Shown here piece after piece: positions 1-64,000 of a stretch of 64,000 nucleotides of DNA; the first letter of the stretch is position 1; every line of letters begins with the position of its first letter. This stretch comes from Phycisphaerae bacterium (lineage in GTDB: Bacteria; Planctomycetota; Phycisphaerae; Phycisphaerales; SM1A02). The notes under the pieces are model-generated. The model saw only the letters and a program-made list of their open reading frames with translations, made no database searches and was not told where the DNA came from. Position numbers and translations under genes: made by a program. The stretch spans positions 62,001 through 126,000 of the forward strand of contig JAEUIT010000003.1 of assembly GCA_016795035.1 (NCBI GenBank). Direction: 5' to 3'.

Positions 1-2
1 CG

Positions 3-2234
3 GCACGGGCGCTCGGCGTTGCAGGCGCCGCGCTCTATGCCCGGCTCCTCGGAACGCTCGACGACGTCGGCCCCGCATGGGCCGCGATCAGCGAGGCCCG
101 GCGCTCGAAGCCCGAAGATCGCGCGATCCTCCGCGCCGCGCTCGTGACCGCGGCGCGGCTCGGCGAGGCGTCGTTGGTCGCGCCGCTTGCGGCCGATGTC
201 GCCGACGACGACGCGCTCACCCTCATCGATCTCGCCGCCGCCTATCGCTCGGTCGGCCTGATCGACAAGGGGATCTCGACCGCCGAGGCCGCAACGAAGG
301 TGAGTACGGTGGCCTCGGGCGCCTCGCCCGTCGTCGCCGCCGCGGCGCATGTCGCGCTTGCCCAGGCGCGAGCCGATTCGGCCGCGCGGACGGCGAGCGT
401 CGCCCTGGCGCAGTCCGCCGTCGAGGCCGCGACCACGGCCGTCGGACTCGATCCGTCGAACGAGGACGCGTGGACCGTCCTCGTCCTCCTTTGGCAAGCG
501 CTCAGCGGCGGCGACCGCAACGACAACACGGCGCTCCGTGCCGAAGCCGAGCGCACGCTGGAACGGCTCCAGGCCGCGATGCCGCGCGGGCCCGTCGCGC
601 GCGGCGCCGCGATCGAGCGCTGGATCGCCGGTGGCGCCGCGATCGAGGCGGCGCAGGCCGCCGCCGCGTGTTCTGCCGCCGACCTCAGCGAGTCGCGGCT
701 CCTCAAGCTTCTCGTCGGCGAACTCGTGCGCCAGCGCGCGTTCGAGACGGCGCTCGCCTATCTCGACGCCCGCCTCGCCGCGACGCCCGGCGACGCCGCC
801 GCGTGGCAACTCTGGACCGAAGCGTCGATCGCCGCCGGCCGCGCCGACCAGGCGCTTGAGCGGCTGCGCGAGCGCATGGACGGCGATCGTCGCGACCCGA
901 TCGCGGTGCGCCTCACGGAACTCGCGCTCCGGTCGCTCGACCGCGGCGAGGAAGCCGACGCCATCGCGGCGACGCGCGCGGAGTCGCTTCCCGCGTCGCC
1001 TCGGCGTTCGCTCGAGCGCGCCGCGCAGGCGCTCGCGCGGGGCGACGAGGTCACCGCCATCAAGACCCTCAATGCGGCAACGTCGAGTGTCTCCGCGTTG
1101 CAGCCGATCGAGCTCCTCGCCGCCGCCGAGCTGTCCTCGCGGGTGCGCGATCGCGTGAGCCGCAGTCCGCTCGTCGACGCGTTCGCCGGCGCGCTTATCC
1201 AAGCTGCCGCGAAGGATCCCGCGGTCGAGACCGTCGCCGTCGCGCGGGCGGCGGCGCTCATCGCGCTCGACGGCGATCCGGGCGACGATCCCGAGGGCCA
1301 GTTGCGCCGCATGATCGAGACCGCCGTCGGCCGCACGAAAGAGGTCAATGCCGGCGAGGTTCCGGCGTGGCTTGCGATCGGCCAGTCGTTCGCCGACCGC
1401 TCGCGGCACGAGGACGGCGCCGCCTTCCTCGCGGCGCTCCTGCGAAGCGAGGCGCGCATCGACACGACGGCATCGGCGCGGCTCGCGCGGGCCTGCTTCG
1501 CGCTCGATGCCGCCGCCGGCGGCGGCGCCGAGCGTTCCATCGCGATCCTCGATCTCCTTCGTTCGCGCGGCGTGCGCCCGTTCGCCCGCAACGATCGCCC
1601 CGAGAACTCCGACGCCGACGCGTTGCAGGCGCTCGCGAACCTCTACTCGCTCGTGGGCGACGACCGCGGCATGCTCGAGATCCTGCGCGAGAGCCTGAAG
1701 CGCGACCCTGATCACGCGATGAGCCTCAACAACCTCGCGTGGGACGCGCTCGAGTCGGGCGTGGTGAATCCCGAGGTGATCGACTTCGCCGAACGGGCGC
1801 ACAAAGCGAACCCGAACGACGCGTCGATCCTCGACACGGTCGGATGGTTGCGCTACCTGCAAGGCCTCGACACCGACGACGCCGGGCGCGACGGATCGAT
1901 CACGCTCCTCCGCCGCGCGGTCGATCGAAGTAACGGCCAGCCGAGCGGCGAGGTGCTCGACCATTTGGGCGACGCGCTCTGGCGCACCGGCGATCACAAG
2001 GAAGCGGTCAAGGCGTGGCAGGCCGCGCAGCGCGAGATCGAGACGAACTCGCCCAAGGATCGCATCGTCGAACGCGTCGCGGGCTACGAGCGCGCGGAGC
2101 ATGGCGTCGTCGTCATCGACGCCGAAGCGCTCTGGCGGCGCCAATACGGAAACGCGCTCGAGCGCGTGAAGGCCAAGCTCGCCGCCGTCGCGCGCGGCGA
2201 CCCGCCGCCGATCGCGACGCGCAAGGACTCGTAG
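3..2234 (+). CDS. TPR-repeat protein, 5' end cut by the window edge
   Basis: The reading frame is open to the left edge, so the N-terminus is missing; about 743 codons are visible. The protein is Ala/Arg/Asp-rich and almost entirely helical-repeat in character. The clearest tetratricopeptide-like units lie in the last 200 residues, where ALANLYSLVGD, LNNLAWDALESG, LDTVGWLRYLQG and LDHLGDALWRTGDHKEAVKAW recur at roughly TPR spacing. Such proteins act as protein-interaction scaffolds; no enzymatic domain is visible. yebC follows 58 nt downstream on the same strand. The true start and any signal peptide lie outside the window. The TPR assignment is well supported; the biological role is not known. 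Confidence 0.8.
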   Translation, partial: ARALGVAGAALYARLLGTLDDVGPAWAAISEARRSKPEDRAILRAALVTAARLGEASLVAPLAADVADDDALTLIDLAAAYRSVGLIDKGISTAEAATKVSTVASGASPVVAAAAHVALAQARADSAARTASVALAQSAVEAATTAVGLDPSNEDAWTVLVLLWQALSGGDRNDNTALRAEAERTLERLQAAMPRGPVARGAAIERWIAGGAAIEAAQAAAACSAADLSESRLLKLLVGELVRQRAFETALAYLDARLAATPGDAAAWQLWTEASIAAGRADQALERLRERMDGDRRDPIAVRLTELALRSLDRGEEADAIAATRAESLPASPRRSLERAAQALARGDEVTAIKTLNAATSSVSALQPIELLAAAELSSRVRDRVSRSPLVDAFAGALIQAAAKDPAVETVAVARAAALIALDGDPGDDPEGQLRRMIETAVGRTKEVNAGEVPAWLAIGQSFADRSRHEDGAAFLAALLRSEARIDTTASARLARACFALDAAAGGGAERSIAILDLLRSRGVRPFARNDRPENSDADALQALANLYSLVGDDRGMLEILRESLKRDPDHAMSLNNLAWDALESGVVNPEVIDFAERAHKANPNDASILDTVGWLRYLQGLDTDDAGRDGSITLLRRAVDRSNGQPSGEVLDHLGDALWRTGDHKEAVKAWQAAQREIETNSPKDRIVERVAGYERAEHGVVVIDAEALWRRQYGNALERVKAKLAAVARGDPPPIATRKDS

Positions 2235-2292
2235 CGAAGCTCTTCTCTCTTTCCATTCTCCCTTTCCATTTTCCTCTTCTTCTCTCCCCCAC

Positions 2293-3027
2293 ATGGCCGG
2301 TCATAGCGCATGGAAGAACATCAAACGGCGGAAGGCCGCCGTTGACGCGAAGCGCGGCAAGATCTGGAGCAAGGTCAGCCGCGCGATCATCGTTGCAGCC
2401 CAGAGGGGCGGCGGCGACATCAAGTTCAACGCGTCGCTTCGTCTTGCGGTCGATGAGGCGAAGGCGGTGAACATGCCGCGCGACACGATCGAGAAGGCGA
2501 TCAAGAAGGGGACGGGCGAGGGAAGCACCGAGCGATTCGAGGCGACGCGCTACGAGGCGTTCGGTCCGGGCGGCACCGCGATCCTCATCGATCTCCTCAT
2601 CGCGAACGCGAATCGCACCGCGGCCGAGATCCGCACGATCCTCGACAAGAATGGCGGCAAGATGGGCGTGCCCGGCTCGGTCGCGTTCGGCTTCACGCAG
2701 CAAGGCGTGATCCTGATCCCGACCTCGAGCGGAAGTGAAGACGCCGTGATGGAAGTCGCGCTCCAGGCCGACGCCGACGACGTCTCGAGCGACGGCGAGT
2801 ACGTGCAGGTGACCTGCAAGCCCGCCGACTTCGAGAAGCTCCGCGCCGCGCTCGAAGGCGCGAAGTTCGCGCTCGAGTCCGCCGAGATCACCTACTCGCC
2901 GCAGTCGACGGTCGCGCTCGATGTCGATGCGAGCAAGGAACTCCTCGAGCTCATCGACGCGATCGAAGACCACGACGACGTGCAGAAGGTCTTCCACAAC
3001 GCAGAGATCGCCGACGACGTCGAGTGA
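2293..3027 (+). CDS. yebC: YebC/PmpR/TACO1-family protein
   Basis: A 244-residue protein beginning MAGHSAWKNIKRRKAA, the hallmark N-terminus of the YebC/TACO1 family, at the usual full length (about 240-250 residues). The conserved blocks AGHS-W-NIK-RK, the NMPRDTIEKAIKKGTGEG segment and the YEAFGPGG segment are all present. Members were described as transcriptional regulators, and TACO1/YebC proteins are now also linked to ribosome-associated translation of difficult motifs. It is cytoplasmic. No strong Shine-Dalgarno precedes the ATG; the leader is a CT-rich tract after the TPR gene. Often found near ruvC/ruvA elsewhere, but not here. The family call is secure; the exact molecular role is taken from the family. 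Confidence 0.95.
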   Translation: MAGHSAWKNIKRRKAAVDAKRGKIWSKVSRAIIVAAQRGGGDIKFNASLRLAVDEAKAVNMPRDTIEKAIKKGTGEGSTERFEATRYEAFGPGGTAILIDLLIANANRTAAEIRTILDKNGGKMGVPGSVAFGFTQQGVILIPTSSGSEDAVMEVALQADADDVSSDGEYVQVTCKPADFEKLRAALEGAKFALESAEITYSPQSTVALDVDASKELLELIDAIEDHDDVQKVFHNAEIADDVE

Positions 3028-3079
3028 CGCGCGGGGCGCTGCCAACGCCGACGCGGACTCCGCCCAACGTTCCGCGTGC

Positions 3080-3230
3080 GCCTCGTTGCGCAGCGGGCGC
3101 TCCCTGACTCCTCCCCCACGCTTGCGTGGGGGAGGTGCCGGCGCAGCCGGCGGTGGGGGTGCTTCACCTGCAACGACGAGTCGAGAATCACGAGAGCGGT
3201 GACGGACACGGAGACAGACGACGGCTGCCC
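3080..3230. repeat. Solo copy of the CCCCCACG...CGTGGGGG hairpin element
   Basis: This intergenic element has a perfect hairpin (CCCCCACG, loop CTTG, CGTGGGGG) followed by a GCCGGC-GCA-GCCGGC palindrome, a GGTGGGGGTGCTTC block and one perfect copy of CTGCAACGNNGAG (3168-3180). Downstream similarity to the 10.0 kb array continues (ACGGAGACAGACGA near 3208), so the element is about 150 bp. It lies between yebC and acyP and contains no credible gene. Confidence 0.75.
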
Positions 3231-3270
3231 CAACCGGCGTCGCGATCGTGACGAGACCCTGCGCCCACCG

Positions 3271-3276
3271 TACGCT
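3271..3276 (+). promoter_or_regulatory. Putative -10 hexamer TACGCT before acyP
   Basis: TACGCT ends 9 nt before the acyP ATG, which has no Shine-Dalgarno. The spacing would give a leaderless or nearly leaderless transcript. It is one of several similar cases in the window; no convincing -35 is seen. Confidence 0.4.
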
Positions 3277-3285
3277 TCGCGACGC

Positions 3286-3564
3286 ATGCCCAAGCTTCGA
3301 GCATCCACCACCTACCGCGGCCGCGTGCAGGGCGTGGGGTTCCGCGCGACGACCCGGCAGATCGCGGCGCGCTTCCGCGTGACCGGCTTCGTGCGCAACG
3401 AGCCGGACGGCTCAGTCCTCTGCGTCGCCGAAGGCGAACCAAGCGAGCTCGACGCCTTCCTCGAAGCCGTGCATGACGCGATGCGTTGCAACATCGCCGA
3501 TGTCGAGACTGTTCCGGGAGTCGCCACCGATGAGTTCGCAACCTTCTCCATCCGCCGCGGGTGA
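3286..3564 (+). CDS. acyP: Acylphosphatase
   Basis: A 92-residue protein, the normal acylphosphatase size. It carries the phosphate-binding loop GRVQGVGFR, with the catalytic arginine at residue 20, and the second signature GFVRNEPDGSV, with the catalytic asparagine at residue 38. The enzyme hydrolyses carboxyl-phosphate bonds such as acetyl phosphate or 1,3-bisphosphoglycerate in the cytoplasm. The ATG at 3286 was chosen because the fold starts at once after it; an upstream in-frame extension would be translated repeat DNA. Its 3' end overlaps the next gene by 35 nt, suggesting co-transcription with the GNAT gene. There is no Shine-Dalgarno, but a -10-like TACGCT lies 9 nt upstream. Confidence 0.93.
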   Translation: MPKLRASTTYRGRVQGVGFRATTRQIAARFRVTGFVRNEPDGSVLCVAEGEPSELDAFLEAVHDAMRCNIADVETVPGVATDEFATFSIRRG

Positions 3565-4096
3565 GGTCGTGGTTCGACCCGTGCCCGTCGCCGACGCCTC
3601 CGCGTTGCAGGCGCTCCGCCTCTCGTCGTTGCAGGCCGAGCCCGACGCCTTCTGCGCGTCGCCCGACGACGACAAGTTCCGCGACCTCGCGTTCGTGCGC
3701 GAGAGCCTCGCCGACACCGGTCCGCGCGTGACCTTCGGCGCCTATCGCGACACCGGCGACGGGGAGCGTCTCGTCGGCATGCTCGGGCTCATCCGAAACG
3801 GCGGCAAGCGCGCGCACGTCGCGTTCGTCTGGGGCATGTACGTCGACCCGTCGGCGCGGGGCGGCGGCGCCGGCCGCGCGCTCGTGCGCGCCGCGATCGC
3901 ACGTGCTCGCACGTGGGAGGGCGTCCGCTTCATCGAACTCTCGGTCAATAGCGCGATGATCCCGGCGCGCACGCTCTACGAGTCGGCGGGCTTCGTCGCC
4001 TGGGGTCGCGACGCCGACTCCATGCGCGTCGACGGTCGATCGATCGAGATGACGCATATGAAGCTCGATCTTGAGCGTCGTGATGTGACGGTGTGA
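3530..4096 (+). CDS. GNAT-family N-acetyltransferase
   Basis: A 188-residue protein with the GNAT layout: N-terminal VVVRPVPVADASALQALRL, a central strand region LVGMLGLIRNGGKRAHVAFVWGMYVDPSARGGGAGRALVRAAIARA containing the acetyl-CoA pyrophosphate-binding R/GxxGxG/A-like segment (ARGGGAGRAL), and the C-terminal IELSVNSAMIPARTLYESAGF block. It transfers an acetyl group from acetyl-CoA to an unknown amine substrate. The ATG at 3530 is preferred over an upstream one because the conserved fold starts just after it. It overlaps acyP by 35 nt in another frame, so the two are probably one transcription unit. Two perfect CTGCAACGNNGAG copies (reverse orientation) lie within the first 35 codons. Confidence 0.85.
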   Translation: MSSQPSPSAAGEVVVRPVPVADASALQALRLSSLQAEPDAFCASPDDDKFRDLAFVRESLADTGPRVTFGAYRDTGDGERLVGMLGLIRNGGKRAHVAFVWGMYVDPSARGGGAGRALVRAAIARARTWEGVRFIELSVNSAMIPARTLYESAGFVAWGRDADSMRVDGRSIEMTHMKLDLERRDVTV

Positions 4097-4105
4097 GGGA
4101 CGGGG

Positions 4106-4215
4106 TGAGGGTTGAGGGTCCGGGGTTCAGGGTAAAGGGACCGAGCGTTCGCACGCCCACGGCTCGCCTCATCGGCATCGTCTGCCTTTACCCCGAACCC
4201 CGACCCCTGAACCCT
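4106..4215. repeat. 30-bp inverted repeat between convergent genes
   Basis: Two arms, 4106-4135 and 4186-4215, match as reverse complements at about 26 of 30 positions and enclose about 50 nt. The arms are GGGTT(G/C)AGGG-type repeats related to the CCCTGAACCC repeats at 55.17 kb. It sits exactly between the 3' ends of the GNAT gene (+) and the redoxin-fusion gene (-), so it may form a bidirectional terminator structure, although no U-run follows. Confidence 0.6.
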
Positions 4216-4301
4216 TTTCTCCCGGCACTAATCCCCACGCGCCCGAGAGCACCGCGCGGTCGGCGCCGCCCACCGTGCCGTTGAGCGCGGCGTCGACGCG
4301 A

Positions 4302-6191
4302 TCATGGCGCAGCTCCCTTCTCGTCGTTGCCGCCCGGCACCGACGAATCCACGTAGTACTCGACGTAGCCCACGTTCATCTCCTCGTGCGTCTGCGGGCC
4401 CCAGGGCACCGCCACGGTCGGATCGGGATTCGCGGGATTCGCCACGCTGTTGTCGAACCACCCCGTGACGTGCAGACGGCTGCCGGCCGGCAGCGCGACG
4501 TGCTCGCGCAGGAGATAACGGTGCTGCCAACGGAAGTCGTAGCGCGGCACGTCGAGCAACCGCTCGACGCGGCCGTCGGGATACTCGGCCTCGTAGCGGA
4601 AGCGCGTGCCGCGGAGATGCATGTGGGGGAGGAACGCGACGAGCCGCACCGGCACGTCGAAGCGCTCGGTCGAGCGCATGGAGAACTCGCGCGCGTGCGG
4701 CGGAATGAGGAGCGAGCGGTCGGAGATGCCGGCCGACTCGATGAGGCGCGAGGGCTTGTCCTTCGCGAAGACGATGCCGATGCGCGTCTGGTCGGTCGTC
4801 TCCTCGCCGTAGGGGACGTAGTGCAACGCGAAGGTGAAGGAACCGCCGGCGCTCAGGCGCCGCGCCGTCCCCTTCGGATAGCGCACTGCCGCGTTGCCCG
4901 GCACGTACGCCGCGAAGTAGCCGCGCGAGCCGTCGATGCCGAGCTCCGGTCCCGAGGCCGCGGCGGCCTCGGCACGCTCGCGCGGCGCCGACTCCACGTT
5001 GCCGCCGCGGGCGGCCTCTCGCCGTCGCTCGAGATTCCGTCGGCGAATCTCCTTCGTCTCCTCCGGTCCCGGCAACGCGAAGACGAGGACGTGGTGCACG
5101 CCGAGCGTGCTCGTCGGCTGCACTTCGATCGCTTCGACGTAACGATCCTCGGTGAGGCCGGTCGGAATGTTCACCATGCGGTAGGGGAGCACCCCTTCGG
5201 CGGGGATCGTCTGCGGCGCCGGAATCTGGAGGACGAGATCGGGCTCGCCGATCTGCCAGCCCTCGACGGCGGCTGGGCGCGTGAATGGCTTGGCGCTCGC
5301 GGGATCGCCGCGGGCTGCGCCTTCATCGACCCAGCGCACGATCGCGGCGCGTTCATCGGGCGGCACGATGCGGGCATTGGCGAAGCGCGACGCGTGGCCG
5401 TCCGCAAGCGGCGCCTCGGACCAGGGCGGCATCAGGCCTTCGGCGACGACCTGCCGGATCATCGCCGCCTTGCCCGCGACCTCGTCGTAGCGTTCAAGCG
5501 CGAACGGCGCCGGTCCGCCGGTGCGGTGGCATTCGAGGCAATGGCGGGCGACGAGCGGCGCGACGTCCTTCTCGTAGGTCGTCGTTGCAGCCGAGCCGTC
5601 GGGGAGGATCGCCAGCGCGCAGCCGGGCGCGATCGTCGAGGAGAGGAGCGGGCGATCGCCGCGCAGCGTCGCCTCGAGGACCGCGCGGAGGTAGTGGCTG
5701 CGGGCGTAGGGCCGCGCATACGACACGCCGTATTGGTCGTTGATCGCGCCGCGATAGATGAGCTCGCGATCGGCGTTGAAGACAAAGACCTCCGTGGTGC
5801 TCGACGGCCGGAGCGCCCGGGCCAACTCGTCGTTGCCGTCGACGAGACAACGCGCGCCCTCGAGCGTCGCTCGGAGCGCTTCGAGATCCTCGCCGCGCGC
5901 GGCGACGCGCACGACGTGCACGCCGCGCGGCTCAAATTCGGCGGCGATGCGCTCGAGCTCCGGGGCGAGCTTGCGCGACAAGGGGCACGTCCCGCTCGTA
6001 TAGGCGATGACGGTCGCCGACCTTCCGGCCAGTGAATCGAGCGTGTGCGGCGCGCCGTCCAGATCCGGAATGGTCGCGGCGAACGCGGGGTGCGGCGGCA
6101 CCGATGCGTCCACGGCCGCGTGCGCCGACGAGGGCGGCCAAGTCGATGCCACGAGGGCGGCGACCAGAATGGCGAGCGAGGGGAGACGCAT
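4302..6191 (-). CDS. Secreted redoxin - cytochrome c - Cu-monooxygenase-like fusion
   Basis: A 629-residue exported protein with three modules. A signal peptide (MRLPSLAILVAALVA..., cleavage near AHA, residue 25) is followed by a thioredoxin/redoxin-like domain (residues 35-175) with a single-cysteine site TSGTCPLS (Cys69). Next is a cytochrome c-like haem site HCLECH (Cys218, Cys221, His222) with a likely axial Met254 in GLMPPW. The C-terminal half resembles the type II copper, ascorbate-dependent monooxygenase fold, with the HMHLRG block. The ATG at 6191 was chosen because it starts the signal peptide. Similar fusions are known from planctomycetes and related bacteria as redoxin-domain proteins of unknown substrate. 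It presumably carries out periplasmic redox chemistry. The domain calls are fairly sure; the reaction is not known. Confidence 0.8.
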   Translation of the reverse strand: MRLPSLAILVAALVASTWPPSSAHAAVDASVPPHPAFAATIPDLDGAPHTLDSLAGRSATVIAYTSGTCPLSRKLAPELERIAAEFEPRGVHVVRVAARGEDLEALRATLEGARCLVDGNDELARALRPSSTTEVFVFNADRELIYRGAINDQYGVSYARPYARSHYLRAVLEATLRGDRPLLSSTIAPGCALAILPDGSAATTTYEKDVAPLVARHCLECHRTGGPAPFALERYDEVAGKAAMIRQVVAEGLMPPWSEAPLADGHASRFANARIVPPDERAAIVRWVDEGAARGDPASAKPFTRPAAVEGWQIGEPDLVLQIPAPQTIPAEGVLPYRMVNIPTGLTEDRYVEAIEVQPTSTLGVHHVLVFALPGPEETKEIRRRNLERRREAARGGNVESAPRERAEAAAASGPELGIDGSRGYFAAYVPGNAAVRYPKGTARRLSAGGSFTFALHYVPYGEETTDQTRIGIVFAKDKPSRLIESAGISDRSLLIPPHAREFSMRSTERFDVPVRLVAFLPHMHLRGTRFRYEAEYPDGRVERLLDVPRYDFRWQHRYLLREHVALPAGSRLHVTGWFDNSVANPANPDPTVAVPWGPQTHEEMNVGYVEYYVDSSVPGGNDEKGAAP

Positions 6192-6312
6192 GCGATGCGC
6201 TCGAACGGGAAGGGCGGACGACGCTGCCGACGACCGACCCAACGTACCGGCAGCATCCCGCCGGCCTGCATGGTCTTTCCTGGGCAAGTGTCGAAATTCC
6301 CGCCCGGGAGCC

Positions 6313-6318
6313 GATACT
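6313..6318 (+). promoter_or_regulatory. Putative -10 hexamer GATACT, leaderless start
   Basis: GATACT ends exactly 6 nt before the ATG at 6325, the distance expected between a -10 box and a transcription start at the A of the start codon. No Shine-Dalgarno is present. Confidence 0.4.
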
Positions 6319-6324
6319 GCCCGC

Positions 6325-6900
6325 ATGTCGTTCGCCCTTCCGTGCCGCCTGGCCCTGGTCACCGTCCTACTCTCGAGCGTCGGGTGCACCTCGCACACCG
6401 AGACGTTCGAGGGGAAGTCGCGCGAGCAAGTCTGGACCGCGATGGTCCGCGCCGCCGAGAACCCGGTCTACAGCGACTGGCACGTGATCGAGAATGACGC
6501 GTGGGCGTACGACGCCGACAGCCGCATCGAGGTGTGGCGGCTCCTGCGGCGCTACAACGACAAGCAGAACCAATGGGCGCGGCTCGAAGACAGCGAGTGG
6601 CTCTTCACGATCGTCCTCCTCGACACCGATCCGCCCTCGGCCACGTTCGACGTGCGGTCGATGTGCGTCCCGAGCCACGGCTGGGAGCAACGCGAGAACT
6701 ACTTCAAGCAGGTCTGGGATCTCCTCGGCGGACCGAATGCGATGACGCCGCCGCCGGCGCCGTCCGCGCCTGAGCCCGCCGCTCCCACCGCCGCCTCCAA
6801 TGTGGCGCCGACACCCGCGCCTGCAACGCCGAGCGGCGCAGAACCTGCGCCTGCAACGCCGAGCTCACCGGAAAAGCCGCCGGTCGACCTTCCCGAGTGA
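6325..6900 (+). CDS. Putative lipoprotein, Pro/Ala-rich tail
   Basis: A 191-residue protein starting MSFALPCRLALVTVLLSSVGCTS, a short signal peptide ending in a weak lipobox (SVGC), so it is probably lipid-anchored. The middle (residues 25-135) is a compact domain with no recognised family (HTETFEGKSREQVWTAMVRAAENP...). The last 55 residues are a low-complexity Pro/Ala/Thr linker holding two copies of the CTGCAACGCCGAG motif. The ATG at 6325 is chosen because it begins the signal peptide and has a -10-like GATACT six bases upstream. Another lipoprotein gene follows 39 nt downstream, so they may be co-expressed. Function unknown. Confidence 0.75.
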   Translation: MSFALPCRLALVTVLLSSVGCTSHTETFEGKSREQVWTAMVRAAENPVYSDWHVIENDAWAYDADSRIEVWRLLRRYNDKQNQWARLEDSEWLFTIVLLDTDPPSATFDVRSMCVPSHGWEQRENYFKQVWDLLGGPNAMTPPPAPSAPEPAAPTAASNVAPTPAPATPSGAEPAPATPSSPEKPPVDLPE

Positions 6901-6939
6901 GTGGAATCGGGACGTAGCATGCGACCCTCGGAGGTCGTC

Positions 6940-8100
6940 ATGCGCTCGACTCGTGAGGGGAATCTCGTCGTTGCCGCGCTCGCCGCGGCAGTCTTCGTCG
7001 GCGGCTGCACGCAGCCGCACATGATCGGCGGAGAGATCGATCCGTCCGACGTCACGACGCCGGGCGTGCGCTATCACCTCGGGCGCGACGTCGTCGTCGT
7101 GGATGTCACGGTGACGCGCGTCTTGGTGGAGAAGCCGAGCGATAGGAAGGCCGCGCCGGACGGGAAGGCTCCGCCGGCGACGTTCGACGAACTGGGTCGC
7201 TCGGCCGTGGGGGTCGTCTCCGTCGAGACGATTCCCGATCTCTCGACAACGTATTTCGTCAACGTCGAGCCCGGCGGCACGATGGACCACACGCTCGACG
7301 TGAAGGTCGTGCCGTCGGGAACGCCGTCATCGATCGGCACGACGAGCGCCGACCGTTCGGCGGAGATCCTCGGAAACGTGCTTGAGTTCGCGGCCCGCGT
7401 CGCTGGCGCCGCGATCGGCGTGCGAGGGCTTGAAGGGACGGACGACGAGAAGGATCAGACGATTCACAGAGAGACGCGCACGTTGCGGTTCGTCTTTCCG
7501 ATCGAGGAGCTGCCGGCGTCGTCGGACCTGCCGCGCTGCAGCGCCTCGATGAAGGCGATGTTCGATGCGTGCGGGATCGCGGTGAGCGCGGATCCGATGG
7601 CGTGCGTGCCGCCGCCGCACTGCACGTGTGGGCTCACGCACGAGCCCTTCGAGGTCTTCTACCGGCCGACCCGCCCCTTCACGATCACAGTCTGGACGTA
7701 CGGCGCGCAGTGGATTCCGGAGAAGAAGGCCGAAGCGGCGGCGACACGGACACAGACCTCCGGGCCGGTGCCGTCACCCAACACCATTCAGTCGCAAGGG
7801 GTCTTCAACCTGCTCCACCCCGCCACGCCCGCGTATCGACTGACGAGCGAGGAGAAGGCGTTCTCCACGCAGAGCCTCGCCGTCGGGTTCGACGCCGCAG
7901 GCCGGTTCATCTCGTTCACGCGATCCGGCACGTCGCCGGTCGCAGGCTTCGCGGCAGGCCTGAACGCCTCATCGAAGTCGGCGGCGACGGGCCTCGACGC
8001 GGGGTTCCGCATGCAGAAGTCCGCGCTCGAACAGGAGAAGGAGATCCTCACGCTGAAGAAGGAGATCGAAGACCTCAAGGCAGGCGTGCCTCCCAAGTGA
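6940..8100 (+). CDS. Putative lipoprotein of unknown function
   Basis: A 386-residue protein. The ATG at 6940 is preferred because GGAGG lies 5 nt upstream and a signal peptide follows ([25 protein letters not shown]), with VGGC as lipobox. The body has no recognised domain. A central cysteine cluster, ...[35 protein letters not shown]..., may form disulfides or a metal site, and the last 60 residues ([21 protein letters not shown]) look like a short coiled coil. It follows the smaller lipoprotein gene closely and may work with it at the cell surface. No function is proposed. Confidence 0.75.
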
Positions 8101-8148
8101 CCGGTTTCGGGCCGCGATCCCGCCGCCAAAGCGAAGGCCTCAACCCCG

Positions 8149-8154
8149 TATACT
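8149..8154 (+). promoter_or_regulatory. Putative -10 box TATACT upstream of icd
   Basis: TATACT in the context CCCGTATACTCG, about 95 nt before the icd start. The same CCCGTATACTCG string occurs upstream of the gene at 13428, which supports a shared promoter motif. The long leader between it and icd has no recognised riboswitch. Confidence 0.4.
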
Positions 8155-8249
8155 CGCGACCTTTCGGCACCCCGGCAGGGGATGGTCGGAGGCGCAGAGC
8201 GTCCAGCGCCTCGCTCGTCCTTGGGGCCGGCGCGCGGAAGGACTTCTCC

Positions 8250-9731
8250 ATGGCGACCTCCATCACGATGACCCCGCAGGGTCTCTCGGTTCCTGATCAC
8301 CCCATCCTCCCGTTCATCGAAGGCGACGGCACCGGCCCCGACATCTGGCGGGCCAGCGTGCGCGTCTTCGACGCGGCCGTCGAGATCGCGTACGGCGGCA
8401 AGCGCAAGATCGAGTGGCTCGAAGTGCTCGCCGGCGAGAAGGCGTTCAACAAGACCGGCAACTGGCTGCCCGACGCCACGCTCGACGCCTTCCGCAAGCA
8501 CCTCGTCGGCATCAAGGGCCCCCTGACCACGCCGGTCGGCGGTGGCATCCGGTCGCTCAACGTCGCGCTGCGGCAGATGCTCGACCTCTACGTCTGCCTC
8601 CGTCCGGTGCGCTACTTCGCGGGCGTTCCGAGCCCGGTGAAGAAGCCCGAGGACGTCGACACCGTCATCTTCCGCGAGAACACCGAAGACATCTACGCGG
8701 GCATCGAGTACCTCTCGGGCTCGCCGGAATCGCAGAAGGTGTTGGACTTCTTCGCGAAGGAATTCTCGAAGGACTTCGCGAAGGTGCGCTTCGGCACGAA
8801 GGCCGCGTGCGACGCGTGGCAGAAGGCGCTCGAAGGCGTCGGCGCGCCGCACCGCGACGCGCCGTTCGGCGTCGGTGTCGGCATCAAGCCGGTGAGCTAC
8901 CTCGGCACCGAGCGCCTCGTGCATTCGGCGATCTCGTACGCGCTCAAGCACAAGCGCCGCTCGGTCACGTTCGTGCACAAGGGGAACATCATGAAGTTCA
9001 CCGAAGGCGCGTTCAAGGACTGGGGCTACAAGGTCGGCACGACGATGTTCCGCGACCAGGTCGTCACCGAGCGCGAGTCGTGGATCCTCGGCAACCGTGA
9101 GGCGAACCCGTCGATCACGAACGAGGCCAACGCCAAGATGATCGACCCGGGCTACGACATGATGACGCCCGAGCAGCAGAAGAAGATCGTGGCCGAAGTC
9201 GAGACTGCGATGAAGCTCTGGCCGACGCACGGCGAGGGCAAGTGGAAGAAGAAGCTCCTCCTCAAGGATTCGATCGCCGACATCACGTTGCAGCAGGTGT
9301 TGACCCGCGCGAAGGACTTCGACGTCATCGCGACGATGAACCTGAACGGCGACTACCTGTCCGACGCTCTCGCGGCGCAGGTCGGCGGCATCGGCATCGC
9401 GCCCGGGGCGAACATCAACTATGTCACGGGCCACGCGATCTTCGAGGCCACGCACGGCACGGCGCCGAAGTACGCGAACCTCGACAAGGTGAACCCGGGC
9501 TCGGTGATCCTCTCGGGCGAGATGATGTTCCGCTTCATGAATTGGAACGAGGCGGCCGACCTCATCATCACGGGCCTCGAGCAGTCGATCAACGCGAAGA
9601 CGGTGACGTACGACTTCGAGCGCATGATGCCGGGCGCGACGTTGGTGTCGTGCTCGGGCTTCGCGAACGAGATGATCAAGCACATGAAGGCCGCCGCAAA
9701 GTCCGGTGACCGCGTGCCGGTCACGGCGTAA
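8250..9731 (+). CDS. icd: NADP-dependent isocitrate dehydrogenase
   Basis: A 493-residue protein of the isocitrate/isopropylmalate dehydrogenase family. Near the N-terminus is [12 protein letters not shown]. The substrate loop [12 protein letters not shown] contains the serine that is phosphorylated in E. coli Icd. [28 protein letters not shown] and the C-terminal [15 protein letters not shown] blocks bind isocitrate-Mg and coenzyme. It catalyses oxidative decarboxylation of isocitrate to 2-oxoglutarate in the TCA cycle, making NADPH. It is longer than E. coli Icd (about 416 residues) because of an insertion around residues 290-340. The ATG at 8250 follows a GGAAGGA Shine-Dalgarno; the upstream open frame is not coding. 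A strong terminator follows the stop, so it is probably monocistronic. Confidence 0.97.
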
Positions 9732-9761
9732 GCGAGCCGGGAAGTACCCAAAGCAAACCTG

Positions 9762-9792
9762 CCGGAGCGCCGCGTGCGGCGCTCCGGTTTTT
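9762..9792 (+). terminator. Intrinsic terminator of icd
   Basis: A perfect 12-bp stem, CCGGAGCGCCGC (9762-9773) with GCGGCGCTCCGG (9776-9787), has a 2-nt loop and is followed at once by TTTTT. It lies 30 nt after the icd stop codon. Confidence 0.92.
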
Positions 9793-9814
9793 GTTTGGGG
9801 TGCGAGCTTTGGGG

Positions 9815-10440
9815 GCGAGCGCACGCGACGCGTGGTCTTGCTGCGCGGCGGGCGCACTTCTACTCGTCCACCACGCGACGCGTGGACCTTGCTGCGCGGC
9901 CGGCGCCCTCGCAATCCTCCCCCACGATTCGTGGGCTCGCCGCGCAGGCGGCGCTCTCGCGTTCCTCCCCCACGTTTCGTGGGCTCGCCGCGCAGGCGGC
10001 GCTCTCGCGTTCCTCCCCCACGTTTCGTGGGGGAGGTGCCGGCGCAGCCGGCGGTGGGGGCGCTTCGCCTGCAACGCGGAGTTCCGAGATAGGAAAGCGG
10101 CGACCGAGACGATTCGAGTGCGCGGAGACAAGAAGAGAGCCGAGACGGAGACGGAGACAGACGAAGGCGGCCCCCTCCGTCGTCGCCGCGCGACGCCACC
10201 TCCCCCGACTCGCAGAGTCGGGGGAGGAGTTTGTTCTGCGCCGGCGCTCTCGCGTTCCTCCTCCACGCGAAGCGTGGGCCTCGCCGCGCAGCCGGCGCCC
10301 TCGCAATCCTCCCCCACGTTTCGTGGGCCCGCCGCGCAGGCGGCGCTCTCGCGTTCCTCCCCCACGCGAAGCGTGGGGGAGGTGCCGGCGCAGCCGGCGG
10401 TGGGGGTGCTTCGCCTGCAACGATGAGAGCGCCACGCACG
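9815..10440. repeat. Tandem array of about 50-bp hairpin repeats
   Basis: The 768-nt gap between icd and the next gene is filled with degenerate units: CCTCCCCCACG, short loop, CGTGGG, then a GCCGCGCAGGCGGC-type palindrome and CTCTCGCGTT. Units start near 9822, 9880, 9917, 9965, 10013, 10201, 10258, 10309 and 10358. Stems stay paired while their sequence varies: ACG-TTT-CGT, ACGC-GAA-GCGT, GACTC-GCA-GAGTC. Two long units (10013, 10358) end in GGTGGGGG...CTTCGCCTGCAACG and carry the dispersed 13-mer. A non-repeat stretch, about 10085-10190, resembles the sequence after the solo element at 3.2 kb. Open frames here are by-products of the repeats. Confidence 0.85.
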
Positions 10441-10485
10441 CTCCAAACCTGCAACAGAGAACGCGTGCCTTCTCGAGACGCGCGG

Positions 10486-10491
10486 TACCAT
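10486..10491 (+). promoter_or_regulatory. Putative -10 hexamer TACCAT, leaderless start
   Basis: TACCAT ends 8 nt before the ATG at 10500; there is no Shine-Dalgarno. It marks the boundary where the repeat array ends and the gene begins. Confidence 0.35.
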
Positions 10492-10499
10492 CGCCCTTC

Positions 10500-11249
10500 A
10501 TGACGAACGACCGCGACGGCTCCGCCGGTCCTCTCCACCTTCGGGTGCCGCTCGCAATCTTCGGCGGGGCGACCCTCGTTGCCGTCACGCTCGGACTGAT
10601 CAGTTTCGCGTTCTACCGGACCGAGACGGACATCCTCGGCGAGGGCAACCCGTATCTCCCGCCGGACGCGCCCATCCTGGGCCGCGGTTTCGTCGAGTCA
10701 TCGTTCGGCGTCGTGTGGCTGTCGACGCTCGTCGCGTTCGGGGCGATTCTCTATGTTGGCTACGTGGCGACGGAGCGCTCGACCCCGGCCTTATTCGTGG
10801 CCGCGCGCTGGATTCGTTTCGCACTGTGGCAGTTGGCCGGCGGCATTCTTGTCCTCGTCGCCATGGCGCCGTTTCAGGCGCTCTGGCCTAACGCCATCTT
10901 CTTCGTGCCGGCGCTCCTCGCGATCGTCGCACTCACAAGCGTTCTCGGTGCCGCATCCCTCATAGGAGCGTGCGGAAAGCCCGTGCCACGTCTGAAGCTC
11001 GTCGCACTCGGCGCGATCGTCGCGACGGTCTGCGCCTTCGTGGGCGCGGGCAACGCGTTGATGAGCGAGTCCGGCGCTCCGTTCGCCGACGGACCGGCGC
11101 GCAGCGTGCTCGAGGCGTGCGCCACCGTTGCATACGTCGTCGGCGTGCCAATTCTCTATGTCATCGGATACGCCGCGCTTCGGCTCCTCTGGAGCGGACA
11201 CGCGGACGCGGACGCTCCCGTCTCGGTGAGCTGCAACGCAATGGAGTAA
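10500..11249 (+). CDS. Integral membrane protein, unknown function
   Basis: A 249-residue hydrophobic protein with about six predicted membrane helices: LAIFGGATLVAVTLGLISF, VVWLSTLVAFGAILYVGYV, ALWQLAGGILVLVAMAPF, FVPALLAIVALTSVLGAASL, VALGAIVATVCAFVGAG and VAYVVGVPILYVIGYAA. The extracytoplasmic loop after helix 1 (TETDILGEGNPYLPPDAPILG) is hydrophilic. No family is recognised. The ATG at 10500 is preferred because everything upstream is repeat DNA. The next membrane protein starts 3 nt after this stop, so the two are almost surely one operon. The name and function stay open. Confidence 0.75.
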   Translation: MTNDRDGSAGPLHLRVPLAIFGGATLVAVTLGLISFAFYRTETDILGEGNPYLPPDAPILGRGFVESSFGVVWLSTLVAFGAILYVGYVATERSTPALFVAARWIRFALWQLAGGILVLVAMAPFQALWPNAIFFVPALLAIVALTSVLGAASLIGACGKPVPRLKLVALGAIVATVCAFVGAGNALMSESGAPFADGPARSVLEACATVAYVVGVPILYVIGYAALRLLWSGHADADAPVSVSCNAME

Positions 11250-11252
11250 CAC

Positions 11253-12131
11253 GTGTCGAACGCCACCGCCGATCCACGCTGCGTCGGATGCCGCTACGAC
11301 TTGACCGGAGCGGACGTCAATGCCAACTGCCCCGAGTGCGGGATGGCTGCGCGATTGACCGTCGACAGTTCCGTGCGCGACCGATACGTGGGGATGCAGC
11401 GGCTTGCCGTCGGCTTGCGGCGCTATGCGTTCTCGACCATCGCATTTGTGATCGCGGGCATCCTCTCGGCAATCGTCCGTCAACTGCCCCGCGTGCAAGT
11501 GCTGGACGAGAAGTCCATTGCCTACGTTGCCGCAGAGTGGTTCGTGCAGATCCTCGGTCTCGGAAGTGCCCTCTTCCTCCTTGTCGCCATCGTTGGACTC
11601 GTTCGTCGTCCTACCACTCGTGCTTGGCCGAGTCTGGTCCGCGCGGCGAGGAATCTCGTACGTGCGATCGTTCTTGGGATCGTCGCAATCGTCGTCGCGA
11701 CCATTCTCACAATCCTCATCGCAGTCTCCTTGCGCATGCAAGCGTTCGCGATCGCCATCGTCGTCGGCGCAGCCGTTGGCCTTGCGATCGATCTCGCGAT
11801 TCTGCGTTACCTCGTCGCCGCGGCGTCGGCGCTGCATCGGATCGCGTCGTGGCCGCGGATCGTGACCGTCCTCCTCGTCGTGCGATTTCTCGCGGGGTGT
11901 GCGGCGGCGATTGCGTTCATGGCCGGCACGCCGTTCAGCATGGAAGCGTTCAATCCAGAAGTACCGCTCACCCCGGGCGATCGGTTGGCGGAGAGCTTCT
12001 CGTTCGTGGCCGAACTCGTCGGATTCGTCGTGAGCTGGCTCGTCGCGCTCTCCGCGTTGCGGCTTTCGCGCAACGTCGAGCCGGCATCGCTCGCGCTGTG
12101 GGCGCCGGAGATCCCGGCGACAAACTCCTAA
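11253..12131 (+). CDS. Zinc-ribbon membrane protein, unknown function
   Basis: A 292-residue protein with a GTG start 3 nt after the previous stop. Residues 8-31 form a zinc ribbon (CVGCRYDLTGADVNANCPECG: two CxxC knuckles). At least five membrane helices follow (AFSTIAFVIAGILSAIV, FVQILGLGSALFLLVAIVGLV, AIVLGIVAIVVATILTILIAV, AFAIAIVVGAAVGLAIDLAIL, and more). Planctomycetes encode many membrane proteins with such an N-terminal C-x2-C...CPECG ribbon; their role is undefined. The operon partner upstream is a membrane protein without the ribbon, so the pair may act as a complex. Its 3' end meets the convergent gene at 12128 (4-nt overlap). Confidence 0.75.
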   Translation: MSNATADPRCVGCRYDLTGADVNANCPECGMAARLTVDSSVRDRYVGMQRLAVGLRRYAFSTIAFVIAGILSAIVRQLPRVQVLDEKSIAYVAAEWFVQILGLGSALFLLVAIVGLVRRPTTRAWPSLVRAARNLVRAIVLGIVAIVVATILTILIAVSLRMQAFAIAIVVGAAVGLAIDLAILRYLVAAASALHRIASWPRIVTVLLVVRFLAGCAAAIAFMAGTPFSMEAFNPEVPLTPGDRLAESFSFVAELVGFVVSWLVALSALRLSRNVEPASLALWAPEIPATNS

Positions 12132-13372
12132 TCCCTCCGCCGCCACGCGCGGAGCGGCAAGAGCGGGTCGAGAAGCCACACGACGAGAAGCGTGATCGCC
12201 CCGTAGAAGCCGACATCGAGCGCGAATCCCCGCGGCAGCACGTGGAGCGGAAGAAACCGCGCGAGGCTCTGGTCGCGGCCGGCGTCGAGCGTCGGCAACC
12301 CGTCGGGGTTCGCGCGCGTCTCGAGGACGATCGCGTCGGACACGCGAATCGACTCGGGAATGGCGCGTCCCTTCGCGTCGAACTCCGCCGATGTTCGGGC
12401 CGCGAGCGCGGGCCACGGCCAGCCGCGCAGTTCGACGAACGCTCGATGCGGCGACGCGATCGCTTCGAGCGTGATCTCGTCCGGGAGCGGCGACATCGCG
12501 AGCCAATCGTGGTCGAGGGCGTCAGGCGCGGGCGGCGGATGCACCATGCACGATTCGGCGATCGGATCCCACGCGACGCGCGTGGCGCCGCGCTTTGACT
12601 TCAGGAGAAGTCGGCCGCTTCCGAACCCGATCACGTCCTTCTCGAAGAACGCATGCGACTCGGCGTCGTTGTACGCACCGGCCCACCAGGCGACGGCGAA
12701 GGTGCCGACGACGCCGCCTGCAACGCCGAGCGCGAGGAGGCGGACGAGCGACGACCAGCGCCACGCGATCGTGCGCTGGAGATGAGCGCGGTACGAGAGC
12801 GCCATAAAGGCGAGCGCCGTGAAGAGCGCGACGTCCGCCGCGAATCCGCCGGCGAGCGGCCGCAACGGGAGGAGCAGCGTTCCAGGTTCGTGGCGGCGAT
12901 CGAGGAGCGACCGTGGCGCGATGAGCCCGCCGACGGCAATGGGGCCCTCACCGTCCGCTCGCGTGAACGAGAACGCTTCGGCGGCGCGGAACGGCCATCC
13001 GGCGCGAAGATGTTCCGCGCGGCGCACGTCGCCGTCGGCGAGGGCGCGGAACGCGGGCGAGAGCCCGGCGCGCCGCGCGGTGTCGTCGTCAATCGGCGTG
13101 CGGCCCGACTCGACGCGCCCAGACTCGACGCGCCCCGATTCGACGCGCCACGTATCGCGCGTCGAGTCGCGCTCGACGACGACAAACGGCAACTCTCTGT
13201 TGCTGGCGTCGTGCGGCAGCGGACCGTTGGCGCGCTGCGCGACCGGATGCACGTGCGCGTCGCGGGCGCCTGCGAGGATGAAGAAGACGGTCGCCGCGAG
13301 GCCGAACGCGAACGCGATCGCGAGGCGCCGGTAGGGGCGCGGACGAGCGGATGGAGTCGTCGGCGTGGTCAC
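12128..13372 (-). CDS. Membrane protein with a VESGR tandem repeat
   Basis: A 414-residue protein taken from a GTG at 13372 (VTTPTTPSARPRPYRRLAIAFAFGLAATVFFILAGA), which places a membrane helix at residues 14-33. The outer region holds three exact RVESG repeats from a 15-bp tandem near 13095-13145. A helix at about 200-220 (FAADVALFTALAFMALSY), another at 235-260 (LLALGVAGGVVGTFAVAWWAGA) and a last at the C-terminus (DVGFYGAITLLVVWLLDPLLPL) make four or so membrane spans. The long upstream extension in the same frame overlaps the divergent gene at 13428 and was rejected. No family is recognised. The start is uncertain because no clear Shine-Dalgarno is visible. Confidence 0.65.
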   Translation of the reverse strand: MTTPTTPSARPRPYRRLAIAFAFGLAATVFFILAGARDAHVHPVAQRANGPLPHDASNRELPFVVVERDSTRDTWRVESGRVESGRVESGRTPIDDDTARRAGLSPAFRALADGDVRRAEHLRAGWPFRAAEAFSFTRADGEGPIAVGGLIAPRSLLDRRHEPGTLLLPLRPLAGGFAADVALFTALAFMALSYRAHLQRTIAWRWSSLVRLLALGVAGGVVGTFAVAWWAGAYNDAESHAFFEKDVIGFGSGRLLLKSKRGATRVAWDPIAESCMVHPPPAPDALDHDWLAMSPLPDEITLEAIASPHRAFVELRGWPWPALAARTSAEFDAKGRAIPESIRVSDAIVLETRANPDGLPTLDAGRDQSLARFLPLHVLPRGFALDVGFYGAITLLVVWLLDPLLPLRAWRRRD

Positions 13373-13396
13373 ACGGAGTGGTCTCGAGAGTTCCCG

Positions 13397-13402
13397 TATA
13401 CT
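13397..13402 (+). promoter_or_regulatory. Putative -10 box TATACT
   Basis: TATACT within CCCGTATACTCG, 25 nt before the ATG at 13428. It has the same flanking bases as the putative icd promoter. Confidence 0.4.
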
Positions 13403-13427
13403 CGACGCCGAAACGGCCGACCGCACA

Positions 13428-14342
13428 ATGACCGAACCGACCAACGCACCTCGGGACCCGTCCGGCCAGCCGCTTGAAGGCACGTCTCCTCGAGTCGTCG
13501 ACGACCTTCAATGCGCTCGATGCTCGTACAAGCTACGTGGAGTGGCCGTCGACGCGCAATGCCCAGAGTGTGGATTTGCGGTGGCCGAATCGATTGCCTC
13601 GCGGCCTCCGCTTCCTCCGCTCTCCCCGCGAGCGAAGTTCGGCGGCGGCATCCTGACGATCATCTGGGGCACCGTGCCGGCGATCTTCGGCACGGCGCTC
13701 CTCTTCAAGATCGGCAGCGTCGCGCCGTGGCTGAAGTCGCACAACGAAGAGGGGCTCCTTGTCTACATCCTCCTCTTCGCGGTCTTTAGCGGCCTTGGCC
13801 TTCTCCCGACCTATTCGCAGGCGATCGTCGGCGGCTGGGCGTTCGGGCTCCTGCGCGGCGGGTTCGGCGGACTCGTCGGATTCGTCGGCGGCGCCACCAT
13901 CGGCTACCTGATCACGAAGCTCGTCGCCGGCGACGGCTTCCGCGCCTGGCTCGACGCGCGGCCGCGCACGCGCGTCGTGCGCGAAGCCTTCGTCGAGAGC
14001 GGCTTCTGGAAGAGTTTCGGCACCGTCGCGCTCATTCGCCTCAACTCGCCGTTTGCGCTCACGAACCTCGCGATGAGCGCGAGCGGCGTGCACTACGTCG
14101 CCTATGCGTTAGGCACCGCGGTCGGTCTCGCGCCGCGCACGTTCGTGTCGGCGTCGATCGGCGCGGCGGCGGCGTCGCAAGGGCAGCCGGACTTCCAGGC
14201 GCTCGCGGCGAAGAACCCCTCCACGCTCGTCGTCCTCATCGTCGTCGCCATCGCGGTCGCGATGTGTCTCTCGTACGGCGCGCGGGCGGCCCTCAAGCGC
14301 GCGGGCCTCCTCGAGGAGTCCACGGGCCCGAAGGCGTCCTGA
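13428..14342 (+). CDS. Zinc-ribbon, TVP38/TMEM64 (DedA-like, VTT) membrane protein
   Basis: A 304-residue protein. Residues 28-48 are a zinc ribbon (CARCSYKLRGVAVDAQCPECG). The rest is a multi-span membrane protein whose core, SQAIVGGWAFGLLRGGFGGLVGFVGGATIGYLITKLVAG with the later LIRLNSPFALTNLAMSASGVHYVAYALGTAVGLAPRTFVSASIGAA, matches the VTT/SNARE-associated (TVP38/TMEM64, DedA-like) pattern of re-entrant G-rich loops with a basic-Asn and Pro signature. Such proteins are linked to lipid flipping and membrane homeostasis. The ATG at 13428 starts close after a TATACT box. The next gene overlaps by one base (TGATG), so it is translationally coupled. The ribbon on this fold is unusual. Confidence 0.85.
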   Translation: MTEPTNAPRDPSGQPLEGTSPRVVDDLQCARCSYKLRGVAVDAQCPECGFAVAESIASRPPLPPLSPRAKFGGGILTIIWGTVPAIFGTALLFKIGSVAPWLKSHNEEGLLVYILLFAVFSGLGLLPTYSQAIVGGWAFGLLRGGFGGLVGFVGGATIGYLITKLVAGDGFRAWLDARPRTRVVREAFVESGFWKSFGTVALIRLNSPFALTNLAMSASGVHYVAYALGTAVGLAPRTFVSASIGAAAASQGQPDFQALAAKNPSTLVVLIVVAIAVAMCLSYGARAALKRAGLLEESTGPKAS

Positions 14343-14962
14343 TGCAGGCGAAGCGATTGGCCGAGGTTCGGAAGCCCACGGTCGCCGTGCCGCGCGAGCG
14401 GTCGCCGCGCGCGATCGTCGACGGCATCGAGATCGTCGAACTGCGCGTACGCACGCTCGACGAACTCTTCCACCCGCTCGATCCCTCGCCGATCGCGCGG
14501 CGCGACCTCTCGGAAACCGCGGCCGACTACCTCTACACCGAGTTGCGCGACGTCTCCGGCGACTTCGGCGTGCGCGTGGTCGTGCATCTGCCCGACGCCG
14601 AGATGGCGCACGCCGACGCCGTCGTCGCCGCGATCCGACGGCACTTCGCCTGGTCGGCCGTCGCGACGCGCCAGGCGATGCACCGGCTGCGTCGCCTTGG
14701 GCTTCTGTCGCTCGCGATCGGACTTCTCGCCGTTGCAGGCCTGATCGGCGTCGCGCAGCTCCTCGTGCGCAGCTACGAGCGCACGTTTGTCTCGACGCTC
14801 GCCGAGAGCATCACGATCATCGCGTGGGTGATCCTCTGGCGGCCGGTCGAAGTGCTGCTCTTCGACTGGTGGCCGCTGCGCACGGACATCGCGCTGTACG
14901 AGCGCCTCGCGGCGCTCGACATCGAATGTCGTGCGGCAAGCCAAGGTTCGCCTGCCGCGTGA
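14342..14962 (+). CDS. Small membrane protein coupled to the VTT protein
   Basis: A 206-residue protein whose ATG overlaps the upstream stop (TGATG), indicating translational coupling with the VTT-domain gene. The N-terminal 110 residues are soluble and acidic/basic mixed (VVHLPDAEMAHADAVVAAIRRHF). Two membrane helices follow (LLSLAIGLLAVAGLIGVAQLLV and STLAESITIIAWVILWRPVEVLLF), then an amphipathic tail. No family is recognised. The coupling suggests a role tied to its partner's membrane function. It converges on efp with a 21-nt gap. Confidence 0.75.
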   Translation: MQAKRLAEVRKPTVAVPRERSPRAIVDGIEIVELRVRTLDELFHPLDPSPIARRDLSETAADYLYTELRDVSGDFGVRVVVHLPDAEMAHADAVVAAIRRHFAWSAVATRQAMHRLRRLGLLSLAIGLLAVAGLIGVAQLLVRSYERTFVSTLAESITIIAWVILWRPVEVLLFDWWPLRTDIALYERLAALDIECRAASQGSPAA

Positions 14963-14983
14963 TCGTTTCCGTCGAGCGGCCGG

Positions 14984-15538
14984 TCAGGCGCGGCTCTTGT
15001 ACTCGCCGCTGTCGGTCGAGATGATGATCTTCTCGCCGATGTTGATGAAGGGCGGGACACGCGTCTTGAGACCGGTCTCGCAGGTCGCTTCCTTCAGCTG
15101 GTTCGTCGCGGTGGCGCCCTTGATGCCGGGCGGCGTGTCGGTCACTTCGAGGATGACCGTCTTCGGCATTTCGACCGAGATCGCCTTGCCGTCGCACCAG
15201 AGGACGATGATCTGCGTGTTCGGGAGGATGTAGAGCGGGAAGTCGCCGAGGATGTCCGTCGAGAGTTCGACCTGCTCGTAGTTCTCGGAGTCCATGAAGA
15301 CGAACTTGTCGCCTTGCTTGTAGAGGTACTCCATGCCGCGACGGTCGAGGTCGACCTGCTCGACCTCTTCGCCGGAGCGGAGGCGCTTGTCGATGATCGA
15401 GCCGGTCTTCAGGTTGCGGATCTTGATCTGCACGAACGCGCGCAGGTTCCCGGGAGTGACGTGGGTGTACTCGGTGATCAAGAAGAGGTTGTTATCCATC
15501 TTGATCGCCATGCCCGGGCGGAGGTCGGTGCTGTTCAT
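14984..15538 (-). CDS. efp: Elongation factor P
   Basis: A 184-residue protein with the three beta-barrel domains of EF-P (MNSTDLRPGMAIKMDNNLFLITEYTHVTPGNLRAFVQ..., a central PLYILPNTQIIVLWCDGKAISVEMPKTVILEV, and the C-terminal PPFINIGEKIIISTDSGEYKSR). EF-P binds between the P and E sites and rescues ribosomes stalled on polyproline. The loop that reaches the peptidyl-transferase centre reads PGNLRAF: the residue usually modified (Lys34 in E. coli, or Arg in EarP species) is Asn31 here, with Arg33 nearby. Similar PGN-type loops occur in some other bacterial phyla, so it is likely functional. The start at 15538 gives the family length; upstream frame is non-coding. Confidence 0.96.
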   Translation of the reverse strand: MNSTDLRPGMAIKMDNNLFLITEYTHVTPGNLRAFVQIKIRNLKTGSIIDKRLRSGEEVEQVDLDRRGMEYLYKQGDKFVFMDSENYEQVELSTDILGDFPLYILPNTQIIVLWCDGKAISVEMPKTVILEVTDTPPGIKGATATNQLKEATCETGLKTRVPPFINIGEKIIISTDSGEYKSRA

Positions 15539-15958
15539 GCGTCTACCTGAAGTGCGCCCCCCGCGGGAGGGGCAAGAGTGTGAAGGCGGGTCGTCGCGCC
15601 GGAGAGCCGTCGCGTCGCAGGCCCAGACCTGTGTCGAATCCCGTCCGGCGAACCGGACGAGGGTTGTGACGGCGGCTGCCCGCCGTTGGGGCGGCTCCCA
15701 CGAGCCGACCCCCTGGGACCCTAACGGAGGGCCCCAACCGAAGGAATCTCGCCCTTTGAGCGAGCCGAGCAGTCTACTGGAGAGCCGCAGACGGCTCAAG
15801 ACATGGGCTCGCGGGCGGGTCGCGCTGCGTCGTGGCCGCCCGTTCGCGGTCGACGCGGTGCGGACCATGGCCGAAATTGTCGGTTGTCTCCTGCGAGAGT
15901 TCGACGCATGCTACGGAGGAACGACTTTCTGTCCGTCTGCGAGGTGTGGGAGCTCGCC
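15539..15958. other. Intergenic region between divergent efp and sigma/kinase genes
   Basis: 420 nt without a credible gene. It must hold the promoters of efp (leftward) and the sigma-kinase pair (rightward), but no convincing -35/-10 pair or operator was seen. An alternative upstream ATG for the sigma gene near 15908 would extend it by 17 residues. Confidence 0.5.
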
Positions 15959-16551
15959 ATGACCGCCAAACCCCCGGCACACACCCTTTCCGAGGCGGAA
16001 CGCACGCAGTTGACCCAACTCCTCGCCGACGCGAGCCGGGGGGATTCGACCGCGTTCGATCGCGTCTTTCCGATGGTGTACGCCGAGCTCCTCGATCTCG
16101 CGCGGCGGCAGATGCGGGGGGCGACGTCGCACACCCTCCAGCCGACCGCGCTCGTGAACGAGGCGTGGATGCGCCTCGCGGTGGCGGGCGGGACCGTTCG
16201 CGACCGCTCGCACTTCTGGGCTATCGCGGCCACGGCGATGCGGCAGATCCTCGTCGACCACGCCCGCCGCAAGCGCCGCGTGAAACGGGGAGGCGGCCGC
16301 GATCGCGTGGATCTCGACGCGGTGGACGTGTCGACCGACGACGGCGGCGTCGACGTCGTCGCGCTCGATGACGCGCTCACGCGTCTCGCGTCGCTCGAAC
16401 CGCGCCTGGCCCGCACCGTCGAACTTCGGTACTTCGGCGGACTGTCGGTCGAGGAAGCGGCCGACATCTTAGGCGTCGGCTCGGCCACGGTGAAGCGCGA
16501 CTGGTCGCTGGCTCGCGCGTGGCTCAAGCGCGAACTCGACGGTGAAGCGGC

Positions 16552-16555
<4 letters not shown>
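15959..16555 (+). CDS. ECF RNA polymerase sigma factor (Ser/Thr-kinase-associated type)
   Basis: A 198-residue sigma factor with region 2 (TAFDRVFPMVYAELLDLARRQMRG...LVNEAWMRLA...FWAIAATAMRQILVDHARRKRRVKRGG) and region 4 (LDDALTRLASLEPRLARTVELRYFGGLSVEEAADILGVGSATVKRDWSLARAWLKREL). The layout HTLQPTALVNEAWLRL / AATAMRQILVDHAR is characteristic of the sigma-70 ECF subfamily found beside Ser/Thr kinases in planctomycetes and acidobacteria. It should direct polymerase to a dedicated regulon. The kinase gene starts within its stop codon (ATGA overlap), so they are translationally coupled and the kinase probably controls the sigma by phosphorylation. The ATG at 15959 starts just before the conserved region. 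Confidence 0.93.
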
Positions 16556-18873
<2,318 letters not shown>

Positions 18874-19001
18874 GCGGTCCATCGCGCGGCTCGATCCGGC
18901 ATCGGGCGGCGACACGAACTCCCGTCCGATGCCGCGATCATGGCGCTGCCCGCGCAGCGGCAACGGAGAGTCCGCGAGGGTCCACGACGCCAGAACGACG
19001 G

Positions 19002-19030
19002 AAAAAATACCCCCGGCACGAGGCCGGGGG
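19002..19030 (-). terminator. Intrinsic terminator (minus strand)
   Basis: On the minus strand, CCCCCGGC and GCCGGGGG form an 8-bp stem around a 5-nt loop (plus-strand 19010-19030). It is followed by TATTTTTT (plus-strand A-run 19002-19007). No minus-strand protein gene ends here, so it marks the end of a non-coding transcript. Confidence 0.85.
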
Positions 19031-19298
19031 CGGAGGGAGGGAAAAGGGCTCCTGAAGGACCAACCTGGCGGCCGAAGACTTTCCCAAGGGACGGGTCAAC
19101 GGCAAGACAGACTGATCGCCAAGCCAGCCACGGCCTGCAAAGCGTGGACTGAACTCTCGCGAGTTCGAACACCCCGGGGGTCACTGGTTTCTGATCGTCT
19201 GATACCGACAGGGGGACCTTTTGAAGGGCCTGTTCGCCACCGGACTCACATTGGCACTGGACTCCCGCTCCTTGCATGCCGGGCCTCGCGGCCTGACA
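19002..19298 (-). ncRNA. Probable structured non-coding RNA, about 290 nt, unidentified
   Basis: A promoter-to-terminator unit with no conserved reading frame. Read on the minus strand it contains well-formed hairpins: GGCC-GCGA-GGCC and GAACTC-GCGA-GAGTTC, both closed by a GNRA tetraloop; CCACG...CGTGG; and ACAGG...CCTGT with an inner CCTT-CAAA-AGG. GNRA loops appear only when read on this strand, which supports the orientation. The core signatures of tmRNA, RNase P RNA, SRP RNA and the cobalamin riboswitch were looked for by eye and not found. Size and promoter strength would suit a housekeeping RNA such as a diverged 6S-type RNA, but that is a guess. The ends are approximate. Confidence 0.55.
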
Positions 19299-19303
19299 GG
19301 CGG

Positions 19304-19331
19304 AATATAACCCCGACCGTTCAACGTGCAA
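19304..19331 (-). promoter_or_regulatory. Strong sigma-70-type promoter for the ncRNA
   Basis: Minus strand: TTGCAC (plus 19326-19331), 16-nt spacer, TATATT (plus 19304-19309). An A/T-rich UP-like tract (CTTTTAAAGATTTT, plus 19346-19359) lies just upstream, striking in such GC-rich DNA. The start is predicted near 19297. Confidence 0.6.
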
Positions 19332-19359
19332 CGCGCGTGTGAGGCAAAATCTTTAAAAG

Positions 19360-19776
19360 ACAAGCGCCCACGACGCAGTCGCCGTCGCGCACGAGGCGAT
19401 CGGCCGGATGGGTGTTGCGAGGAACGCAAAGCAGAGGGGCCGCAGGAAGGGAACTTCCAGGCGGGACTGCCGATCGATCTCTCGGCGAAGACGGTGACAC
19501 AGGCTGGTGAGGCCATCCGACCGTCGGCGGAACTCAGATGTCGAACTCGCGATGCCCGCCTCGTCCGATGGACGCGAGGGTTGTGGGACCGGGCAACGTG
19601 GACCCGTCCATACGTAGAAGCGGAGCCACGGGTCGCAGCGCACGTACACTTTCGCCCAGTTTTCGCGCGAGACCCTGCGGGCGTCCGAAACGTCGAGCCG
19701 ACAGTGGCGTTGGCTGTCGTGCCCGCGATCGTTTCGCGCGGGCTTCTCGCGACTCTCGCAGGTCCGATCACACACT
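19360..19776. other. Intergenic stretch upstream of the DUF1573 gene
   Basis: About 420 nt without a convincing gene. It lies between the divergent ncRNA promoter and the gene at 19777, so it should hold that gene's promoter. No clear signals, repeats or RNA family were recognised. Confidence 0.4.
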
Positions 19777-21156
19777 ATGGCACCGTTCCGGATCCTTCTC
19801 CGATCGCGCTCGCTCCTCGCACCCCTGGCCCTCGCGACAGCGCTCGTGCCGGCGACCTTCGCCTCGCAGCAGGCGCCGCCGCCCCCGACCACCGCCCCGA
19901 CCACGGCGCCGACCACGCCGCCCACCACGCCAACCACCACGCCACCCGCGACGCGACCTGCGACGCCGCCGCCGACGCGCGACCCCGCCACGGCGCCCGG
20001 TCGCGACGGGGCTCGCGACGGGGCCCGCGACACCGCCCGTCCGGCGCGGCCCGCCGGGGCGACGCCGCGCCCGGCGATCGAGGAAGGTCCGCTTCCGCCG
20101 GTCGAACTCGATCCGCCGATCTGCGACTTCGGCTTCGTGCGCCCGGGCGACGCGCCGAGCAAAAAGGTCACGATCAAGAACGTCGGCGACAAGCCGCTTC
20201 TCGTTCTCGCGGTGCAGCCGAGCTGCAAGTGCACGACCGTCAACGATCTCGTCGGTTCCGAGATCGCTCCCGGCGCGACCGTCGAACTCGAGGCGTCGAT
20301 GCGGGCGCAAGCCGGCGTGTCCGAGCGCCGCGCCGACATCAAGATCCGGTTCCAAGACTACGAGCGGGTCACGAACGTCCAGCTTCGGATGGAGACCTCG
20401 CTCCCGATCCGTGTGATGCCGCCCTACATCAACGCGATCCGCGAGGAGTCGATGTCGGGTCGCCTCGTGGTCGAGAGCCTCGACAAGAAGCCGTTCCGCG
20501 TCTGCTCGGTGCACGGCCGCGCGCCGGTCTTCGTCGGCTTCGATCCCGCGAAGGACGAGCCGCGCAACCAGTACGTCCTCCAGTACGACGCCCGCCAATT
20601 CAAGCGCGAGGAGATCCCGCGCTATCTGGCGATCGAGACCGATCACCCCGACTGTCGGCTCGTCGACGTCTTCTTCCGCCACGAAGCGACGAATCCGGTG
20701 CGCCCCGAGTTCAAGCTCGCCGAGTACCGCTGCAGCTTCGACCCGATCGAGTCAAACGGCACCGGCAAGTTCAAGGTCGACTTCAACGAACTCCTTGAAG
20801 GCGAGCCGCTCACGGCCATCGAGACCACGTTGCCCGGAGCGACGGTGCGCTGGGTCGGCGAGCCCGAGGTGCGCGGCGAGTATCTCACGGCGTACGCCGA
20901 GATCACCCCGCCGAAAGACTTCGCGGGCATCCTCTACGCCCCAATCACGATCCGCACCGAGCGCCGCTCGCAGGTCATCGCCGTGTTCGGCCTCGTGACG
21001 CCCAAGGGGCACGACGGGTGCCTCGGACTTCTCACGCCGCTCGCCGCGGATCCGCGCACGATGGTCTGGTCGCCCCCGAGCGCCGGTGCCACCGACGCGA
21101 AGGCGGCCCCAAAAGAAGACAAGCCGAAGGATCTCGCGCCCGTCACGGGCGGTTGA
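19777..21156 (+). CDS. Secreted DUF1573-domain protein with Pro/Thr-rich linker
   Basis: A 459-residue exported protein. A signal peptide (SLLAPLALATALVPATFA) precedes a Pro/Thr/Ala-rich disordered linker (residues 33-100). A DUF1573 (ASH-like, immunoglobulin-type) domain then starts at DPPICDFGFVRPGDAPSKKVTIKNVGDKPLLVLAVQPSCKCTTV, with the usual SCxCT motif. The second half (residues 210-430) looks like further beta-sandwich repeats with paired cysteines. DUF1573 domains are found in envelope proteins of Bacteroidetes and planctomycetes; their ligand is unknown. It is monocistronic and followed by the convergent htpX. Confidence 0.82.
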   Translation: MAPFRILLRSRSLLAPLALATALVPATFASQQAPPPPTTAPTTAPTTPPTTPTTTPPATRPATPPPTRDPATAPGRDGARDGARDTARPARPAGATPRPAIEEGPLPPVELDPPICDFGFVRPGDAPSKKVTIKNVGDKPLLVLAVQPSCKCTTVNDLVGSEIAPGATVELEASMRAQAGVSERRADIKIRFQDYERVTNVQLRMETSLPIRVMPPYINAIREESMSGRLVVESLDKKPFRVCSVHGRAPVFVGFDPAKDEPRNQYVLQYDARQFKREEIPRYLAIETDHPDCRLVDVFFRHEATNPVRPEFKLAEYRCSFDPIESNGTGKFKVDFNELLEGEPLTAIETTLPGATVRWVGEPEVRGEYLTAYAEITPPKDFAGILYAPITIRTERRSQVIAVFGLVTPKGHDGCLGLLTPLAADPRTMVWSPPSAGATDAKAAPKEDKPKDLAPVTGG

Positions 21157-21215
21157 CTCGTCGGCTTGCAGGGGGACCTGAAGGTGGCGTGGGGCGGCCT
21201 GGCGAATGCCGTCAC

Positions 21216-22055
21216 TCAGCGACCGCGGAGCGCCGCGACGCGCTTCTGCGTCGGCGGGTGCGAGGCGAAGAGGTTCGTCAGGGTCGACATCCCGCTGAAC
21301 GGCTCGATGATGAAGAGGTTGTTCATCGCCGGGTTCGGCTGGTGGAGCGGGATGCGCTTCGAGTAGGCCTCGAGCTTCTGCAACGCGGAGACGAGGCCGT
21401 CGGGCGATCCCGCGATCGACGCGCCGTCGGCGTCGGCCACGTACTCGCGCGACCGGCTGATCATCGCCTTCAGGATCGCCGCGCCGAACGCGCCGAGCAG
21501 GATGACGCCGAGTGCCGCGAACGGATGGCCTCCTTCGCGGTTATTCCCGCCGCCGCCGAAGAGGAATGCCATCTGGGCGAGCATCGAGAAGAGGCCGGCG
21601 ACGGTGGCGGCGATCGTCGACGTGAGCGTGTCGCGGTTCTTGATGTGCGCGAGCTCGTGGGCCATGACGCCTTCGATCTCGCGGCGATCAAGCAGTTGCA
21701 GCGCGCCTTCAGTGATCGCGACGGCGGCGTTCTTCGGGTTCCGTCCGGTGGCGAACGCGTTCGGGGCGTCGTGCGGGCAGACGTAGACGCGGGGCATCGG
21801 AAGGCCGGCGCGCTCCGAGAGGCGGCGGACCATCGCGACGAGTTCGGGGGCGGTGCGCTCGTCGACCTGGCGGCCTTGCATCGACGCGACGGCGATCTTG
21901 TCGGAGAAGAACCAGGCGCCGAAATTCATGAGGACGGCGATGACGCCGCCGACGAGCATGCCTTGGACGCCCCAGAAGGAGCCGACGAAGACGATGAGGC
22001 CAAAGAGGGCGGCGAGGAGCACCGCAGTCTTGAGGTTGTTCGTGAATGCGACCAT
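21216..22055 (-). CDS. htpX: Membrane zinc metalloprotease HtpX (M48B)
   Basis: A 279-residue protein of normal HtpX length. Two N-terminal membrane helices (AVLLAALFGLIVFVGSFWG, MLVGGVIAVLMNFGAWFF) precede the HExxH zinc site HELAH (133-137) and a second pair of helices. The third zinc ligand is probably the Glu in SREYVADADGASI. NAFATGRNPKNAAVAITEG is a conserved family block. HtpX degrades misfolded inner-membrane proteins as part of envelope stress control, alongside FtsH in E. coli. The start follows GTTACCT-type sequence without an obvious Shine-Dalgarno. It is transcribed away from the TauE-type gene region with a 136-nt gap. Confidence 0.95.
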   Translation of the reverse strand: MVAFTNNLKTAVLLAALFGLIVFVGSFWGVQGMLVGGVIAVLMNFGAWFFSDKIAVASMQGRQVDERTAPELVAMVRRLSERAGLPMPRVYVCPHDAPNAFATGRNPKNAAVAITEGALQLLDRREIEGVMAHELAHIKNRDTLTSTIAATVAGLFSMLAQMAFLFGGGGNNREGGHPFAALGVILLGAFGAAILKAMISRSREYVADADGASIAGSPDGLVSALQKLEAYSKRIPLHQPNPAMNNLFIIEPFSGMSTLTNLFASHPPTQKRVAALRGR

Positions 22056-22191
22056 CGGAGTGTGAGGTAAGGGCCCGACTGACTTCGTCCGATCCGAGGC
22101 TGTCGGATGCGGTGCGAGTCGTGGGGAACGAAGCGAACGGAGTTCTCAGTCCGGATCTTCTTCGGACGTGGCTCGCTCGGCTTGCGAGCGA

Positions 22192-23007
22192 TCAGCCGAG
22201 AAGGCCGGTCATCCGAAGACCCGCGATCGCGATCAGCACAGCGAATGCCAGTCGCACGACGCCAAGCGGCAGTCGGTAGGTGAGACGCGAGCCGACGACC
22301 GCACCGAGAAGACTCGCGGGCGCAAGGGCCGCGGCGAGCGTGAGGCTCGTGCTGATTCGGAGCGGCGAGCCGTCGGGCGCGGTGAGCGCGGGCAACGACG
22401 CGTTCTTCGCGATCGCCCCGATCGCAGACGCTGCGATCATGACGGCGGAGCTCGTGCCGATCGCCTGCCGGAGCGGCAGGCGCGCCAGCGTTCGCAAGAG
22501 CGGGACGGCGATGGTGCCGCCGCCGATCCCGAGGAGCCCCGCGAGGAATCCGGTGGCCGCGCCGATCGGCGCGACGCGGCGTATGCGGACCGGTGCGGCA
22601 GGGGCGTCGTGGTCGGGCACGCGGCGGAGACTGCGCACGAGCTCGGCCGTGGCGGTGTAGAGCAGGAAGATGCCGAACGCGATCTGGAGCTGTCGACTCG
22701 GAATCCGATTGCCGAGCAGGACGCCGACGATGACGAAGATCCCGGCGAGCGGCAGCATCCAGATGACGCACTCGCGGCGCACGCTGCCGGCCTTCGCGTG
22801 GCGGTGCACCGCACCGGCGGCAACGACGACATTCACGATCATGCACGTCGCCTGATACAGCTGCTGGTTCGGCCCGAAGGCGAGGCCGAGGAGCGGAATC
22901 ATCACGATGGATCCGCCGATCCCGAGCAGCCCGCCTGCAACGCCGCCCACGAAGCCGATCGCCACCGTGAGCGCAAGATCGGTGACGGACAGGCTCGCGA
23001 GCAGCAT
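22192..23007 (-). CDS. TauE/SafE-family membrane transporter
   Basis: A 271-residue protein with about eight membrane helices and the two-fold GGxxGGLLGIGGSIVMIPLL / GFLAGLLGIGGGTIAVPLL repeat that defines the sulfite exporter TauE/SafE family (formerly DUF81). A histidine between helices (AGAVHRHAKAG) is common in the group. Members export sulfite, sulfoacetate or related organosulfur anions; the substrate cannot be told from sequence and no sulfur genes lie nearby. It is on the same strand as htpX but 136 nt upstream, so operon membership is uncertain. Confidence 0.93.
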   Translation of the reverse strand: MLLASLSVTDLALTVAIGFVGGVAGGLLGIGGSIVMIPLLGLAFGPNQQLYQATCMIVNVVVAAGAVHRHAKAGSVRRECVIWMLPLAGIFVIVGVLLGNRIPSRQLQIAFGIFLLYTATAELVRSLRRVPDHDAPAAPVRIRRVAPIGAATGFLAGLLGIGGGTIAVPLLRTLARLPLRQAIGTSSAVMIAASAIGAIAKNASLPALTAPDGSPLRISTSLTLAAALAPASLLGAVVGSRLTYRLPLGVVRLAFAVLIAIAGLRMTGLLG

Positions 23008-23355
23008 GGGGTCGGCACTGTACCGGGCGCGCTCGATGGCTCGGATGACTCACGTCGCAAATCGGCAGGAGTTGCGCGGAACGACGGTCGCGACACGTGT
23101 GCGTTCGGTCTGTGCGGGTTGTGCGGAACGATTGAGCGGAAGTCTCGCGTTGCGCGTTGTTTTCGCGGCAGAAACTCGAAAGATCGTCACGCCGGGGTAG
23201 GCTGCATGCAGTCGTGTCCGGGGGCATCGAGCGACGGCGACCGCGAATCGAGACAACCAAAGATGCGTCGAACAGTCACTGGATCCCCCATTGCGATGGC
23301 GTCGCATTCGTGCGACGCCATGATCACGCGCATCGCGTCGTGGCAACGTGGTGCG
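23008..23355. other. Divergent intergenic region, start of the 3D gene uncertain
   Basis: The region between the TauE-type gene and the 3D-domain gene. In-frame alternative starts for the latter exist at 23204, 23263 and 23320. It contains no recognised repeat and no clear promoter; a TAGGCT hexamer lies at 23196. Confidence 0.4.
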
Positions 23356-23994
23356 ATGACGAAGCATGCCGCTGCGGTGGCCGCCTTCGCGTGCGGCGCC
23401 GTCTTGGCGTTGCCGCTGGTGTTCGAGAACGGTCCGGCCCACGCCTCCACGTTGCCCGCGTCGCATGTCGCGGCCGCGACCTCCGCCATCGCCGCCGACA
23501 TGACGTCGACGCGCGTCACGTTCCACTCCACGTTGCCGACCTCCGAGATCCATGACGACGTTGCAGCCGACGTCTCCGCGGCGCCCGCCGCGGTGCCGGC
23601 CGACGTTCCGAGCTTCAACGGCCGCCCCGTGCGCGCCGTGCGCACGATCCGCATGACCGTGACGGCGTACAGCCCCGACGAGCGTTCGTGCGGCGACAGC
23701 GCCGACGGCATCACGGCGAGCGGCTACAGCGTGTTGACGAACGGCGGCCGCATGGTCGCCGCGGACACCTCGATCTTGCCCTTGGGCTCGATGATCGCCG
23801 TTCCCGGATACGACGCCGGCGAAGTCGTTCCCGTGTTGGATCGCGGCGGCGCGATCAAGGGCAATCGCTTGGACGTCCTGTTCGCGACCCACGAGGAAGC
23901 GATCCAGTGGGGCGTGAAGACGTTGGACGTCACGGTGTACGAGTACGCCGACGGCAAGCCCAACGACTTCCGTGAGCGTCACTGGAAGCGCTGA
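23356..23994 (+). CDS. Secreted 3D-domain protein (putative cell-wall hydrolase)
   Basis: A 212-residue protein from the ATG at 23356, which gives a signal peptide (MTKHAAAVAAFACGAVLALPLVFENGPAHA). The C-terminal third holds the 3D domain: TVTAYSPDERSCGDSADGITASG, VAADTSILPLGSMIAVPGYDAG, and the three-aspartate block LDRGGAIKGNRLDVLFATHEEAIQWG. The aspartates correspond to the MltA-like double-psi barrel active site, so a role in peptidoglycan cleavage or spore/cell-wall remodelling is plausible. Starts further upstream (for example 23263) would add 31 residues before the signal peptide and are less likely. The gene stands alone. Confidence 0.85.
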   Translation: MTKHAAAVAAFACGAVLALPLVFENGPAHASTLPASHVAAATSAIAADMTSTRVTFHSTLPTSEIHDDVAADVSAAPAAVPADVPSFNGRPVRAVRTIRMTVTAYSPDERSCGDSADGITASGYSVLTNGGRMVAADTSILPLGSMIAVPGYDAGEVVPVLDRGGAIKGNRLDVLFATHEEAIQWGVKTLDVTVYEYADGKPNDFRERHWKR

Positions 23995-24012
23995 ACGCTC
24001 GCCCGTTCATCG

Positions 24013-24780
24013 TCAGGGCACGCGCGTCGCCATCGTGAGCCGCGCGACATGCGCGAGCGTCGCGACGCCATCCGTCGCGTGGCGCCGAAAGGCGGCGCGA
24101 AGCTCCTCGAGTCGTGCCGAACGTTCGGGCTCGGTGCGCGGGAAGTAGCTCGCGCTTGTCGCGCGGCCGACCGCACCTTCCTCGTCGAGCGTCTGCGGAC
24201 TGTCGAAGTCATGCACGACCGCGTCGCGGAAAAGCGATGACGCCCGCAGCGGCGCGTCGAGGCTCTCGCGTCCGGCCCGTGCGGAAGGATCGAGCGACTC
24301 CGCGGCGCTCACGACGATGCGCGTGTAGTCGTCGGTGAAGCCGCCGTCGGCAACGCGGAGATTCCAGAGGAGCGCCGCGCGGCCGCCGGGCCGCAGGATG
24401 CGATGGAACTCCGCCAGCGCCCGCGGCGGATCGAACCAGTGAAACGCCTGCGCCGCAAGCACGACGTCGACCGAGCCGTCGGCGAGTCCCGTCGCCTCGC
24501 CCGTGCCTTGGCGAAACTCGATCGGCGGTCCGTCGCCGCCCGAACGCTCGCGCGCCTGCCGCAGCATGTCCTGGCTCGGGTCGATGCCGATGACGCGCGC
24601 GCCTGCAACGCGGAGAAGTCGCGACGAGATGCCGGTGCCGCATCCGACGTCGGCGACGAGCGGCGAGGCGCCGAGCCCCGGCAGCAACGTGGAGAAGACG
24701 GCGGCCGGATACGTCGGGCGGAAGCGGTCGTACGTCGAGGCGAGACCCTCGAAGCGAGTGAGCGTGGCGCGGTCGTCCAT
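24013..24780 (-). CDS. Class I SAM-dependent methyltransferase
   Basis: A 255-residue Methyltransf_11-type enzyme. The SAM-binding glycine motif is LVADVGCGTGISSRLL, followed by ARVIGIDPSQDMLRQA, the FRQGTGEATGLADGSVDVVLAAQAFHWFDPPRALAEFHRILRPGG block typical of UbiE/small-molecule methyltransferases, and a C-terminal cap. The substrate is unknown. The ATG at 24780 has no Shine-Dalgarno, but a TACGCT hexamer sits 6 nt upstream. It is divergent from yifB with about 100 nt between them, so the promoters nearly overlap. Confidence 0.92.
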   Translation of the reverse strand: MDDRATLTRFEGLASTYDRFRPTYPAAVFSTLLPGLGASPLVADVGCGTGISSRLLRVAGARVIGIDPSQDMLRQARERSGGDGPPIEFRQGTGEATGLADGSVDVVLAAQAFHWFDPPRALAEFHRILRPGGRAALLWNLRVADGGFTDDYTRIVVSAAESLDPSARAGRESLDAPLRASSLFRDAVVHDFDSPQTLDEEGAVGRATSASYFPRTEPERSARLEELRAAFRRHATDGVATLAHVARLTMATRVP

Positions 24781-24786
24781 GCGGCC

Positions 24787-24792
24787 AGCGTA
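24787..24792 (-). promoter_or_regulatory. Putative -10 hexamer TACGCT, leaderless start (minus)
   Basis: On the minus strand TACGCT ends exactly 6 nt before the methyltransferase ATG, which lacks a Shine-Dalgarno. Confidence 0.4.
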
Positions 24793-24868
24793 GAGGTGCG
24801 CGCGACATCGGAAAAATCCGAGGCACTGCGCAAATGTCGGTTGTGGCGGGGGTGCCCGATTTCGGCGG

Positions 24869-24874
24869 TAGTCT
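24869..24874 (+). promoter_or_regulatory. Putative -10 hexamer TAGTCT, leaderless GTG start
   Basis: TAGTCT ends 7 nt before the GTG at 24882 that aligns with the family N-terminus (ISRIATFVLAGIE). This supports that start over the ATG at 24834, which lies upstream of the hexamer. Confidence 0.4.
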
Positions 24875-24881
24875 CCCGCGC

Positions 24882-26411
24882 GTGATCAGCCGGATCGCGA
24901 CATTCGTCCTGGCGGGCATCGAGGCGGTGCCGTGCGAGGTGGAGGCGGGCCTGACGCGGAGCGAGCTCCCGTCGACCACCATCGTCGGCCTGCCCGACGC
25001 CGCCGTGCGCGAGTCGATCGAGCGCGTGCGGAGCGCGATCCTCTCGTCGCGGTTCGCGCACCCGTTCGGGCGCGTGACCGTCAACCTCGCGCCGGCGGAT
25101 CTCCGAAAGGAGGGGCCGGTCTACGACCTCCCGATTGCCGTGGCGCTCCTTCTCCTGGGCGACGCGATCGACGAAGGCCCTGGCGGCGACCGGCCCGATC
25201 CCGACGACTTCCTCATTGCGGGCGAGCTCGCGCTCGACGGGCGCGTGCGGCCGGTGCGCGGCGTGATCAGCCTCGCGATGCTCGCGAAGCGGCGGAAGAA
25301 GCGGGGCGTGGTCGTGCCGGTCGCGAACGCGGCGGAGGCGGCGGTCGTCGACGGCATCGAGGTCTACGGCGCCGCGACGCTCGCCGACGTCGTCGGTTTC
25401 TTCAACGGCCACGGCACGCTCGAGCGGAGTCCGCCGATCGACGCCGACGCGCTCCTCTCCGCCGGCAACGCGGAGCTCGACTTCGCCGATGTGCGGGGCC
25501 AGGAGGCGGCGAAGCGCGCGATGACGATCGCCGCGGCGGGCATGCACAACGTTCTCCTGATCGGTCCTGCGGGCAGCGGCAAGACGATGATGGCGCGGGC
25601 GCTTCCAGGCATTCTTCCGCCGCTCGCCCGCGACGAGGCGCTCGAAGTGACGCGCGTCTTCTCGGCGATCGGTGCCGTCCCGCGCGGCGCGAGCCTGATC
25701 ACGCGTCGGCCGGTGCGCACGCCGCACCATTCGGCGAGCGCCGCCGCGATCGTGGGCGGCGGCACGGTGCCGAAGCCGGGGGAGGTGAGCCTCGCGCACC
25801 ACGGCGTCCTCTTCCTCGACGAACTGCCGGAGTTCCAGCGGACGGTGCTCGAAGGCTTGCGTGAGCCGCTCGAAGACGGCTTCGTCACCGTCTCGCGCAT
25901 GCAGGGCACGATCCGCTACCCGGCGCGCACGCTCCTCGTTGCAGCCATGAACCCGACGCACCGCGGCGACCGCAGCGCCGGAGAGGAGGGCCAGCGCGAG
26001 CAGGAGCGGTACCTGCGGCGGCTCTCGGGGCCGCTCATCGACCGCATCGACCTGCACGTCGAGGTGCGCGCGGTGCCGTTCGGCGAGCTGGCGTCGGCGT
26101 CGCGAGGGTCAAACTCCGCGTTGCTGGCGGCCCGGGTGAAGGCGGCCCGCGATCGCGCCCGCGAGCGGCAGGGGAGCCTTCCGAACGCGCAGCTTCCCGG
26201 CCGTGACCTCGATCGTCACGCGGCGCTCGACGCCACCTCGCGCGAACTCCTCGGCCGCGCGATGGCCGACCTCGGCCTGAGCGCGCGGGCCTACGACAAG
26301 ATTCGCCGCGTGTCGCGCACGATCGCCGACCTCGAGGGCGTCACGTCGATCGAGCCGCACCACGTGGCGGAGGCGATCCAATATCGGCTGCTCGATCGGA
26401 GGCCGCGATGA
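24882..26411 (+). CDS. comM: YifB/ComM-family Mg-chelatase-like AAA+ ATPase
   Basis: A 509-residue protein, usual for YifB/ComM. The N-terminal region (ISRIATFVLAGIEAVPCEVEAGL...LPSTTIVGLPDAAVRESIERVRSAI) is a Lon-like ChlI domain. The AAA core has Walker A GPAGSGKTMMAR, Walker B-like GVLFLDELPEF and sensor residues in RTLLVAAMNPT. The C-terminal domain ends in SLSARAYDKIRRVSRTIADLEG. ComM is a helicase that promotes branch migration when heterologous DNA is integrated during natural transformation; the gene is also kept in species not known to be competent. It starts at GTG, aligned with the family and preceded by a TAGTCT hexamer. A GATTCAGG repeat follows the stop. Confidence 0.95.
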   Translation: MISRIATFVLAGIEAVPCEVEAGLTRSELPSTTIVGLPDAAVRESIERVRSAILSSRFAHPFGRVTVNLAPADLRKEGPVYDLPIAVALLLLGDAIDEGPGGDRPDPDDFLIAGELALDGRVRPVRGVISLAMLAKRRKKRGVVVPVANAAEAAVVDGIEVYGAATLADVVGFFNGHGTLERSPPIDADALLSAGNAELDFADVRGQEAAKRAMTIAAAGMHNVLLIGPAGSGKTMMARALPGILPPLARDEALEVTRVFSAIGAVPRGASLITRRPVRTPHHSASAAAIVGGGTVPKPGEVSLAHHGVLFLDELPEFQRTVLEGLREPLEDGFVTVSRMQGTIRYPARTLLVAAMNPTHRGDRSAGEEGQREQERYLRRLSGPLIDRIDLHVEVRAVPFGELASASRGSNSALLAARVKAARDRARERQGSLPNAQLPGRDLDRHAALDATSRELLGRAMADLGLSARAYDKIRRVSRTIADLEGVTSIEPHHVAEAIQYRLLDRRPR

Positions 26412-26434
26412 CGTCGGCGCGGCCGGAGGCCGGG

Positions 26435-26475
26435 CGATTCAGGATTCAGGAGTCAGGATTCAGGAGTCAGGGTGA
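26435..26475. repeat. Short tandem repeat (GATTCAGGAGTCAG type)
   Basis: Three to four imperfect 12-15-nt units of GATTCAGGAGTCAG. The same repeat occurs right after the hydrolase stop at 55096. Here it abuts the truncated end of the phosphoesterase remnant. Confidence 0.8.
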
Positions 26476-26623
26476 AAGCACGCGACGCGCGAATGTCGGT
26501 GAGGTGTGCGAGCCGCGCGGTGCGAAGCCGTGGCGGCGTCGCGGCCGCCGCCGAGCGGGTGCTGGACGCGCCGACCGCCGCGAGCGCGTTACCGACGAAG
26601 GCGCGGCGATCGAGCGTCGAAGC
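26453..26623 (-). pseudogene. Remnant of a Tat-secreted metallophosphoesterase N-terminus
   Basis: The minus-strand frame reads TLDRRAFVGNALAAVGASSTRSAAAATPP, a twin-arginine signal peptide, then RTARLAHLTDIRAS, which resembles the first strand and metal-binding start of calcineurin-like phosphoesterases (usually LAHLTDxH). The expected His is Arg, the frame then enters the GATTCAGG repeat and stops, and no start codon is in frame just before the signal. It therefore looks like the 5' end of a gene cut off at the repeat. The fragment is only about 43 codons long, so the call is tentative. Confidence 0.4.
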
Positions 26624-26772
26624 TGCCGCCGTAGGACGGGTACCTATGTCGAACCTCCATTCCGGGCCCAGGCTGACGGCTGGGCCGATCGGTCGTGCGG
26701 CCGACAGGCTACCGAGTGCGGCGCCAATCGGAGGGCAGTGGCCAGACCAGTGCGCGATCGCCCATGCAGGAG

Positions 26773-26812
26773 TGAACCACAGATGAACACGGATGAACAC
26801 AGATCAGGCACG
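26773..26812. repeat. GATGAACACNGATGAACAC repeat, copy 1
   Basis: About 40 nt, AACCACAGATGAACACGG-ATGAACACAGATCAGGCA. A near-identical copy is at 29820-29858. Similar AT-richer tandem strings occur in intergenic DNA of many planctomycetes and other phyla; short open frames through them are spurious. Confidence 0.75.
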
Positions 26813-27151
26813 GAGGACGCACCCGAGGGCGCTGGGCAGGCCAATGCGCGCCAAGACCAGTGCGCGTGCACGCGTCCTGTTCTCCTTCGCGACGCGGGTG
26901 GGAGAAGCCACCTGAAACGTCGAGAGGGTGCTCGATGGCGCGGAGTGTTCCGCGCGACAGCGTTGGTGATAGGGAAGTGCGCGGTTTTCGGTGCCAGGAA
27001 CCCATCTATGCGAGGTAGGGCGGATTGGCGAGACGAGGTACTGATGGAGCTACGACGAGCGGAGGCGTATCGTGGCGCCACTCCGGGACACCGACGCGAA
27101 CCCGGACGAGGTCGAGCACCGCCGACGCTTCAGGGAGCATTCGGGATAGAG

Positions 27152-27721
27152 ATGAAGAACACTGCGAGCGACAGTTCGCCGAACGACGAAAGCTCCCACA
27201 TCGGCTTCACCTGCCTCGTGTTGGACGTTCCAGGTCGGAACCTGCTGTGGTCCGGATTGCCAGTGATGGCGGCTATGGCATGCCTCGTCGCGCTCAATGG
27301 CACCTTCGGCTGGTGGACGGGTCACAAGCAGTTTGACTGGAGTGTGGGACTGATCTTCTTCCTCTGGTTTTGCCGTGACACATTTGTCCCAGTTGCATGG
27401 CTCCTACTTGAGAAACATCTCTGCCTCTCTGGTTCCACGGCCTCAGTGTCGACATACGCAAAGGTTCTACGACGCCGAATGCGGCTACGGCGGCGATCGA
27501 TCGAGCTCTACGGCTCGCCCCGGGCGATCGTCCGGGAGCGGAGGGTCAGGACTCAGTTCGGTCCGCGGAGCGAGTACGAGGTGGTTCTCACCGACTCCGC
27601 CAGTCCTCGGACTCTGGTGCTTTGGGCTCCAGACATCACCCTATCCGGCAAGGTCGCAACGTCCACCGCTGCTCGAGTCAACTCGCAACTCCGCGATTCC
27701 GGGGTGACTGTCGCCGAGTGA
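27152..27721 (+). CDS. Small membrane protein, unknown function
   Basis: A 189-residue protein from the ATG at 27152 (MKNTASDSSPNDESSHIG). Two membrane helices (LLWSGLPVMAAMACLVALNGTFGWW and WSVGLIFFLWFCRDTFVPVAWLLL) are followed by a basic segment (LRRRMRLRRRSIELYGS) and a C-terminal beta-like soluble region. Codon use is less GC-biased than in its neighbours, which hints at recent acquisition or weak selection. No family is recognised. The long upstream extension of the frame runs through repeat DNA and is rejected. It lies inside a repeat-rich accessory stretch. Confidence 0.55.
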   Translation: MKNTASDSSPNDESSHIGFTCLVLDVPGRNLLWSGLPVMAAMACLVALNGTFGWWTGHKQFDWSVGLIFFLWFCRDTFVPVAWLLLEKHLCLSGSTASVSTYAKVLRRRMRLRRRSIELYGSPRAIVRERRVRTQFGPRSEYEVVLTDSASPRTLVLWAPDITLSGKVATSTAARVNSQLRDSGVTVAE

Positions 27722-27924
27722 TCCCCTTCGCCGAGTACGAGTCCTTCCAAGGGGCGTATCCGCCACCTTGATCGAGGCGAGCGGATGGGGCCACACGGAG
27801 AGTCCTCGATTGCTGTGACGAATCGCTCGCAGCGGTCCTTCTCGTCGGGCGGACCAGGCGCCATGGAAACATGGCTTCGGCCGTGAGCGACGAAGGACGC
27901 GAGGGATCGCTTCGAACGAACCGC

Positions 27925-27946
27925 ACTGGCCAGACCAGTGCGAGCG
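27925..27946. repeat. CGCACTGG-N5-CCAGTGCG palindrome at an operon end
   Basis: A perfect 8-bp inverted repeat with loop CCAGA, adjoining the stop codon of the small membrane gene at 27947. It could act as a terminator-like or mRNA-stabilising structure. It is related to the copies at 26.74, 29.66-29.99 and 57.75-58.13 kb. Confidence 0.75.
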
Positions 27947-28213
27947 CTACTCATCGAGGCGCTTCGCCCGGATCGCGCGCAGCAGCCCGAGCAGTTCGTC
28001 GTAGCGGAGTCGCGGGTCGACGTACTGATGGAGCACGTAGAAGAGGAAGACGTACGAGCGCGCCGTGGCCCACACGAGGATCGCGACGAGCCCAGCCATG
28101 CGCCACGACGGGCTCTCGAGGATGATCGCGGCTGCGGCGACGGCGGCGCAGAGAAGGAGCAGTATTCCCTTGGCCGTGATCGCGCGCGGGTCGGTGAGGT
28201 CGCCGCCGAGCGT
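27947..28213 (-). CDS. Small membrane protein, third gene of the ECF operon (ACG start?)
   Basis: An 88-residue protein, TLGGDLTDPRAITAKGILLLLCAAVAAAAIILESPSWRMAGLVAILVWATARSYVFLFYVLHQYVDPRLRYDELLGLLRAI, with two or three membrane helices. It closely matches the protein at 36542-36835, which starts ATG at the same point. Here that codon is ACG, preceded by a perfect GGAGG six bases upstream (plus 28220-28224), so a rare ACG start is likely. The alternative TTG at 28279 has no Shine-Dalgarno. It is downstream of an ECF sigma gene and a membrane protein on the same strand, so it is probably part of their regulatory unit. Function unknown. Confidence 0.65.
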   Translation of the reverse strand, partial: TLGGDLTDPRAITAKGILLLLCAAVAAAAIILESPSWRMAGLVAILVWATARSYVFLFYVLHQYVDPRLRYDELLGLLRAIRAKRLDE

Positions 28214-28303
28214 GAAGCTCCTCCGGTCGGATTGGCGTCGGGCACCGACGCGACGATCGTCGTCGCGCCGGCCTCGCAAGGTCTAGACGATAGACGCGCG
28301 GCG

Positions 28304-28954
28304 TCAGGCTCCGCCGCCGTCCCGCTCGAACGCCGTGATCTCGGCGAGCGCCTTGCGGGCGCGAGCGACGCTGGCGCCCGCGATCGCGCTTCGGTCCCGA
28401 TCGGAGCGCCGTTCCCATCGAAGGATGAGGAGGACGACGCCGAGGGCGACGAGGGCGCTTGCCGCGAACCAGAGGACGACCGCCGGCCGGTGCGTCCAGA
28501 CGTCCGCGCCGAGCGCGCCGAAGACGACGAGCATGAGCGGGATCCAGATGAAGCAGCCGGAGATCGCGTAGAACGGTCCGATGCGCACGCGCCACGCACG
28601 AAGCTCCTCGATGCGGCGCTGGATCGCGAGCACCGGCTCGCCGCAGTCAATCGAGCGGATCATGTGCAGCTCGCGGATCGCAAGGCCCATCAGCGCGGTC
28701 ACGTAGGCCTGCATGGCGATGCCGGAGACGAGGAGCGCCGGCGCGTCGCGATGCGCGACCCAGAAGCTCGCGAAGACGGGTAGAAGCGCGAGTGCAACGA
28801 CGAGTTGCACGAGTTGGCCGACGAAGAGCGGGCGAAGGGCGCGGACCGCCGTTCGCGCGCCGGCTCGCTGTGCGGCACGGCGCTCGAAGGCATTGTGGGC
28901 GGCGAGCTCCCGTTCGAGCGAGCGCCATGCGGTCTTGAGTTCGTCGAGGTCCAT
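28304..28954 (-). CDS. Membrane protein paired with ECF sigma (putative regulator)
   Basis: A 216-residue protein: a charged N-terminal stretch (MDLDELKTAWRSLERELAAHNAFERRAAQRA) and then four membrane helices (LFVGQLVQLVVALALLPVFASF, LLVSGIAMQAYVTALMGLAI, FYAISGCFIWIPLMLVVFGALGA, AVVLWFAASALVALGVVLLIL) with a basic C-terminal tail. Genes of this shape, starting M-LDELKxAWxxL, often follow ECF sigma genes and may sequester or sense for them; that is context-based inference. It starts 20 nt after the sigma gene stop on the same strand. Confidence 0.8.
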   Translation of the reverse strand: MDLDELKTAWRSLERELAAHNAFERRAAQRAGARTAVRALRPLFVGQLVQLVVALALLPVFASFWVAHRDAPALLVSGIAMQAYVTALMGLAIRELHMIRSIDCGEPVLAIQRRIEELRAWRVRIGPFYAISGCFIWIPLMLVVFGALGADVWTHRPAVVLWFAASALVALGVVLLILRWERRSDRDRSAIAGASVARARKALAEITAFERDGGGA

Positions 28955-28974
28955 GGGGAAGTCCTTGGCAGGGG

Positions 28975-29487
28975 TCAGTGCGAGCTCGCGTCGGACACGT
29001 CGCGCCGAAGCGAGTCCTTCAGCCGGCTCAGCTTCGTGGCGACGTTCGTTTCGGTGAGGCCGAGGATTTCCGCGATCTCGGCGTAGCTGCGGTCGTCGAG
29101 ATGGAGCGCGAGGAGCGCTCGATCGAGCGGACGGAGTCGTTCCATCACGACGCGCAGTCGTTCGATCCGCGGATCGGCTTCGGGCTGCGGTGCCGTCGCG
29201 GGCTCGCGCTCGAGCGGCTTGGGGCGGTGTCGCCCGCGCCGGGCGTATGAGAGGGCGACGTTGAGCGCGACGCGATAGGCCCAGGTCGAGAAGGGACGCC
29301 GGTCGTCATAGCGGGGGAACGATCGCCACAACTCGGTTGCGATCTCTTGCGTGAGGTCGTCGCGGTCGTGGGCCGTGGACGCATACGCGAACGCGACTTT
29401 GCCGACGATCCCGCGATGCCTCTCGAGGAGCGCGGCGAAGCGCTCGCGAAGGGGTGGAGTCGCAGGTTGCGGGGGCACGTCGGGCAT
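28975..29487 (-). CDS. ECF RNA polymerase sigma factor
   Basis: A 170-residue sigma factor. Region 2 is VAFAYASTAHDRDDLTQEIATELWRSFPRYDDRRPFSTWAYRVALNVALSYARR, with the D-DLTQE and F-TW-YR signatures. Region 4 is ERLRPLDRALLALHLDDRSYAEIAEILGLTETNVATKLSRLKDSLRR. The ATG at 29487 (MPDVPPQPATPPLRERFAALLERH) places region 2 at the usual distance; an upstream extension runs into repeats. It is first in a three-gene minus-strand operon with a 216-residue membrane protein and a small membrane protein, the layout of a sigma factor with membrane-bound control. It differs from the kinase-linked sigma at 16 kb. Confidence 0.92.
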   Translation of the reverse strand: MPDVPPQPATPPLRERFAALLERHRGIVGKVAFAYASTAHDRDDLTQEIATELWRSFPRYDDRRPFSTWAYRVALNVALSYARRGRHRPKPLEREPATAPQPEADPRIERLRVVMERLRPLDRALLALHLDDRSYAEIAEILGLTETNVATKLSRLKDSLRRDVSDASSH

Positions 29488-30210
29488 GATCTCGGACCGG
29501 CGGGGCCACGCGCCCGACGCCGGTCCCACGTGATTCGCCGAAGGCACGTGCGAATCACAGCCGGCCGTGAGATTGCCTGAAGATCGCCGCCGCCCGCCGC
29601 AAGGGGTGCGGGGGTGGTTGCGGCGTGCGCCGGCGGTTCGCGGGCTTCCTTCGACCCGGGCGCACTGGCCACACCCGTGCGCGGACCGCATCCGAACTGG
29701 CCAGACCAGTGCGCGCGTTCCGACGCTCGCGCCCGGGAAGCGGGAGACCGCCGAGGCGGGGCGCAGTGGCGGCGGGGCGCACTGGCCACACCCGTGCGCG
29801 GACCGCCGAGAGGAGGAAGGAACCACCGATGAACACAGATGAACGCAGATCAGGCAGGTGAGAGACGCGTGCGACCGTAGCTCGGCTTAGGGATCCGCGA
29901 GCGCACTGGCCAGACCAGTGCGCGGTCGCCGCGGCGCACTGGCCACACCCGTGCGCGGACCCCATCCGCACTGGCCAGACCAGTGCGCGCATTCCGACGC
30001 TCGCACCGGGCTCGCCGCACGCCGCGGTCGGTGACAGGGGCGGCGCCCCGCGAGACCGCGGCGCCCCCGTTTCCGCCTCTGTGGAAACGGCTGCGTCGTC
30101 GGTCGAGTCCGCGGGCGCGTCACACGGGGCGAACCCACTCGCTTCTCTAGGGTTCGACCGGGGGTTCGAGCGGGCCGCGTCGGCCCCTCGGCCCCTGAGG
30201 AGGCTTTCCC
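29488..30210. repeat. Intergenic region with clustered CGCACTGG palindromes
   Basis: 723 nt upstream of the ECF operon and the RCC1 gene. At least six copies of a palindromic element lie here, in two forms: CGCACTGG-CCAGA-CCAGTGCG (near 29696, 29900, 29965) and CGCACTGG-CCACA-CCCGTGCG (near 29660, 29777, 29935). They are joined by short repeats such as TTCCGACGCTCGC. A GATGAACACAGATGAACGC tandem sits at 29820-29858. A GC hairpin (GGCGCC...GGCGCC, near 30035-30060) follows. No gene is seen. Confidence 0.8.
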
Positions 30211-32061
30211 ATGCAACGAATCGAGATCCATCCGACCTTGGCCCGAACCACCCGCATGCTCGCGTTCGCCGCGGCCGCGCTCACGGGGGGCTGCACGGCG
30301 GCCGTGGCGCATGCCGACCTCACGCCCGGTCACGCGGTCGCGTGGGGGTTGCCGAGCAACGAACAGCAGCCGGCATTCGACCTCGGCACGCTTGTCCAGG
30401 TGGCGGTGGGCTATGACTTCGCCGTCGGCATTCGTCCCGACTGGTCCGTCGTCGCCTGGGGCAGCTCGTTTGACGAGATTCTCGCCGTGCCCGACGGCCT
30501 CGACTCGTGCGTGAAGGTGAGCGCACGCATGGGGCACGCCGTCGCCTTGGCTGCGACGGGCGAGGTGTACGCGTGGGGCCTCAGCAATCACGGCGAGTGC
30601 AACGTCCCGGCGAATCTCGACGTTGCCATCGACGTTGCAGCCGGCGACAACTACAGCCTCGCGATCGATAGCGACGGCAAGGTCTACGGCTGGGGCTACA
30701 ACGGGTACGGGCAGGCGTCGCCGCCGTCAAACTTAGCGCCGTGCTTCAAGGTGGCCGCCGGAAAGTCGCACTCGGCGGCGCTACTCGTGAACGGCAAAGT
30801 GAAGTGCTGGGGAAGCAACTCCTATGGACAGTGCTCCGTACCGAGCGGCCTTCCGTCGTGCTCGAAGGTGGCGTGCGGCGACCGTCACACGGTGGCGCTT
30901 CGCAACGACGGCACCGTCGTCTGCTGGGGAAGCAACACATATGGCCAGTGCTCGCCGCCTTCCGGCCTCGGCCCCTGCATCGACGTTGCCGCCGGCGGGT
31001 TCTACACCGTGGCGGTGAAGGCCGACGGGTCGATCGTCGCGTGGGGGTATGACGCCTACGGGCTTCTCGCGCCGCCTCTGACCGGCGGACCGTATTTCGC
31101 CGTTGCAGCCGGCGTCACGTCGTGGGCGCTCGCGCTCGCCGACCTCGGCGCACCGACGCGCGATCGCTGCAACCAGGACCAGCGATCGGACATCGTCTTT
31201 CATAACAAGACGTCGAAGGCAGTGAACGTGTGGTTCATGAACGGCCTCGCCGTCAGCGGCGGCGGTCCCGTCTCCCTCACGGCGGCGTCGACGAAGTGGA
31301 AAGCGGAGGGGCTCGGCGACTTCGACGGCGACGGGCACGCGGACATCCTCTGGCGCACGGATACCGGCGCCCTCGTCATCTGGTTCCTCGTGGGGCAGCT
31401 CGTCATGGAGGCGACGGAGATCGAGGGCGCCGGCGCGCTACCGAAGACGTGGTCGATCCTCGCGATCGGCGACATCAACGGCGACCGCATGGCCGACCTC
31501 GTCCTGCGCAATCCGCTGACGAACACGGTGCACGCATGGATGATGCGGGCACAACACCGCATCGATACGAAAACGCTCGGCTCGGCGAACGGGTTCACGT
31601 TCGCGGCGAGCGGCGACTTCAACGGCGACGGCAACGTGGACTTGGCGTTCCGAACCACCGAAAACGGCGCGGTGTTCCTCTGGCTCCTCGACGGAACGGC
31701 GTTCAGCGGGGGATTCGTGACGAACGCAAACCCGATCGCGTCGAACTGGCAGGTGCAGGCCACGGGCGACCTCGACGGCGACGGCAACGACGACATCGTC
31801 TGGCGCAACACGCAGGACGGCCAGGTCAACGGCTGGCTGATGGACGGCCTCGTCCGCAAGGCGGGCGGCTCGATCGGCGCGATCGCACTCGACTGGACGC
31901 TCGAGACGAGCGCCGACCTCGACGGCAACGGCAAGGGCGACCTGGTGTGGAGAAACGGGACGACGACGCAGGTGAACGGTTGGATGATGGACGGGCTCAC
32001 GAAGCTAAGCGGCGGCGCGATCGGCACCACCGGATCCGGGTGGACCGTCGTGAATCGATGA
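30211..32061 (+). CDS. Secreted RCC1-repeat / FG-GAP (VCBS) protein
   Basis: A 616-residue exported protein with a good Shine-Dalgarno (GAGGAGG). A signal peptide (AFAAAALTGGCTAAVAHA) is followed by six to seven RCC1-type blades (VALRNDGTVVCWGSNTYGQCSPPSG; HAVALAATGEVYAWGLSNHGECNVP) forming a beta-propeller over residues 45-310. Then come FG-GAP/VCBS-like repeats (GDFDGDGHADILWRTDTGALVIWFLVG; GDFNGDGNVDLAFRT) to the end, with D-x-D-G-D-G calcium loops as in integrin-like propellers. Thus it is two propellers in tandem, probably a surface binding protein. It lacks the terminal DLGxLLGxWG module of its neighbours. The ligand is unknown. Confidence 0.9.
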   Translation: MQRIEIHPTLARTTRMLAFAAAALTGGCTAAVAHADLTPGHAVAWGLPSNEQQPAFDLGTLVQVAVGYDFAVGIRPDWSVVAWGSSFDEILAVPDGLDSCVKVSARMGHAVALAATGEVYAWGLSNHGECNVPANLDVAIDVAAGDNYSLAIDSDGKVYGWGYNGYGQASPPSNLAPCFKVAAGKSHSAALLVNGKVKCWGSNSYGQCSVPSGLPSCSKVACGDRHTVALRNDGTVVCWGSNTYGQCSPPSGLGPCIDVAAGGFYTVAVKADGSIVAWGYDAYGLLAPPLTGGPYFAVAAGVTSWALALADLGAPTRDRCNQDQRSDIVFHNKTSKAVNVWFMNGLAVSGGGPVSLTAASTKWKAEGLGDFDGDGHADILWRTDTGALVIWFLVGQLVMEATEIEGAGALPKTWSILAIGDINGDRMADLVLRNPLTNTVHAWMMRAQHRIDTKTLGSANGFTFAASGDFNGDGNVDLAFRTTENGAVFLWLLDGTAFSGGFVTNANPIASNWQVQATGDLDGDGNDDIVWRNTQDGQVNGWLMDGLVRKAGGSIGAIALDWTLETSADLDGNGKGDLVWRNGTTTQVNGWMMDGLTKLSGGAIGTTGSGWTVVNR

Positions 32062-32162
32062 CGGATCGCATGGCTGCAACGACGAGTAGGCCATGGTGAG
32101 CCTCGCCCGTTCCGTGGATTTGGCTTGGGGAAGGTGCAAGTCGTGCGTACCTTCAACCGGAC

Positions 32163-32570
32163 GTGTCGCGATGGACGTGCGGAGTGACGCCGGGCACGCG
32201 GCCGAGCGCCGACCGATTCGGCCGTGCGACGAAGAGCCGGTGGACGATGGATCTCGGCCGTCTTTTGGATACGGACATGGATTTCTTTAGCCACGACATC
32301 TCGTACGACGGGACGCTGGCGAGGCGGCTGTACTACTGCCGGAACTGGCGGTACGACGTGGTGGCCTTGATGACGGGCTGCGGTCTCCTGAAGGAGTGTG
32401 TGCGGTGCTTCAGCTATGGGGTCCCATACGGCATCACGCTCGGGGACCGCGACGGCGACGGCGACACGGACATGGCGGACCAGACGCTGGCCGTGGGCGC
32501 CTGGGGCACACGCGTGCCGAAGTGCGGCCGGAACCTCGACTCGCCAGACTCGTGCGCGCGGTGCCTTTGA
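32163..32570 (+). pseudogene. Degraded RHS/YD-like C-terminus with EF-hand tail (tentative)
   Basis: A 135-codon frame with no credible start region. The segment ISYDGTLARRLYYCRNWRYDVV...LLKECVRCFSYGVPYGITL resembles, with gaps, the end of RHS-associated core domains (LYYxRxRWYD...NLYEYVRxNPxxxxDPYG). It runs into DRDGDGDTDMADQTLAVGAWG, an EF-hand/dockerin-like stretch similar to the tails of nearby secreted proteins. Key residues are lost or displaced, so a decayed fragment of a larger surface protein is the best reading. It could instead be a short orphan gene. Confidence 0.35.
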
Positions 32571-32608
32571 GCCGCAGCACCCGGCGCTATGCACCGGACG
32601 TTCGCGCC

Positions 32609-33052
32609 TTACCCGTTCAAGCTCTTCACCAGTCGCGTCGCCTCGGCCTCGGTGAGGCCGCCGGGGCCGCCCGTGATGATCGCCGTGCGGCTCAGCGGAC
32701 TCTTCACGATCGGCGCGGAGTAGAACTCGCCGTCGACGAAGATCGCGATCGGCTGCTCGAGGTGCGCCGACGTGTAGGCTTCAAACTTCTTCGCTCCGGC
32801 ATCGTTGAGCGTCACATGGACCGAGCGTTGTCCGTCCGAGGTCTCGTCCACCACGGCCGACGCGATGTCGTCGTTCGAGATGATGACCGTCGGCGACACG
32901 TACACCGGGCGCGGCAACCCCTCGGCCGTCAGCTTCATCGAACCCGGCGTGTCGGTCAGGCTTGCGGCCCGGAATTCGACCTGGGCATTCGACGCGCAGC
33001 CGGCCAGGGTGGGGAGCAGGAGGAGAAGTGGAAGAAGAGCCGCGCGACGCAT
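32609..33052 (-). CDS. Lipoprotein with a SecDF P1 head-like domain
   Basis: A 147-residue lipoprotein: MRRAALLPLLLLLPTLAGCAS gives a clear lipobox (LAGC). Residues 55-147 (ISNDDIASAVVDETSDGQRSVHVTLNDAGAKKFEAYTSAHLEQPIAIFVDGEFYSAPIVKSPLSRTAIITGGPGGLTEAEATRLVKSL) match the P1 'head' subdomain of SecD/SecDF, which binds translocating chains outside the membrane. Here the head is detached from any membrane transporter. GGAG lies upstream of the start. The gene is alone and convergent to the RHS-like remnant. The domain call is strong; the function (chaperone-like or merely structural) is inferred. Confidence 0.85.
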   Translation of the reverse strand: MRRAALLPLLLLLPTLAGCASNAQVEFRAASLTDTPGSMKLTAEGLPRPVYVSPTVIISNDDIASAVVDETSDGQRSVHVTLNDAGAKKFEAYTSAHLEQPIAIFVDGEFYSAPIVKSPLSRTAIITGGPGGLTEAEATRLVKSLNG

Positions 33053-33340
33053 GGTCGTCTCCGCATGCAGTTGCCGATCCGGCGCTCGCAGGTCCGCACG
33101 CATATGCGGGCGAAGCGTCGTTGTCGCCAGTGTACCGCTCGCCGGCGTCGGCATGGCGGCTGTGTTAGGCCGGTTCGAGACCGTGAATTCAGGCGTTTCC
33201 GGAGAGAAATCAGTCGTCGTTGCAGCCCGCTCCACGTTGCCTTGGCGGGCGAAGGGGGTACGCTCCACGTTGCATGAGGCCGTCGGGGCACTCGAGGCGC
33301 ATTCGCATCGACCCCGGCACGGCCACCCAAGGAGCGTCGC

Positions 33341-34414
33341 ATGTCGCCCATGTCCCTCATCGCCGTCGGAGTCGTCTGGTGTGCGTTGCCGTCCCCGGCG
33401 AACGCGGTCGCGGATGCGCCCACGAAGGACGCGATCCGGCAAGGCGTTCTCGCGCAACGCGAACTCCTCTCGCACGTCGCGCTCGAGTGGGAGGCGCGAA
33501 GCTATGCAAGCTCCGAGGACGTCGTCGCGTTCGCGCGCGAACGATTCGTCGTGAGCGGTCCGCGCGTGTCGTGGACCTGCACGCTTGGGGGTCATGTCGA
33601 CGGATCCGGCCCGCTGGTGACCGACGCGTGCACCTTCGGGCTTCCGGCCGAGGACTCGATGACGTATCAGTCGGTGACCCGAAGCGCCACGATCGCCGCC
33701 GACGACTATGCCTTCGAGCGCTTCCACAAGGACATGACCGCAAGCGAATTCTTCGGCGCGATGAGTTGGTTCCCGACCATGAACCGCGACACGGTCGAGG
33801 CGAATCGTCACGATCTCGCCATGGTCATCGACGATCCGAACGTGACGATCGACTCGTCGCTCGTCGACGTGGGCGACTGGCGCTGTGTCGTCCTCGATAG
33901 CCCGGCGGATTCCGGGAAGCTCCGCATGCAGTTCTGGCTCGTGGTGGATCGGGGCTTCGTTCCCGTGCGGCGCACCCTGTACGGCGCGGACGGAACACCG
34001 TTCATGACGAACGAAGCCACGTCGCTTCGACAACTCGCCAACGGCGCGTGGCTCGTCGAGGCGGGCGTGCGCACGATCGACGCGAGTTGCGTCGCGGCCG
34101 GCCCGCTCGCAGGCTCGACGTTCGAGTTTCATCTCCTGCCCGGCGACGACGGCGCGTCGACGAACGTCAACATGGCCGCCGAGTTCGGGACCACAGAGAA
34201 CTTGCCCACGGGCACGCGCGTCTTCGCGAACGGAACCATCATGGTGACGGATGCCGGCACGGGCGCGTCGCCCTCGTCGACCGCGATCGCGACGAACGAT
34301 GCGGCGAGCTCCCGCGGGCACGGGCGATTCTCCTTCTCCACGGTTCTTTCTGCGATCGTTGCCGCCGCGCTCAGCTCGGCGCTCTGGCTCAACAAGCGAG
34401 GAAAGTCGTACTGA
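33341..34414 (+). CDS. Secreted/membrane-anchored protein of unknown function
   Basis: A 357-residue protein with AAGGAG six bases before the ATG. A signal peptide (MSPMSLIAVGVVWCALPSPANA) and a C-terminal helix (FSTVLSAIVAAALSSALWLNKRGKSY) bracket a soluble domain of about 300 residues. The tail, hydrophobic helix plus short basic end, resembles a C-terminal sorting anchor, but no PEP- or LPxTG-type motif precedes it. No family is recognised in the body (YQSVTRSATIAADDYAFERFHKDM...). The gene stands alone between two opposite genes. Confidence 0.72.
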   Translation: MSPMSLIAVGVVWCALPSPANAVADAPTKDAIRQGVLAQRELLSHVALEWEARSYASSEDVVAFARERFVVSGPRVSWTCTLGGHVDGSGPLVTDACTFGLPAEDSMTYQSVTRSATIAADDYAFERFHKDMTASEFFGAMSWFPTMNRDTVEANRHDLAMVIDDPNVTIDSSLVDVGDWRCVVLDSPADSGKLRMQFWLVVDRGFVPVRRTLYGADGTPFMTNEATSLRQLANGAWLVEAGVRTIDASCVAAGPLAGSTFEFHLLPGDDGASTNVNMAAEFGTTENLPTGTRVFANGTIMVTDAGTGASPSSTAIATNDAASSRGHGRFSFSTVLSAIVAAALSSALWLNKRGKSY

Positions 34415-34537
34415 CCGGCTCGCCCCGTCGGACGCGACCAGCGCTCGCCCATCAAGCACGATCGTCCACGATTGCCCGATACTCCTTGTCTCGCGCCCGG
34501 CGAATCGTTAGGGTGGACTGACACGAGGAGAAACGCC

Positions 34538-35542
34538 ATGACGCAGAGACGAGGTCGGTGCGGACATTGTGCGAAGGGCGGGCGCGCGGTGCTCAGGTCG
34601 GCCGTCGCGGCGATCGCGACGGCTGCAACGGCGAGCGTCGCCTCCGCGGACTCCGTGGTGTATGCCTCGGACTTCAACGCGAAGAAGCTCGTCACCATCG
34701 ATCCGACGACCGGCGCGGTCGCCGAAGTCGGTCCCCTTGATCCTGGGGCGGGAATCGTCGTCGACCTCGCGTCGTTCGGCGGCCGCCTCTTCGGTCTCGT
34801 CTCCGAGTATCCGACGCAGTCACGCCTCATCGAGATCGATCCGGCGACGGCCGCGATCCTCTCCGACCATGTGATCACCGTCAACGGCGCCGTCGCGCCG
34901 AATGCGATCGAGGCGATGGCTGCAACGCCGAGCGGCGAGCTCGTCGTGTCGATCTGGCGGCCTGGCGCGGCGAGCATCGCATCGTCGAACACCATCGCCA
35001 CGGTCGGGCTCGACGGTGCGGCCAGCGCCTTCGTGGAGTACGGCGCGGACGCCGACTTCGACGGACTCGGCCTCGATCCCGCGAGCGGCGTCTTCGTCGG
35101 CGTCAATCGCGAGCCGGGACCGGGCGCCGACTACGTCGACCTTCTGAACGTCACGTATCCGGGCGGCGCGTCGTCGCTCATCGTGCACCTTTCGTTCAGC
35201 CCGACCTTCAATGCGGTCGACGACGCGATCGTCCGCGGCGATCACATCGTCACGCTCGACACGTTGACGAAGCGCGTGAATCTCCACGACCGGAGGACTG
35301 GCGTCGTGACGTCGTTTGTCCAGTATCCGGCGGCGTGGTCGCTGTACGCCGGCATCGCGGACGTCGAGACGTCGACGCCATGTCTCGGCGACCTCGACGG
35401 CGACGGCAGCGTCGGCGGAAGCGACCTCGGCACGCTGTTAGGCCAATGGGGCGGCGCCGGCAACGCGGACTTTGACGGAAGCGGCACCGTCGGCGGCGCG
35501 GACCTGGGCACGCTCCTCGGGGCGTGGGGGCCATGCCCATGA
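34538..35542 (+). CDS. Secreted beta-propeller-like protein with C-terminal EF-hand modules
   Basis: A 334-residue exported protein. A GAGGAG Shine-Dalgarno precedes the ATG at 34538. The signal peptide is [16 protein letters not shown]. The body has NHL/WD-like repeats ([59 protein letters not shown]). The last 60 residues carry two dockerin-like EF-hand modules, [23 protein letters not shown] and [25 protein letters not shown], ending in the WG-x-CP tail shared with three other proteins here. Such tails are widespread in Phycisphaerae and may bind calcium or serve in surface sorting. Two perfect 13-mer motifs lie in the gene. Confidence 0.87.
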
Positions 35543-35569
35543 CGACGGCCGAGCGGCCGTCGGCGCTCG

Positions 35570-36507
35570 TCAGCGAAGGTTGGCGATCTCGGCCTCGGTG
35601 ATCGCAACATTGCCGTCGACGATCTTCTTGGCCAGGAGCTCGTTGAGCGGCGCGAGAATCGTGAAGTGGTCGTGTCCGGGGGCGGCGAAGAACCGGATGC
35701 GCGGGTTGCGGCTCTCGTCCTTCATCAGCTGGATCGATTCCCAGTTGCCGTTGCGGGCGCCCTCGATCACGTAGGTGTCGCGTGCGACGCCGTCGAGCCA
35801 GTGGATCGGCGAACGGAGTTCCATCTCGCGCTCGTTCGACGGATCGCAGTAGGTGAAGGCGCCACCGTAGTGCTCGAGCGCCGCGACCGGGCCGAGCGCG
35901 AACACGGCCTGGAACCGGTCGGAGGTGGCTGCAACGAGGAGCGCCAACGTTCCGCCGGTGCTGTGCCCCCGAGATAGATGCGGTTCGGGTCGACGTACGG
36001 GAGCGCCGCGAGATGGTCGCGGGCCGCGAGCACGTCGTCGACTTCGCCGAGGAAGCCCTCGCGCGCGCCGGGGTTGTCGTTGCCGCCGCGAAGCGACGGA
36101 TACATCGTGACGATTCCGGCCTCGCGGAACGCCGAGGCCGTCTGGTCGTTGGAGCGGTCGCTAGGAGACCAGACGTCGCCGATCGAATTCGAGTCGCCGC
36201 CCGTGATCCAGACGATCGCAGGGTGCTTGACGCCATCGCCGGGATCGCGCGTCACGTACGCCGACAGTTGGCCGCTCGGCGCCGCATAGCGCACGAGGTC
36301 GAGCCCGCTCGAGGCGGGCGGCATCTCCGCCGGACCTTCCTGGTCGCCTCGGCTCACGAGCTTCGTCGTGAACCCGCGGCGCGCCGCGGCCAGCGTCTCG
36401 GCTTGGCCTGCAGTCGACGACGAGCCGCGCGGAGGCGTCTCCGCGCCGCAGCCGACGGGAAGGGCGAGGAGAACGGAGAGTGCGAGCAGGACGGTGCGTT
36501 GCAGCAT
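35570..36507 (-). pseudogene. Alpha/beta-hydrolase (prolyl-oligopeptidase-like), frameshifted at the nucleophile
   Basis: Two overlapping minus-strand frames together make one lipoprotein hydrolase of about 312 residues. The N-part starts MLQRTVLLALSVLLALPVGCGAE (lipobox LPVGC) and runs through PAIVWITGGDSNSIGDVW to YVDPNRIYLGG. The C-part begins THSTGG-like and continues LALLVAATSDRFQAVFALGP to GHDHFTIL (catalytic His). They join at a 5-C run (plus 35966-35970): one extra G on the coding strand would restore LGGHSTGGTLALL, the GxSxG elbow. Either a real inactivating frameshift or a homopolymer sequencing error. The rest of the gene shows no decay, so error or very recent loss is likely. Confidence 0.8.
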
Positions 36508-36541
36508 GTGAGTGCTCGCGAAGGGAGCGGGCGTGATCGGG

Positions 36542-36835
36542 TCACTCGTCGTTGCGGGCGTCAGACGGGGCATCGGCGGGAGCCTTCGAGCGAATGGCGC
36601 GAAGGAGACCGAGGATGCCGTCGTAGCGCAGGCGCGGATCGACGTAGCGATGAAGCACGTAGAAGAGAAAGAAGTACGAGCGCGCGGTCGCCCAGACGAG
36701 GATCGCGACGAGGCCCGCCATGCGCCACGACGGGCTCTCGAGGAGGATCGCGATCGCGGCGATGGCGGCGCAGAGGAGAAGCAACAGGCCTTTCGCCGTG
36801 ATCGCGCGTGGATTGGTGAGGTCGCCGCCGAGCAT
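36542..36835 (-). CDS. Small membrane protein, paralog of the ECF-operon protein at 27.9 kb
   Basis: A 97-residue protein (MLGGDLTNPRAITAKGLLLLLCAAIAAIAILLESPSWRMAGLVAILVWATARSYFFLFYVLHRYVDPRLRYDGILGLLRAI...) nearly identical to the 88-residue product of 27947-28213 apart from a longer charged tail. It has the normal ATG that the other copy lacks. No sigma or membrane-regulator gene accompanies it, so it is an orphan duplicate, lying beside the broken hydrolase. Two or three membrane helices; no recognised family. Confidence 0.75.
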   Translation of the reverse strand: MLGGDLTNPRAITAKGLLLLLCAAIAAIAILLESPSWRMAGLVAILVWATARSYFFLFYVLHRYVDPRLRYDGILGLLRAIRSKAPADAPSDARNDE

Positions 36836-37010
36836 GGTGGTTTTCGCGATCCGGCGAATGCCGGATATCTCCGCGTTGTACCTCGCCGAGGACCGCATGG
36901 AGTCGCGGGCGACTCCACGTTTCCAGCGGAAGCCCGATTCGCCCGACGCGACCGGGGCTCGACACTCATCCGACGATGACGCCGCGCGGCGTTCCCGACC
37001 GGAGATGTGC

Positions 37011-37871
37011 ATGTCGAGCGCCATCGAGCAATCGAGTTCCCAGCCGCCTTCCCCGTTGCAGCCGGTGAGGCGCTTTGCCGTCGTCACGGGCGCGTCGTCC
37101 GGCATCGGCGAGGCCGTCGCCCGTGAGTTGGCTCGGCGCGGATGGGGGACGTTCCTGCTCGCCCGGCGCCTGGAGCGGCTGGAGACGCTCGCCAAGGAGC
37201 TTCGCGCGACGGCGCCGAGCACGCCGCTCTTCGTCGATCTCGCGGACCCGGGCGCCGCGCAGTCCGTGGCCTCGCGGATTCTCTCGATGCACGGTCCGGT
37301 CGACGCGCTCGTCAACAACGCGGGGTTCGGCATCTATGAGCCGTTTCTCGACCACTCGGTCAACGATCACCGGCGCCTGATGCAAGTCAACTACCACTCG
37401 CCGCTCTCCCTGATGCGCGCGTTCCTGCCGTCCATGCGCGATCGCGGCAGCGGCACGGTGGTCAACGTCTCCTCGATGTCGGCAAAGATGGGACCGTGGG
37501 GACACAGCGGCTACGCCGCGTCGAAAGCCGCGCTTCGTGCGCTGACGGAAACGCTCGACGCCGAGTTCTCGCCGCACGGCGTGCGGCTGAGTTGCCTCTT
37601 TCCGGGCATCGTCGACACGCCGTACTTCCGCGAGCCGCGCATGCAGCAGCTCTTCGAGAAGGTGAAGCACCGCGCGATCCCGGCCGAACGGTGTGCCCGC
37701 GCCGTCTGCGACTTAGTCGACGCGCCGCGGATCTGGCGCTGCGAACCTGGGTTCTATCGCATGCTCGACGCGCTGTGCGCGCTCAACGCGCGCCTCGCGC
37801 ACGCGCTCGTCGCCAGGGGCAGCCGTCCATCATCACTGTCGCGCGTCCGACCGGAACATTCAGGCAGCTGA
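37011..37871 (+). CDS. Short-chain dehydrogenase/reductase (SDR)
   Basis: A 286-residue classical SDR. TGASSGIGEAVA binds NAD(P), NNAGFGIYEP is the structural motif, and VNVSSMSAKMGPWGHSGYAASKAAL carries the catalytic Ser-Tyr-Lys set (S and YxxxK). Basic residues after the first strand (LLARRLERLE) suggest NADPH preference. The specific substrate cannot be told. The ATG at 37011 has GGAG 6 nt upstream; a second ATG two codons earlier is possible. It is divergent from the orphan small membrane gene. Confidence 0.93.
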   Translation: MSSAIEQSSSQPPSPLQPVRRFAVVTGASSGIGEAVARELARRGWGTFLLARRLERLETLAKELRATAPSTPLFVDLADPGAAQSVASRILSMHGPVDALVNNAGFGIYEPFLDHSVNDHRRLMQVNYHSPLSLMRAFLPSMRDRGSGTVVNVSSMSAKMGPWGHSGYAASKAALRALTETLDAEFSPHGVRLSCLFPGIVDTPYFREPRMQQLFEKVKHRAIPAERCARAVCDLVDAPRIWRCEPGFYRMLDALCALNARLAHALVARGSRPSSLSRVRPEHSGS

Positions 37872-37937
37872 CCTAGGCGCACGTGGCGGCTCGCTCCCTA
37901 GTGTGCGGCGTCACGTGAACCCAAGGGAGAGACGACC

Positions 37938-39218
37938 ATGAAGGCACTGTGCTGGCACGGAAAAGGCGATGTGCGAATCGATACGGTCCCTGACCCCGTG
38001 ATCGAAGAGCCGCGCGATGTCATCATCCGCGTCACGTCGACTGCGATCTGCGGCTCGGACCTGCATCTCCTCGACGGGTACATGCCGACGATGGAATCCG
38101 GCGACGTGCTCGGGCACGAGTTCATGGGCGAGGTCGTCGAGGTCGGCGCGGGCGCCAAGGGCAAGCTCGCGCGCGGCGATCGCGTGATCGTTCCGTTCTG
38201 CATCGCATGCGGCGACTGCTTCTTCTGTAGGAAAGGTCTGACGAGCGCGTGCGATCGATCGAATCGCAATCATCAGATCGCCGAGAAGGCCATGGGCCAT
38301 TCGCCTGCGGGCATGTTCGGCTATTCACATATGCTCGGCGGCTTCGCCGGCGGCCAGGCTGAGTACGCCCGCGTTCCGTTCGCGGACTTTCAGGCATTCA
38401 AGGTGCCGGATGACCTGACCGACGAGCAAGTCCTGTTTCTCACCGACATCTTTCCGACTGGCTATATGGCGGCGGAGAATTGCGGCATCGAGCCGGGCGA
38501 TACGGTCGCGGTCTGGGGATGCGGACCGGTCGGGCAGTTTGCGATCCGAAGCGCGTGGATGCTCGGCGCGGAACGGGTGATCGCCATCGATCGTGTCGCG
38601 GACCGTCTCGAGATGGCCCGCACGCAGGGGCGCGCGGAGACCATCAACTTTGCCGAGCATTCGGTGTTCGAGCGCCTGCAGGAGTTGACGCGCGGACGCG
38701 GACCCGATCGATGCATCGATGCCGTCGGGTGCGAAGCGCACGCGGGCGGAACGTTCGACGCGGTGCTCGACAAGGCGAAAGCGGCGCTCATGCTGACGAC
38801 GGACCGCGTCCATGTGTTGCGCGAGTCGATCATGTGCTGCCGCAAGGCGGGCACGGTGTCGGTGCCGGGCGTCTACATCGGCATGGGCGACAAGATTCCG
38901 CTCGGCGCCTTCGTCAACAAGGGCCTCACGCTCCGCACCGGCCAGACGCACGTCCATCGGTACATCAAGCCGCTCCTCGAGAAGATCCGGGCGAAGGAGA
39001 TCGATCCGTCGTTCGTGATCACGCATCGCGCGCCCCTCGACGACGCGCCCGAACTCTACAAGACGTTCCGCGACAAGAAGGACGGCTGCATGAAGGTCGT
39101 GCTCAAGCCGGGGATGGCGACGGTGTCGAACGAGCGCGAGGCGTCGGCGCGAATGGCCGGTGACCGAATCTCGGTCGACGGCGTTCGAGACGCAACGACG
39201 GCGATTCCCGCCCTTTGA
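37938..39218 (+). CDS. Zinc-dependent alcohol dehydrogenase (formaldehyde dehydrogenase-like)
   Basis: A 426-residue MDR enzyme with a GGGAG Shine-Dalgarno. Catalytic zinc ligands Cys38 (AICGSD) and His60-Glu61 (LGHEFMG) are present, and the structural zinc set Cys91, Cys94, Cys97, Cys105 is complete. The NAD site is [20 protein letters not shown], and PVGxxA... is followed by the acidic residue expected for NAD. The [13 protein letters not shown] and later [23 protein letters not shown] segments are typical of glutathione-independent formaldehyde dehydrogenase/threonine dehydrogenase relatives. Likely role: aldehyde or alcohol oxidation; substrate not fixed. It is preceded by the SDR on the same strand (66-nt gap). 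Confidence 0.93.
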
Positions 39219-39264
39219 CCACCCCGGCTGCAACGCCGAGATGACGGCTCCGACAACAGAGAAC

Positions 39265-39296
39265 GCGCCCCGTCGCCACATGGGCGATCGGGGCGC
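39265..39296. terminator. Hairpin between convergent genes (probable bidirectional terminator)
   Basis: GCGCCCCG (39265-39272) pairs with CGGGGCGC (39289-39296), extended inside by TCGCC/GGCGA around an ACATG loop. It lies between the ADH stop and the 3' end of the gene at 39327. U-runs are weak on both sides. Confidence 0.65.
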
Positions 39297-39326
39297 GGTT
39301 GTCGTTCGAGGAACGTCGGTTTCGGA

Positions 39327-40457
39327 TCAGTTCACGCAGTCGACGTCGAAGATGAGCTGGAAGTTGCCGGTGGCGCCCTGGAAGCCCGAGACGCGGACGT
39401 AGAAGGTGTCGGACGAGCTGCCGATCAGCGAGACGCGAGAGCGGCGGAAGTTGCCGTCGAGGGCGCAGTCGGGATCGGAGAAGTCGTCGTTGCAGGCGAT
39501 CTCGGCGCCGCTCGGCAGGCAGTTCGTGAAGACCGAGATCGTCGTGTCGAAATCCGTGCTCGGATGGCACGTCGAGATCGTGAGCTCGCCGTCGCACGGC
39601 ATGGAGAAGCGATACCACTCGTCGAGCGTGTCGCCGTTCGCGCAGCTCGACTGGTCGGCCTGGATCCACGTGTCGCCTTCGTTCGTGCCGGGAATCTCGA
39701 TGTACTGCGTCGACGGCACGATGTGCGCGAGGTCGCAGCGGTCGCCGCGCTTGATGGGCCGCACGGTCAGGATGCCGGGGCCCGCGTCGGTGCCGCCGAT
39801 CCCCTTGTATCCGCCGACGCGGATGTTCATGCACTGGCCTTCGTAGGCCGGCACTTCGACGAAGCTCTGCAACGTGGAGTTGGCGTCGTCGTCGCAGGCG
39901 AGGAGGACGGCGTTCGGCGACACGCCCGGGCAGCCGCAGGCCCCGGCGATGATGTTGCTGTAGACGCCGAGCACCGTGTCGAACGACGAGTCGTACGTAT
40001 GCACGATCAGCGCGCCGGTGTACGGCATCTTGTACTGGTACCACACGTCCTTGCCGATCGACGCGACGTCGTTGTCGTCGCCGCAGGTCGCCGGGAAGGG
40101 AAGGTCGCTATCGGTGGCCGCGTTGTTGCAGAACTCGACGAACGTGGAGGTGCCTTCGAGATCTTCGGCGTTGATGCAGTTGTCGTTCGAGGGCGGCGTG
40201 CAGGGACCCCAGGCGCCGAGCAGGATGCCGAGGTCGGCGCCGTCGGTCGTGCCGCTGCCGTCGAAGTCCGTGTTGCCGGATCCGCCCCAGCCACCGAGGA
40301 GGATGCCGAGGTCGCTGCCGGCGGTCATGCCGTCGTAGTCGAGGTCGGTGACGCAGGGGCAGGTCGGGCTTCCGGTCGCGCCGGCCATGGCGACGCTCGT
40401 GACGAACGAGGCAAGGAGGGCGGTGGCGGACGACCGGGCGTAGGACGAAGCGAACAT
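39327..40457 (-). CDS. Secreted protein with N-terminal EF-hand modules and PPC-like domains
   Basis: A 376-residue exported protein (ATG at 40457, GGAG upstream). Right after the signal peptide (ALLASFVTSVAMA) come two DxDGD...DLGILLGxWG modules ([48 protein letters not shown]), which in other proteins here sit at the C-terminus. Then follow two PPC-like (pre-peptidase C-terminal) beta domains (DVWYQYKMPYTGALIVHTYDSSFDTVLGVY; DEWYRFSMPCDGELTISTCHPSTDFDTTISVF), each with disulfide cysteines. Such domains bind carbohydrates or act as spacers in secreted enzymes, but no enzyme domain is attached. Function unknown. Confidence 0.85.
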   Translation of the reverse strand: MFASSYARSSATALLASFVTSVAMAGATGSPTCPCVTDLDYDGMTAGSDLGILLGGWGGSGNTDFDGSGTTDGADLGILLGAWGPCTPPSNDNCINAEDLEGTSTFVEFCNNAATDSDLPFPATCGDDNDVASIGKDVWYQYKMPYTGALIVHTYDSSFDTVLGVYSNIIAGACGCPGVSPNAVLLACDDDANSTLQSFVEVPAYEGQCMNIRVGGYKGIGGTDAGPGILTVRPIKRGDRCDLAHIVPSTQYIEIPGTNEGDTWIQADQSSCANGDTLDEWYRFSMPCDGELTISTCHPSTDFDTTISVFTNCLPSGAEIACNDDFSDPDCALDGNFRRSRVSLIGSSSDTFYVRVSGFQGATGNFQLIFDVDCVN

Positions 40458-40729
40458 CGGTGAAATCTCCGGAAGGAAGGCGGTTTTCGGCGAGGGCCCG
40501 CGACCGAACAGGAGGGCCACGACACGCTCGACCGCCCGACCACGCAAAGGGGCCGCGGGAGGCGCAGCGGGACTTTGCGATTTCCCCGTGCGCCGAGCGG
40601 TTGCCGGGACGCGACGCCGCCCCTCCGGGAATTCGCGGCGCCGCGCGCCCCGAACGGGTGGCTCCCCGGCGGCCGATCCACGACGATGGTCGCGAACGGA
40701 TTCTCGTACGGCGAACGGAGCCCAACGTC

Positions 40730-41911
40730 ATGGCTTGGCAAAGCGGTCGCATCGCGCTTCTGGCGCTCCTCCTCGGCGTTGCAACGTGGAGTCACGCGCA
40801 GGTCCCCGCGCCGCCGGCCGCTCCGACCGCTCCGGCCTCGCCTGCAACGACGACCGTCGGAACGGAACCGCTCCGCATCGACGGCCCGTACATCTCCACG
40901 CGCGGCGAGCAGGTCGAGGTGCTGTGGGTCGCGCCGGCCGGAGACGGCGAGCGGCCCGCCGTGGTGCGCGAGACGCTCTCGAAGGACGAACTCGCCGCGA
41001 AGCGATTCACGTGCGTCGTCGATGACGCCGCGCGCACGTCATTCCCGTTAGAGGTGCGCGCCGAGCATCCGATCGCGCCGGCCGTCTGGCCGCAGCCCGA
41101 GCGACTCCTCGTGACGTCAGACATCGAAGGGAATTTCGACGCGCTCGTGCGCATGCTCCGCTCGCAAGGCGTCGTCGACGAGTCGCTCACGTGGACGTTC
41201 GGGGCCAATCACCTCCTCGTCTTGGGCGACAGCGTCGACCGCGGCGACAACGTCACGCAAGTCCTCTGGCTTCTCTATAAGCTCGATGGCGAAGCGCGCG
41301 CCGCGGGCGGCGCCGTGCACATGGTGCTCGGCAACCACGAGACGATGCTGATGCGCGGCGACGACCGCTACATCGCGCCGAAGTACCGACGGCTCCTCGC
41401 CGAGACGAAGCGGCCGATCGAGGACTTCTTCTCCGCCGAGAGCGAGCTTGGCCGTTGGCTTCGCTCGAAGCATGCGCTCGTCAAGATCGGCGACGACCTC
41501 TTCGTCCACGCCGGCATCGGTCCTGCGTTCCTCTCGAAGAAGCTCTCGATCGAGGCCGCGAACGAGCTCGTGCGGAAGAACCTCGGTCTCACGCGCCTCG
41601 ATGCCGACGGCGTCCTCGCGATCGGCAACGACGGTCCCCTCTGGTATCGCGGTCTCGTCGTTGCGACGGAGATCGCGCCGAAGGCCGACGCGGCGCATGT
41701 CGCCCGCGTCGTCGGCCACTACGGCGTGCGCCGCGTGATCGTCGGCCACACGCTCGTCGATCGCATGTCGACCGACTACGACGGGCGCGTGGTGCGCATC
41801 GATCTTCTCCATCCGAAGTCGAAGACGGACGGTGTGGCGCGTGCGCTTCTCATCGAGCGCGGGTCGTCGTTCGTCGTCGGGGACGACGGGTCGAAGACGG
41901 CGGTGGAGTGA
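40730..41911 (+). CDS. Secreted calcineurin-like metallophosphatase
   Basis: A 393-residue exported protein. Signal peptide MAWQSGRIALLALLLGVATWSHA, then a Pro/Ala linker, a small beta region (50-125) and a phosphatase core. Metal-binding motifs appear in order: TSDIEGNFDALVRML (GDxHG-like), VLGDSVDRGDNV (GDxVDRG), MVLGNHETMLM (GNHE), VHAGI and VGHT, the pattern of PPP-type and Shewanella-like (Shelph) phosphatases. A dimetal active site in the periplasm is implied; the substrate (protein or small phosphate) is unknown. The ATG at 40730 starts the signal peptide. Confidence 0.9.
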   Translation: MAWQSGRIALLALLLGVATWSHAQVPAPPAAPTAPASPATTTVGTEPLRIDGPYISTRGEQVEVLWVAPAGDGERPAVVRETLSKDELAAKRFTCVVDDAARTSFPLEVRAEHPIAPAVWPQPERLLVTSDIEGNFDALVRMLRSQGVVDESLTWTFGANHLLVLGDSVDRGDNVTQVLWLLYKLDGEARAAGGAVHMVLGNHETMLMRGDDRYIAPKYRRLLAETKRPIEDFFSAESELGRWLRSKHALVKIGDDLFVHAGIGPAFLSKKLSIEAANELVRKNLGLTRLDADGVLAIGNDGPLWYRGLVVATEIAPKADAAHVARVVGHYGVRRVIVGHTLVDRMSTDYDGRVVRIDLLHPKSKTDGVARALLIERGSSFVVGDDGSKTAVE

Positions 41912-41966
41912 GAAGAGGGAAGAGAAAGAAGAGAATGGAGAGAAAGAGAATGGAGAGCGCGCACTA

Positions 41967-43538
41967 CTAGCGTCCGACGTCGCGGAGTCGGAGGAGCGGC
42001 ACGTCGTCGGAGGGCACGCCATCGGGCCCGCCCTCGTCGAGGCCGTTCCGGCCGCGGCCGTAGATCGTGACGCGGTCGCCGTCGCGCACGAGGCGTAGAC
42101 GCTCGTCGCTCCGCCCGAAGGGATCGCGAGGGAGGTTCGCCTCGGTGATCGATTCCGGCGACGTGCGCAGCGCGATGGCGAGGCGGCGCAACGCGGAGTT
42201 GCTGGAGGAGACGCGCGTTATCTCGACCATCTTGCCGGCGGAACCCATCACAAGGCCTGTGAACAGTCCGGTCGGCGTCGGGTCGTCCGACACGGCCGTC
42301 CCGCCGTCGACGGCCGCCGCGATTCCAGCGACGCCGCGATCGAGCGCGTCGAGCTCCGTGCGAAGTCCGACGAGCCGAAACGTCGGACGCACGAGCCATG
42401 TGCCCATCGCTGGGTCGACATCGAGACCCTTCAGCGCACCGCTGTTTCGCCCGGCGATTTCGAGGAGGACGCTCTCGGCTGTGCACTGCTCGTAGACGAG
42501 GGCCGCTCGAAGCCGCGCGGTGAGCGCCTCGTCGAACGAGGAGTCGACGAGCCTCGGATCGCGAAGGTCGACCTGTCCGGCCACGGACGCGATGACGTTG
42601 GTTGCGAGCGAGCGGATTGAGAACGCAACGAGGAGATGCTGGAACGACGGCTGCGCGACGAGGTGCGTCGCAATCTGATCGAGGACGAGGAGGTGCGCGA
42701 GCGTCGCCTCGCGGTCGCCGCGCGCGGCGGCGACCCGCGCCGCCATGGCCGACAGGATTGAAAGGGCTCGCAGTCGCGCGATCTCCTGCAACGCCGGAAA
42801 GGCTTCCGTCGCCTCCGGATCGAACCCGAAGCGCGCCTCCGGAAACTCCCGCACGCGCGCTATCGCCTCGAACGCCGGGCGGAGGTCGTCGACGAGCGGG
42901 CCGAACGCCGCGAGTTCGTCATCACGCAGCGGGCCTTCGTACGAAAGGCGAGTCGCGCGTTCAGGCTCGAGTCCGTCGCGGATGGCCTCGAGCCTCGCTC
43001 GTCCGTCGCCGACCAATTCGTATGCGCGTTGGTAAACCTCCTCCGCGCCCGCATTCGTGAGGGGCGGGACTATGAGTGTGGCGCGGCGGGCGGCATTCTC
43101 GGCGCGTCGTCGGTCCAATTCCGACCAACGCTGACGGTCGAGGGCGACGACAGAAGAGGCCCCGAGTGTCGCGGAGAGGCCGAGCGCGACCAGCAACAGA
43201 GAGATGCTCCAACGCTGGGCGCGGCGAGGGTCTTCCTCTCGCGGTCGCTGCCATCCCCGCACGAGGAAGAGGAGCGTGCCGACACCTCCGAGGGCGCCCA
43301 CGCCCAAGACGGCGACCAGCAACGTGGAGTCGAGTCCGAAGACCCTGGTCAGCGCGACTGCACGCAGAGCGAACCAGAGCCAGGTGGCGAGGACCGCGCC
43401 GAGAAGTGCGACAAGCAGGACGACGCCGACGACCGGTCGCCTCGCCGCAAGCCTGGCGCTCACGGCAACCGCAAGCCCGACCCACGCGAGCATGAGGGAG
43501 AGCGCTCCGAGCCAGATTCCTAGGGCGGCGAGAGACAT
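41967..43538 (-). CDS. Membrane protein with GspG-like C-terminal tail (paralog A)
   Basis: A 523-residue protein with a Shine-Dalgarno (AAGGA). Three to four N-terminal membrane helices (LGALSLMLAWVGLAVAVSARL, VVGVVLLVALLGAVLATWLWF, LLVAVLGVGALGGVGTLLFLV, ISLLLVALGLSATLGASSVVA) are followed by a large helical outer domain. The last 50 residues, LPRDPFGRSDERLRLVRDGDRVTIYGRGRNGLDEGG...DDV, recall the C-terminal DPWG...YSxGxDGxDDGG end of type II secretion pseudopilin GspG. The protein at 48394-49983 has the same architecture and an alignable tail. No pilin motif or secretion gene is nearby, so the tail may be just a shared calcium-binding module. Function unknown. Confidence 0.8.
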   Translation of the reverse strand: MSLAALGIWLGALSLMLAWVGLAVAVSARLAARRPVVGVVLLVALLGAVLATWLWFALRAVALTRVFGLDSTLLVAVLGVGALGGVGTLLFLVRGWQRPREEDPRRAQRWSISLLLVALGLSATLGASSVVALDRQRWSELDRRRAENAARRATLIVPPLTNAGAEEVYQRAYELVGDGRARLEAIRDGLEPERATRLSYEGPLRDDELAAFGPLVDDLRPAFEAIARVREFPEARFGFDPEATEAFPALQEIARLRALSILSAMAARVAAARGDREATLAHLLVLDQIATHLVAQPSFQHLLVAFSIRSLATNVIASVAGQVDLRDPRLVDSSFDEALTARLRAALVYEQCTAESVLLEIAGRNSGALKGLDVDPAMGTWLVRPTFRLVGLRTELDALDRGVAGIAAAVDGGTAVSDDPTPTGLFTGLVMGSAGKMVEITRVSSSNSALRRLAIALRTSPESITEANLPRDPFGRSDERLRLVRDGDRVTIYGRGRNGLDEGGPDGVPSDDVPLLRLRDVGR

Positions 43539-43666
43539 GGGGCGAGTCCTTCGTTTGGCTCGAGTGCCTGCACTCGTCGTGCAACGCGGTCAGAGTACGG
43601 CACTCGTACGTCGCCGTGGGTCCCGGAAGCTGTCCCGGAATCCGTCCCCGAATGGGGCAAGGCACG

Positions 43667-43707
43667 AAAACGACACGCCCCGTCGCCTGCGGGCGACGGG
43701 GCGTGTC
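43667..43707 (-). terminator. Intrinsic terminator after the gene at 43749 (minus strand)
   Basis: A 16-bp perfect stem (plus 43672-43687 with 43692-43707) with a 4-nt loop is followed on the minus strand by GTTTTC. It ends the gene at 43749-45626. Confidence 0.85.
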
Positions 43708-43748
43708 CGTTCGAGCGTGTCTCGGCGTTGCAGCCAACGGGCGTGGCG

Positions 43749-45626
43749 CTAGGGGCACGCGCCCGACGAGCCAAGGAGAAGTCCAAGGTCGCTGCCGTCG
43801 ATGACGCCATCCTGATCGAGGTCGGCGTCGCTGAAGCCCTTCGTTCCCCACGCGCCCAAGATGAGGGCGACATCCGCGCCATTTACGATGTCGTCGCCAT
43901 TGAGATCGGCGATGCAGTCGGGGATCGGCGGCGACGTCTGCGTCGGCAGGACGATGTCCTGTTGCGGCGGCAACGTCATCGTCGCGGCGTCGTAGTTATG
44001 GCGACTGGTCGCGATGCGGAAGAATTTCGGCGTCGGCAGGCCGAGGAAGGGCGACTCGGTCGGCGGCAGCGGCGACGCGGTTCCGCCTCCCGGCGGAGGC
44101 GGCGCGAAGCCCTTCACCGAGCCGTCGCACACGAAGATGCGGCCGAGGTCGTCGAACTGAAGGCTCTGGATCGATTGCACCGCGGGCAGAAGAAGCGGAT
44201 TCACCGTTGCACCGCCGCCGGCAGCGGGAACGATCTCAAAGATCTTGTCGCTCCCGCTCGTGGCGTACCACGTGCGGCCGGTCAGTGGATGGACCGCGAG
44301 GAACGGCGTGCCGTTGAAGACCAGGTTGGTCGGGAGCTGAAACACCTGCGGCGGGATTGGTGCGCCGGCCTGGTCAAGGAGCGCTTCCGGGTAGCGCATG
44401 ACCCGCTTATTCACCGTGTCGAGGACGACGACCTGATCGGCGAGGTCGTCGAAGACAAGTGCGGCCGGCGGTCCGGGCGGCGTCACGGTCTGCGGCGGCG
44501 ACGTCGGCGAGACCGGGCTCTTGCAGGAGAGCGTCGTCCCGGTGATGAAGTAGATCGGTCCCTTGCGACCGACGGTGAGTGCCTTGATGTCGCCGATCTG
44601 CGAGTGTGCGGCTTCGATGAGCCCCGTCGCGAAGTCGACGCGATTCAAGACCGACACCGGCGCTGCCGCGCCGACCTTGTTGAGGACGATCGCGCCGGTG
44701 GCGTCGGGCAGGATCTGAAGATCGTGAATCGTCGTGCCGAGATCGACCGACAAGTTGACCGGCGTTTCCGCGCCGAGCGCCGCGAAGTTCACGTAGTTCA
44801 GGACGAACTGGTTCGGTGACGTGGTGAGTCCGAAGATCGGGATGATCGCGCGGTAGCCATCGATCCAGCCGGAGCCGTAGCCGACCATCTTCGACATCGT
44901 TCGCGGCATGCCGTCGACGACGACCACTTGGTTCGAGATCGGATACTCCTCGCGGCTGAACGTGCCTTGCGACGAGAGATCGCCGTCGTCGGACGCGGGA
45001 TCGTTGATGCCGATCGTGCGATTCGATCCGCTTCGGAGCGCGCGCGTCATCGACGTCACATGTCCGCCGTTTCGCGTGAGGACCGAGCCGGCCTGCTGGT
45101 ACCAGCCGATGCGCGGCATCACGAGGCGCTTGAGGAGCGCGTGGTTTGCGAGCGTGTCGAAGGTCGGGAAGTACGAGTTCGACGCGTTCTGCCCGATCAC
45201 GATGAACTCGAGCGCATACGGGCTATTCAAGAACTGCGTCTGTGCCCCGAGCACGGCGTCGTCGAGATCGGTGCCGCCCGTCGCCGAGGTATTCATCTGA
45301 AGGCCCATGAAGAGAATCGCGAGCGTCGCGGGGCCGTACTTCGATGACGCCTGCCAGTTGCCCGGGCCCGGCTGGAGCTCGGGATAGCCGTGGTTCGCGA
45401 TGTAGGCCATCCAGTTCGTGGCGCTCGTCGGAACGCAATACATGTTGCCGTTGTTGGGCAGGGTCGCGCGGCGTTGATCGAAGTCGGGCACCTTCGACAC
45501 GAGGTACGTGTAGTTCGTGCTCGACGCGTAGTTGATCGTGATGTTGGCCAGGGCCGTCGAAGCTGGAAGCGCCGCGACGACGGCGGCGAGGGATCCAGCG
45601 AGGCGGGCCGTTGACGTGCTCTTCAT
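43749..45626 (-). CDS. Secreted protein: C39-like N-domain, propeller, EF-hand tail
   Basis: A 625-residue exported protein. Signal peptide ending at ASTALA; then residues 30-290 resemble a papain-fold peptidase C39-like domain: NMYCVPTSATNWMAYIANHG supplies a Cys in the QxxC-like position, and RNGGHVTSMTRAL supplies a His. A six-bladed propeller-like region (NHL-type, VLNRVDFATGLIEAAHSQIGDIKALTVG; LVFNGTPFLAVHPLTGRTWYATSG) follows. The tail CIADLNGDDIVNGADVALILGAWG...ADLDQDGVIDGSDLGLLLGSSGACP is the EF-hand/dockerin module with the -CP end. Whether the peptidase is active cannot be judged. Terminator downstream. Confidence 0.8.
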   Translation of the reverse strand: MKSTSTARLAGSLAAVVAALPASTALANITINYASSTNYTYLVSKVPDFDQRRATLPNNGNMYCVPTSATNWMAYIANHGYPELQPGPGNWQASSKYGPATLAILFMGLQMNTSATGGTDLDDAVLGAQTQFLNSPYALEFIVIGQNASNSYFPTFDTLANHALLKRLVMPRIGWYQQAGSVLTRNGGHVTSMTRALRSGSNRTIGINDPASDDGDLSSQGTFSREEYPISNQVVVVDGMPRTMSKMVGYGSGWIDGYRAIIPIFGLTTSPNQFVLNYVNFAALGAETPVNLSVDLGTTIHDLQILPDATGAIVLNKVGAAAPVSVLNRVDFATGLIEAAHSQIGDIKALTVGRKGPIYFITGTTLSCKSPVSPTSPPQTVTPPGPPAALVFDDLADQVVVLDTVNKRVMRYPEALLDQAGAPIPPQVFQLPTNLVFNGTPFLAVHPLTGRTWYATSGSDKIFEIVPAAGGGATVNPLLLPAVQSIQSLQFDDLGRIFVCDGSVKGFAPPPPGGGTASPLPPTESPFLGLPTPKFFRIATSRHNYDAATMTLPPQQDIVLPTQTSPPIPDCIADLNGDDIVNGADVALILGAWGTKGFSDADLDQDGVIDGSDLGLLLGSSGACP

Positions 45627-45776
45627 GGCGAGTTCCTCCGGAAAGGGCTGCGAGGACCGAAGCCGGTCACCAGAGAGAGCGCGGTCGGCGGCGGGCGCGC
45701 CTGATGCGAGGAGGGCGTGGGTGGGCGACCGCGGGCTCGCGAAGGGAGCGTCGTCGCGATGGAGTGGACCGCGCCG

Positions 45777-47744
45777 TTACGTCGGACACGGTCCCCACGC
45801 GCCGAGCAGGATGCCGAGGTCGGACGGGCCGACCGCGCCGTCCTGGTCGAGATCGGCGGGCGAGACGCGAGCGTTCCACTCGCCGAGCAGGATGCCGAGA
45901 TCGGACGCGCCGACCGCGCCGTTACCGTCGAGATCCGCCGGGCAGGGGGGCGCCGTGCCTTCGGTCGCGAGCATCGTCGCCCAGTACTCGGCCACCGGAT
46001 TGTTAGCCCCGAGCCCAAGGTCGAGGACGATCTGTCCATACGCGGCCGGAATCGTGAGCGTGAGCGCGCCACCGGATGACCCCAGTTCGAGCGGCGTGGA
46101 GATCTCGGTCGTCCAACTCATCGGCATGGACTCGCCCTCTCCGAGCTGCAGAATTGCCGAGAAGGTCACGCCGCAATCCTTCAGCGTGCCCTTGCCCGTG
46201 CTGTCGGGCAGCACCGCATCGCCGGCATACGCGAGCGTCACGTGCAGGTCGGTGAAGACGAGCGTCGTGTCCGGGCTCCACTCGATCACCGCCTCGTTCT
46301 GCACCGTCGAGAGATCGATCGCGGTGATCACATAGGAATTCACCTTGTCAGTCTCGTCGCATCCCTTGTTGAAGAGCGCCCAGAGCTGGCCGATCACGTC
46401 GAAGCTCAGATAGAAAAATGCGCCATTCGGCAACGTGAAGCCAAGCGCCATGGTGCTCGCGTTCTCCTCGAGATCGAACACCACCGCGTCGGTGACGAAG
46501 TCGGGGAAGAACGCCTTGCCTACGCCGAAGGTGCCGCCGCTGGCGAGATCCGGCGCGCCGATGACGAACTCCGTCGCGTCGGCCGAGAACGCCACGCTCG
46601 AACCGTAGCCTGCGGTGACGCCCGGCCCGACCTCGGTCGAGGGAGGGCCGAACTGATTCGCGAACGTCCACTCCCCGTTCGTGCGGCGCAATTCCTCCAC
46701 GGTCCCCACGTTGCTCTGGGCCGTCGGACTTCCGACGAGCGCGTGATCGCCGCGCACCGCGATCGCCCACCCGAACGCCCCGAAAGGGGTGACGCCGGGC
46801 AGTCGGAGCGTCTGCGTTCGCGTCCACGCGCCGCCGACCTTCTCGTGGACGTGCAGCGCGCCGCCCGAGTCGTAGGGGCTGCCGATCAACACCTGCGGAC
46901 CTGCAACGGCGACCGCGCGGCCGAGGCCGGATCCCGCGAGCGGCTGCGCGCTCGCGAGCTTCGCCTCCTGCGTCCAGCTCGCGCCTGCGGCGTTGAAGAC
47001 GTACGCGGCGCCGAAGCCGACGGCGAGCTGTCCCGGAGCGCCGACGACGGCGACGCTTCCGTCGGCGGAGAGCGCGATGGCGATGCCGAAGTCCTCAGAC
47101 TCGTCATTGACGGCGGGAACGATCTCGCTCGCCGCGGACCAGGTGGTGCCGCTGCGCGTGAATGTCCAGGCGCTGTCGACGACGACGCCGAAGAACGTGT
47201 TGCCGACCTGGCCGACGGCGATCTTGTTGCCGTCGTCCGAGATCGCCACGCTCGTGCCGAAGTTGAAGCGCTGGCCGGGCGACGGTTGGGTCAGGCGCGC
47301 TTGCTTCGTCCAGCGGTCTGATCCCGGCTCGCGCACGAAGATGTAGACGCTGCCCGCGAAGGGGACGGAGCCGCCATGACGGTCGCCGGGCGCGCCGATG
47401 GCAACGGTGAGACCGTCGGCGGACATCGCGATCGAGAAGCCGAATGCCGCTCCCGCCTGAAAGCTCACGTCGGGCGCGAGCGTCGCGGTCTCCACCCACG
47501 ACGTGCCGTCGTTCACGAACGTGCGCACGCGACCGTTGCCGCCGACGGCGTCCCAGCCTCCGACCAAGGCGTGCGTTCCGCCCGCGTCCATCGCCACGGC
47601 GCGGCCCCAACGGTCGGCCTGCGTCGACACGGGGAAGTTCCCCTGCGGGCACTCGTCGTTTGCGTGCGCGGGCGACGCCAGCAACGTGGAGAAAACGAGC
47701 GCGGCGCAGACACGCAAGCCTGACCCGAGGCGGTTCCGTCCCAT
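45777..47744 (-). CDS. Secreted FG-GAP (integrin-like) protein with EF-hand tail
   Basis: A 655-residue exported protein (ATG 47744, GAGGAG upstream; signal ALVFSTLLASPAHA). Seven FG-GAP repeats (AFGFSIAMSADGLTVAIGAPGDRHGGS...GSVYIF; FGIAIALSADGSVAVVGAPGQL; YGSSVAFSADATEFVIGAPD) form a beta-propeller over residues 40-420. A beta-sandwich follows, and the end is two EF-hand modules ([49 protein letters not shown]). It is probably a surface or matrix protein. Separated from the C39-like gene by 150 nt on the same strand, so they may be co-expressed. Confidence 0.88.
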   Translation of the reverse strand: MGRNRLGSGLRVCAALVFSTLLASPAHANDECPQGNFPVSTQADRWGRAVAMDAGGTHALVGGWDAVGGNGRVRTFVNDGTSWVETATLAPDVSFQAGAAFGFSIAMSADGLTVAIGAPGDRHGGSVPFAGSVYIFVREPGSDRWTKQARLTQPSPGQRFNFGTSVAISDDGNKIAVGQVGNTFFGVVVDSAWTFTRSGTTWSAASEIVPAVNDESEDFGIAIALSADGSVAVVGAPGQLAVGFGAAYVFNAAGASWTQEAKLASAQPLAGSGLGRAVAVAGPQVLIGSPYDSGGALHVHEKVGGAWTRTQTLRLPGVTPFGAFGWAIAVRGDHALVGSPTAQSNVGTVEELRRTNGEWTFANQFGPPSTEVGPGVTAGYGSSVAFSADATEFVIGAPDLASGGTFGVGKAFFPDFVTDAVVFDLEENASTMALGFTLPNGAFFYLSFDVIGQLWALFNKGCDETDKVNSYVITAIDLSTVQNEAVIEWSPDTTLVFTDLHVTLAYAGDAVLPDSTGKGTLKDCGVTFSAILQLGEGESMPMSWTTEISTPLELGSSGGALTLTIPAAYGQIVLDLGLGANNPVAEYWATMLATEGTAPPCPADLDGNGAVGASDLGILLGEWNARVSPADLDQDGAVGPSDLGILLGAWGPCPT

Positions 47745-47969
47745 CGTCGTCTCCTCTTGTGCACGGGATGTGGTCGTCGCTCCTGTGAGCGATTGCCTGC
47801 GCACCATACCTCGCGGCCCGCGCCGTCCGAAACGAAAAGCCGGCCGTGGCCGCGGGATGTCACATTGGGAAGGCGCGGGCGGAAAACGACGACGATCCTT
47901 CCGCGATGACTAACAGCCCGGTGCATCCCGCGCCGAGCCAACCGCACGAGGCACCATGCGCGCCGGCGC

Positions 47970-48285
47970 TCAGGGGCGGCGCGGGGCGGGCATCGTCGGC
48001 GGCGGGAGTCGCCCCGTCTCGACCTCGGATTGCCACTCGGCAACGCTGAGGCAATCGCTCGCGGCGGCGATGTCGTGGCGGCCGAGGCGGCGGAGCATGT
48101 CGAGCATCCGGCCCTTCGTCCACGCGTAGTGCGCGAGGAGGATGTCGATCGGGTCGGAAGACCAGTCTGCCGGCGCCTTCGTCAGGGGAATCTCCGCGTT
48201 GCAGCGCGTCCTGCGCGAGGCCGTTCGGGACCTCGAGCTGCACCTCGAGTTTCGTTTCCTTCGCGCCGATCGTGAGGTAGTTGAT
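47970..48285 (-). pseudogene. Rearranged remnant: putA fragment joined to an internally deleted dinB
   Basis: On the minus strand, 48211-48285 reads INYLTIGAKETKLEVQLEVPNGLAQ, homologous to the PutA segment ISEYVAIGAKEGTLEVQLEVPSGLAQ. It breaks off just before the motif CTGCAACGCGGAG (48192-48204). A DinB N-terminus follows (TKAPADWSSDPIDILLAHYAWTKGRMLD), joined directly to the DinB C-terminus (MLRRLGRHDIAAASDCLSVAEWQSEVETG). About 130 residues are missing between them compared with the intact dinB at 50298-50891. The intact GTG start is CTG here. The last 80 nt are nearly identical to the intact copy, so the duplication is recent. Confidence 0.85.
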
Positions 48286-48393
48286 CGATGGGCGAAGCCA
48301 AGTTCAAACATGGGGTCGCCGCGACGACACGCTCCTGCTGAAACGTCCGCGAGTCGCGGCGCCCCCTTGCGTCGGCCGTTCCTTCGCACCCTG

Positions 48394-49983
48394 CTAACGG
48401 CCGACGTCCTGCAGGACGAGATAACGCAGGTCATCGAGCCCTGGGCCGAACTGGCCGCCGTCGTCCCGGCCGTTCGCCCCCCGGGAGTAGAGGATCACCG
48501 CTCCGTCCCGCCGAAGCGCCCGCACGCGTTCGTCGCCCGAGCCGAAGGGATCGCGAGGCAACAGGGCATCGGTGCCGTTACTAGTCGCCGTGGTTCGTAG
48601 TGCCACCACTGCGCGACGGAGGTCGGCGCTGATCGACGTCGCACGAGCAAGCTGTGCCGCGAAGCGGACATTCTGCCGAGCCGATCGGACGAGGACGGCG
48701 CGGTCGAGGTCGCGCTCCTCGTCGAGCGCCGGAGCGTCGAGCTCGCCCATCGCCAGTCGCGCCTTTTCGCGGTCGAGTCCGGCGAGCTGCGTGGGGAGAT
48801 ACCAGAGGCGAAGGACGGCGTATCGCGCGCGAGTCGGGACCGACACCGGGCGGCGATTCCCATTGGACGCGTCAAGGTCTCTGGCCAGCTCCTCGAGGAG
48901 TTGCCACTCGCAGGCAGCGAGGTCGAAGCGGCATGCGGCGCGCGCGCGTTCCACCAACGCATCGTCAAAGGCGCGATCGAAGAGACGGGACCCCAGGTCG
49001 GGAGTTCCAGGGGGATCGTCCACGGGAATCTGAGACGCGATCGCCGCGATCGTTTCCGTCACGAGCCTCCGAAGCCCGATGGCAGTGAGGAGATGCCATG
49101 TCGTGGGCGTCGCCGCGAGATCCTCCGCGATCTGATCGACCATGAGAAGACGCCGGACCGCTCCCTCGCGATCGCCATGGTGGGCATCCACTCTCGCGGC
49201 GATCGACGCCAGGCGAGCGGCATCGAAGATCCACCGGAGGTCGGCGTCTGTGTCGAAGGCGTCGGGCGCCGCGAGATCGGAGCCGAACGTCGCCGAGGGA
49301 TCCTCGGCCATCGCCGCGAGCGCCTGCAACGCGGAGGCCGTTTCGCGCACGAGCGGTTCGAAGGCTCCGACATCGGCGTCGTTGAACGGGAGGAAATGCT
49401 CGAGACGGGCGGACGCGTCCTCAGGCAGGGATGCGACGATGTCGTCGAGTCGGGCGATGCCTGGCTCAAGGCGCTCGCGCACGGATGCATACGTCGCGCC
49501 GGCGGACGAGCCTCCTGGAATCGACGCCGCCAGTGCGGTGCGCGTGGCCACGAGCTGCGCGCGGCGTTCGGCGATGTCGTCGAGGCTCGCCCGGTTGACT
49601 GCGCCGATAGACGCTCCGACGCCGACCAAGCCGATCGCGAACGCCGCGAGGAGCGCCGAGAATCGCCACGATCGGCCGCGTCGGAACTCCGTCCCGGGCG
49701 TGCGGCGCCACCCGCGGACGAGGACGATGGCGGACCCGACGAGGGCGAGCGCACCGACGGCGAGGAGCCCGTCACGCACGTGGAAGTCGACGTGCGTCTT
49801 CCGCGCGGCGACCCACGCGACGGCAGTGGCCGTGCCCCAGAGGAGAAACGGCAGCGGAACCAGCAGGATGAGGATGGGGAGAGACCCATGTCCTCGGCGT
49901 GCCGCCAGGGCCACGCTCCCCGCGACTCCCACGAGGATCGTCAAGACCGTGGCGGCGACGAGCGCGATGGCGGGGATCGACAT
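48394..49983 (-). CDS. Membrane protein with GspG-like C-terminal tail (paralog B)
   Basis: A 529-residue protein with three N-terminal membrane helices (IALVAATVLTILVGVAGSVALAA, LPILILLVPLPFLLWGTATAVAWVAA, GLLAVGALALVGSAIVLV) plus one more (ALLAAFAIGLVGVGASIGAV). A helical outer domain follows, and the tail LPRDPFGSGDERVRALRRDGAVILYSRGANGRDDGGQ...LRYLVLQDVGR aligns well with paralog A at 41967-43538. It lies between the DinB remnant and intact dinB, so the duplicated block surrounds it. No family is recognised beyond the pseudopilin-like tail. Confidence 0.8.
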   Translation of the reverse strand: MSIPAIALVAATVLTILVGVAGSVALAARRGHGSLPILILLVPLPFLLWGTATAVAWVAARKTHVDFHVRDGLLAVGALALVGSAIVLVRGWRRTPGTEFRRGRSWRFSALLAAFAIGLVGVGASIGAVNRASLDDIAERRAQLVATRTALAASIPGGSSAGATYASVRERLEPGIARLDDIVASLPEDASARLEHFLPFNDADVGAFEPLVRETASALQALAAMAEDPSATFGSDLAAPDAFDTDADLRWIFDAARLASIAARVDAHHGDREGAVRRLLMVDQIAEDLAATPTTWHLLTAIGLRRLVTETIAAIASQIPVDDPPGTPDLGSRLFDRAFDDALVERARAACRFDLAACEWQLLEELARDLDASNGNRRPVSVPTRARYAVLRLWYLPTQLAGLDREKARLAMGELDAPALDEERDLDRAVLVRSARQNVRFAAQLARATSISADLRRAVVALRTTATSNGTDALLPRDPFGSGDERVRALRRDGAVILYSRGANGRDDGGQFGPGLDDLRYLVLQDVGR

Positions 49984-50297
49984 GGACGCGTGATTCCGGC
50001 GTGCGGACCGCGAGTTTCACGTTCGCGAGGTGACGCGCGTTCCATGATACCGGGGAGGTCCGTTGCAGCCCCGCGGCGTGCGTCTCAGCGTTGCACGTGC
50101 GGCGCACGTGATTGACGTTCCGGATCCATGTGCCGCGACGCGACGACGGCAGCTATGAACTTCGCGTGAACTCCCCGGTGTTGAAGGAAACGCAAAGTCC
50201 GCGGGAGCTTCTTGAGCTTCCCCCGGGATCTCGGATCGAATGACGGCAGCCCACCGGACTGCCGAGGCGATTCACCACTCTCCGTACATGTAGCGCT
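49984..50297. other. Intergenic region, nothing recognised
   Basis: 314 nt between paralog B and dinB on the minus strand. It holds no credible gene. A weak GC hairpin (near 50195-50230, GGGAGCTT...AGCTTCCC) lies downstream of dinB and could be its terminator, without a clear U-run. Confidence 0.4.
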
Positions 50298-50891
50298 CTA
50301 CGACCTTGGGTTCGGAGTCGGTGGAGGATGCCTTCGCCCGGTCTCCACCTCCGACTGCCACTCGGCAACGCTGAGGCAATCGCTCGCGGCGGTGATGTCG
50401 TGGCGGCCGAGGCGGCGGAGCATGATCTGGCATTGGGCTCGATGGTGCATCGAGTGCGTCGTCACGTGGACGATCGCGGCGCCGGCCGTCAGGATCGGGG
50501 CGTTGCGCCAGCTCGCCGTGATCGGTCGCTCGAGTCCCGTGCGGCGTGCGGCAGCAACGGCGTCATGCAACGCGCGCATGCCCGACTCGAGGCCTTCGCG
50601 CATGCGTGCGACGCTCGGTCGGCCGGCGAGCGAAGGGCGAGGCGTCGTGGCCTTCGTGGCCGCCTTGCCCGTGAGGTTGTCCGCCCAATACCAGTAGCGC
50701 GTGATGATGTGGACGAGCGTCGCGCGGAGGGAGCCAGGGCCGATCGGAAGGCCCTCGAGCTCGAAGACGCGATCCAACTCCTCGTTGCCGAGCGCGGCGC
50801 AGATGTCGAGCATCCGGCCCGTCGCCCACGCGTCGTGCGCGAGGAGGATGTCGATCGGGTCGGACGACCAGTCTGCCGGCGCCTTCGTCAC
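50298..50891 (-). CDS. DinB-family protein
   Basis: A 197-residue four-helix bundle of the DinB/YfiT type. The metal-binding histidines are in ILLAHDAWATGRMLD, VHIITRYWYWADNL and HVTTHSMHHRAQ. DinB-like proteins are putative metal-dependent enzymes, including thiol transferases for mycothiol or bacillithiol; the exact role is unknown. It starts GTG (MTKAPADW) 45 nt after putA's stop on the same strand, so it may be co-transcribed. A perfect CTGCAACGCGGAG motif lies in the gap just before its start. A deleted copy is at 48.0-48.2 kb. Confidence 0.9.
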   Translation of the reverse strand: MTKAPADWSSDPIDILLAHDAWATGRMLDICAALGNEELDRVFELEGLPIGPGSLRATLVHIITRYWYWADNLTGKAATKATTPRPSLAGRPSVARMREGLESGMRALHDAVAAARRTGLERPITASWRNAPILTAGAAIVHVTTHSMHHRAQCQIMLRRLGRHDITAASDCLSVAEWQSEVETGRRHPPPTPNPRS

Positions 50892-50936
50892 GGGAATCTC
50901 CGCGTTGCAGCCCCTCGTCGGCCGGGCCCGGGCGGC

Positions 50937-53900
50937 TCACTCCATGTTCGGCGCGAACCCGCGGCGCATCGTGTTCTCGGTGACGGCGCGGGGTTCGACG
51001 AACTGCAGGAGGTAGTCGCGGCCGCCGGCCTTTGAACCGACGCCGGACATGCCGAAGCCGCCGAAGGGTTGACGGCCGACGAGCGCGCCGGTGATGCCGC
51101 GGTTGAGATAGAGGTTGCCGACGCGGAAGTCGCGGCGCGCCTTGTCCAGGTTCGACGGCTTGCGGCTGTACACGCCGCCGGTGAGCTTGTAGGCGGTCGC
51201 GTTCGCGATCGCGAGCGCCTCGTCGAAGTCCTTCGCGCGCATCACGGCGAGGACCGGACCGAAGATCTCCTCGTTCGCGAGGCGATGCTCGGGGCGGATG
51301 CCGCTGATGATCGCCGGGCCGACGTACGGCTTGCCGACCTTCTGCGCGAGGCCGCTCGGCACCTCGAGCTGCACTTCGAGCGTGCCTTCCTTCGCGCCGA
51401 TCGCGACGTACTCCGAGATCTTCCGCGCCGCCGCCTCGTCGATGACGGGGCCGATGTCGGTGCCGGGCTGCGTCGGATCGCCGACGACGAGCGCCTTCGT
51501 CGCGCCGACGATGCGCTCGAGGAACGTCTCGTACGCGCTTCCGACGACGATCGCGCGGCTGCACGCCGAGCACTTCTGTCCGGAGAAGCCGAACGCGCTC
51601 TGGCGCACGCCGAGCACGGTCTCGTCGAGGTCGGCCGACTCGTCGACGATCACGGCGTTCTTGCCGCCCATTTCGCAGATGACCTTCTTCACCCACGCTT
51701 GGTCGGGCGGCGTCGTGCCGCAGGCCTGCACGATGTCGAGGCCGACGGCCTTCGAGCCGGTGAACGCGACGAGCGCGACCTTCGGATCGCGCACGAGCGC
51801 GGCGCCGACGGTCTCGCCGATGCCGGGAAGGAACGCCAGCGCGTCCTTCGGGACGCCGGATTCCCACAGGATCTCGCAGAGGATCTTCGCGATGGCGGGC
51901 GTCTGCTCGGCGGGCTTCACGATCGCGGTGTTGCCGCAGACGAGCGCCGCGACCGTCATGCCGCAGCAGATCGCGAGCGGGAAGTTCCACGGTGAGATGA
52001 TCACCGACACGCCGCGCGGCTGATACCAGACGTGATTGAGCTCGCCGATGAAGCGGCCGAGGCGCAGGGGCTCGAAGAGCTCGGCCGCCGTGCGCGCGTA
52101 GTACTCGCAGAAGTCGATCGCCTCGCAGACGTCGGCGTCGGCTTCGCGCCAGGTCTTGCCCGACTCCTTGATGATGATGCCCGAGAGATCGTCTCGACGT
52201 TGCCGCATGAGCTGCGCGGCCTTCGTCAACGTTGCAGCTCGCGTCGCGAAGTGGGTGTCGCGCCACGTGGGGAAGAAGGCGTCGAGACGCTTCACCGTGG
52301 CCTTCGCCTGCTCGACCGTCGAGTCGTTCTTGACCACCGGCACCGACGCCCGCGCCACCGCGGCGCCGAAGCGCTCGCGCTCCTCGCGCACGGCAAAGTT
52401 ATGCATCGGCTCGGTGAAGAAGGCGCGGCCGTCGCCGACGTGCGCGACCGCGTCGCTCAATTCGTGACGCTCCGGCCCTCGGGCGATGCGCTCGACGCCA
52501 GGATCGCTCTCGAACTGCCGATGCGGCGACGCGAGGAGGAGCTCGGGGCTCGCGTTGTCGAGGAAGCCCGCCTTGAGCCATGACTCGTTCGAGGTGTTCT
52601 CGAGCAGGCGGCGGACGAGATAGGCCATGCCGGGAATCATCTCGCCGACCGGCACGTACTCGCGGATGCGGAGGCCGAGCTCGACGGCGGCGGCCTTCAT
52701 CTGGTCGCCCATGCCGTGGAGCATCTGGAGTTCCAGCGCCGACGAGGGAAGGCCGGCCTTCTCCGTTGCAGCCAGCGCCGCCGCGATCGAGCGGGCGTTG
52801 TGGCTTCCGAGGGCGAGCTTCACGCCGCCGTCGGTCTTCGTGCGCGGCGAGTTCTCGATGAAGCGCTTGGCCATGCGCTCGAAGCTCGCGTCGGTGTCGA
52901 TCTTCCGCGACCACACCGGGATCGGCCAGCCTTGCTGTTCGGCGTTGATCGTCTCGTAGTCCCAGTACGCGCCCTTCACGAGGCGCACGGTGACTTGCCG
53001 GCCGGTGCGCTTCGACCAGTCGATGATGCGCTGCGCGTCGGCCTCGCCGGAGCGGAGATACGCCTGCATCGCGAGCCCCGCCTGGAAGTCGACCGCCTCG
53101 CACGAGCGCATGAAGAGCTCGAGCGTGAGGTCCTTCAGCGAGAACTGCTCCATGTCGAAGTTGATGAAGACGCCGTGGCGCTTCGCGGCTTCGAGGATGG
53201 GCACGATGCGGACCATGAGCCCCTTGATCGAGCCTTCGGTGTCGATCGGGTCGACGCGGCTCGAGAGCGAGCTGATCTTGATCGAGACGTTGGTGCGCGG
53301 GATCGGTCCGAGGTGGTCGGTCTCGAGCCGAGCGTTCGCGGGCCAGTCGGCGACGGTCTTCGGCAGGTTCTCGATGAGGTCGAGGTACTTCTTCGCGTAG
53401 AGGTCGGCCTCATGCTCGCTGACGCACGCCTCGCCTAACAGGTCAACGGAGAAGCAGATCCCTTCCTTCCAGAGCTTCTTGAGTTGGGGTAGGGCGCTTG
53501 CGGCGTCGGTGCCCGCGATGAACTTCTCCGCCATGCCGGTGATCTGCGAGGACATGGTCTTCGCCATGAGGCCCTTCGCGAGACCGCCGAGCCCCATGCC
53601 GAAGCTGAAGCCGGGCGGCGGCGTGACGCCCGGCTGCGAGAGATAGTCGGTGAGGTGGTCGTAGATCGAGTCCGACGACTTGAGCGTCGGGAAGGCGTCG
53701 ACGAAGCGGAAAAGCTGGACCTTGAAGGCTTCGTCCTTCATCGACCAGTCCATCAGCTTGTCGGACCAGAACGCGGCCGAGAGGAGGCCGGACTTATTCT
53801 TGCGCGAGCGCTCGAGGAACTCGCTGCCCTTCTTGAGGATCGCCGCTTCGAGCGCGGGATCGAGGGTGATCGGTCGGCCTGCGTCGCGCCCGGATGACGG

Positions 53901-54008
53901 GGGCGCCGAGGCGGACGACGTTGCAGCCGTTCGCCCGGCGGACGGGGCGGCGGACGGGGTCGGGGCGGGGGCGGACGGCTTCGGCTTCGACTTGGAGAAG
54001 AGACCCAT
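50937..54008 (-). CDS. putA: Bifunctional proline dehydrogenase / P5C dehydrogenase
   Basis: A 1023-residue fusion. The proline dehydrogenase barrel (about residues 170-490) includes VSIKISSLSSRVDPID, RLVKGAYWDYETINAEQQGWPIPVW and SHNARSIAAAL, with the family's FAD and proline residues. The aldehyde dehydrogenase part follows (WNFPLAICCG, FTGSKAVG, catalytic Glu in CEMGGKNAVIVDESADLD, catalytic Cys in FSGQKCSACSR). It oxidises proline to glutamate through P5C. A DNA-binding N-terminus is absent; instead there is a short Lys/Pro/Ala-rich lead (MGLFSKSKPKPSAPAP), so it is not autoregulatory. A TATACT box lies 12 nt before the ATG. Confidence 0.96.
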   Translation of the reverse strand: MGLFSKSKPKPSAPAPTPSAAPSAGRTAATSSASAPPSSGRDAGRPITLDPALEAAILKKGSEFLERSRKNKSGLLSAAFWSDKLMDWSMKDEAFKVQLFRFVDAFPTLKSSDSIYDHLTDYLSQPGVTPPPGFSFGMGLGGLAKGLMAKTMSSQITGMAEKFIAGTDAASALPQLKKLWKEGICFSVDLLGEACVSEHEADLYAKKYLDLIENLPKTVADWPANARLETDHLGPIPRTNVSIKISSLSSRVDPIDTEGSIKGLMVRIVPILEAAKRHGVFINFDMEQFSLKDLTLELFMRSCEAVDFQAGLAMQAYLRSGEADAQRIIDWSKRTGRQVTVRLVKGAYWDYETINAEQQGWPIPVWSRKIDTDASFERMAKRFIENSPRTKTDGGVKLALGSHNARSIAAALAATEKAGLPSSALELQMLHGMGDQMKAAAVELGLRIREYVPVGEMIPGMAYLVRRLLENTSNESWLKAGFLDNASPELLLASPHRQFESDPGVERIARGPERHELSDAVAHVGDGRAFFTEPMHNFAVREERERFGAAVARASVPVVKNDSTVEQAKATVKRLDAFFPTWRDTHFATRAATLTKAAQLMRQRRDDLSGIIIKESGKTWREADADVCEAIDFCEYYARTAAELFEPLRLGRFIGELNHVWYQPRGVSVIISPWNFPLAICCGMTVAALVCGNTAIVKPAEQTPAIAKILCEILWESGVPKDALAFLPGIGETVGAALVRDPKVALVAFTGSKAVGLDIVQACGTTPPDQAWVKKVICEMGGKNAVIVDESADLDETVLGVRQSAFGFSGQKCSACSRAIVVGSAYETFLERIVGATKALVVGDPTQPGTDIGPVIDEAAARKISEYVAIGAKEGTLEVQLEVPSGLAQKVGKPYVGPAIISGIRPEHRLANEEIFGPVLAVMRAKDFDEALAIANATAYKLTGGVYSRKPSNLDKARRDFRVGNLYLNRGITGALVGRQPFGGFGMSGVGSKAGGRDYLLQFVEPRAVTENTMRRGFAPNME

Positions 54009-54020
54009 AGAAGAGCGGCG

Positions 54021-54026
54021 AGTATA
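54021..54026 (-). promoter_or_regulatory. Putative -10 box TATACT before putA (minus)
   Basis: TATACT on the minus strand, 12 nt before the ATG of putA. The leader is therefore only a few nucleotides. Confidence 0.4.
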
Positions 54027-54057
54027 GAGAGTGCGACAAGCGAAAAAGGCCGTCTGC

Positions 54058-54063
54058 TACGCT
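54058..54063 (+). promoter_or_regulatory. Putative -10 hexamer TACGCT, leaderless start
   Basis: TACGCT ends exactly 6 nt before the ATG at 54070, and no Shine-Dalgarno precedes that ATG. It lies only 32 nt from the putA promoter box on the other strand. Confidence 0.45.
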
Positions 54064-54069
54064 CCGATC

Positions 54070-55095
54070 ATGCGACTCGACGCGACCGTCCGGAGGCTCG
54101 CCGAAGGTATCCCGCACGCGCGCCCAGGCGTGCGGGGCGACGGTCTCTGGGGAGGGCCTCGGCGAGTCGTCCCGAGCGGTCTCGTGGCCGGTCTCGTCGT
54201 CGCGTTGGCGGGCGGTGCGGGGTGCGCCTCGTTCCTCGCAGGGGAGATCGTTCAGCCGCCGAACGCCGGCAAGTCGGTCGAGGCGGTCAGCGCCGACGAT
54301 CGCGTCGCCGTCGGGCTCCTCGATGTCGAGCGCGTTGAACGCGTCGAGGTCGGGCCGCCGGCCGCGGAGATCGCGTGCTGGGTGCTCGAGCCGACCGACG
54401 GCGCGCCGCCGCGCGGCACCGTCTTCGTCCTGCATGGCTTTGGCGACGGTCCGTTCTGGATGCTCGGGAAGGGACGCGCGCTCGCCCACGCCGGCTATCG
54501 CGCGATCGTCGTCGCGCTCCGCGGCTACGCCGGTTCGACCGGCGACGTGCGCACGTTCACCGCGATCGAGCGCTGCGACTGCACGCAGGTGCTCGACGAG
54601 CTCCTTGCCCGCGGCGTCGCGGTCCCGCCGATCGGCGTGTGGGGCATGTCGTACGGCGCGTCGACCGCGATCGCCTGGGCGGGCGAAGATCCGCGCATCG
54701 ACGCCGTGGTCGCCGTTGCAGGCTTCAGCTCGATGCGCGAGATCACGCCGCACTTCGTGCGCACGATCGCGGCGCCCCTCACGATCGGCATCGACGACGC
54801 CGCGTTCGACGCGCTCGTCCTCGACGCCGCGACGCGCGGCGGATTCGAGCTCGACGCCGCGGACGTGACCGGCGCGATGGCGAAGACCGACGCCGCGGTC
54901 CTCATCATGCACGGCGAGTGGGATCTGTTAGTTCCGCCCGAGCACGGCGAGCGGCTCGCGGGCGCCGGCAACGCGAAGACGGAGTTCGTGCGTTTGCCGG
55001 CCCGCGGACACGTCGGCGCGTGGATGGATGTCGATGGCCGCGCGAAGGCGGAAGGGCTCGCGTGGCTCGAGCGGTGGATGCGGCAGAGGAAGTAA
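54070..55095 (+). CDS. Membrane-anchored alpha/beta hydrolase
   Basis: A 341-residue protein. An N-terminal hydrophobic segment (GLVAGLVVALAGGAGCASFLAG) ends in GAGC, so it is probably a lipoprotein, though the segment starts at about residue 38. The hydrolase core has VFVLHGFGDGPFWMLG (oxyanion HG), nucleophile GMSYG, acid in HGEWDLLVPPEHG and catalytic His in ARGHVGAWM. The substrate is not known. The ATG at 54070 has a TACGCT hexamer 6 nt upstream. A GATTCAGGAGTCAG tandem follows the stop. Confidence 0.9.
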   Translation: MRLDATVRRLAEGIPHARPGVRGDGLWGGPRRVVPSGLVAGLVVALAGGAGCASFLAGEIVQPPNAGKSVEAVSADDRVAVGLLDVERVERVEVGPPAAEIACWVLEPTDGAPPRGTVFVLHGFGDGPFWMLGKGRALAHAGYRAIVVALRGYAGSTGDVRTFTAIERCDCTQVLDELLARGVAVPPIGVWGMSYGASTAIAWAGEDPRIDAVVAVAGFSSMREITPHFVRTIAAPLTIGIDDAAFDALVLDAATRGGFELDAADVTGAMAKTDAAVLIMHGEWDLLVPPEHGERLAGAGNAKTEFVRLPARGHVGAWMDVDGRAKAEGLAWLERWMRQRK

Positions 55096-55205
55096 GGATT
55101 CAGGAGTCAGGAGTCAGGAGTCAGTGGGGGAAATGCAAAGAGAGCTTCGAGGTTTCGGTGCATGCACCCTGAACCCTCAACCCTGAACCCTCAACCCTCA
55201 ACCCT
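55096..55205. repeat. Tandem repeats between convergent genes
   Basis: Right after the stop at 55095, four AGGAGTC-type units (55098-55123) occur. Then 55167-55205 is an (ACCCTGAACCCTCA)n run. These are the same two repeat types seen at 26.44 kb and 4.1 kb. They sit between the hydrolase gene (+) and the glycosyltransferase gene (-). Confidence 0.8.
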
Positions 55206-55211
55206 TTCCAC

Positions 55212-56744
55212 TCACTTCTTCCCCGACCTCATCGCCGCCTCGTACGACTGGATGCAGCGCGTCGCGGCGCCGTCCCAGGTGATGCCGCGCACTTCGAACA
55301 TGCTGCCTTCGCGGAGCGCCCGCGAGAGCGGGGGATGGCGAAGGACGGCCACGATCTTGTTCGCCATGTCTTCGATATCCCAGAAGTCGACCTTGAGCGC
55401 ATGCATCAGCACTTCGCTCACGCCGCTCGACTTTGAGATGAGGACGGGCACGTTGTGCGAGATCGCCTCGAGCGGCGCGATGCCGAACGGCTCGCTCACG
55501 CTCGGCATCACGTAGAGATCGGCGAGCGCGAACACGCGCGCGATGTCCTTGCCGCGGAGGAAGCCGGTGAAGAGCACCTTGTGGCCGATGCCGAGCTGCG
55601 CGGCCATCTCGATCATGCGCGCGGCCTGGTCGCCCGAGCCTGCAACGACGAACTTCACGTCGCTCATGACTTCGAGCACGCGCTTCGCGGCCATCACGAA
55701 GTACTCGGGACCCTTCTGCAGCGTGATGCGGCCGAAATACAGCACGATCTTGTCGCGCGTGTGAATCGGCTGGATGCCGTAGTCGTGCGGATCGAGGTCG
55801 ACGCCGTTGTAGACGACGTCGATCTTGTTCGGGTTCACGCCGTAGCGGTTCACGCAGACGTTCTTCGTCAGCATGCTGACCGCGATGATCCGCGCCGCGC
55901 CCCACATGCCGCGACGCTCGATCGAGTAGACCTGCTGGTTCGGATGCTCGCCGGAACGGTCGAACTCGGTCGAGTGGACGTGGACGATGAGCGGCTTGCC
56001 CGTCAGCTTCGACAGCGCGAGCCCGGCGGGATAGGTGAGCCAGTCGTGGGCGTGAATGACGTCGAACTCGCGGTCGCGGCAGGCATCGACCGCAAAGCGC
56101 GCGTAACGGTCGGCGGCGCCGATGAGATCGCCGCCGTAGTCGGCGATGCCCTCGCGCGAGGCGTGGTCGCCGCCCGTCGGACCCGCCTCCGGCAACGCGG
56201 AGAGGAGCGCGGCGTCGACGTCGGAGACGGAGCGCCCGCCGAACGCGCCGGCTGCAACGAGGAATTTCAGCCGTTCGACGGTGATGCCGCCGTCCTCGCG
56301 GATGCGTTCGATGAGCTGTCGGGTGGTCGGCGAGAGTTCGGTCTTCGTCCGATCGCCGTACACCGAGGGATAGGTGCCTGCGATGCTCACGAAGTCCACG
56401 CTCGTGTGCGAGCGCTCGGACTCCCGCGCGGGCAGGAGGCGCTCGACCGCCTCTTCGACGGTGGTCGTGATCGGCCCTTCCGGCGTCTCGATGACGAAGT
56501 GCTGCGCCCGCGGCGGCGGGGGCGGCGCGGGTCTCGGCGTTGCAGCCGCGCGGGAGGCGGCGCGGGGGCTCACGAGGTCGACGTGCGACGCGTGCGTCTC
56601 CTCGACCGACTTCGGAAGGACGAACGTGACCTTCACGCCGGCCCGATCGAGCGCCTTCGTGAGGCCGTAGCAGGCCGTGCCGAGCCCGCCCGTGATGAAC
56701 GGGGGAAACTCCCAGCCGAGCATGAGAACGCGCGGGGGTCGCAT
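55212..56744 (-). CDS. GT4/GT5-type glycosyltransferase (glycogen-synthase-like)
   Basis: A 510-residue protein starting VLMLGWEFPPFITGGLGTACYGLTKAL, the N-terminal nucleotide-sugar loop of glycogen/starch synthase-like enzymes. The C-terminal Rossmann half has VLYFGRITLQKGPEYFVMAAK, a sugar-nucleotide segment VVAGSGDQAARMIEMA, FLRGKDIARVFALADLYVMPSVSEPFGIAPLEAISHNVPVLISKSSG with the E-x7-E signature. It probably makes or modifies a glucan. A central insert (EETHASHVDLVS...IRED) is unusual in length. It begins 4 nt after the stop of the gene at 56749, so both are one operon. Confidence 0.93.
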   Translation of the reverse strand: MRPPRVLMLGWEFPPFITGGLGTACYGLTKALDRAGVKVTFVLPKSVEETHASHVDLVSPRAASRAAATPRPAPPPPPRAQHFVIETPEGPITTTVEEAVERLLPARESERSHTSVDFVSIAGTYPSVYGDRTKTELSPTTRQLIERIREDGGITVERLKFLVAAGAFGGRSVSDVDAALLSALPEAGPTGGDHASREGIADYGGDLIGAADRYARFAVDACRDREFDVIHAHDWLTYPAGLALSKLTGKPLIVHVHSTEFDRSGEHPNQQVYSIERRGMWGAARIIAVSMLTKNVCVNRYGVNPNKIDVVYNGVDLDPHDYGIQPIHTRDKIVLYFGRITLQKGPEYFVMAAKRVLEVMSDVKFVVAGSGDQAARMIEMAAQLGIGHKVLFTGFLRGKDIARVFALADLYVMPSVSEPFGIAPLEAISHNVPVLISKSSGVSEVLMHALKVDFWDIEDMANKIVAVLRHPPLSRALREGSMFEVRGITWDGAATRCIQSYEAAMRSGKK

Positions 56745-56748
56745 CAGG

Positions 56749-57255
56749 TCACTCGTCCTCGTCGCCGCCGGCCATGTCGCCGAGCTGGCGGAATGCGGCC
56801 TCGTAGGCGTGGAGGAAGCGGCTCGCGACCGTTACGGCGCCGGCACCCTCGCCGCGGGCGAGAAGGGCGTCGATCGGAATCTGGTTCTCGAACGTGTAGA
56901 GCTTCTCTTCGGAACGGAAGTGCTTGATCGCGGGCATCGCGCCGTCGCGGGCGACGTCGTGGCCGAGTTCGACGAGCTCTTCCTCGACGAGTTCCTCGAT
57001 CGGATCGCCGTAGTGCATCAAGTCGGTTTCGATCGATTCCGACAGCCAGCGATCCGCGGTCGCGAGGCGCACCATCCACGCACCATTCGGTCCGTCGGCA
57101 GCGACCGTGTACCAGGCGTCCGCGGCGGCGTCCTTCGCCTTGCAGCGGAGTGCGTTTCCGTCGACCTGCACCGACTCGAAAGCGCCCCGCGCGGTGGCGT
57201 CGGCGGCAAGGTCTCGGAGGAACTGCGCGGCGGAGATGTTGGCGGAAGCGGTCAC
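56749..57255 (-). CDS. Conserved-type small acidic protein, operon partner of the glycosyltransferase
   Basis: A 168-residue protein from a GTG at 57255 (VTASANISAAQFLRDLAADATARGAFESVQVDGN). It is acidic, mixed alpha/beta (AWYTVAADGPNGAWMVRLATADRWLSESIETDLMHYGD; EEELVELGHDVARDG), with no signal peptide or membrane helix. It lies 4 nt upstream of the glycosyltransferase gene, so it is co-translated with it. The pattern loosely resembles small YbjN- or CesT-like folds, but no motif settles it. The start has no clear Shine-Dalgarno. Confidence 0.6.
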   Translation of the reverse strand: MTASANISAAQFLRDLAADATARGAFESVQVDGNALRCKAKDAAADAWYTVAADGPNGAWMVRLATADRWLSESIETDLMHYGDPIEELVEEELVELGHDVARDGAMPAIKHFRSEEKLYTFENQIPIDALLARGEGAGAVTVASRFLHAYEAAFRQLGDMAGGDEDE

Positions 57256-57745
57256 GTCAGATGTCGGGAAGAAAGGCGATGACGGTCCACGAGGTGGATG
57301 AGTCCAGGGTTTCGCGAACGCGAACGTGCGCACGAATGCACGCGCGGGCTCAGGGGAGGCGGCGCCGGCCGAAGCGGAGAGGGCCGCGACCGGTTTGAGG
57401 GAGGGCGAGACGCCGTCCGTCGCATCGACCGACCGATTCCTCGCACGCGAACGGCGATGCCCGCCGCGGGGCCCACAGCGGGGCCCGGTCCAGGCACCAG
57501 TCGAGCCTCGACCCTCGTAGCGCAGGGCGGCGACCCCAGTCGCTTCAGCCCTCCGCCTCGAAGGAACGGCGTTCCTCCGAAGGGGCGGGGATCGTACCCG
57601 AATGCGGGTGTCCCGGAGCCCGTCGTGACGACCGCCGATCGCAATCGGCGGAAGGGTGGCGCCGGCATGGACGCACGCCCGAGGCGAGCGAAGAAACCGC
57701 CGAGGCCGAGGCCACGCGACGCCGAGAGAGGGCGGGCGAGTGCTT
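57256..57745. other. GC-rich non-coding stretch before the repeat array
   Basis: About 490 nt without a credible gene. Open frames across it have compositions unlike proteins (Arg/Pro/Gly-rich). It should include the promoter of the operon at 56749, but no clear box is seen. Confidence 0.4.
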
Positions 57746-58140
57746 GGCCGGGTGGCGCAGTGGCGTGGCCAGTGCGCGGTGCGGGGCGCAGTGGTGTGGC
57801 CAGTGCGCGGGGGGCGCAGTGGTGTGGCCAGTGCGCGGGGGGCGCAGTGGTGTGGCCAGAGCGCGGGGGCGCAGTGGTCTGGCCAGTGCGCGGGGGGCGC
57901 AGTGGTGTGGCCAGTGCGCGGTGCGGGGCGCAGTGGTGTGGCCAGTGCGTGGGGGCACAGTGGTCTGGCCAATGCGGTGGGCCACAGCCGGACGGGCTGT
58001 AGCAGGGCGGCGCAGTGGTCTGGCCAGTGCGCGGGGGCGCAGTGGTGTGGCCAGTGCGCGGTGGGGCGCAGTGGTCTGACCAGTGCGGGGCGCGCAGTGG
58101 TCTGGCCAATGCGGTGGGCCACAGCCGAACGGGCTGTAGC
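57746..58140. repeat. 12-unit degenerate GCGCAGTGG-GTGTGGCCAGTGCG array
   Basis: About 12 units of 27-30 bp, core GCGCAGTGGTGTGGCCAGTGCGCGG, with a TGG(T/C)CTGG variant. Read on the other strand, the core is CGCACTGGCCACACCACTGCG, the same family as the palindromes at 26.7 and 29.6 kb. A longer sub-unit is duplicated (57964-58005 and 58103-58141), including GGGCCACAGCCG(G/A)ACGGGCTGTAGCA. The second copy runs straight into prmC and contains its TAGCAT box. The array is open in all plus-strand frames. Confidence 0.9.
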
Positions 58141-58142
58141 AT
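58137..58142 (+). promoter_or_regulatory. Putative -10 hexamer TAGCAT of prmC, at the array end
   Basis: TAGCAT ends 7 nt before the ATG at 58150. The homologous point of the internal array copy reads TAGCAG, so only the gene-proximal copy has the last T. Confidence 0.45.
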
Positions 58143-58149
58143 GCGTCCG

Positions 58150-59172
58150 ATGTCGACACCCGCACCTTCCGACGCCGGATCCGGTGGAGTCTCGTCCGCC
58201 GAGCCGTGGACGGTGCGGCGTCTCCTCGCCTGGATCGAGCCCCACTTGGCGGCGCGGGGCGTCGAAAGCCCGCGGCTCTCGGCGGAGATCCTGCTCGCGC
58301 ACGTCCTGGATCGCGACCGGGTGCGGCTCTATATGGACGTCGCCTACGAGCCGAGCGCCCGCGAGCGCGACGCGCTACGCGAACTCGTGACGCGGGCGTC
58401 GAAGCATGAGCCGATTCAGTACCTCGTCGGCGCGTGGAGCTTCTACGGTCGCCGCTTCGAACTCTCGCGGGCGACGCTCATTCCTCGCCCCGCCACCGAG
58501 ACGTTGGTCGAGACCGCCGTCACGTGGTGGCGCGAGCGCCGCGCGGGCGGATCGCTGACGATGGCCGACATCGGGACAGGGACCGGCGCGATTGCGGTGT
58601 CGATCGTGGCAGAGATCCTCGCGGCGCGGCGGGGGAAGGCGGGACTCCGCGGGTGTCGTCCGCTCGGACAGACCGAGCGCGACGCGGGTGCGGTCGTCGA
58701 CACAACCGACGTTCGTTGCCTCGCCACCGATCTTGTGCCGGACGCGCTCGACGTCGCCCGGCGAAACGCGGCGGCCCATGGTGTTGCCGCGAACATGGAG
58801 TGGCGTGCGGGCTCGCTCTTCGAGCCCTTCCACCAGACGCCGGTCCTCCAACGCGGGAGCCTCGATCTCCTCGTTTCCAATCCGCCCTACATCTCCGACG
58901 CCGAGTGGAACGACGTCGAGCCGAATGTCCGCGACTACGAGCCGTCGACCGCGCTTCGCGCCGGTCGCGATGGCCTCGACGTCATTCGCCCGTTGTTGGC
59001 GGAGGCCCCGGACTGGCTTACCTCCGGCGGCCTACTTCTGGTTGAGATCGCGGCCAGCCAGCGCGACGCGGTCCTCGCCCTCCTCGCCGGTCGTTCGAGC
59101 GACTGGCGCGACGCCACCGTCCTCAAGGACCTCGACGGCCATTGGCGCGTCCTCCGAGCCGAACGACGGTAA
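58150..59172 (+). CDS. prmC: Release factor glutamine methyltransferase
   Basis: A 340-residue protein (start at the second ATG, MSTPAP, because TAGCAT overlaps the first; ATG at 58141 is the alternative). The N-terminal helical domain (WTVRRLLAWIEPHLAARGVESPRLSAEILLAHVL) is followed by the conserved EPIQYLVGAWSFYGRRFEL and IPRPATETLVE. The SAM site is MADIGTGTGAIAVSI, and the NPPYIS motif binds the Gln side chain. PrmC N5-methylates the Gln of the GGQ motif in RF1/RF2. The C-terminal 47 codons overlap the convergent kinase gene by 141 nt. An extra segment (RGCRPLGQTERDAGAVV) lengthens it. Confidence 0.93.
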   Translation: MSTPAPSDAGSGGVSSAEPWTVRRLLAWIEPHLAARGVESPRLSAEILLAHVLDRDRVRLYMDVAYEPSARERDALRELVTRASKHEPIQYLVGAWSFYGRRFELSRATLIPRPATETLVETAVTWWRERRAGGSLTMADIGTGTGAIAVSIVAEILAARRGKAGLRGCRPLGQTERDAGAVVDTTDVRCLATDLVPDALDVARRNAAAHGVAANMEWRAGSLFEPFHQTPVLQRGSLDLLVSNPPYISDAEWNDVEPNVRDYEPSTALRAGRDGLDVIRPLLAEAPDWLTSGGLLLVEIAASQRDAVLALLAGRSSDWRDATVLKDLDGHWRVLRAERR

Positions 59173-62100
59173 GTGCACCTCACGCGGCGGCTCGCCGGGC
59201 TTGAGGCGAAGCAACTCCCCACGCGCGAGCGGAATCACGATCTCACCGGAGGGGCGGAGGATGGTGAGGCCGCCGACCGGTTCTGCCGCGGTGACCACCG
59301 TTCCTGTGGTCTCTAGGCTATCAACGTGAACGAAGGTGATCGATCCCGATCTAGACATCAGCGCGAGAACATTCCCGTCAGGGCTCACCTCTAGATCAAG
59401 CGCGCCGTCCGCTATTCGACGCGGATTCGAAGCGGGCGGTGCGCCACCACCTTCGTTGATCAGTCTAAGCACCCCCGAAGTGTCGAGCACGCACCAAGTC
59501 CGCTTTGCCTCGGCATAAGCGCCAAGAAGCGGCTGATAGTGATCTTCTCTCACCGCAGTACTCGCCACCGTACCGCTGCGGACATCGACTGTTGCTGCAA
59601 CGACACTTTGCCCCCCAAGGAAAACTGTGATGCGCCCATCGCAAGTTAAACCGAGCCGATTTGAATATCGAGGCGATACCCTTGTTGGTCGGTCGAGCAT
59701 GACCGACCAATATTCAGAGCTAGACTCAATCGAGCTGACTGTGAGTCTTCCGTTCGTATTGAGTGTTACCAACCTTGAAGCGTCGACGAACATCATCGAG
59801 AGGCAATCGTCGGCGAAGTGCCCAATCCTCCTAGCCTTTCCATCCTCCGTATCAAGAACCCAAGAGCAGTCGTCGGCAAATCCAAGAGCAACATGTCGCC
59901 CATCCGCGGAGATTGCTATGCAGGCTGGAGCAACGCCGGGCGCAACGAACTGCGTTCTACCTTCTGGTTCATCTGCGAGTCCAGCTGTGACAATACCGCT
60001 GTCATTGCTGGACGCAAAAAATCTCGCGTCGGCCGAGACGCCCACAACTCTGTAGTTTGGGCTTGCTGGTTGTCTTTGCTGAGGGGACCGGTGATCGATT
60101 GACTCCCAGTACCGAACGACGCGGTCGTACCCACCGGAGGCTACGGCCCCGCCGTCTCGGGAGATTGCAACGAACGACACTGGACCGGCATGAGCCGAAA
60201 CGCGAATTCGTTCAACAAGAGCAGGCCAATCCGCAACTATTACCTCACCCTTGCTAGTACCAAGGGCAATCCGCGTCGCGCCCGACGAAACAGCGGCCCT
60301 GTCAGCAGAAAGGGCAGGCAACTTCAACGTTGACGTGAGCCCACTGCGCCAGACAATCGGTCCGTTTGTCGCAGTAAGAAGCAGCATCTCGGAGACTCCA
60401 AGCCATCGGGCGTCAAGGACTCCGCCGAAACCAGCCGCTATCTGATTCTCCGGTCCGATGCCGTGGACTCTGACGGTGCCATTTCGTCTTGAGATAGATG
60501 CGGGCGTTCCGTCAAACTCAGATAGGCGTAATGTCCAGGGATCAGGAACTTCCACGATCTCAATTCTTTTCCGAATGCGGGAATCGTCTGCTCCGATCTC
60601 CTCCAAGCGATCGTTCGACACTACCCAGAACGAGTCGTCGCCGACAAATGCGGATGCCGCTGAAACGCTGTAGCCGTGGGTGCAATTTGCTTCTCGATCG
60701 ACTACGAAAGCGCGACCGAGATCATCGACGGCGAGAAAGGAGTTGGCAAGTTCCACAATTTCTCGAATAGGCGCGTCAGACACCCAAGCATACTTTGGAT
60801 TACTTCTAAGTTCCGTTGAATGGAAGGAAACTCGCCCCAGTTCGTCACCGACGACAATTTGAGACCCAGTTTCGGGCATGCAGGCCGCAGTCGGTACGCA
60901 ATCGAGGGAGAAAGTCCTAGGGCCCTTGGCTGCGAGGCCGCATAGGACTTGGAAGTCCCATGCCCGATGCTCTGCAGGAATGTCGCGAAGAAGTGACTCG
61001 CCGGCACCCCATTTCAAGGAACCGGTAGAGAGTGTTCGGCAGGCATCCGCCATCGCGAGCCTGTACGCGGTAGAAGACGACTCGCCCTCCTTGGCACTCG
61101 TAGTTCTTTGGGGAGAACCCAGCAACATGGCCAAGTAAACTAGTGAGCCGACCGCTAGCGCTGCGGTCGCGGGCCACTTGGCAGATACGAACAGATGGCT
61201 CCCCCGAGCCACGAGGCTAGGTAAGCCTTGCCCCTGCAGTTCTCTCCCGTCGATCCATCGTTCAAGATCCAGACGGAGCTCGCGAACGGATTGATAACGC
61301 TCCTCTGGGGAGTGAGCCAATGCCCGCTTTAGAATTTGAAATGCGGGGCGCGGTCGGTGACGAATCGTTCTCCGTAGGTCATCCGAGCTCGGCGGCAAAT
61401 CCTGCTCTGACTTGGGACGACGACCGGTCCAAAGTTCTGCAAGTACGATCCCGAGAGAATATATGTCGCTGCGCAGGTCCGGCAGACTCGATCTGTCGCG
61501 GATCGATTCGGGGGCTGCGTACTCGACTGTGCCATACCAGCTGGAGGTAAGTGGTGAACTGGATGGAGAGGAAGCGGCCCGAGCAATTCCGAAATCGATC
61601 ACCTTCACTTCGCCGTCCTTCGAAACAAGGACATTCGAGGGCTTGATGTCACAGTGAACGATCCCCCGATGATGGGCCAGTTCGATCGCGCCCAAGCAGT
61701 GAAGGAACAACCTGGCTCGTTCTACGGCAGAGAGTTGTCGCTCATCCGAATATTTCAGAATGTCTCTTGCGCCAGGAACGTAGTCCATGGCTATGTAGGC
61801 GAGCTCACCTCCGTCAGGTGCCGTGGTGATGCCAGAACTGAGGACTCGAGCGATGTTCGGATGATCAAGCGTCGCGAGAGTCTGGGCCTCAATCTCGAAT
61901 CTTCGAAGGCTAGAAGCCGTATTGCAGTTTGGAGGCAATATCTTGACGGCGACTTCCCGCAACGGTGATCGCTGCTCTGCGAGATACACGACCCCCATCC
62001 CGCCGACTGCAAGCGGTCGCTTGAGCACGAACTCGCCGAGCAAAGTGCCCTCGGGGAGGTCTAGGTTTGCGTCAGTCCGGTCCGTCTCCGCTACGGCGAC

Positions 62101-62211
62101 GTGGAGCAGATGAAAGAGGTCGCGTGTGTTGACTTCTATGTTGCGGAAGGCCGATTTTGCCTCGACTACGGCCTCCGGACAGTTGTGTGGCTTCGAGCTG
62201 GGAAGCGTCAC
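59032..62211 (-). CDS. Ser/Thr kinase with WD40-like domain, HRD replaced by HCD
   Basis: A 1059-residue protein. Kinase motifs: glycine loop PLAVGGMGVVYLA (66-78), Lys90 (VAVK), HCD at 186-188 (GIVHCDIKPSNVL: the HRD Arg is Cys), DFG 206-208, APE 233-235. A membrane helix spans about 345-365. The outer part (390-1059) is a beta-propeller of WD40/PQQ type (VSFVAISRDGGAVASGGYDRVVRYWESIDHRSP; CIAISADGRHVALGFADDC). The DNA is clearly AT-richer than its surroundings, with codon use unlike its neighbours. Its last 47 codons are antisense to prmC. No sigma gene sits beside it. Confidence 0.93.
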   Translation of the reverse strand: MTLPSSKPHNCPEAVVEAKSAFRNIEVNTRDLFHLLHVAVAETDRTDANLDLPEGTLLGEFVLKRPLAVGGMGVVYLAEQRSPLREVAVKILPPNCNTASSLRRFEIEAQTLATLDHPNIARVLSSGITTAPDGGELAYIAMDYVPGARDILKYSDERQLSAVERARLFLHCLGAIELAHHRGIVHCDIKPSNVLVSKDGEVKVIDFGIARAASSPSSSPLTSSWYGTVEYAAPESIRDRSSLPDLRSDIYSLGIVLAELWTGRRPKSEQDLPPSSDDLRRTIRHRPRPAFQILKRALAHSPEERYQSVRELRLDLERWIDGRELQGQGLPSLVARGSHLFVSAKWPATAALAVGSLVYLAMLLGSPQRTTSAKEGESSSTAYRLAMADACRTLSTGSLKWGAGESLLRDIPAEHRAWDFQVLCGLAAKGPRTFSLDCVPTAACMPETGSQIVVGDELGRVSFHSTELRSNPKYAWVSDAPIREIVELANSFLAVDDLGRAFVVDREANCTHGYSVSAASAFVGDDSFWVVSNDRLEEIGADDSRIRKRIEIVEVPDPWTLRLSEFDGTPASISRRNGTVRVHGIGPENQIAAGFGGVLDARWLGVSEMLLLTATNGPIVWRSGLTSTLKLPALSADRAAVSSGATRIALGTSKGEVIVADWPALVERIRVSAHAGPVSFVAISRDGGAVASGGYDRVVRYWESIDHRSPQQRQPASPNYRVVGVSADARFFASSNDSGIVTAGLADEPEGRTQFVAPGVAPACIAISADGRHVALGFADDCSWVLDTEDGKARRIGHFADDCLSMMFVDASRLVTLNTNGRLTVSSIESSSEYWSVMLDRPTRVSPRYSNRLGLTCDGRITVFLGGQSVVAATVDVRSGTVASTAVREDHYQPLLGAYAEAKRTWCVLDTSGVLRLINEGGGAPPASNPRRIADGALDLEVSPDGNVLALMSRSGSITFVHVDSLETTGTVVTAAEPVGGLTILRPSGEIVIPLARGELLRLKPGEPPREVHLPSFGSEDAPMAVEVLEDGGVAPVARTTGEEGEDRVALAGRDLNQK

Positions 62212-62283
62212 CTCATGTCCCCCAAACGCGACTCCCGGTCGTTCGGACCCCGTAGGGAGTATCAGGCGCTAAGGATTGGGATG

Positions 62284-62320
62284 CAAGAGAAAAGGCCCCG
62301 GCACAACGTGCCGGGGCCTT
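62284..62320 (-). terminator. Intrinsic terminator of the gene at 62351 (minus strand)
   Basis: A 13-bp perfect stem AAGGCCCCGGCAC/GTGCCGGGGCCTT (plus 62292-62304 with 62308-62320), 3-nt loop, followed on the minus strand by TTCTCTT. It lies 30 nt after the stop codon. Confidence 0.9.
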
Positions 62321-62350
62321 GATCGAGACTCAGAGATGAGCTTCGGAGAA

Positions 62351-64000
62351 TTACGGGCAGGCGCCCCAGGCACCCAAGAGGATGCCGAGGTCTCCACCGT
62401 CAACGGCCCCGTTGCCGTCGAGGTCTGCAGCGCCGGCAGTACCCCAAGCACCCAAGAGCGAGCCCAGATCCGCGCCATCGACCGCACCGTCGCCGGTGAG
62501 ATCGCCAACGCATGGATTCGTGGTCTTGCACACCGAGTGCGAGATGCTAAAGCTGTCCACGCCAACTTCGAACGTCGAGTTGTTGCTCGAGTCGGCCGCG
62601 CTGTAACGGATCTTCACCGACGCCGACGGCACCGGGCCGATCACTTCGGTGAAGGACTGCCACGTGCTGCCGGTCGTGCCGATCGCGCGGGCCGAGGTCC
62701 ACGTCGTGCCGCCGTTGTACGAGTACTGGACGAGGAGGACGTCCGCCTCGGCCGGGTTCGCGGCGTCGTTGCAGTACACCCACGCCTTGTAGTCGACGGT
62801 GACGACAGCGCCACGCGGGACTGCGAAGGTCGGGGAGACGAGACGAACCGGACCATTGTCGACGTCGTTGGCCGAGTTCGAACCGCCGACGACACCGTTG
62901 TCGGTGACCCAGCAGTTCACGCCTGGGGCGTCGGTCGCGTCGTTCTCGGGATTGGCCGGAACGCCGCTGACGTTGGTGCCGACCGGATCGCCGAGTTCCC
63001 AGATGCCGGTCGTCACGCCGCCGACGACTTCCGTCGTCCAGCCTTCGGTGCCGTTCTCGAACTCGGTGGTGAAGTCGACGATCTCGCCCGTGGCGGGCGA
63101 GGCCGAGTAGAAGGTGGCCGGGGCGTTCGACGGATCAGTCGTCGTCACGTTGCCTTGGGTCACCGTACCGGAGAAGTAGTAATCAACGATGTCGCCGCAC
63201 GCGGTCGCGGGGAGCGTCGCCTGATAGGTCGTCGGGCCGCCGGTGAGGGGCGACTCAATCCACGCACCGTCATTGATGCGGTAGTGAACCTTGAGCGAGT
63301 TCTCGATGATCGGGCCGCCGCCGAGGAGCGCCGGGTTGACGTCGATGACGGTCGGAACGTCCGGCGTGATGATCTTCGGAGCGCCGTTCGGATACGAGAA
63401 CGTGATGCCGATCGGCGGGTGGTTCATCCAGATGTCGAGACCGGCGCAGCGGCCGATCACGAGGTCAACCCAGCCGTCTTGGTTGATGTCGATCGGGGCG
63501 AAGTCGTAGGTGGCGCCAAGCGACGCGTTCGGGATGATCTCGCCGATTTCGTCGAGGAAGCTCGTCGAGCCCGGGACGCCGTTGTTGCGATAGATGTGCG
63601 CGCGACGGCCGGAGGTCGGGCAGAAGGGGCCAAGGTCGCCGTCAACGTCGGCGATCATGACGTCCTGCTTGCCGTCGTTGTCGAGGTCGACGATCTTGAT
63701 CGTGTTGCCGAACTCGTTGAGCGAGTCGCTGATGATCGTCGCGGTGAAGTTCGCGAGGCCGTCAGCGCCGTTGCCGGTGTTGAGGAGGTAACGGTCCTGA
63801 CCGTCGTCGGTGCAGACGAGGTCAAGCTTGCCGTCGTTGTTGAGGTCGCCAGCCGAGACGGCGTACGGCGCGTTGCCGTAGACCTGATCGGGGCCGGTGA
63901 ACGAAAGGCCGAGCTGCGGCGGGGCCTTCGCGTAGAAGATCGACACGTTCTGGCCTGCGGTCAGCGTGCTGATGCGCACGATGTCCATGTAGCCGTCGTT
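62351..64000 (-). CDS. Secreted FG-GAP/VCBS protein with EF-hand tail, 5' end outside the window
   Basis: At least 549 residues; the frame is open to the right edge ([12 protein letters not shown]..., an FG-GAP loop). FG-GAP repeats ([51 protein letters not shown]) form the propeller end. A beta-sandwich/spacer region follows ([42 protein letters not shown]). The tail is two EF-hand modules ([47 protein letters not shown]) with the -CP end. It is probably an extracellular/surface protein. A strong terminator follows. Confidence 0.9.

What the first reader, a model, noticed from the sequence alone, without database searches (positions are those of the whole stretch)
12..56545. A 13-base motif (CTGCAACGNNGAG) is scattered through the window in coding and non-coding DNA
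I found at least 23 perfect copies by eye on both strands, plus many near matches. With about 68% GC, random chance would give roughly 0.04 copies in 64 kb (hand estimate from 11 fixed bases). In genes it is read in all three frames (SALQ, RVA, AAT), so conservation is on DNA, not protein. It also sits at the end of the hairpin repeats and at a putA/dinB recombination junction. Comparable known signals are cyanobacterial HIP1 and the DNA uptake sequences of Neisseria and Haemophilus. A role in uptake, methylation, chromosome organisation or mutation bias is possible; none is shown.
Basis: partly seen in the sequence, partly recalled or inferred. Interest (0 to 1): 0.78.

Follow-up and report, generated by a model that had tools for sequence, protein, structure and literature searches.

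The report
Uptake-signal-like DNA motif in a planctomycete
One uncultured planctomycete has rewritten its genes and spacers about 1,650 times to carry the same 13-letter DNA word, which looks like the self-recognition tag some bacteria use when taking up DNA and would be a third, independent case if that is confirmed.

Summary
The window has 25 perfect copies of CTGCAACGNNGAG (0.06 expected). The whole draft genome (4.86 Mb, Phycisphaerales-like) has 1,645 against 26 for the reversed control. No other genome searched in its phylum (902 by handle) exceeds 10, including the one other genome of its genus (6).

The unit is c-G-S-CTGCAACG-NS-GAG-(not G), with no inserted element around it. Synonymous codons are pushed to make it (GTT-GCA pairs 33-fold over expectation; 208 of 350 peptide windows able to encode it do so, 2 of 43 in the congener). 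Amino acids were changed too, at poorly conserved sites. Strand bias is at most marginal and spacing is random. A surface-polysaccharide cluster is a motif desert, but so is one core-type stretch. Transformation and pilus genes are present, also in relatives without the motif.

This is the distribution expected of a DNA uptake sequence spread by biased uptake and recombination. Uptake and a receptor were not shown. A 2025 paper names only Neisseriaceae and Pasteurellaceae as families with such signals.

The parts
12..24 (-). motif copy CTGCAACGCCGAG (coding, antisense)
1091..1103 (-). motif copy CTGCAACGCGGAG (coding, antisense)
3168..3180 (+). motif copy, intergenic, just after the hairpins of repeat D8
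3598..3610 (-). motif copy (coding antisense, SALQ)
3622..3634 (-). motif copy (coding antisense, SSLQ)
6821..6833 (+). motif copy (coding sense, PATPS)
6851..6863 (+). motif copy (coding sense, PATPS)
10069..10081 (+). motif copy, intergenic, just after the hairpins of repeat D8
10415..10427 (+). motif copy, intergenic, just after the hairpins of repeat D8
12718..12730 (+). motif copy (coding antisense, LGVAG)
14726..14738 (-). motif copy (coding antisense, LAVAG)
21378..21390 (+). motif copy in an htpX-like gene (VSALQ; G001 homologue ASALR)
24603..24615 (+). motif copy in a methyltransferase-like gene (LRVAG; G001 homologue differs)
25932..25944 (-). motif copy inside comM (yifB): CTC CTC GTT GCA GCC, where G001 has CTC CTC GTG GCG GCG for the same LLVAA
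32074..32086 (+). motif copy, intergenic
34623..34635 (+). motif copy (coding sense, AATAS)
34920..34932 (+). motif copy (coding sense, AATPS)
35929..35941 (+). motif copy (coding antisense, LLVAA near the predicted start of a gene)
39228..39240 (+). motif copy, intergenic
39867..39879 (+). motif copy (coding antisense, STLQ)
43721..43733 (-). motif copy, intergenic, before a terminator-like hairpin
48192..48204 (-). motif copy in duplicated block D10
49324..49336 (+). motif copy (coding antisense, SALQ)
50898..50910 (-). motif copy in duplicated block D10, beside a PutA-like gene
56533..56545 (-). motif copy (coding sense, AATPR, in a glycosyltransferase-like gene)
24834..26411 (+). comM (YifB-family Mg chelatase-like ATPase); its role in transformation is recalled; homologues occur in genomes without the motif

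Best explanation
The motif is most likely a species-specific DNA uptake sequence. Inferred mechanism: a surface receptor (probably a type IV pilus minor pilin, not identified) binds extracellular DNA that carries about 17 bp, c-G-S-CTGCAACG-N-S-GAG-(not G). The pilus and ComEA/ComEC carry it in, and DprA/RecA recombine it. Because fragments with better matches enter more often, alleles with the motif replace alleles without it. Copies then accumulate by point substitution and recombination at tolerant places, in both orientations, in genes and spacers, until protein function stops them. Shown: the over-representation, the graded consensus, the rewriting of codons and amino acids, the poorly conserved positions, a desert in one surface-polysaccharide cluster, and the presence of transformation genes. 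Inferred: uptake, the receptor and the drive itself.
For: Genome-wide excess of 1,645 against 26 control. Density relative to G001, the same-genus genome, rises with flank match: ratio 0.6-1.2 at scores 1-5, then 2.4, 5.2, 23 and over 100 (G001 has none) at scores 6 to 10; at score 8 or more GCAACG sites are 635 against 10 per Mb, while seven control cores give 14-66 against 2-32. Flanks outside the extended motif carry at most 0.18 bits per position, so it is not an inserted element. Synonymous reshuffle predicts 2.95 coding copies, 208 observed. Peptide windows able to encode the motif do so in 115/200, 33/38, 48/99, 4/5 and 8/8 cases by register (208 of 350), in G001 2 of 43; windows of the commonest register are 274 against 53 per Mb, so amino acids changed too. 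Identity to G001 homologues inside the motif: 43 of 110 residues, permutation mean 58, one-sided P 0.0048, 22 sites. 29 of 115 LxVA sites lie in the first 40 codons, 11.8 expected. One orientation dominates in genes, 148:60, as reported for DUS/USS (PMC2346458). Longest relaxed-motif gap 16.4 kb (simulated mean 9.1; 0 of 200 as long), in a polysaccharide cluster of typical codon usage; uptake sequences are under-represented in newly acquired and in constrained segments (PMC7811141; PMC2397512). ComEC, DprA, PilT family, secretins, HHH_3 (ComEA-like) and ComM found.
Against: The same genes occur in G001, and ComEC in 37 of the 41 genomes searched (G000 included), so they say nothing specific. 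A second desert is not foreign-looking: 14 kb with IMP dehydrogenase and pilus ATPase genes has 0 exact and 1 relaxed copy against 4.8 and 10.8 expected (P 0.0003 for the relaxed motif, one of nine extra stretches); protein constraint may explain it. The polysaccharide cluster's foreign origin is inferred, and its gap ends in a cysteinyl-tRNA synthetase gene. No receptor was identified; five of ten G000 pilin-like proteins compared have matches in the G001 pilus regions. In Neisseriaceae and Pasteurellaceae the signal is shared by many species; here not even the congener has it. No culture, uptake data or second strain is at hand.
Confidence: 0.6

Rival explanations
1. HIP1-like site: a DNA methyltransferase or methyl-directed (or otherwise sequence-specific) repair process creates and keeps the motif; no uptake is involved.
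For: HIP1 in cyanobacteria also reaches very high density, and its one-base deviants are biased to the ends of the word (PMC4390886, passages); here deviants also sit mainly at positions 0, 1 and 12. The one-genome pattern resembles the alternate HIPs of single cyanobacteria described there.
Against: The motif is not palindromic and needs 11 to 17 positions. GCAACG sites with poor flanks are no commoner than in G001 (ratios 0.6-1.2 at scores 1 to 5), which a short methyltransferase site would not give. Methyltransferases were not surveyed.
Confidence: 0.16
2. Binding site of a chromosome-organising or recombination protein (Chi-like, KOPS-like or a nucleoid protein), selected in place.
For: About one copy per 2.9 kb genome-wide. 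A weak excess of + copies where G exceeds C: 66+/41- against 70+/72- (Fisher P 0.055).
Against: Chi and KOPS are recalled as shorter and strongly strand-biased; here 854 against 791 by contig strand and no significant skew link. Using most available peptides and changing amino acids exceeds what a modest number of binding sites would need. Not enriched in the congener.
Confidence: 0.12
3. A dispersed short mobile or repeat element whose end is the motif.
For: Three window copies follow the hairpins of repeat D8.
Against: Flanks of 132 copies show little information outside the extended motif. 208 of 249 copies are inside predicted genes, and at 19 of 22 sites aligned to G001 the homologue has residues at all motif codons, without a gap.
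Confidence: 0.03
4. Codon or peptide usage artefact (for example signal peptides rich in LLVAA).
For: 29 of 115 LxVA copies are in the first 40 codons.
Against: GTT and GCA are rare codons (932 of 16,645 Val, 1,529 of 26,760 Ala), yet GTT-GCA pairs are 227 against 6.8 expected; reshuffled genes give 2.95 copies; 40 of 249 copies are intergenic; the motif is read in five registers (all).
Confidence: 0.01

Closest known systems
Neisseriaceae DUS (DNA uptake sequence; receptor ComP)
   Same: Many copies of a 10-12 bp non-palindromic word, permissive positions, one orientation favoured in genes, absent from recently acquired genes (PMC3630211, PMC2346458, PMC2397512).
   Different: Different sequence (DUS ATGCCGTCTGAA), different phylum, one genome only instead of a family of dialects, uptake and receptor unproven, and no sign that inverted pairs are preferred (8 exact pairs under 150 bp against 12.4 expected; 11 of 31 relaxed pairs within 60 bp are inverted).
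Pasteurellaceae USS (uptake signal sequence)
   Same: Strong inner core plus weaker extended flanks (a 17-position extended USS is used in PMC12616744); evolves by point mutation (PMC7811141).
   Different: USS is AAGTGCGGT or ACAAGCGGT; here c-G-S-CTGCAACG-NS-GAG in a 68% GC genome of another phylum.
Cyanobacterial HIP1 and alternate HIPs
   Same: Iterated word specific to a clade or genome, deviants biased to the ends.
   Different: HIP1 is an 8-bp palindrome tied to methyltransferases (PMC4390886); this motif is not palindromic and is longer and gapped.
Chi / KOPS orientation signals (recalled)
   Same: Short non-palindromic iterated word.
   Different: Those are strand-biased (recalled); here at most a marginal bias (P 0.055).

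Membership tests
DNA uptake sequences (DUS/USS, as a functional kind) | Massive genome-wide over-representation of one non-palindromic word | tested here: met
   1,645 against 26 control
DNA uptake sequences (DUS/USS, as a functional kind) | Copies made by substitution, not insertion, at permissive sites | tested here: met
   no flank conservation; identity 43/110 against 58 expected at 22 sites; synonymous change in comM
DNA uptake sequences (DUS/USS, as a functional kind) | No replication-strand bias | tested here: inconclusive
   66/41 against 70/72, P 0.055; GC skew used as proxy, draft genome
DNA uptake sequences (DUS/USS, as a functional kind) | Under-represented in newly acquired DNA | tested here: inconclusive
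   one polysaccharide cluster is a significant desert, foreign origin inferred; a core-type stretch is motif-poor too
DNA uptake sequences (DUS/USS, as a functional kind) | Transformation machinery present | tested here: met
   equally present in G001, which lacks the enrichment
DNA uptake sequences (DUS/USS, as a functional kind) | Word promotes uptake of DNA and has a specific receptor | not testable with these tools
   Needs uptake or binding assays
DNA uptake sequences (DUS/USS, as a functional kind) | Typical, not defining: shared with near relatives | tested here: not met
   congener G001 6 copies; other family members at most 10
Neisseriaceae DUS or Pasteurellaceae USS by sequence | Word matches a known dialect | tested here: not met
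   Consensus against the words printed in PMC12616744 and PMC2346458
HIP1 / alternate HIP | Palindromic word | tested here: not met
   Consensus is not palindromic
HIP1 / alternate HIP | Cognate methyltransferase | not tested
   No methylation data; methyltransferases not surveyed
Chi / KOPS | Strong leading-strand bias (recalled) | tested here: inconclusive
   no strong bias; marginal P 0.055
Dispersed repeat / MITE | Conserved sequence beyond the word | tested here: not met
   logo; in the window the three D8 copies and the two D10 copies do share longer repeats

The most novel reading that the evidence does not exclude
The motif is driven through this genome by a sequence-specific process other than DNA uptake, for example a repair or gene-conversion system with an 11-17 bp preference that turns near matches into matches strongly enough to rewrite codons and proteins. 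It would have arisen within one genus. That would be a new kind of genome-wide molecular drive.
Probability: 0.13. Interest if true: 0.95.

Novelty: new variant of a known kind. Interest (0 to 1): 0.82.

Why it matters
Discrimination of self DNA by short enriched uptake words is said to be known only from Neisseriaceae and Pasteurellaceae (PMC12616744, passages). A third, unrelated case in Planctomycetota would show that uptake specificity can evolve again in a distant phylum. Because the other genome of the genus lacks the enrichment, the case may catch its origin (or its loss) in progress. It would also imply frequent transformation in a group for which the held library has no paper naming both (0 papers with Planctomycet and DNA uptake sequence). 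It would offer a natural test of whether such words spread by drive alone, since a sister species without it is available.

Tried and rejected
Chance or codon use: rejected. Insertion element: rejected for most copies. A shared dialect in relatives: none of the other genomes searched is enriched. A different dialect in relatives: an 8-mer search in 30 relatives (40 kb each) and 281 kb of G001 found no comparable dispersed word. Two relatives (G007, G051) had words of z 13.1, but these fell in 6 and 9 of the 500-bp bins, as local repeats do, against 17 to 35 for G000's word. G095's top word was CGTTGCAG (z 7.2); four of its seven sites, within 1.7 kb, read by eye as DCNxDG/DCNxN-like peptides, so I take it as protein-driven. 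Even spacing: not found (CV 1.10 against 0.99 simulated). Preferred inverted pairs: not found. A G000-specific pilin as receptor: no conclusion; of 11 pilin-like proteins found I compared 10, and 5 matched the G001 pilus regions. Motif density by GC3 quartile: no clear trend. Homologues under 35% identity were dropped before the identity counts.
Full report
What is there. CTGCAACGNNGAG occurs 25 times in the window on both strands (0.06 expected) and 1,645 times in the whole 4.86-Mb genome, against 26 for the reversed control. The 8-base part CTGCAACG alone occurs 3,298 times against 675 control; in the same-genus genome G001 it occurs 317 times against 409 control.

The consensus. From 132 copies in 396 kb: position -3 C 81/132, -2 G 103, -1 C or G 129, then CTGCAACG, N, C or G (115), GAG, then not G (118). 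Single-base variants are common at positions 0, 1 and 12 and rare at GCAACG and GA. Flanks further out carry at most 0.18 bits per position. Scoring every GCAACG by ten flank positions, G000 and G001 (405 kb) have similar densities at scores 1 to 5 (ratio 0.6-1.2). The ratio then climbs to 2.4, 5.2 and 23 at scores 6 to 8, and at 9 and 10 G000 has 277 sites and G001 none. Seven control cores with the same flank score of 8 or more are also somewhat commoner in G000 than in G001, 14-66 against 2-32 per Mb, where GCAACG is 635 against 10 (all). This graded rise is what a binding preference would leave.

It is written over the genes. In 729 kb there are 249 copies: 208 in predicted genes (148 antisense, 60 sense), 40 intergenic and 1 partial. 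Reshuffling synonymous codons predicts 2.95 coding copies (largest of 20 runs, 6). The commonest form reads CTC-NNC-GTT-GCA-G, using the rare codons GTT and GCA: 227 GTT-GCA pairs against 6.8 expected (all). Of peptide windows that could encode the motif, 115/200, 33/38, 48/99, 4/5 and 8/8 do so by register, 208 of 350 in all; in G001 (281 kb) 2 of 43. Such windows are also denser in G000 (274 against 53 per Mb for LxVA), so the protein sequence itself has been bent. An example in the window: comM reads CTC CTC GTT GCA GCC where G001 has CTC CTC GTG GCG GCG, both LLVAA; the htpX-like gene reads VSALQ where G001 has ASALR.

Where it is tolerated. At 22 aligned sites, identity to G001 homologues inside the motif is 43 of 110 residues against a permutation mean of 58 (one-sided P 0.0048; homologues under 35% identity dropped). 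29 of 115 LxVA sites lie in the first 40 codons, 11.8 expected, by eye often in hydrophobic leader-like stretches. The longest gap of the exact motif in the 729 kb (23.2 kb, contig C47, 17 predicted genes) was sampled with 10 proteins: two glycosyltransferases, a Polysacc_synt_3 protein, asparagine synthase, UDP-sugar dehydrogenase, an O-antigen ligase domain, an epimerase, a formyltransferase domain, one without a match, and at the edge a cysteinyl-tRNA synthetase. For the relaxed motif the longest gap is 16.4 kb there, against a simulated mean of 9.1 kb (0 of 200 as long), and the cluster's codon usage is like the rest. That it is foreign is inferred from gene content. Against a simple reading, one of nine further stretches, L213 (14 kb, contig C80), is also poor: 0 exact and 1 relaxed copy against 4.8 and 10.8 expected (P 0.0003 for the relaxed motif, before correction), and it holds core-type genes such as IMP dehydrogenase and two pilus ATPases; L210, another pilus region, has 1 exact copy against 6.8. 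Protein constraint may account for these. The nine stretches together have 36 copies in 153 kb, about 52 expected at the density.

Orientation and spacing. There are 854 forward and 791 reverse copies by contig. Against local GC skew, 66+/41- and 70+/72- (Fisher P 0.055), so a weak strand effect is not excluded. Spacing is random (CV 1.10 against 0.99 simulated), and close pairs are not in excess (8 under 150 bp against 12.4).

Who else has it. The pattern was counted in 60 relatives, 180 family members, 396 class members and 391 phylum members besides G000. The sets overlap; by handle numbers they make 902 other genomes. The class and phylum samples are even draws from larger groups and were searched with the motif plus A or T, of which G000 has 996 copies. 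No other genome exceeds 10 copies, or 8. In 40-kb samples of 30 relatives and in G001 no other dispersed word of this strength was found; in eight G000 samples of 35-40 kb CGTTGCAG was among the four listed words in 7 and led in 5, with z 13-22.

Machinery. G000 has ComEC, DprA, PilT-family ATPases, secretins, an HHH_3 ComEA-like protein, ComM in the window and pilin-like proteins. G001 has ComEC, DprA, PilT, secretin and HHH_3 matches and a comM homologue too, so these genes allow transformation but do not explain the motif.

Interpretation. The set of properties is the one described for uptake sequences: evolution by point mutation rather than insertion, accumulation limited by gene function, scarcity in newly acquired and in strongly constrained segments (PMC7811141, passages), permissive core-genome positions and absence from recently acquired genes (PMC2397512, abstract and passages), one orientation favoured in genes without a general orientation bias (PMC2346458, first of three parts). 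I therefore commit to an uptake sequence spread by biased uptake and recombination, at 0.60. It is not a member of the DUS or USS families by sequence. The claim that it works like one rests on its distribution; uptake and receptor are untested. [quoted passage not shown] My searches found no planctomycete case: one search gave 0 papers; one search gave 10, none on this topic by title; some searches were seen as listings. The string CTGCAACG occurs in 555 papers, of which 20 were listed and none is about an uptake motif by title. PMC3630211 and PMC4390886 were seen as passages.

Limits. The gene calls are my own rough ones. The genome is a draft, 94% complete. Only one congener is in the set, so gain in G000 and loss in G001 cannot be told apart, although the absence elsewhere in the family favours gain. 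About 882 of 4,858 kb were read as sequence. Methyltransferases and RecBCD/AddAB were not surveyed.

Noticed in passing
window 26428-26484 and 55068-55124; also elsewhere in G000: GGAGTCA heptamer tandem repeats (CAGGAGTCAG 63 copies in 396 kb), a second over-represented family unrelated to the motif.
   Followed up: no
window 3122-3210, 10023-10111, 10369-10457: Hairpin repeat family D8 (GTGGGGGAGG...GCCGGCGCAGCCGGC...) whose three copies each carry the motif just after the hairpins.
   Followed up: partly
window 57755-58116 and 29653-29995: About 28-nt tandem and scattered repeats with CACTGGCCAGACCAGTGCGC-like palindromes (D1, D3, D7, D12, D14).
   Followed up: no
window 48009-48222 and 50334-50928: Duplicated blocks (90-95% alike) on the downstream side of the PutA-like gene, carrying two motif copies (D10, D13).
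   Followed up: no
G000 contig C47:204776-227943 (L197, L198): Surface-polysaccharide gene cluster with almost no motif copies although its codon usage is typical.
   Followed up: partly
G000 contig C80:1-14000 (L213): Core-type stretch (IMP dehydrogenase, two pilus ATPases, FAD enzyme) that is also nearly free of the motif.
   Followed up: partly
G001 L018-L032: G001 has its own repeats CGAACTGTTAG and CGAATCGTTA (12-15 copies in 281 kb), of unknown nature.
   Followed up: no
L146 (relative G095), 18035-19694: CTGCAACG copies here read by eye as DCNxDG-like peptides, a protein-driven look-alike of the motif.
   Followed up: partly
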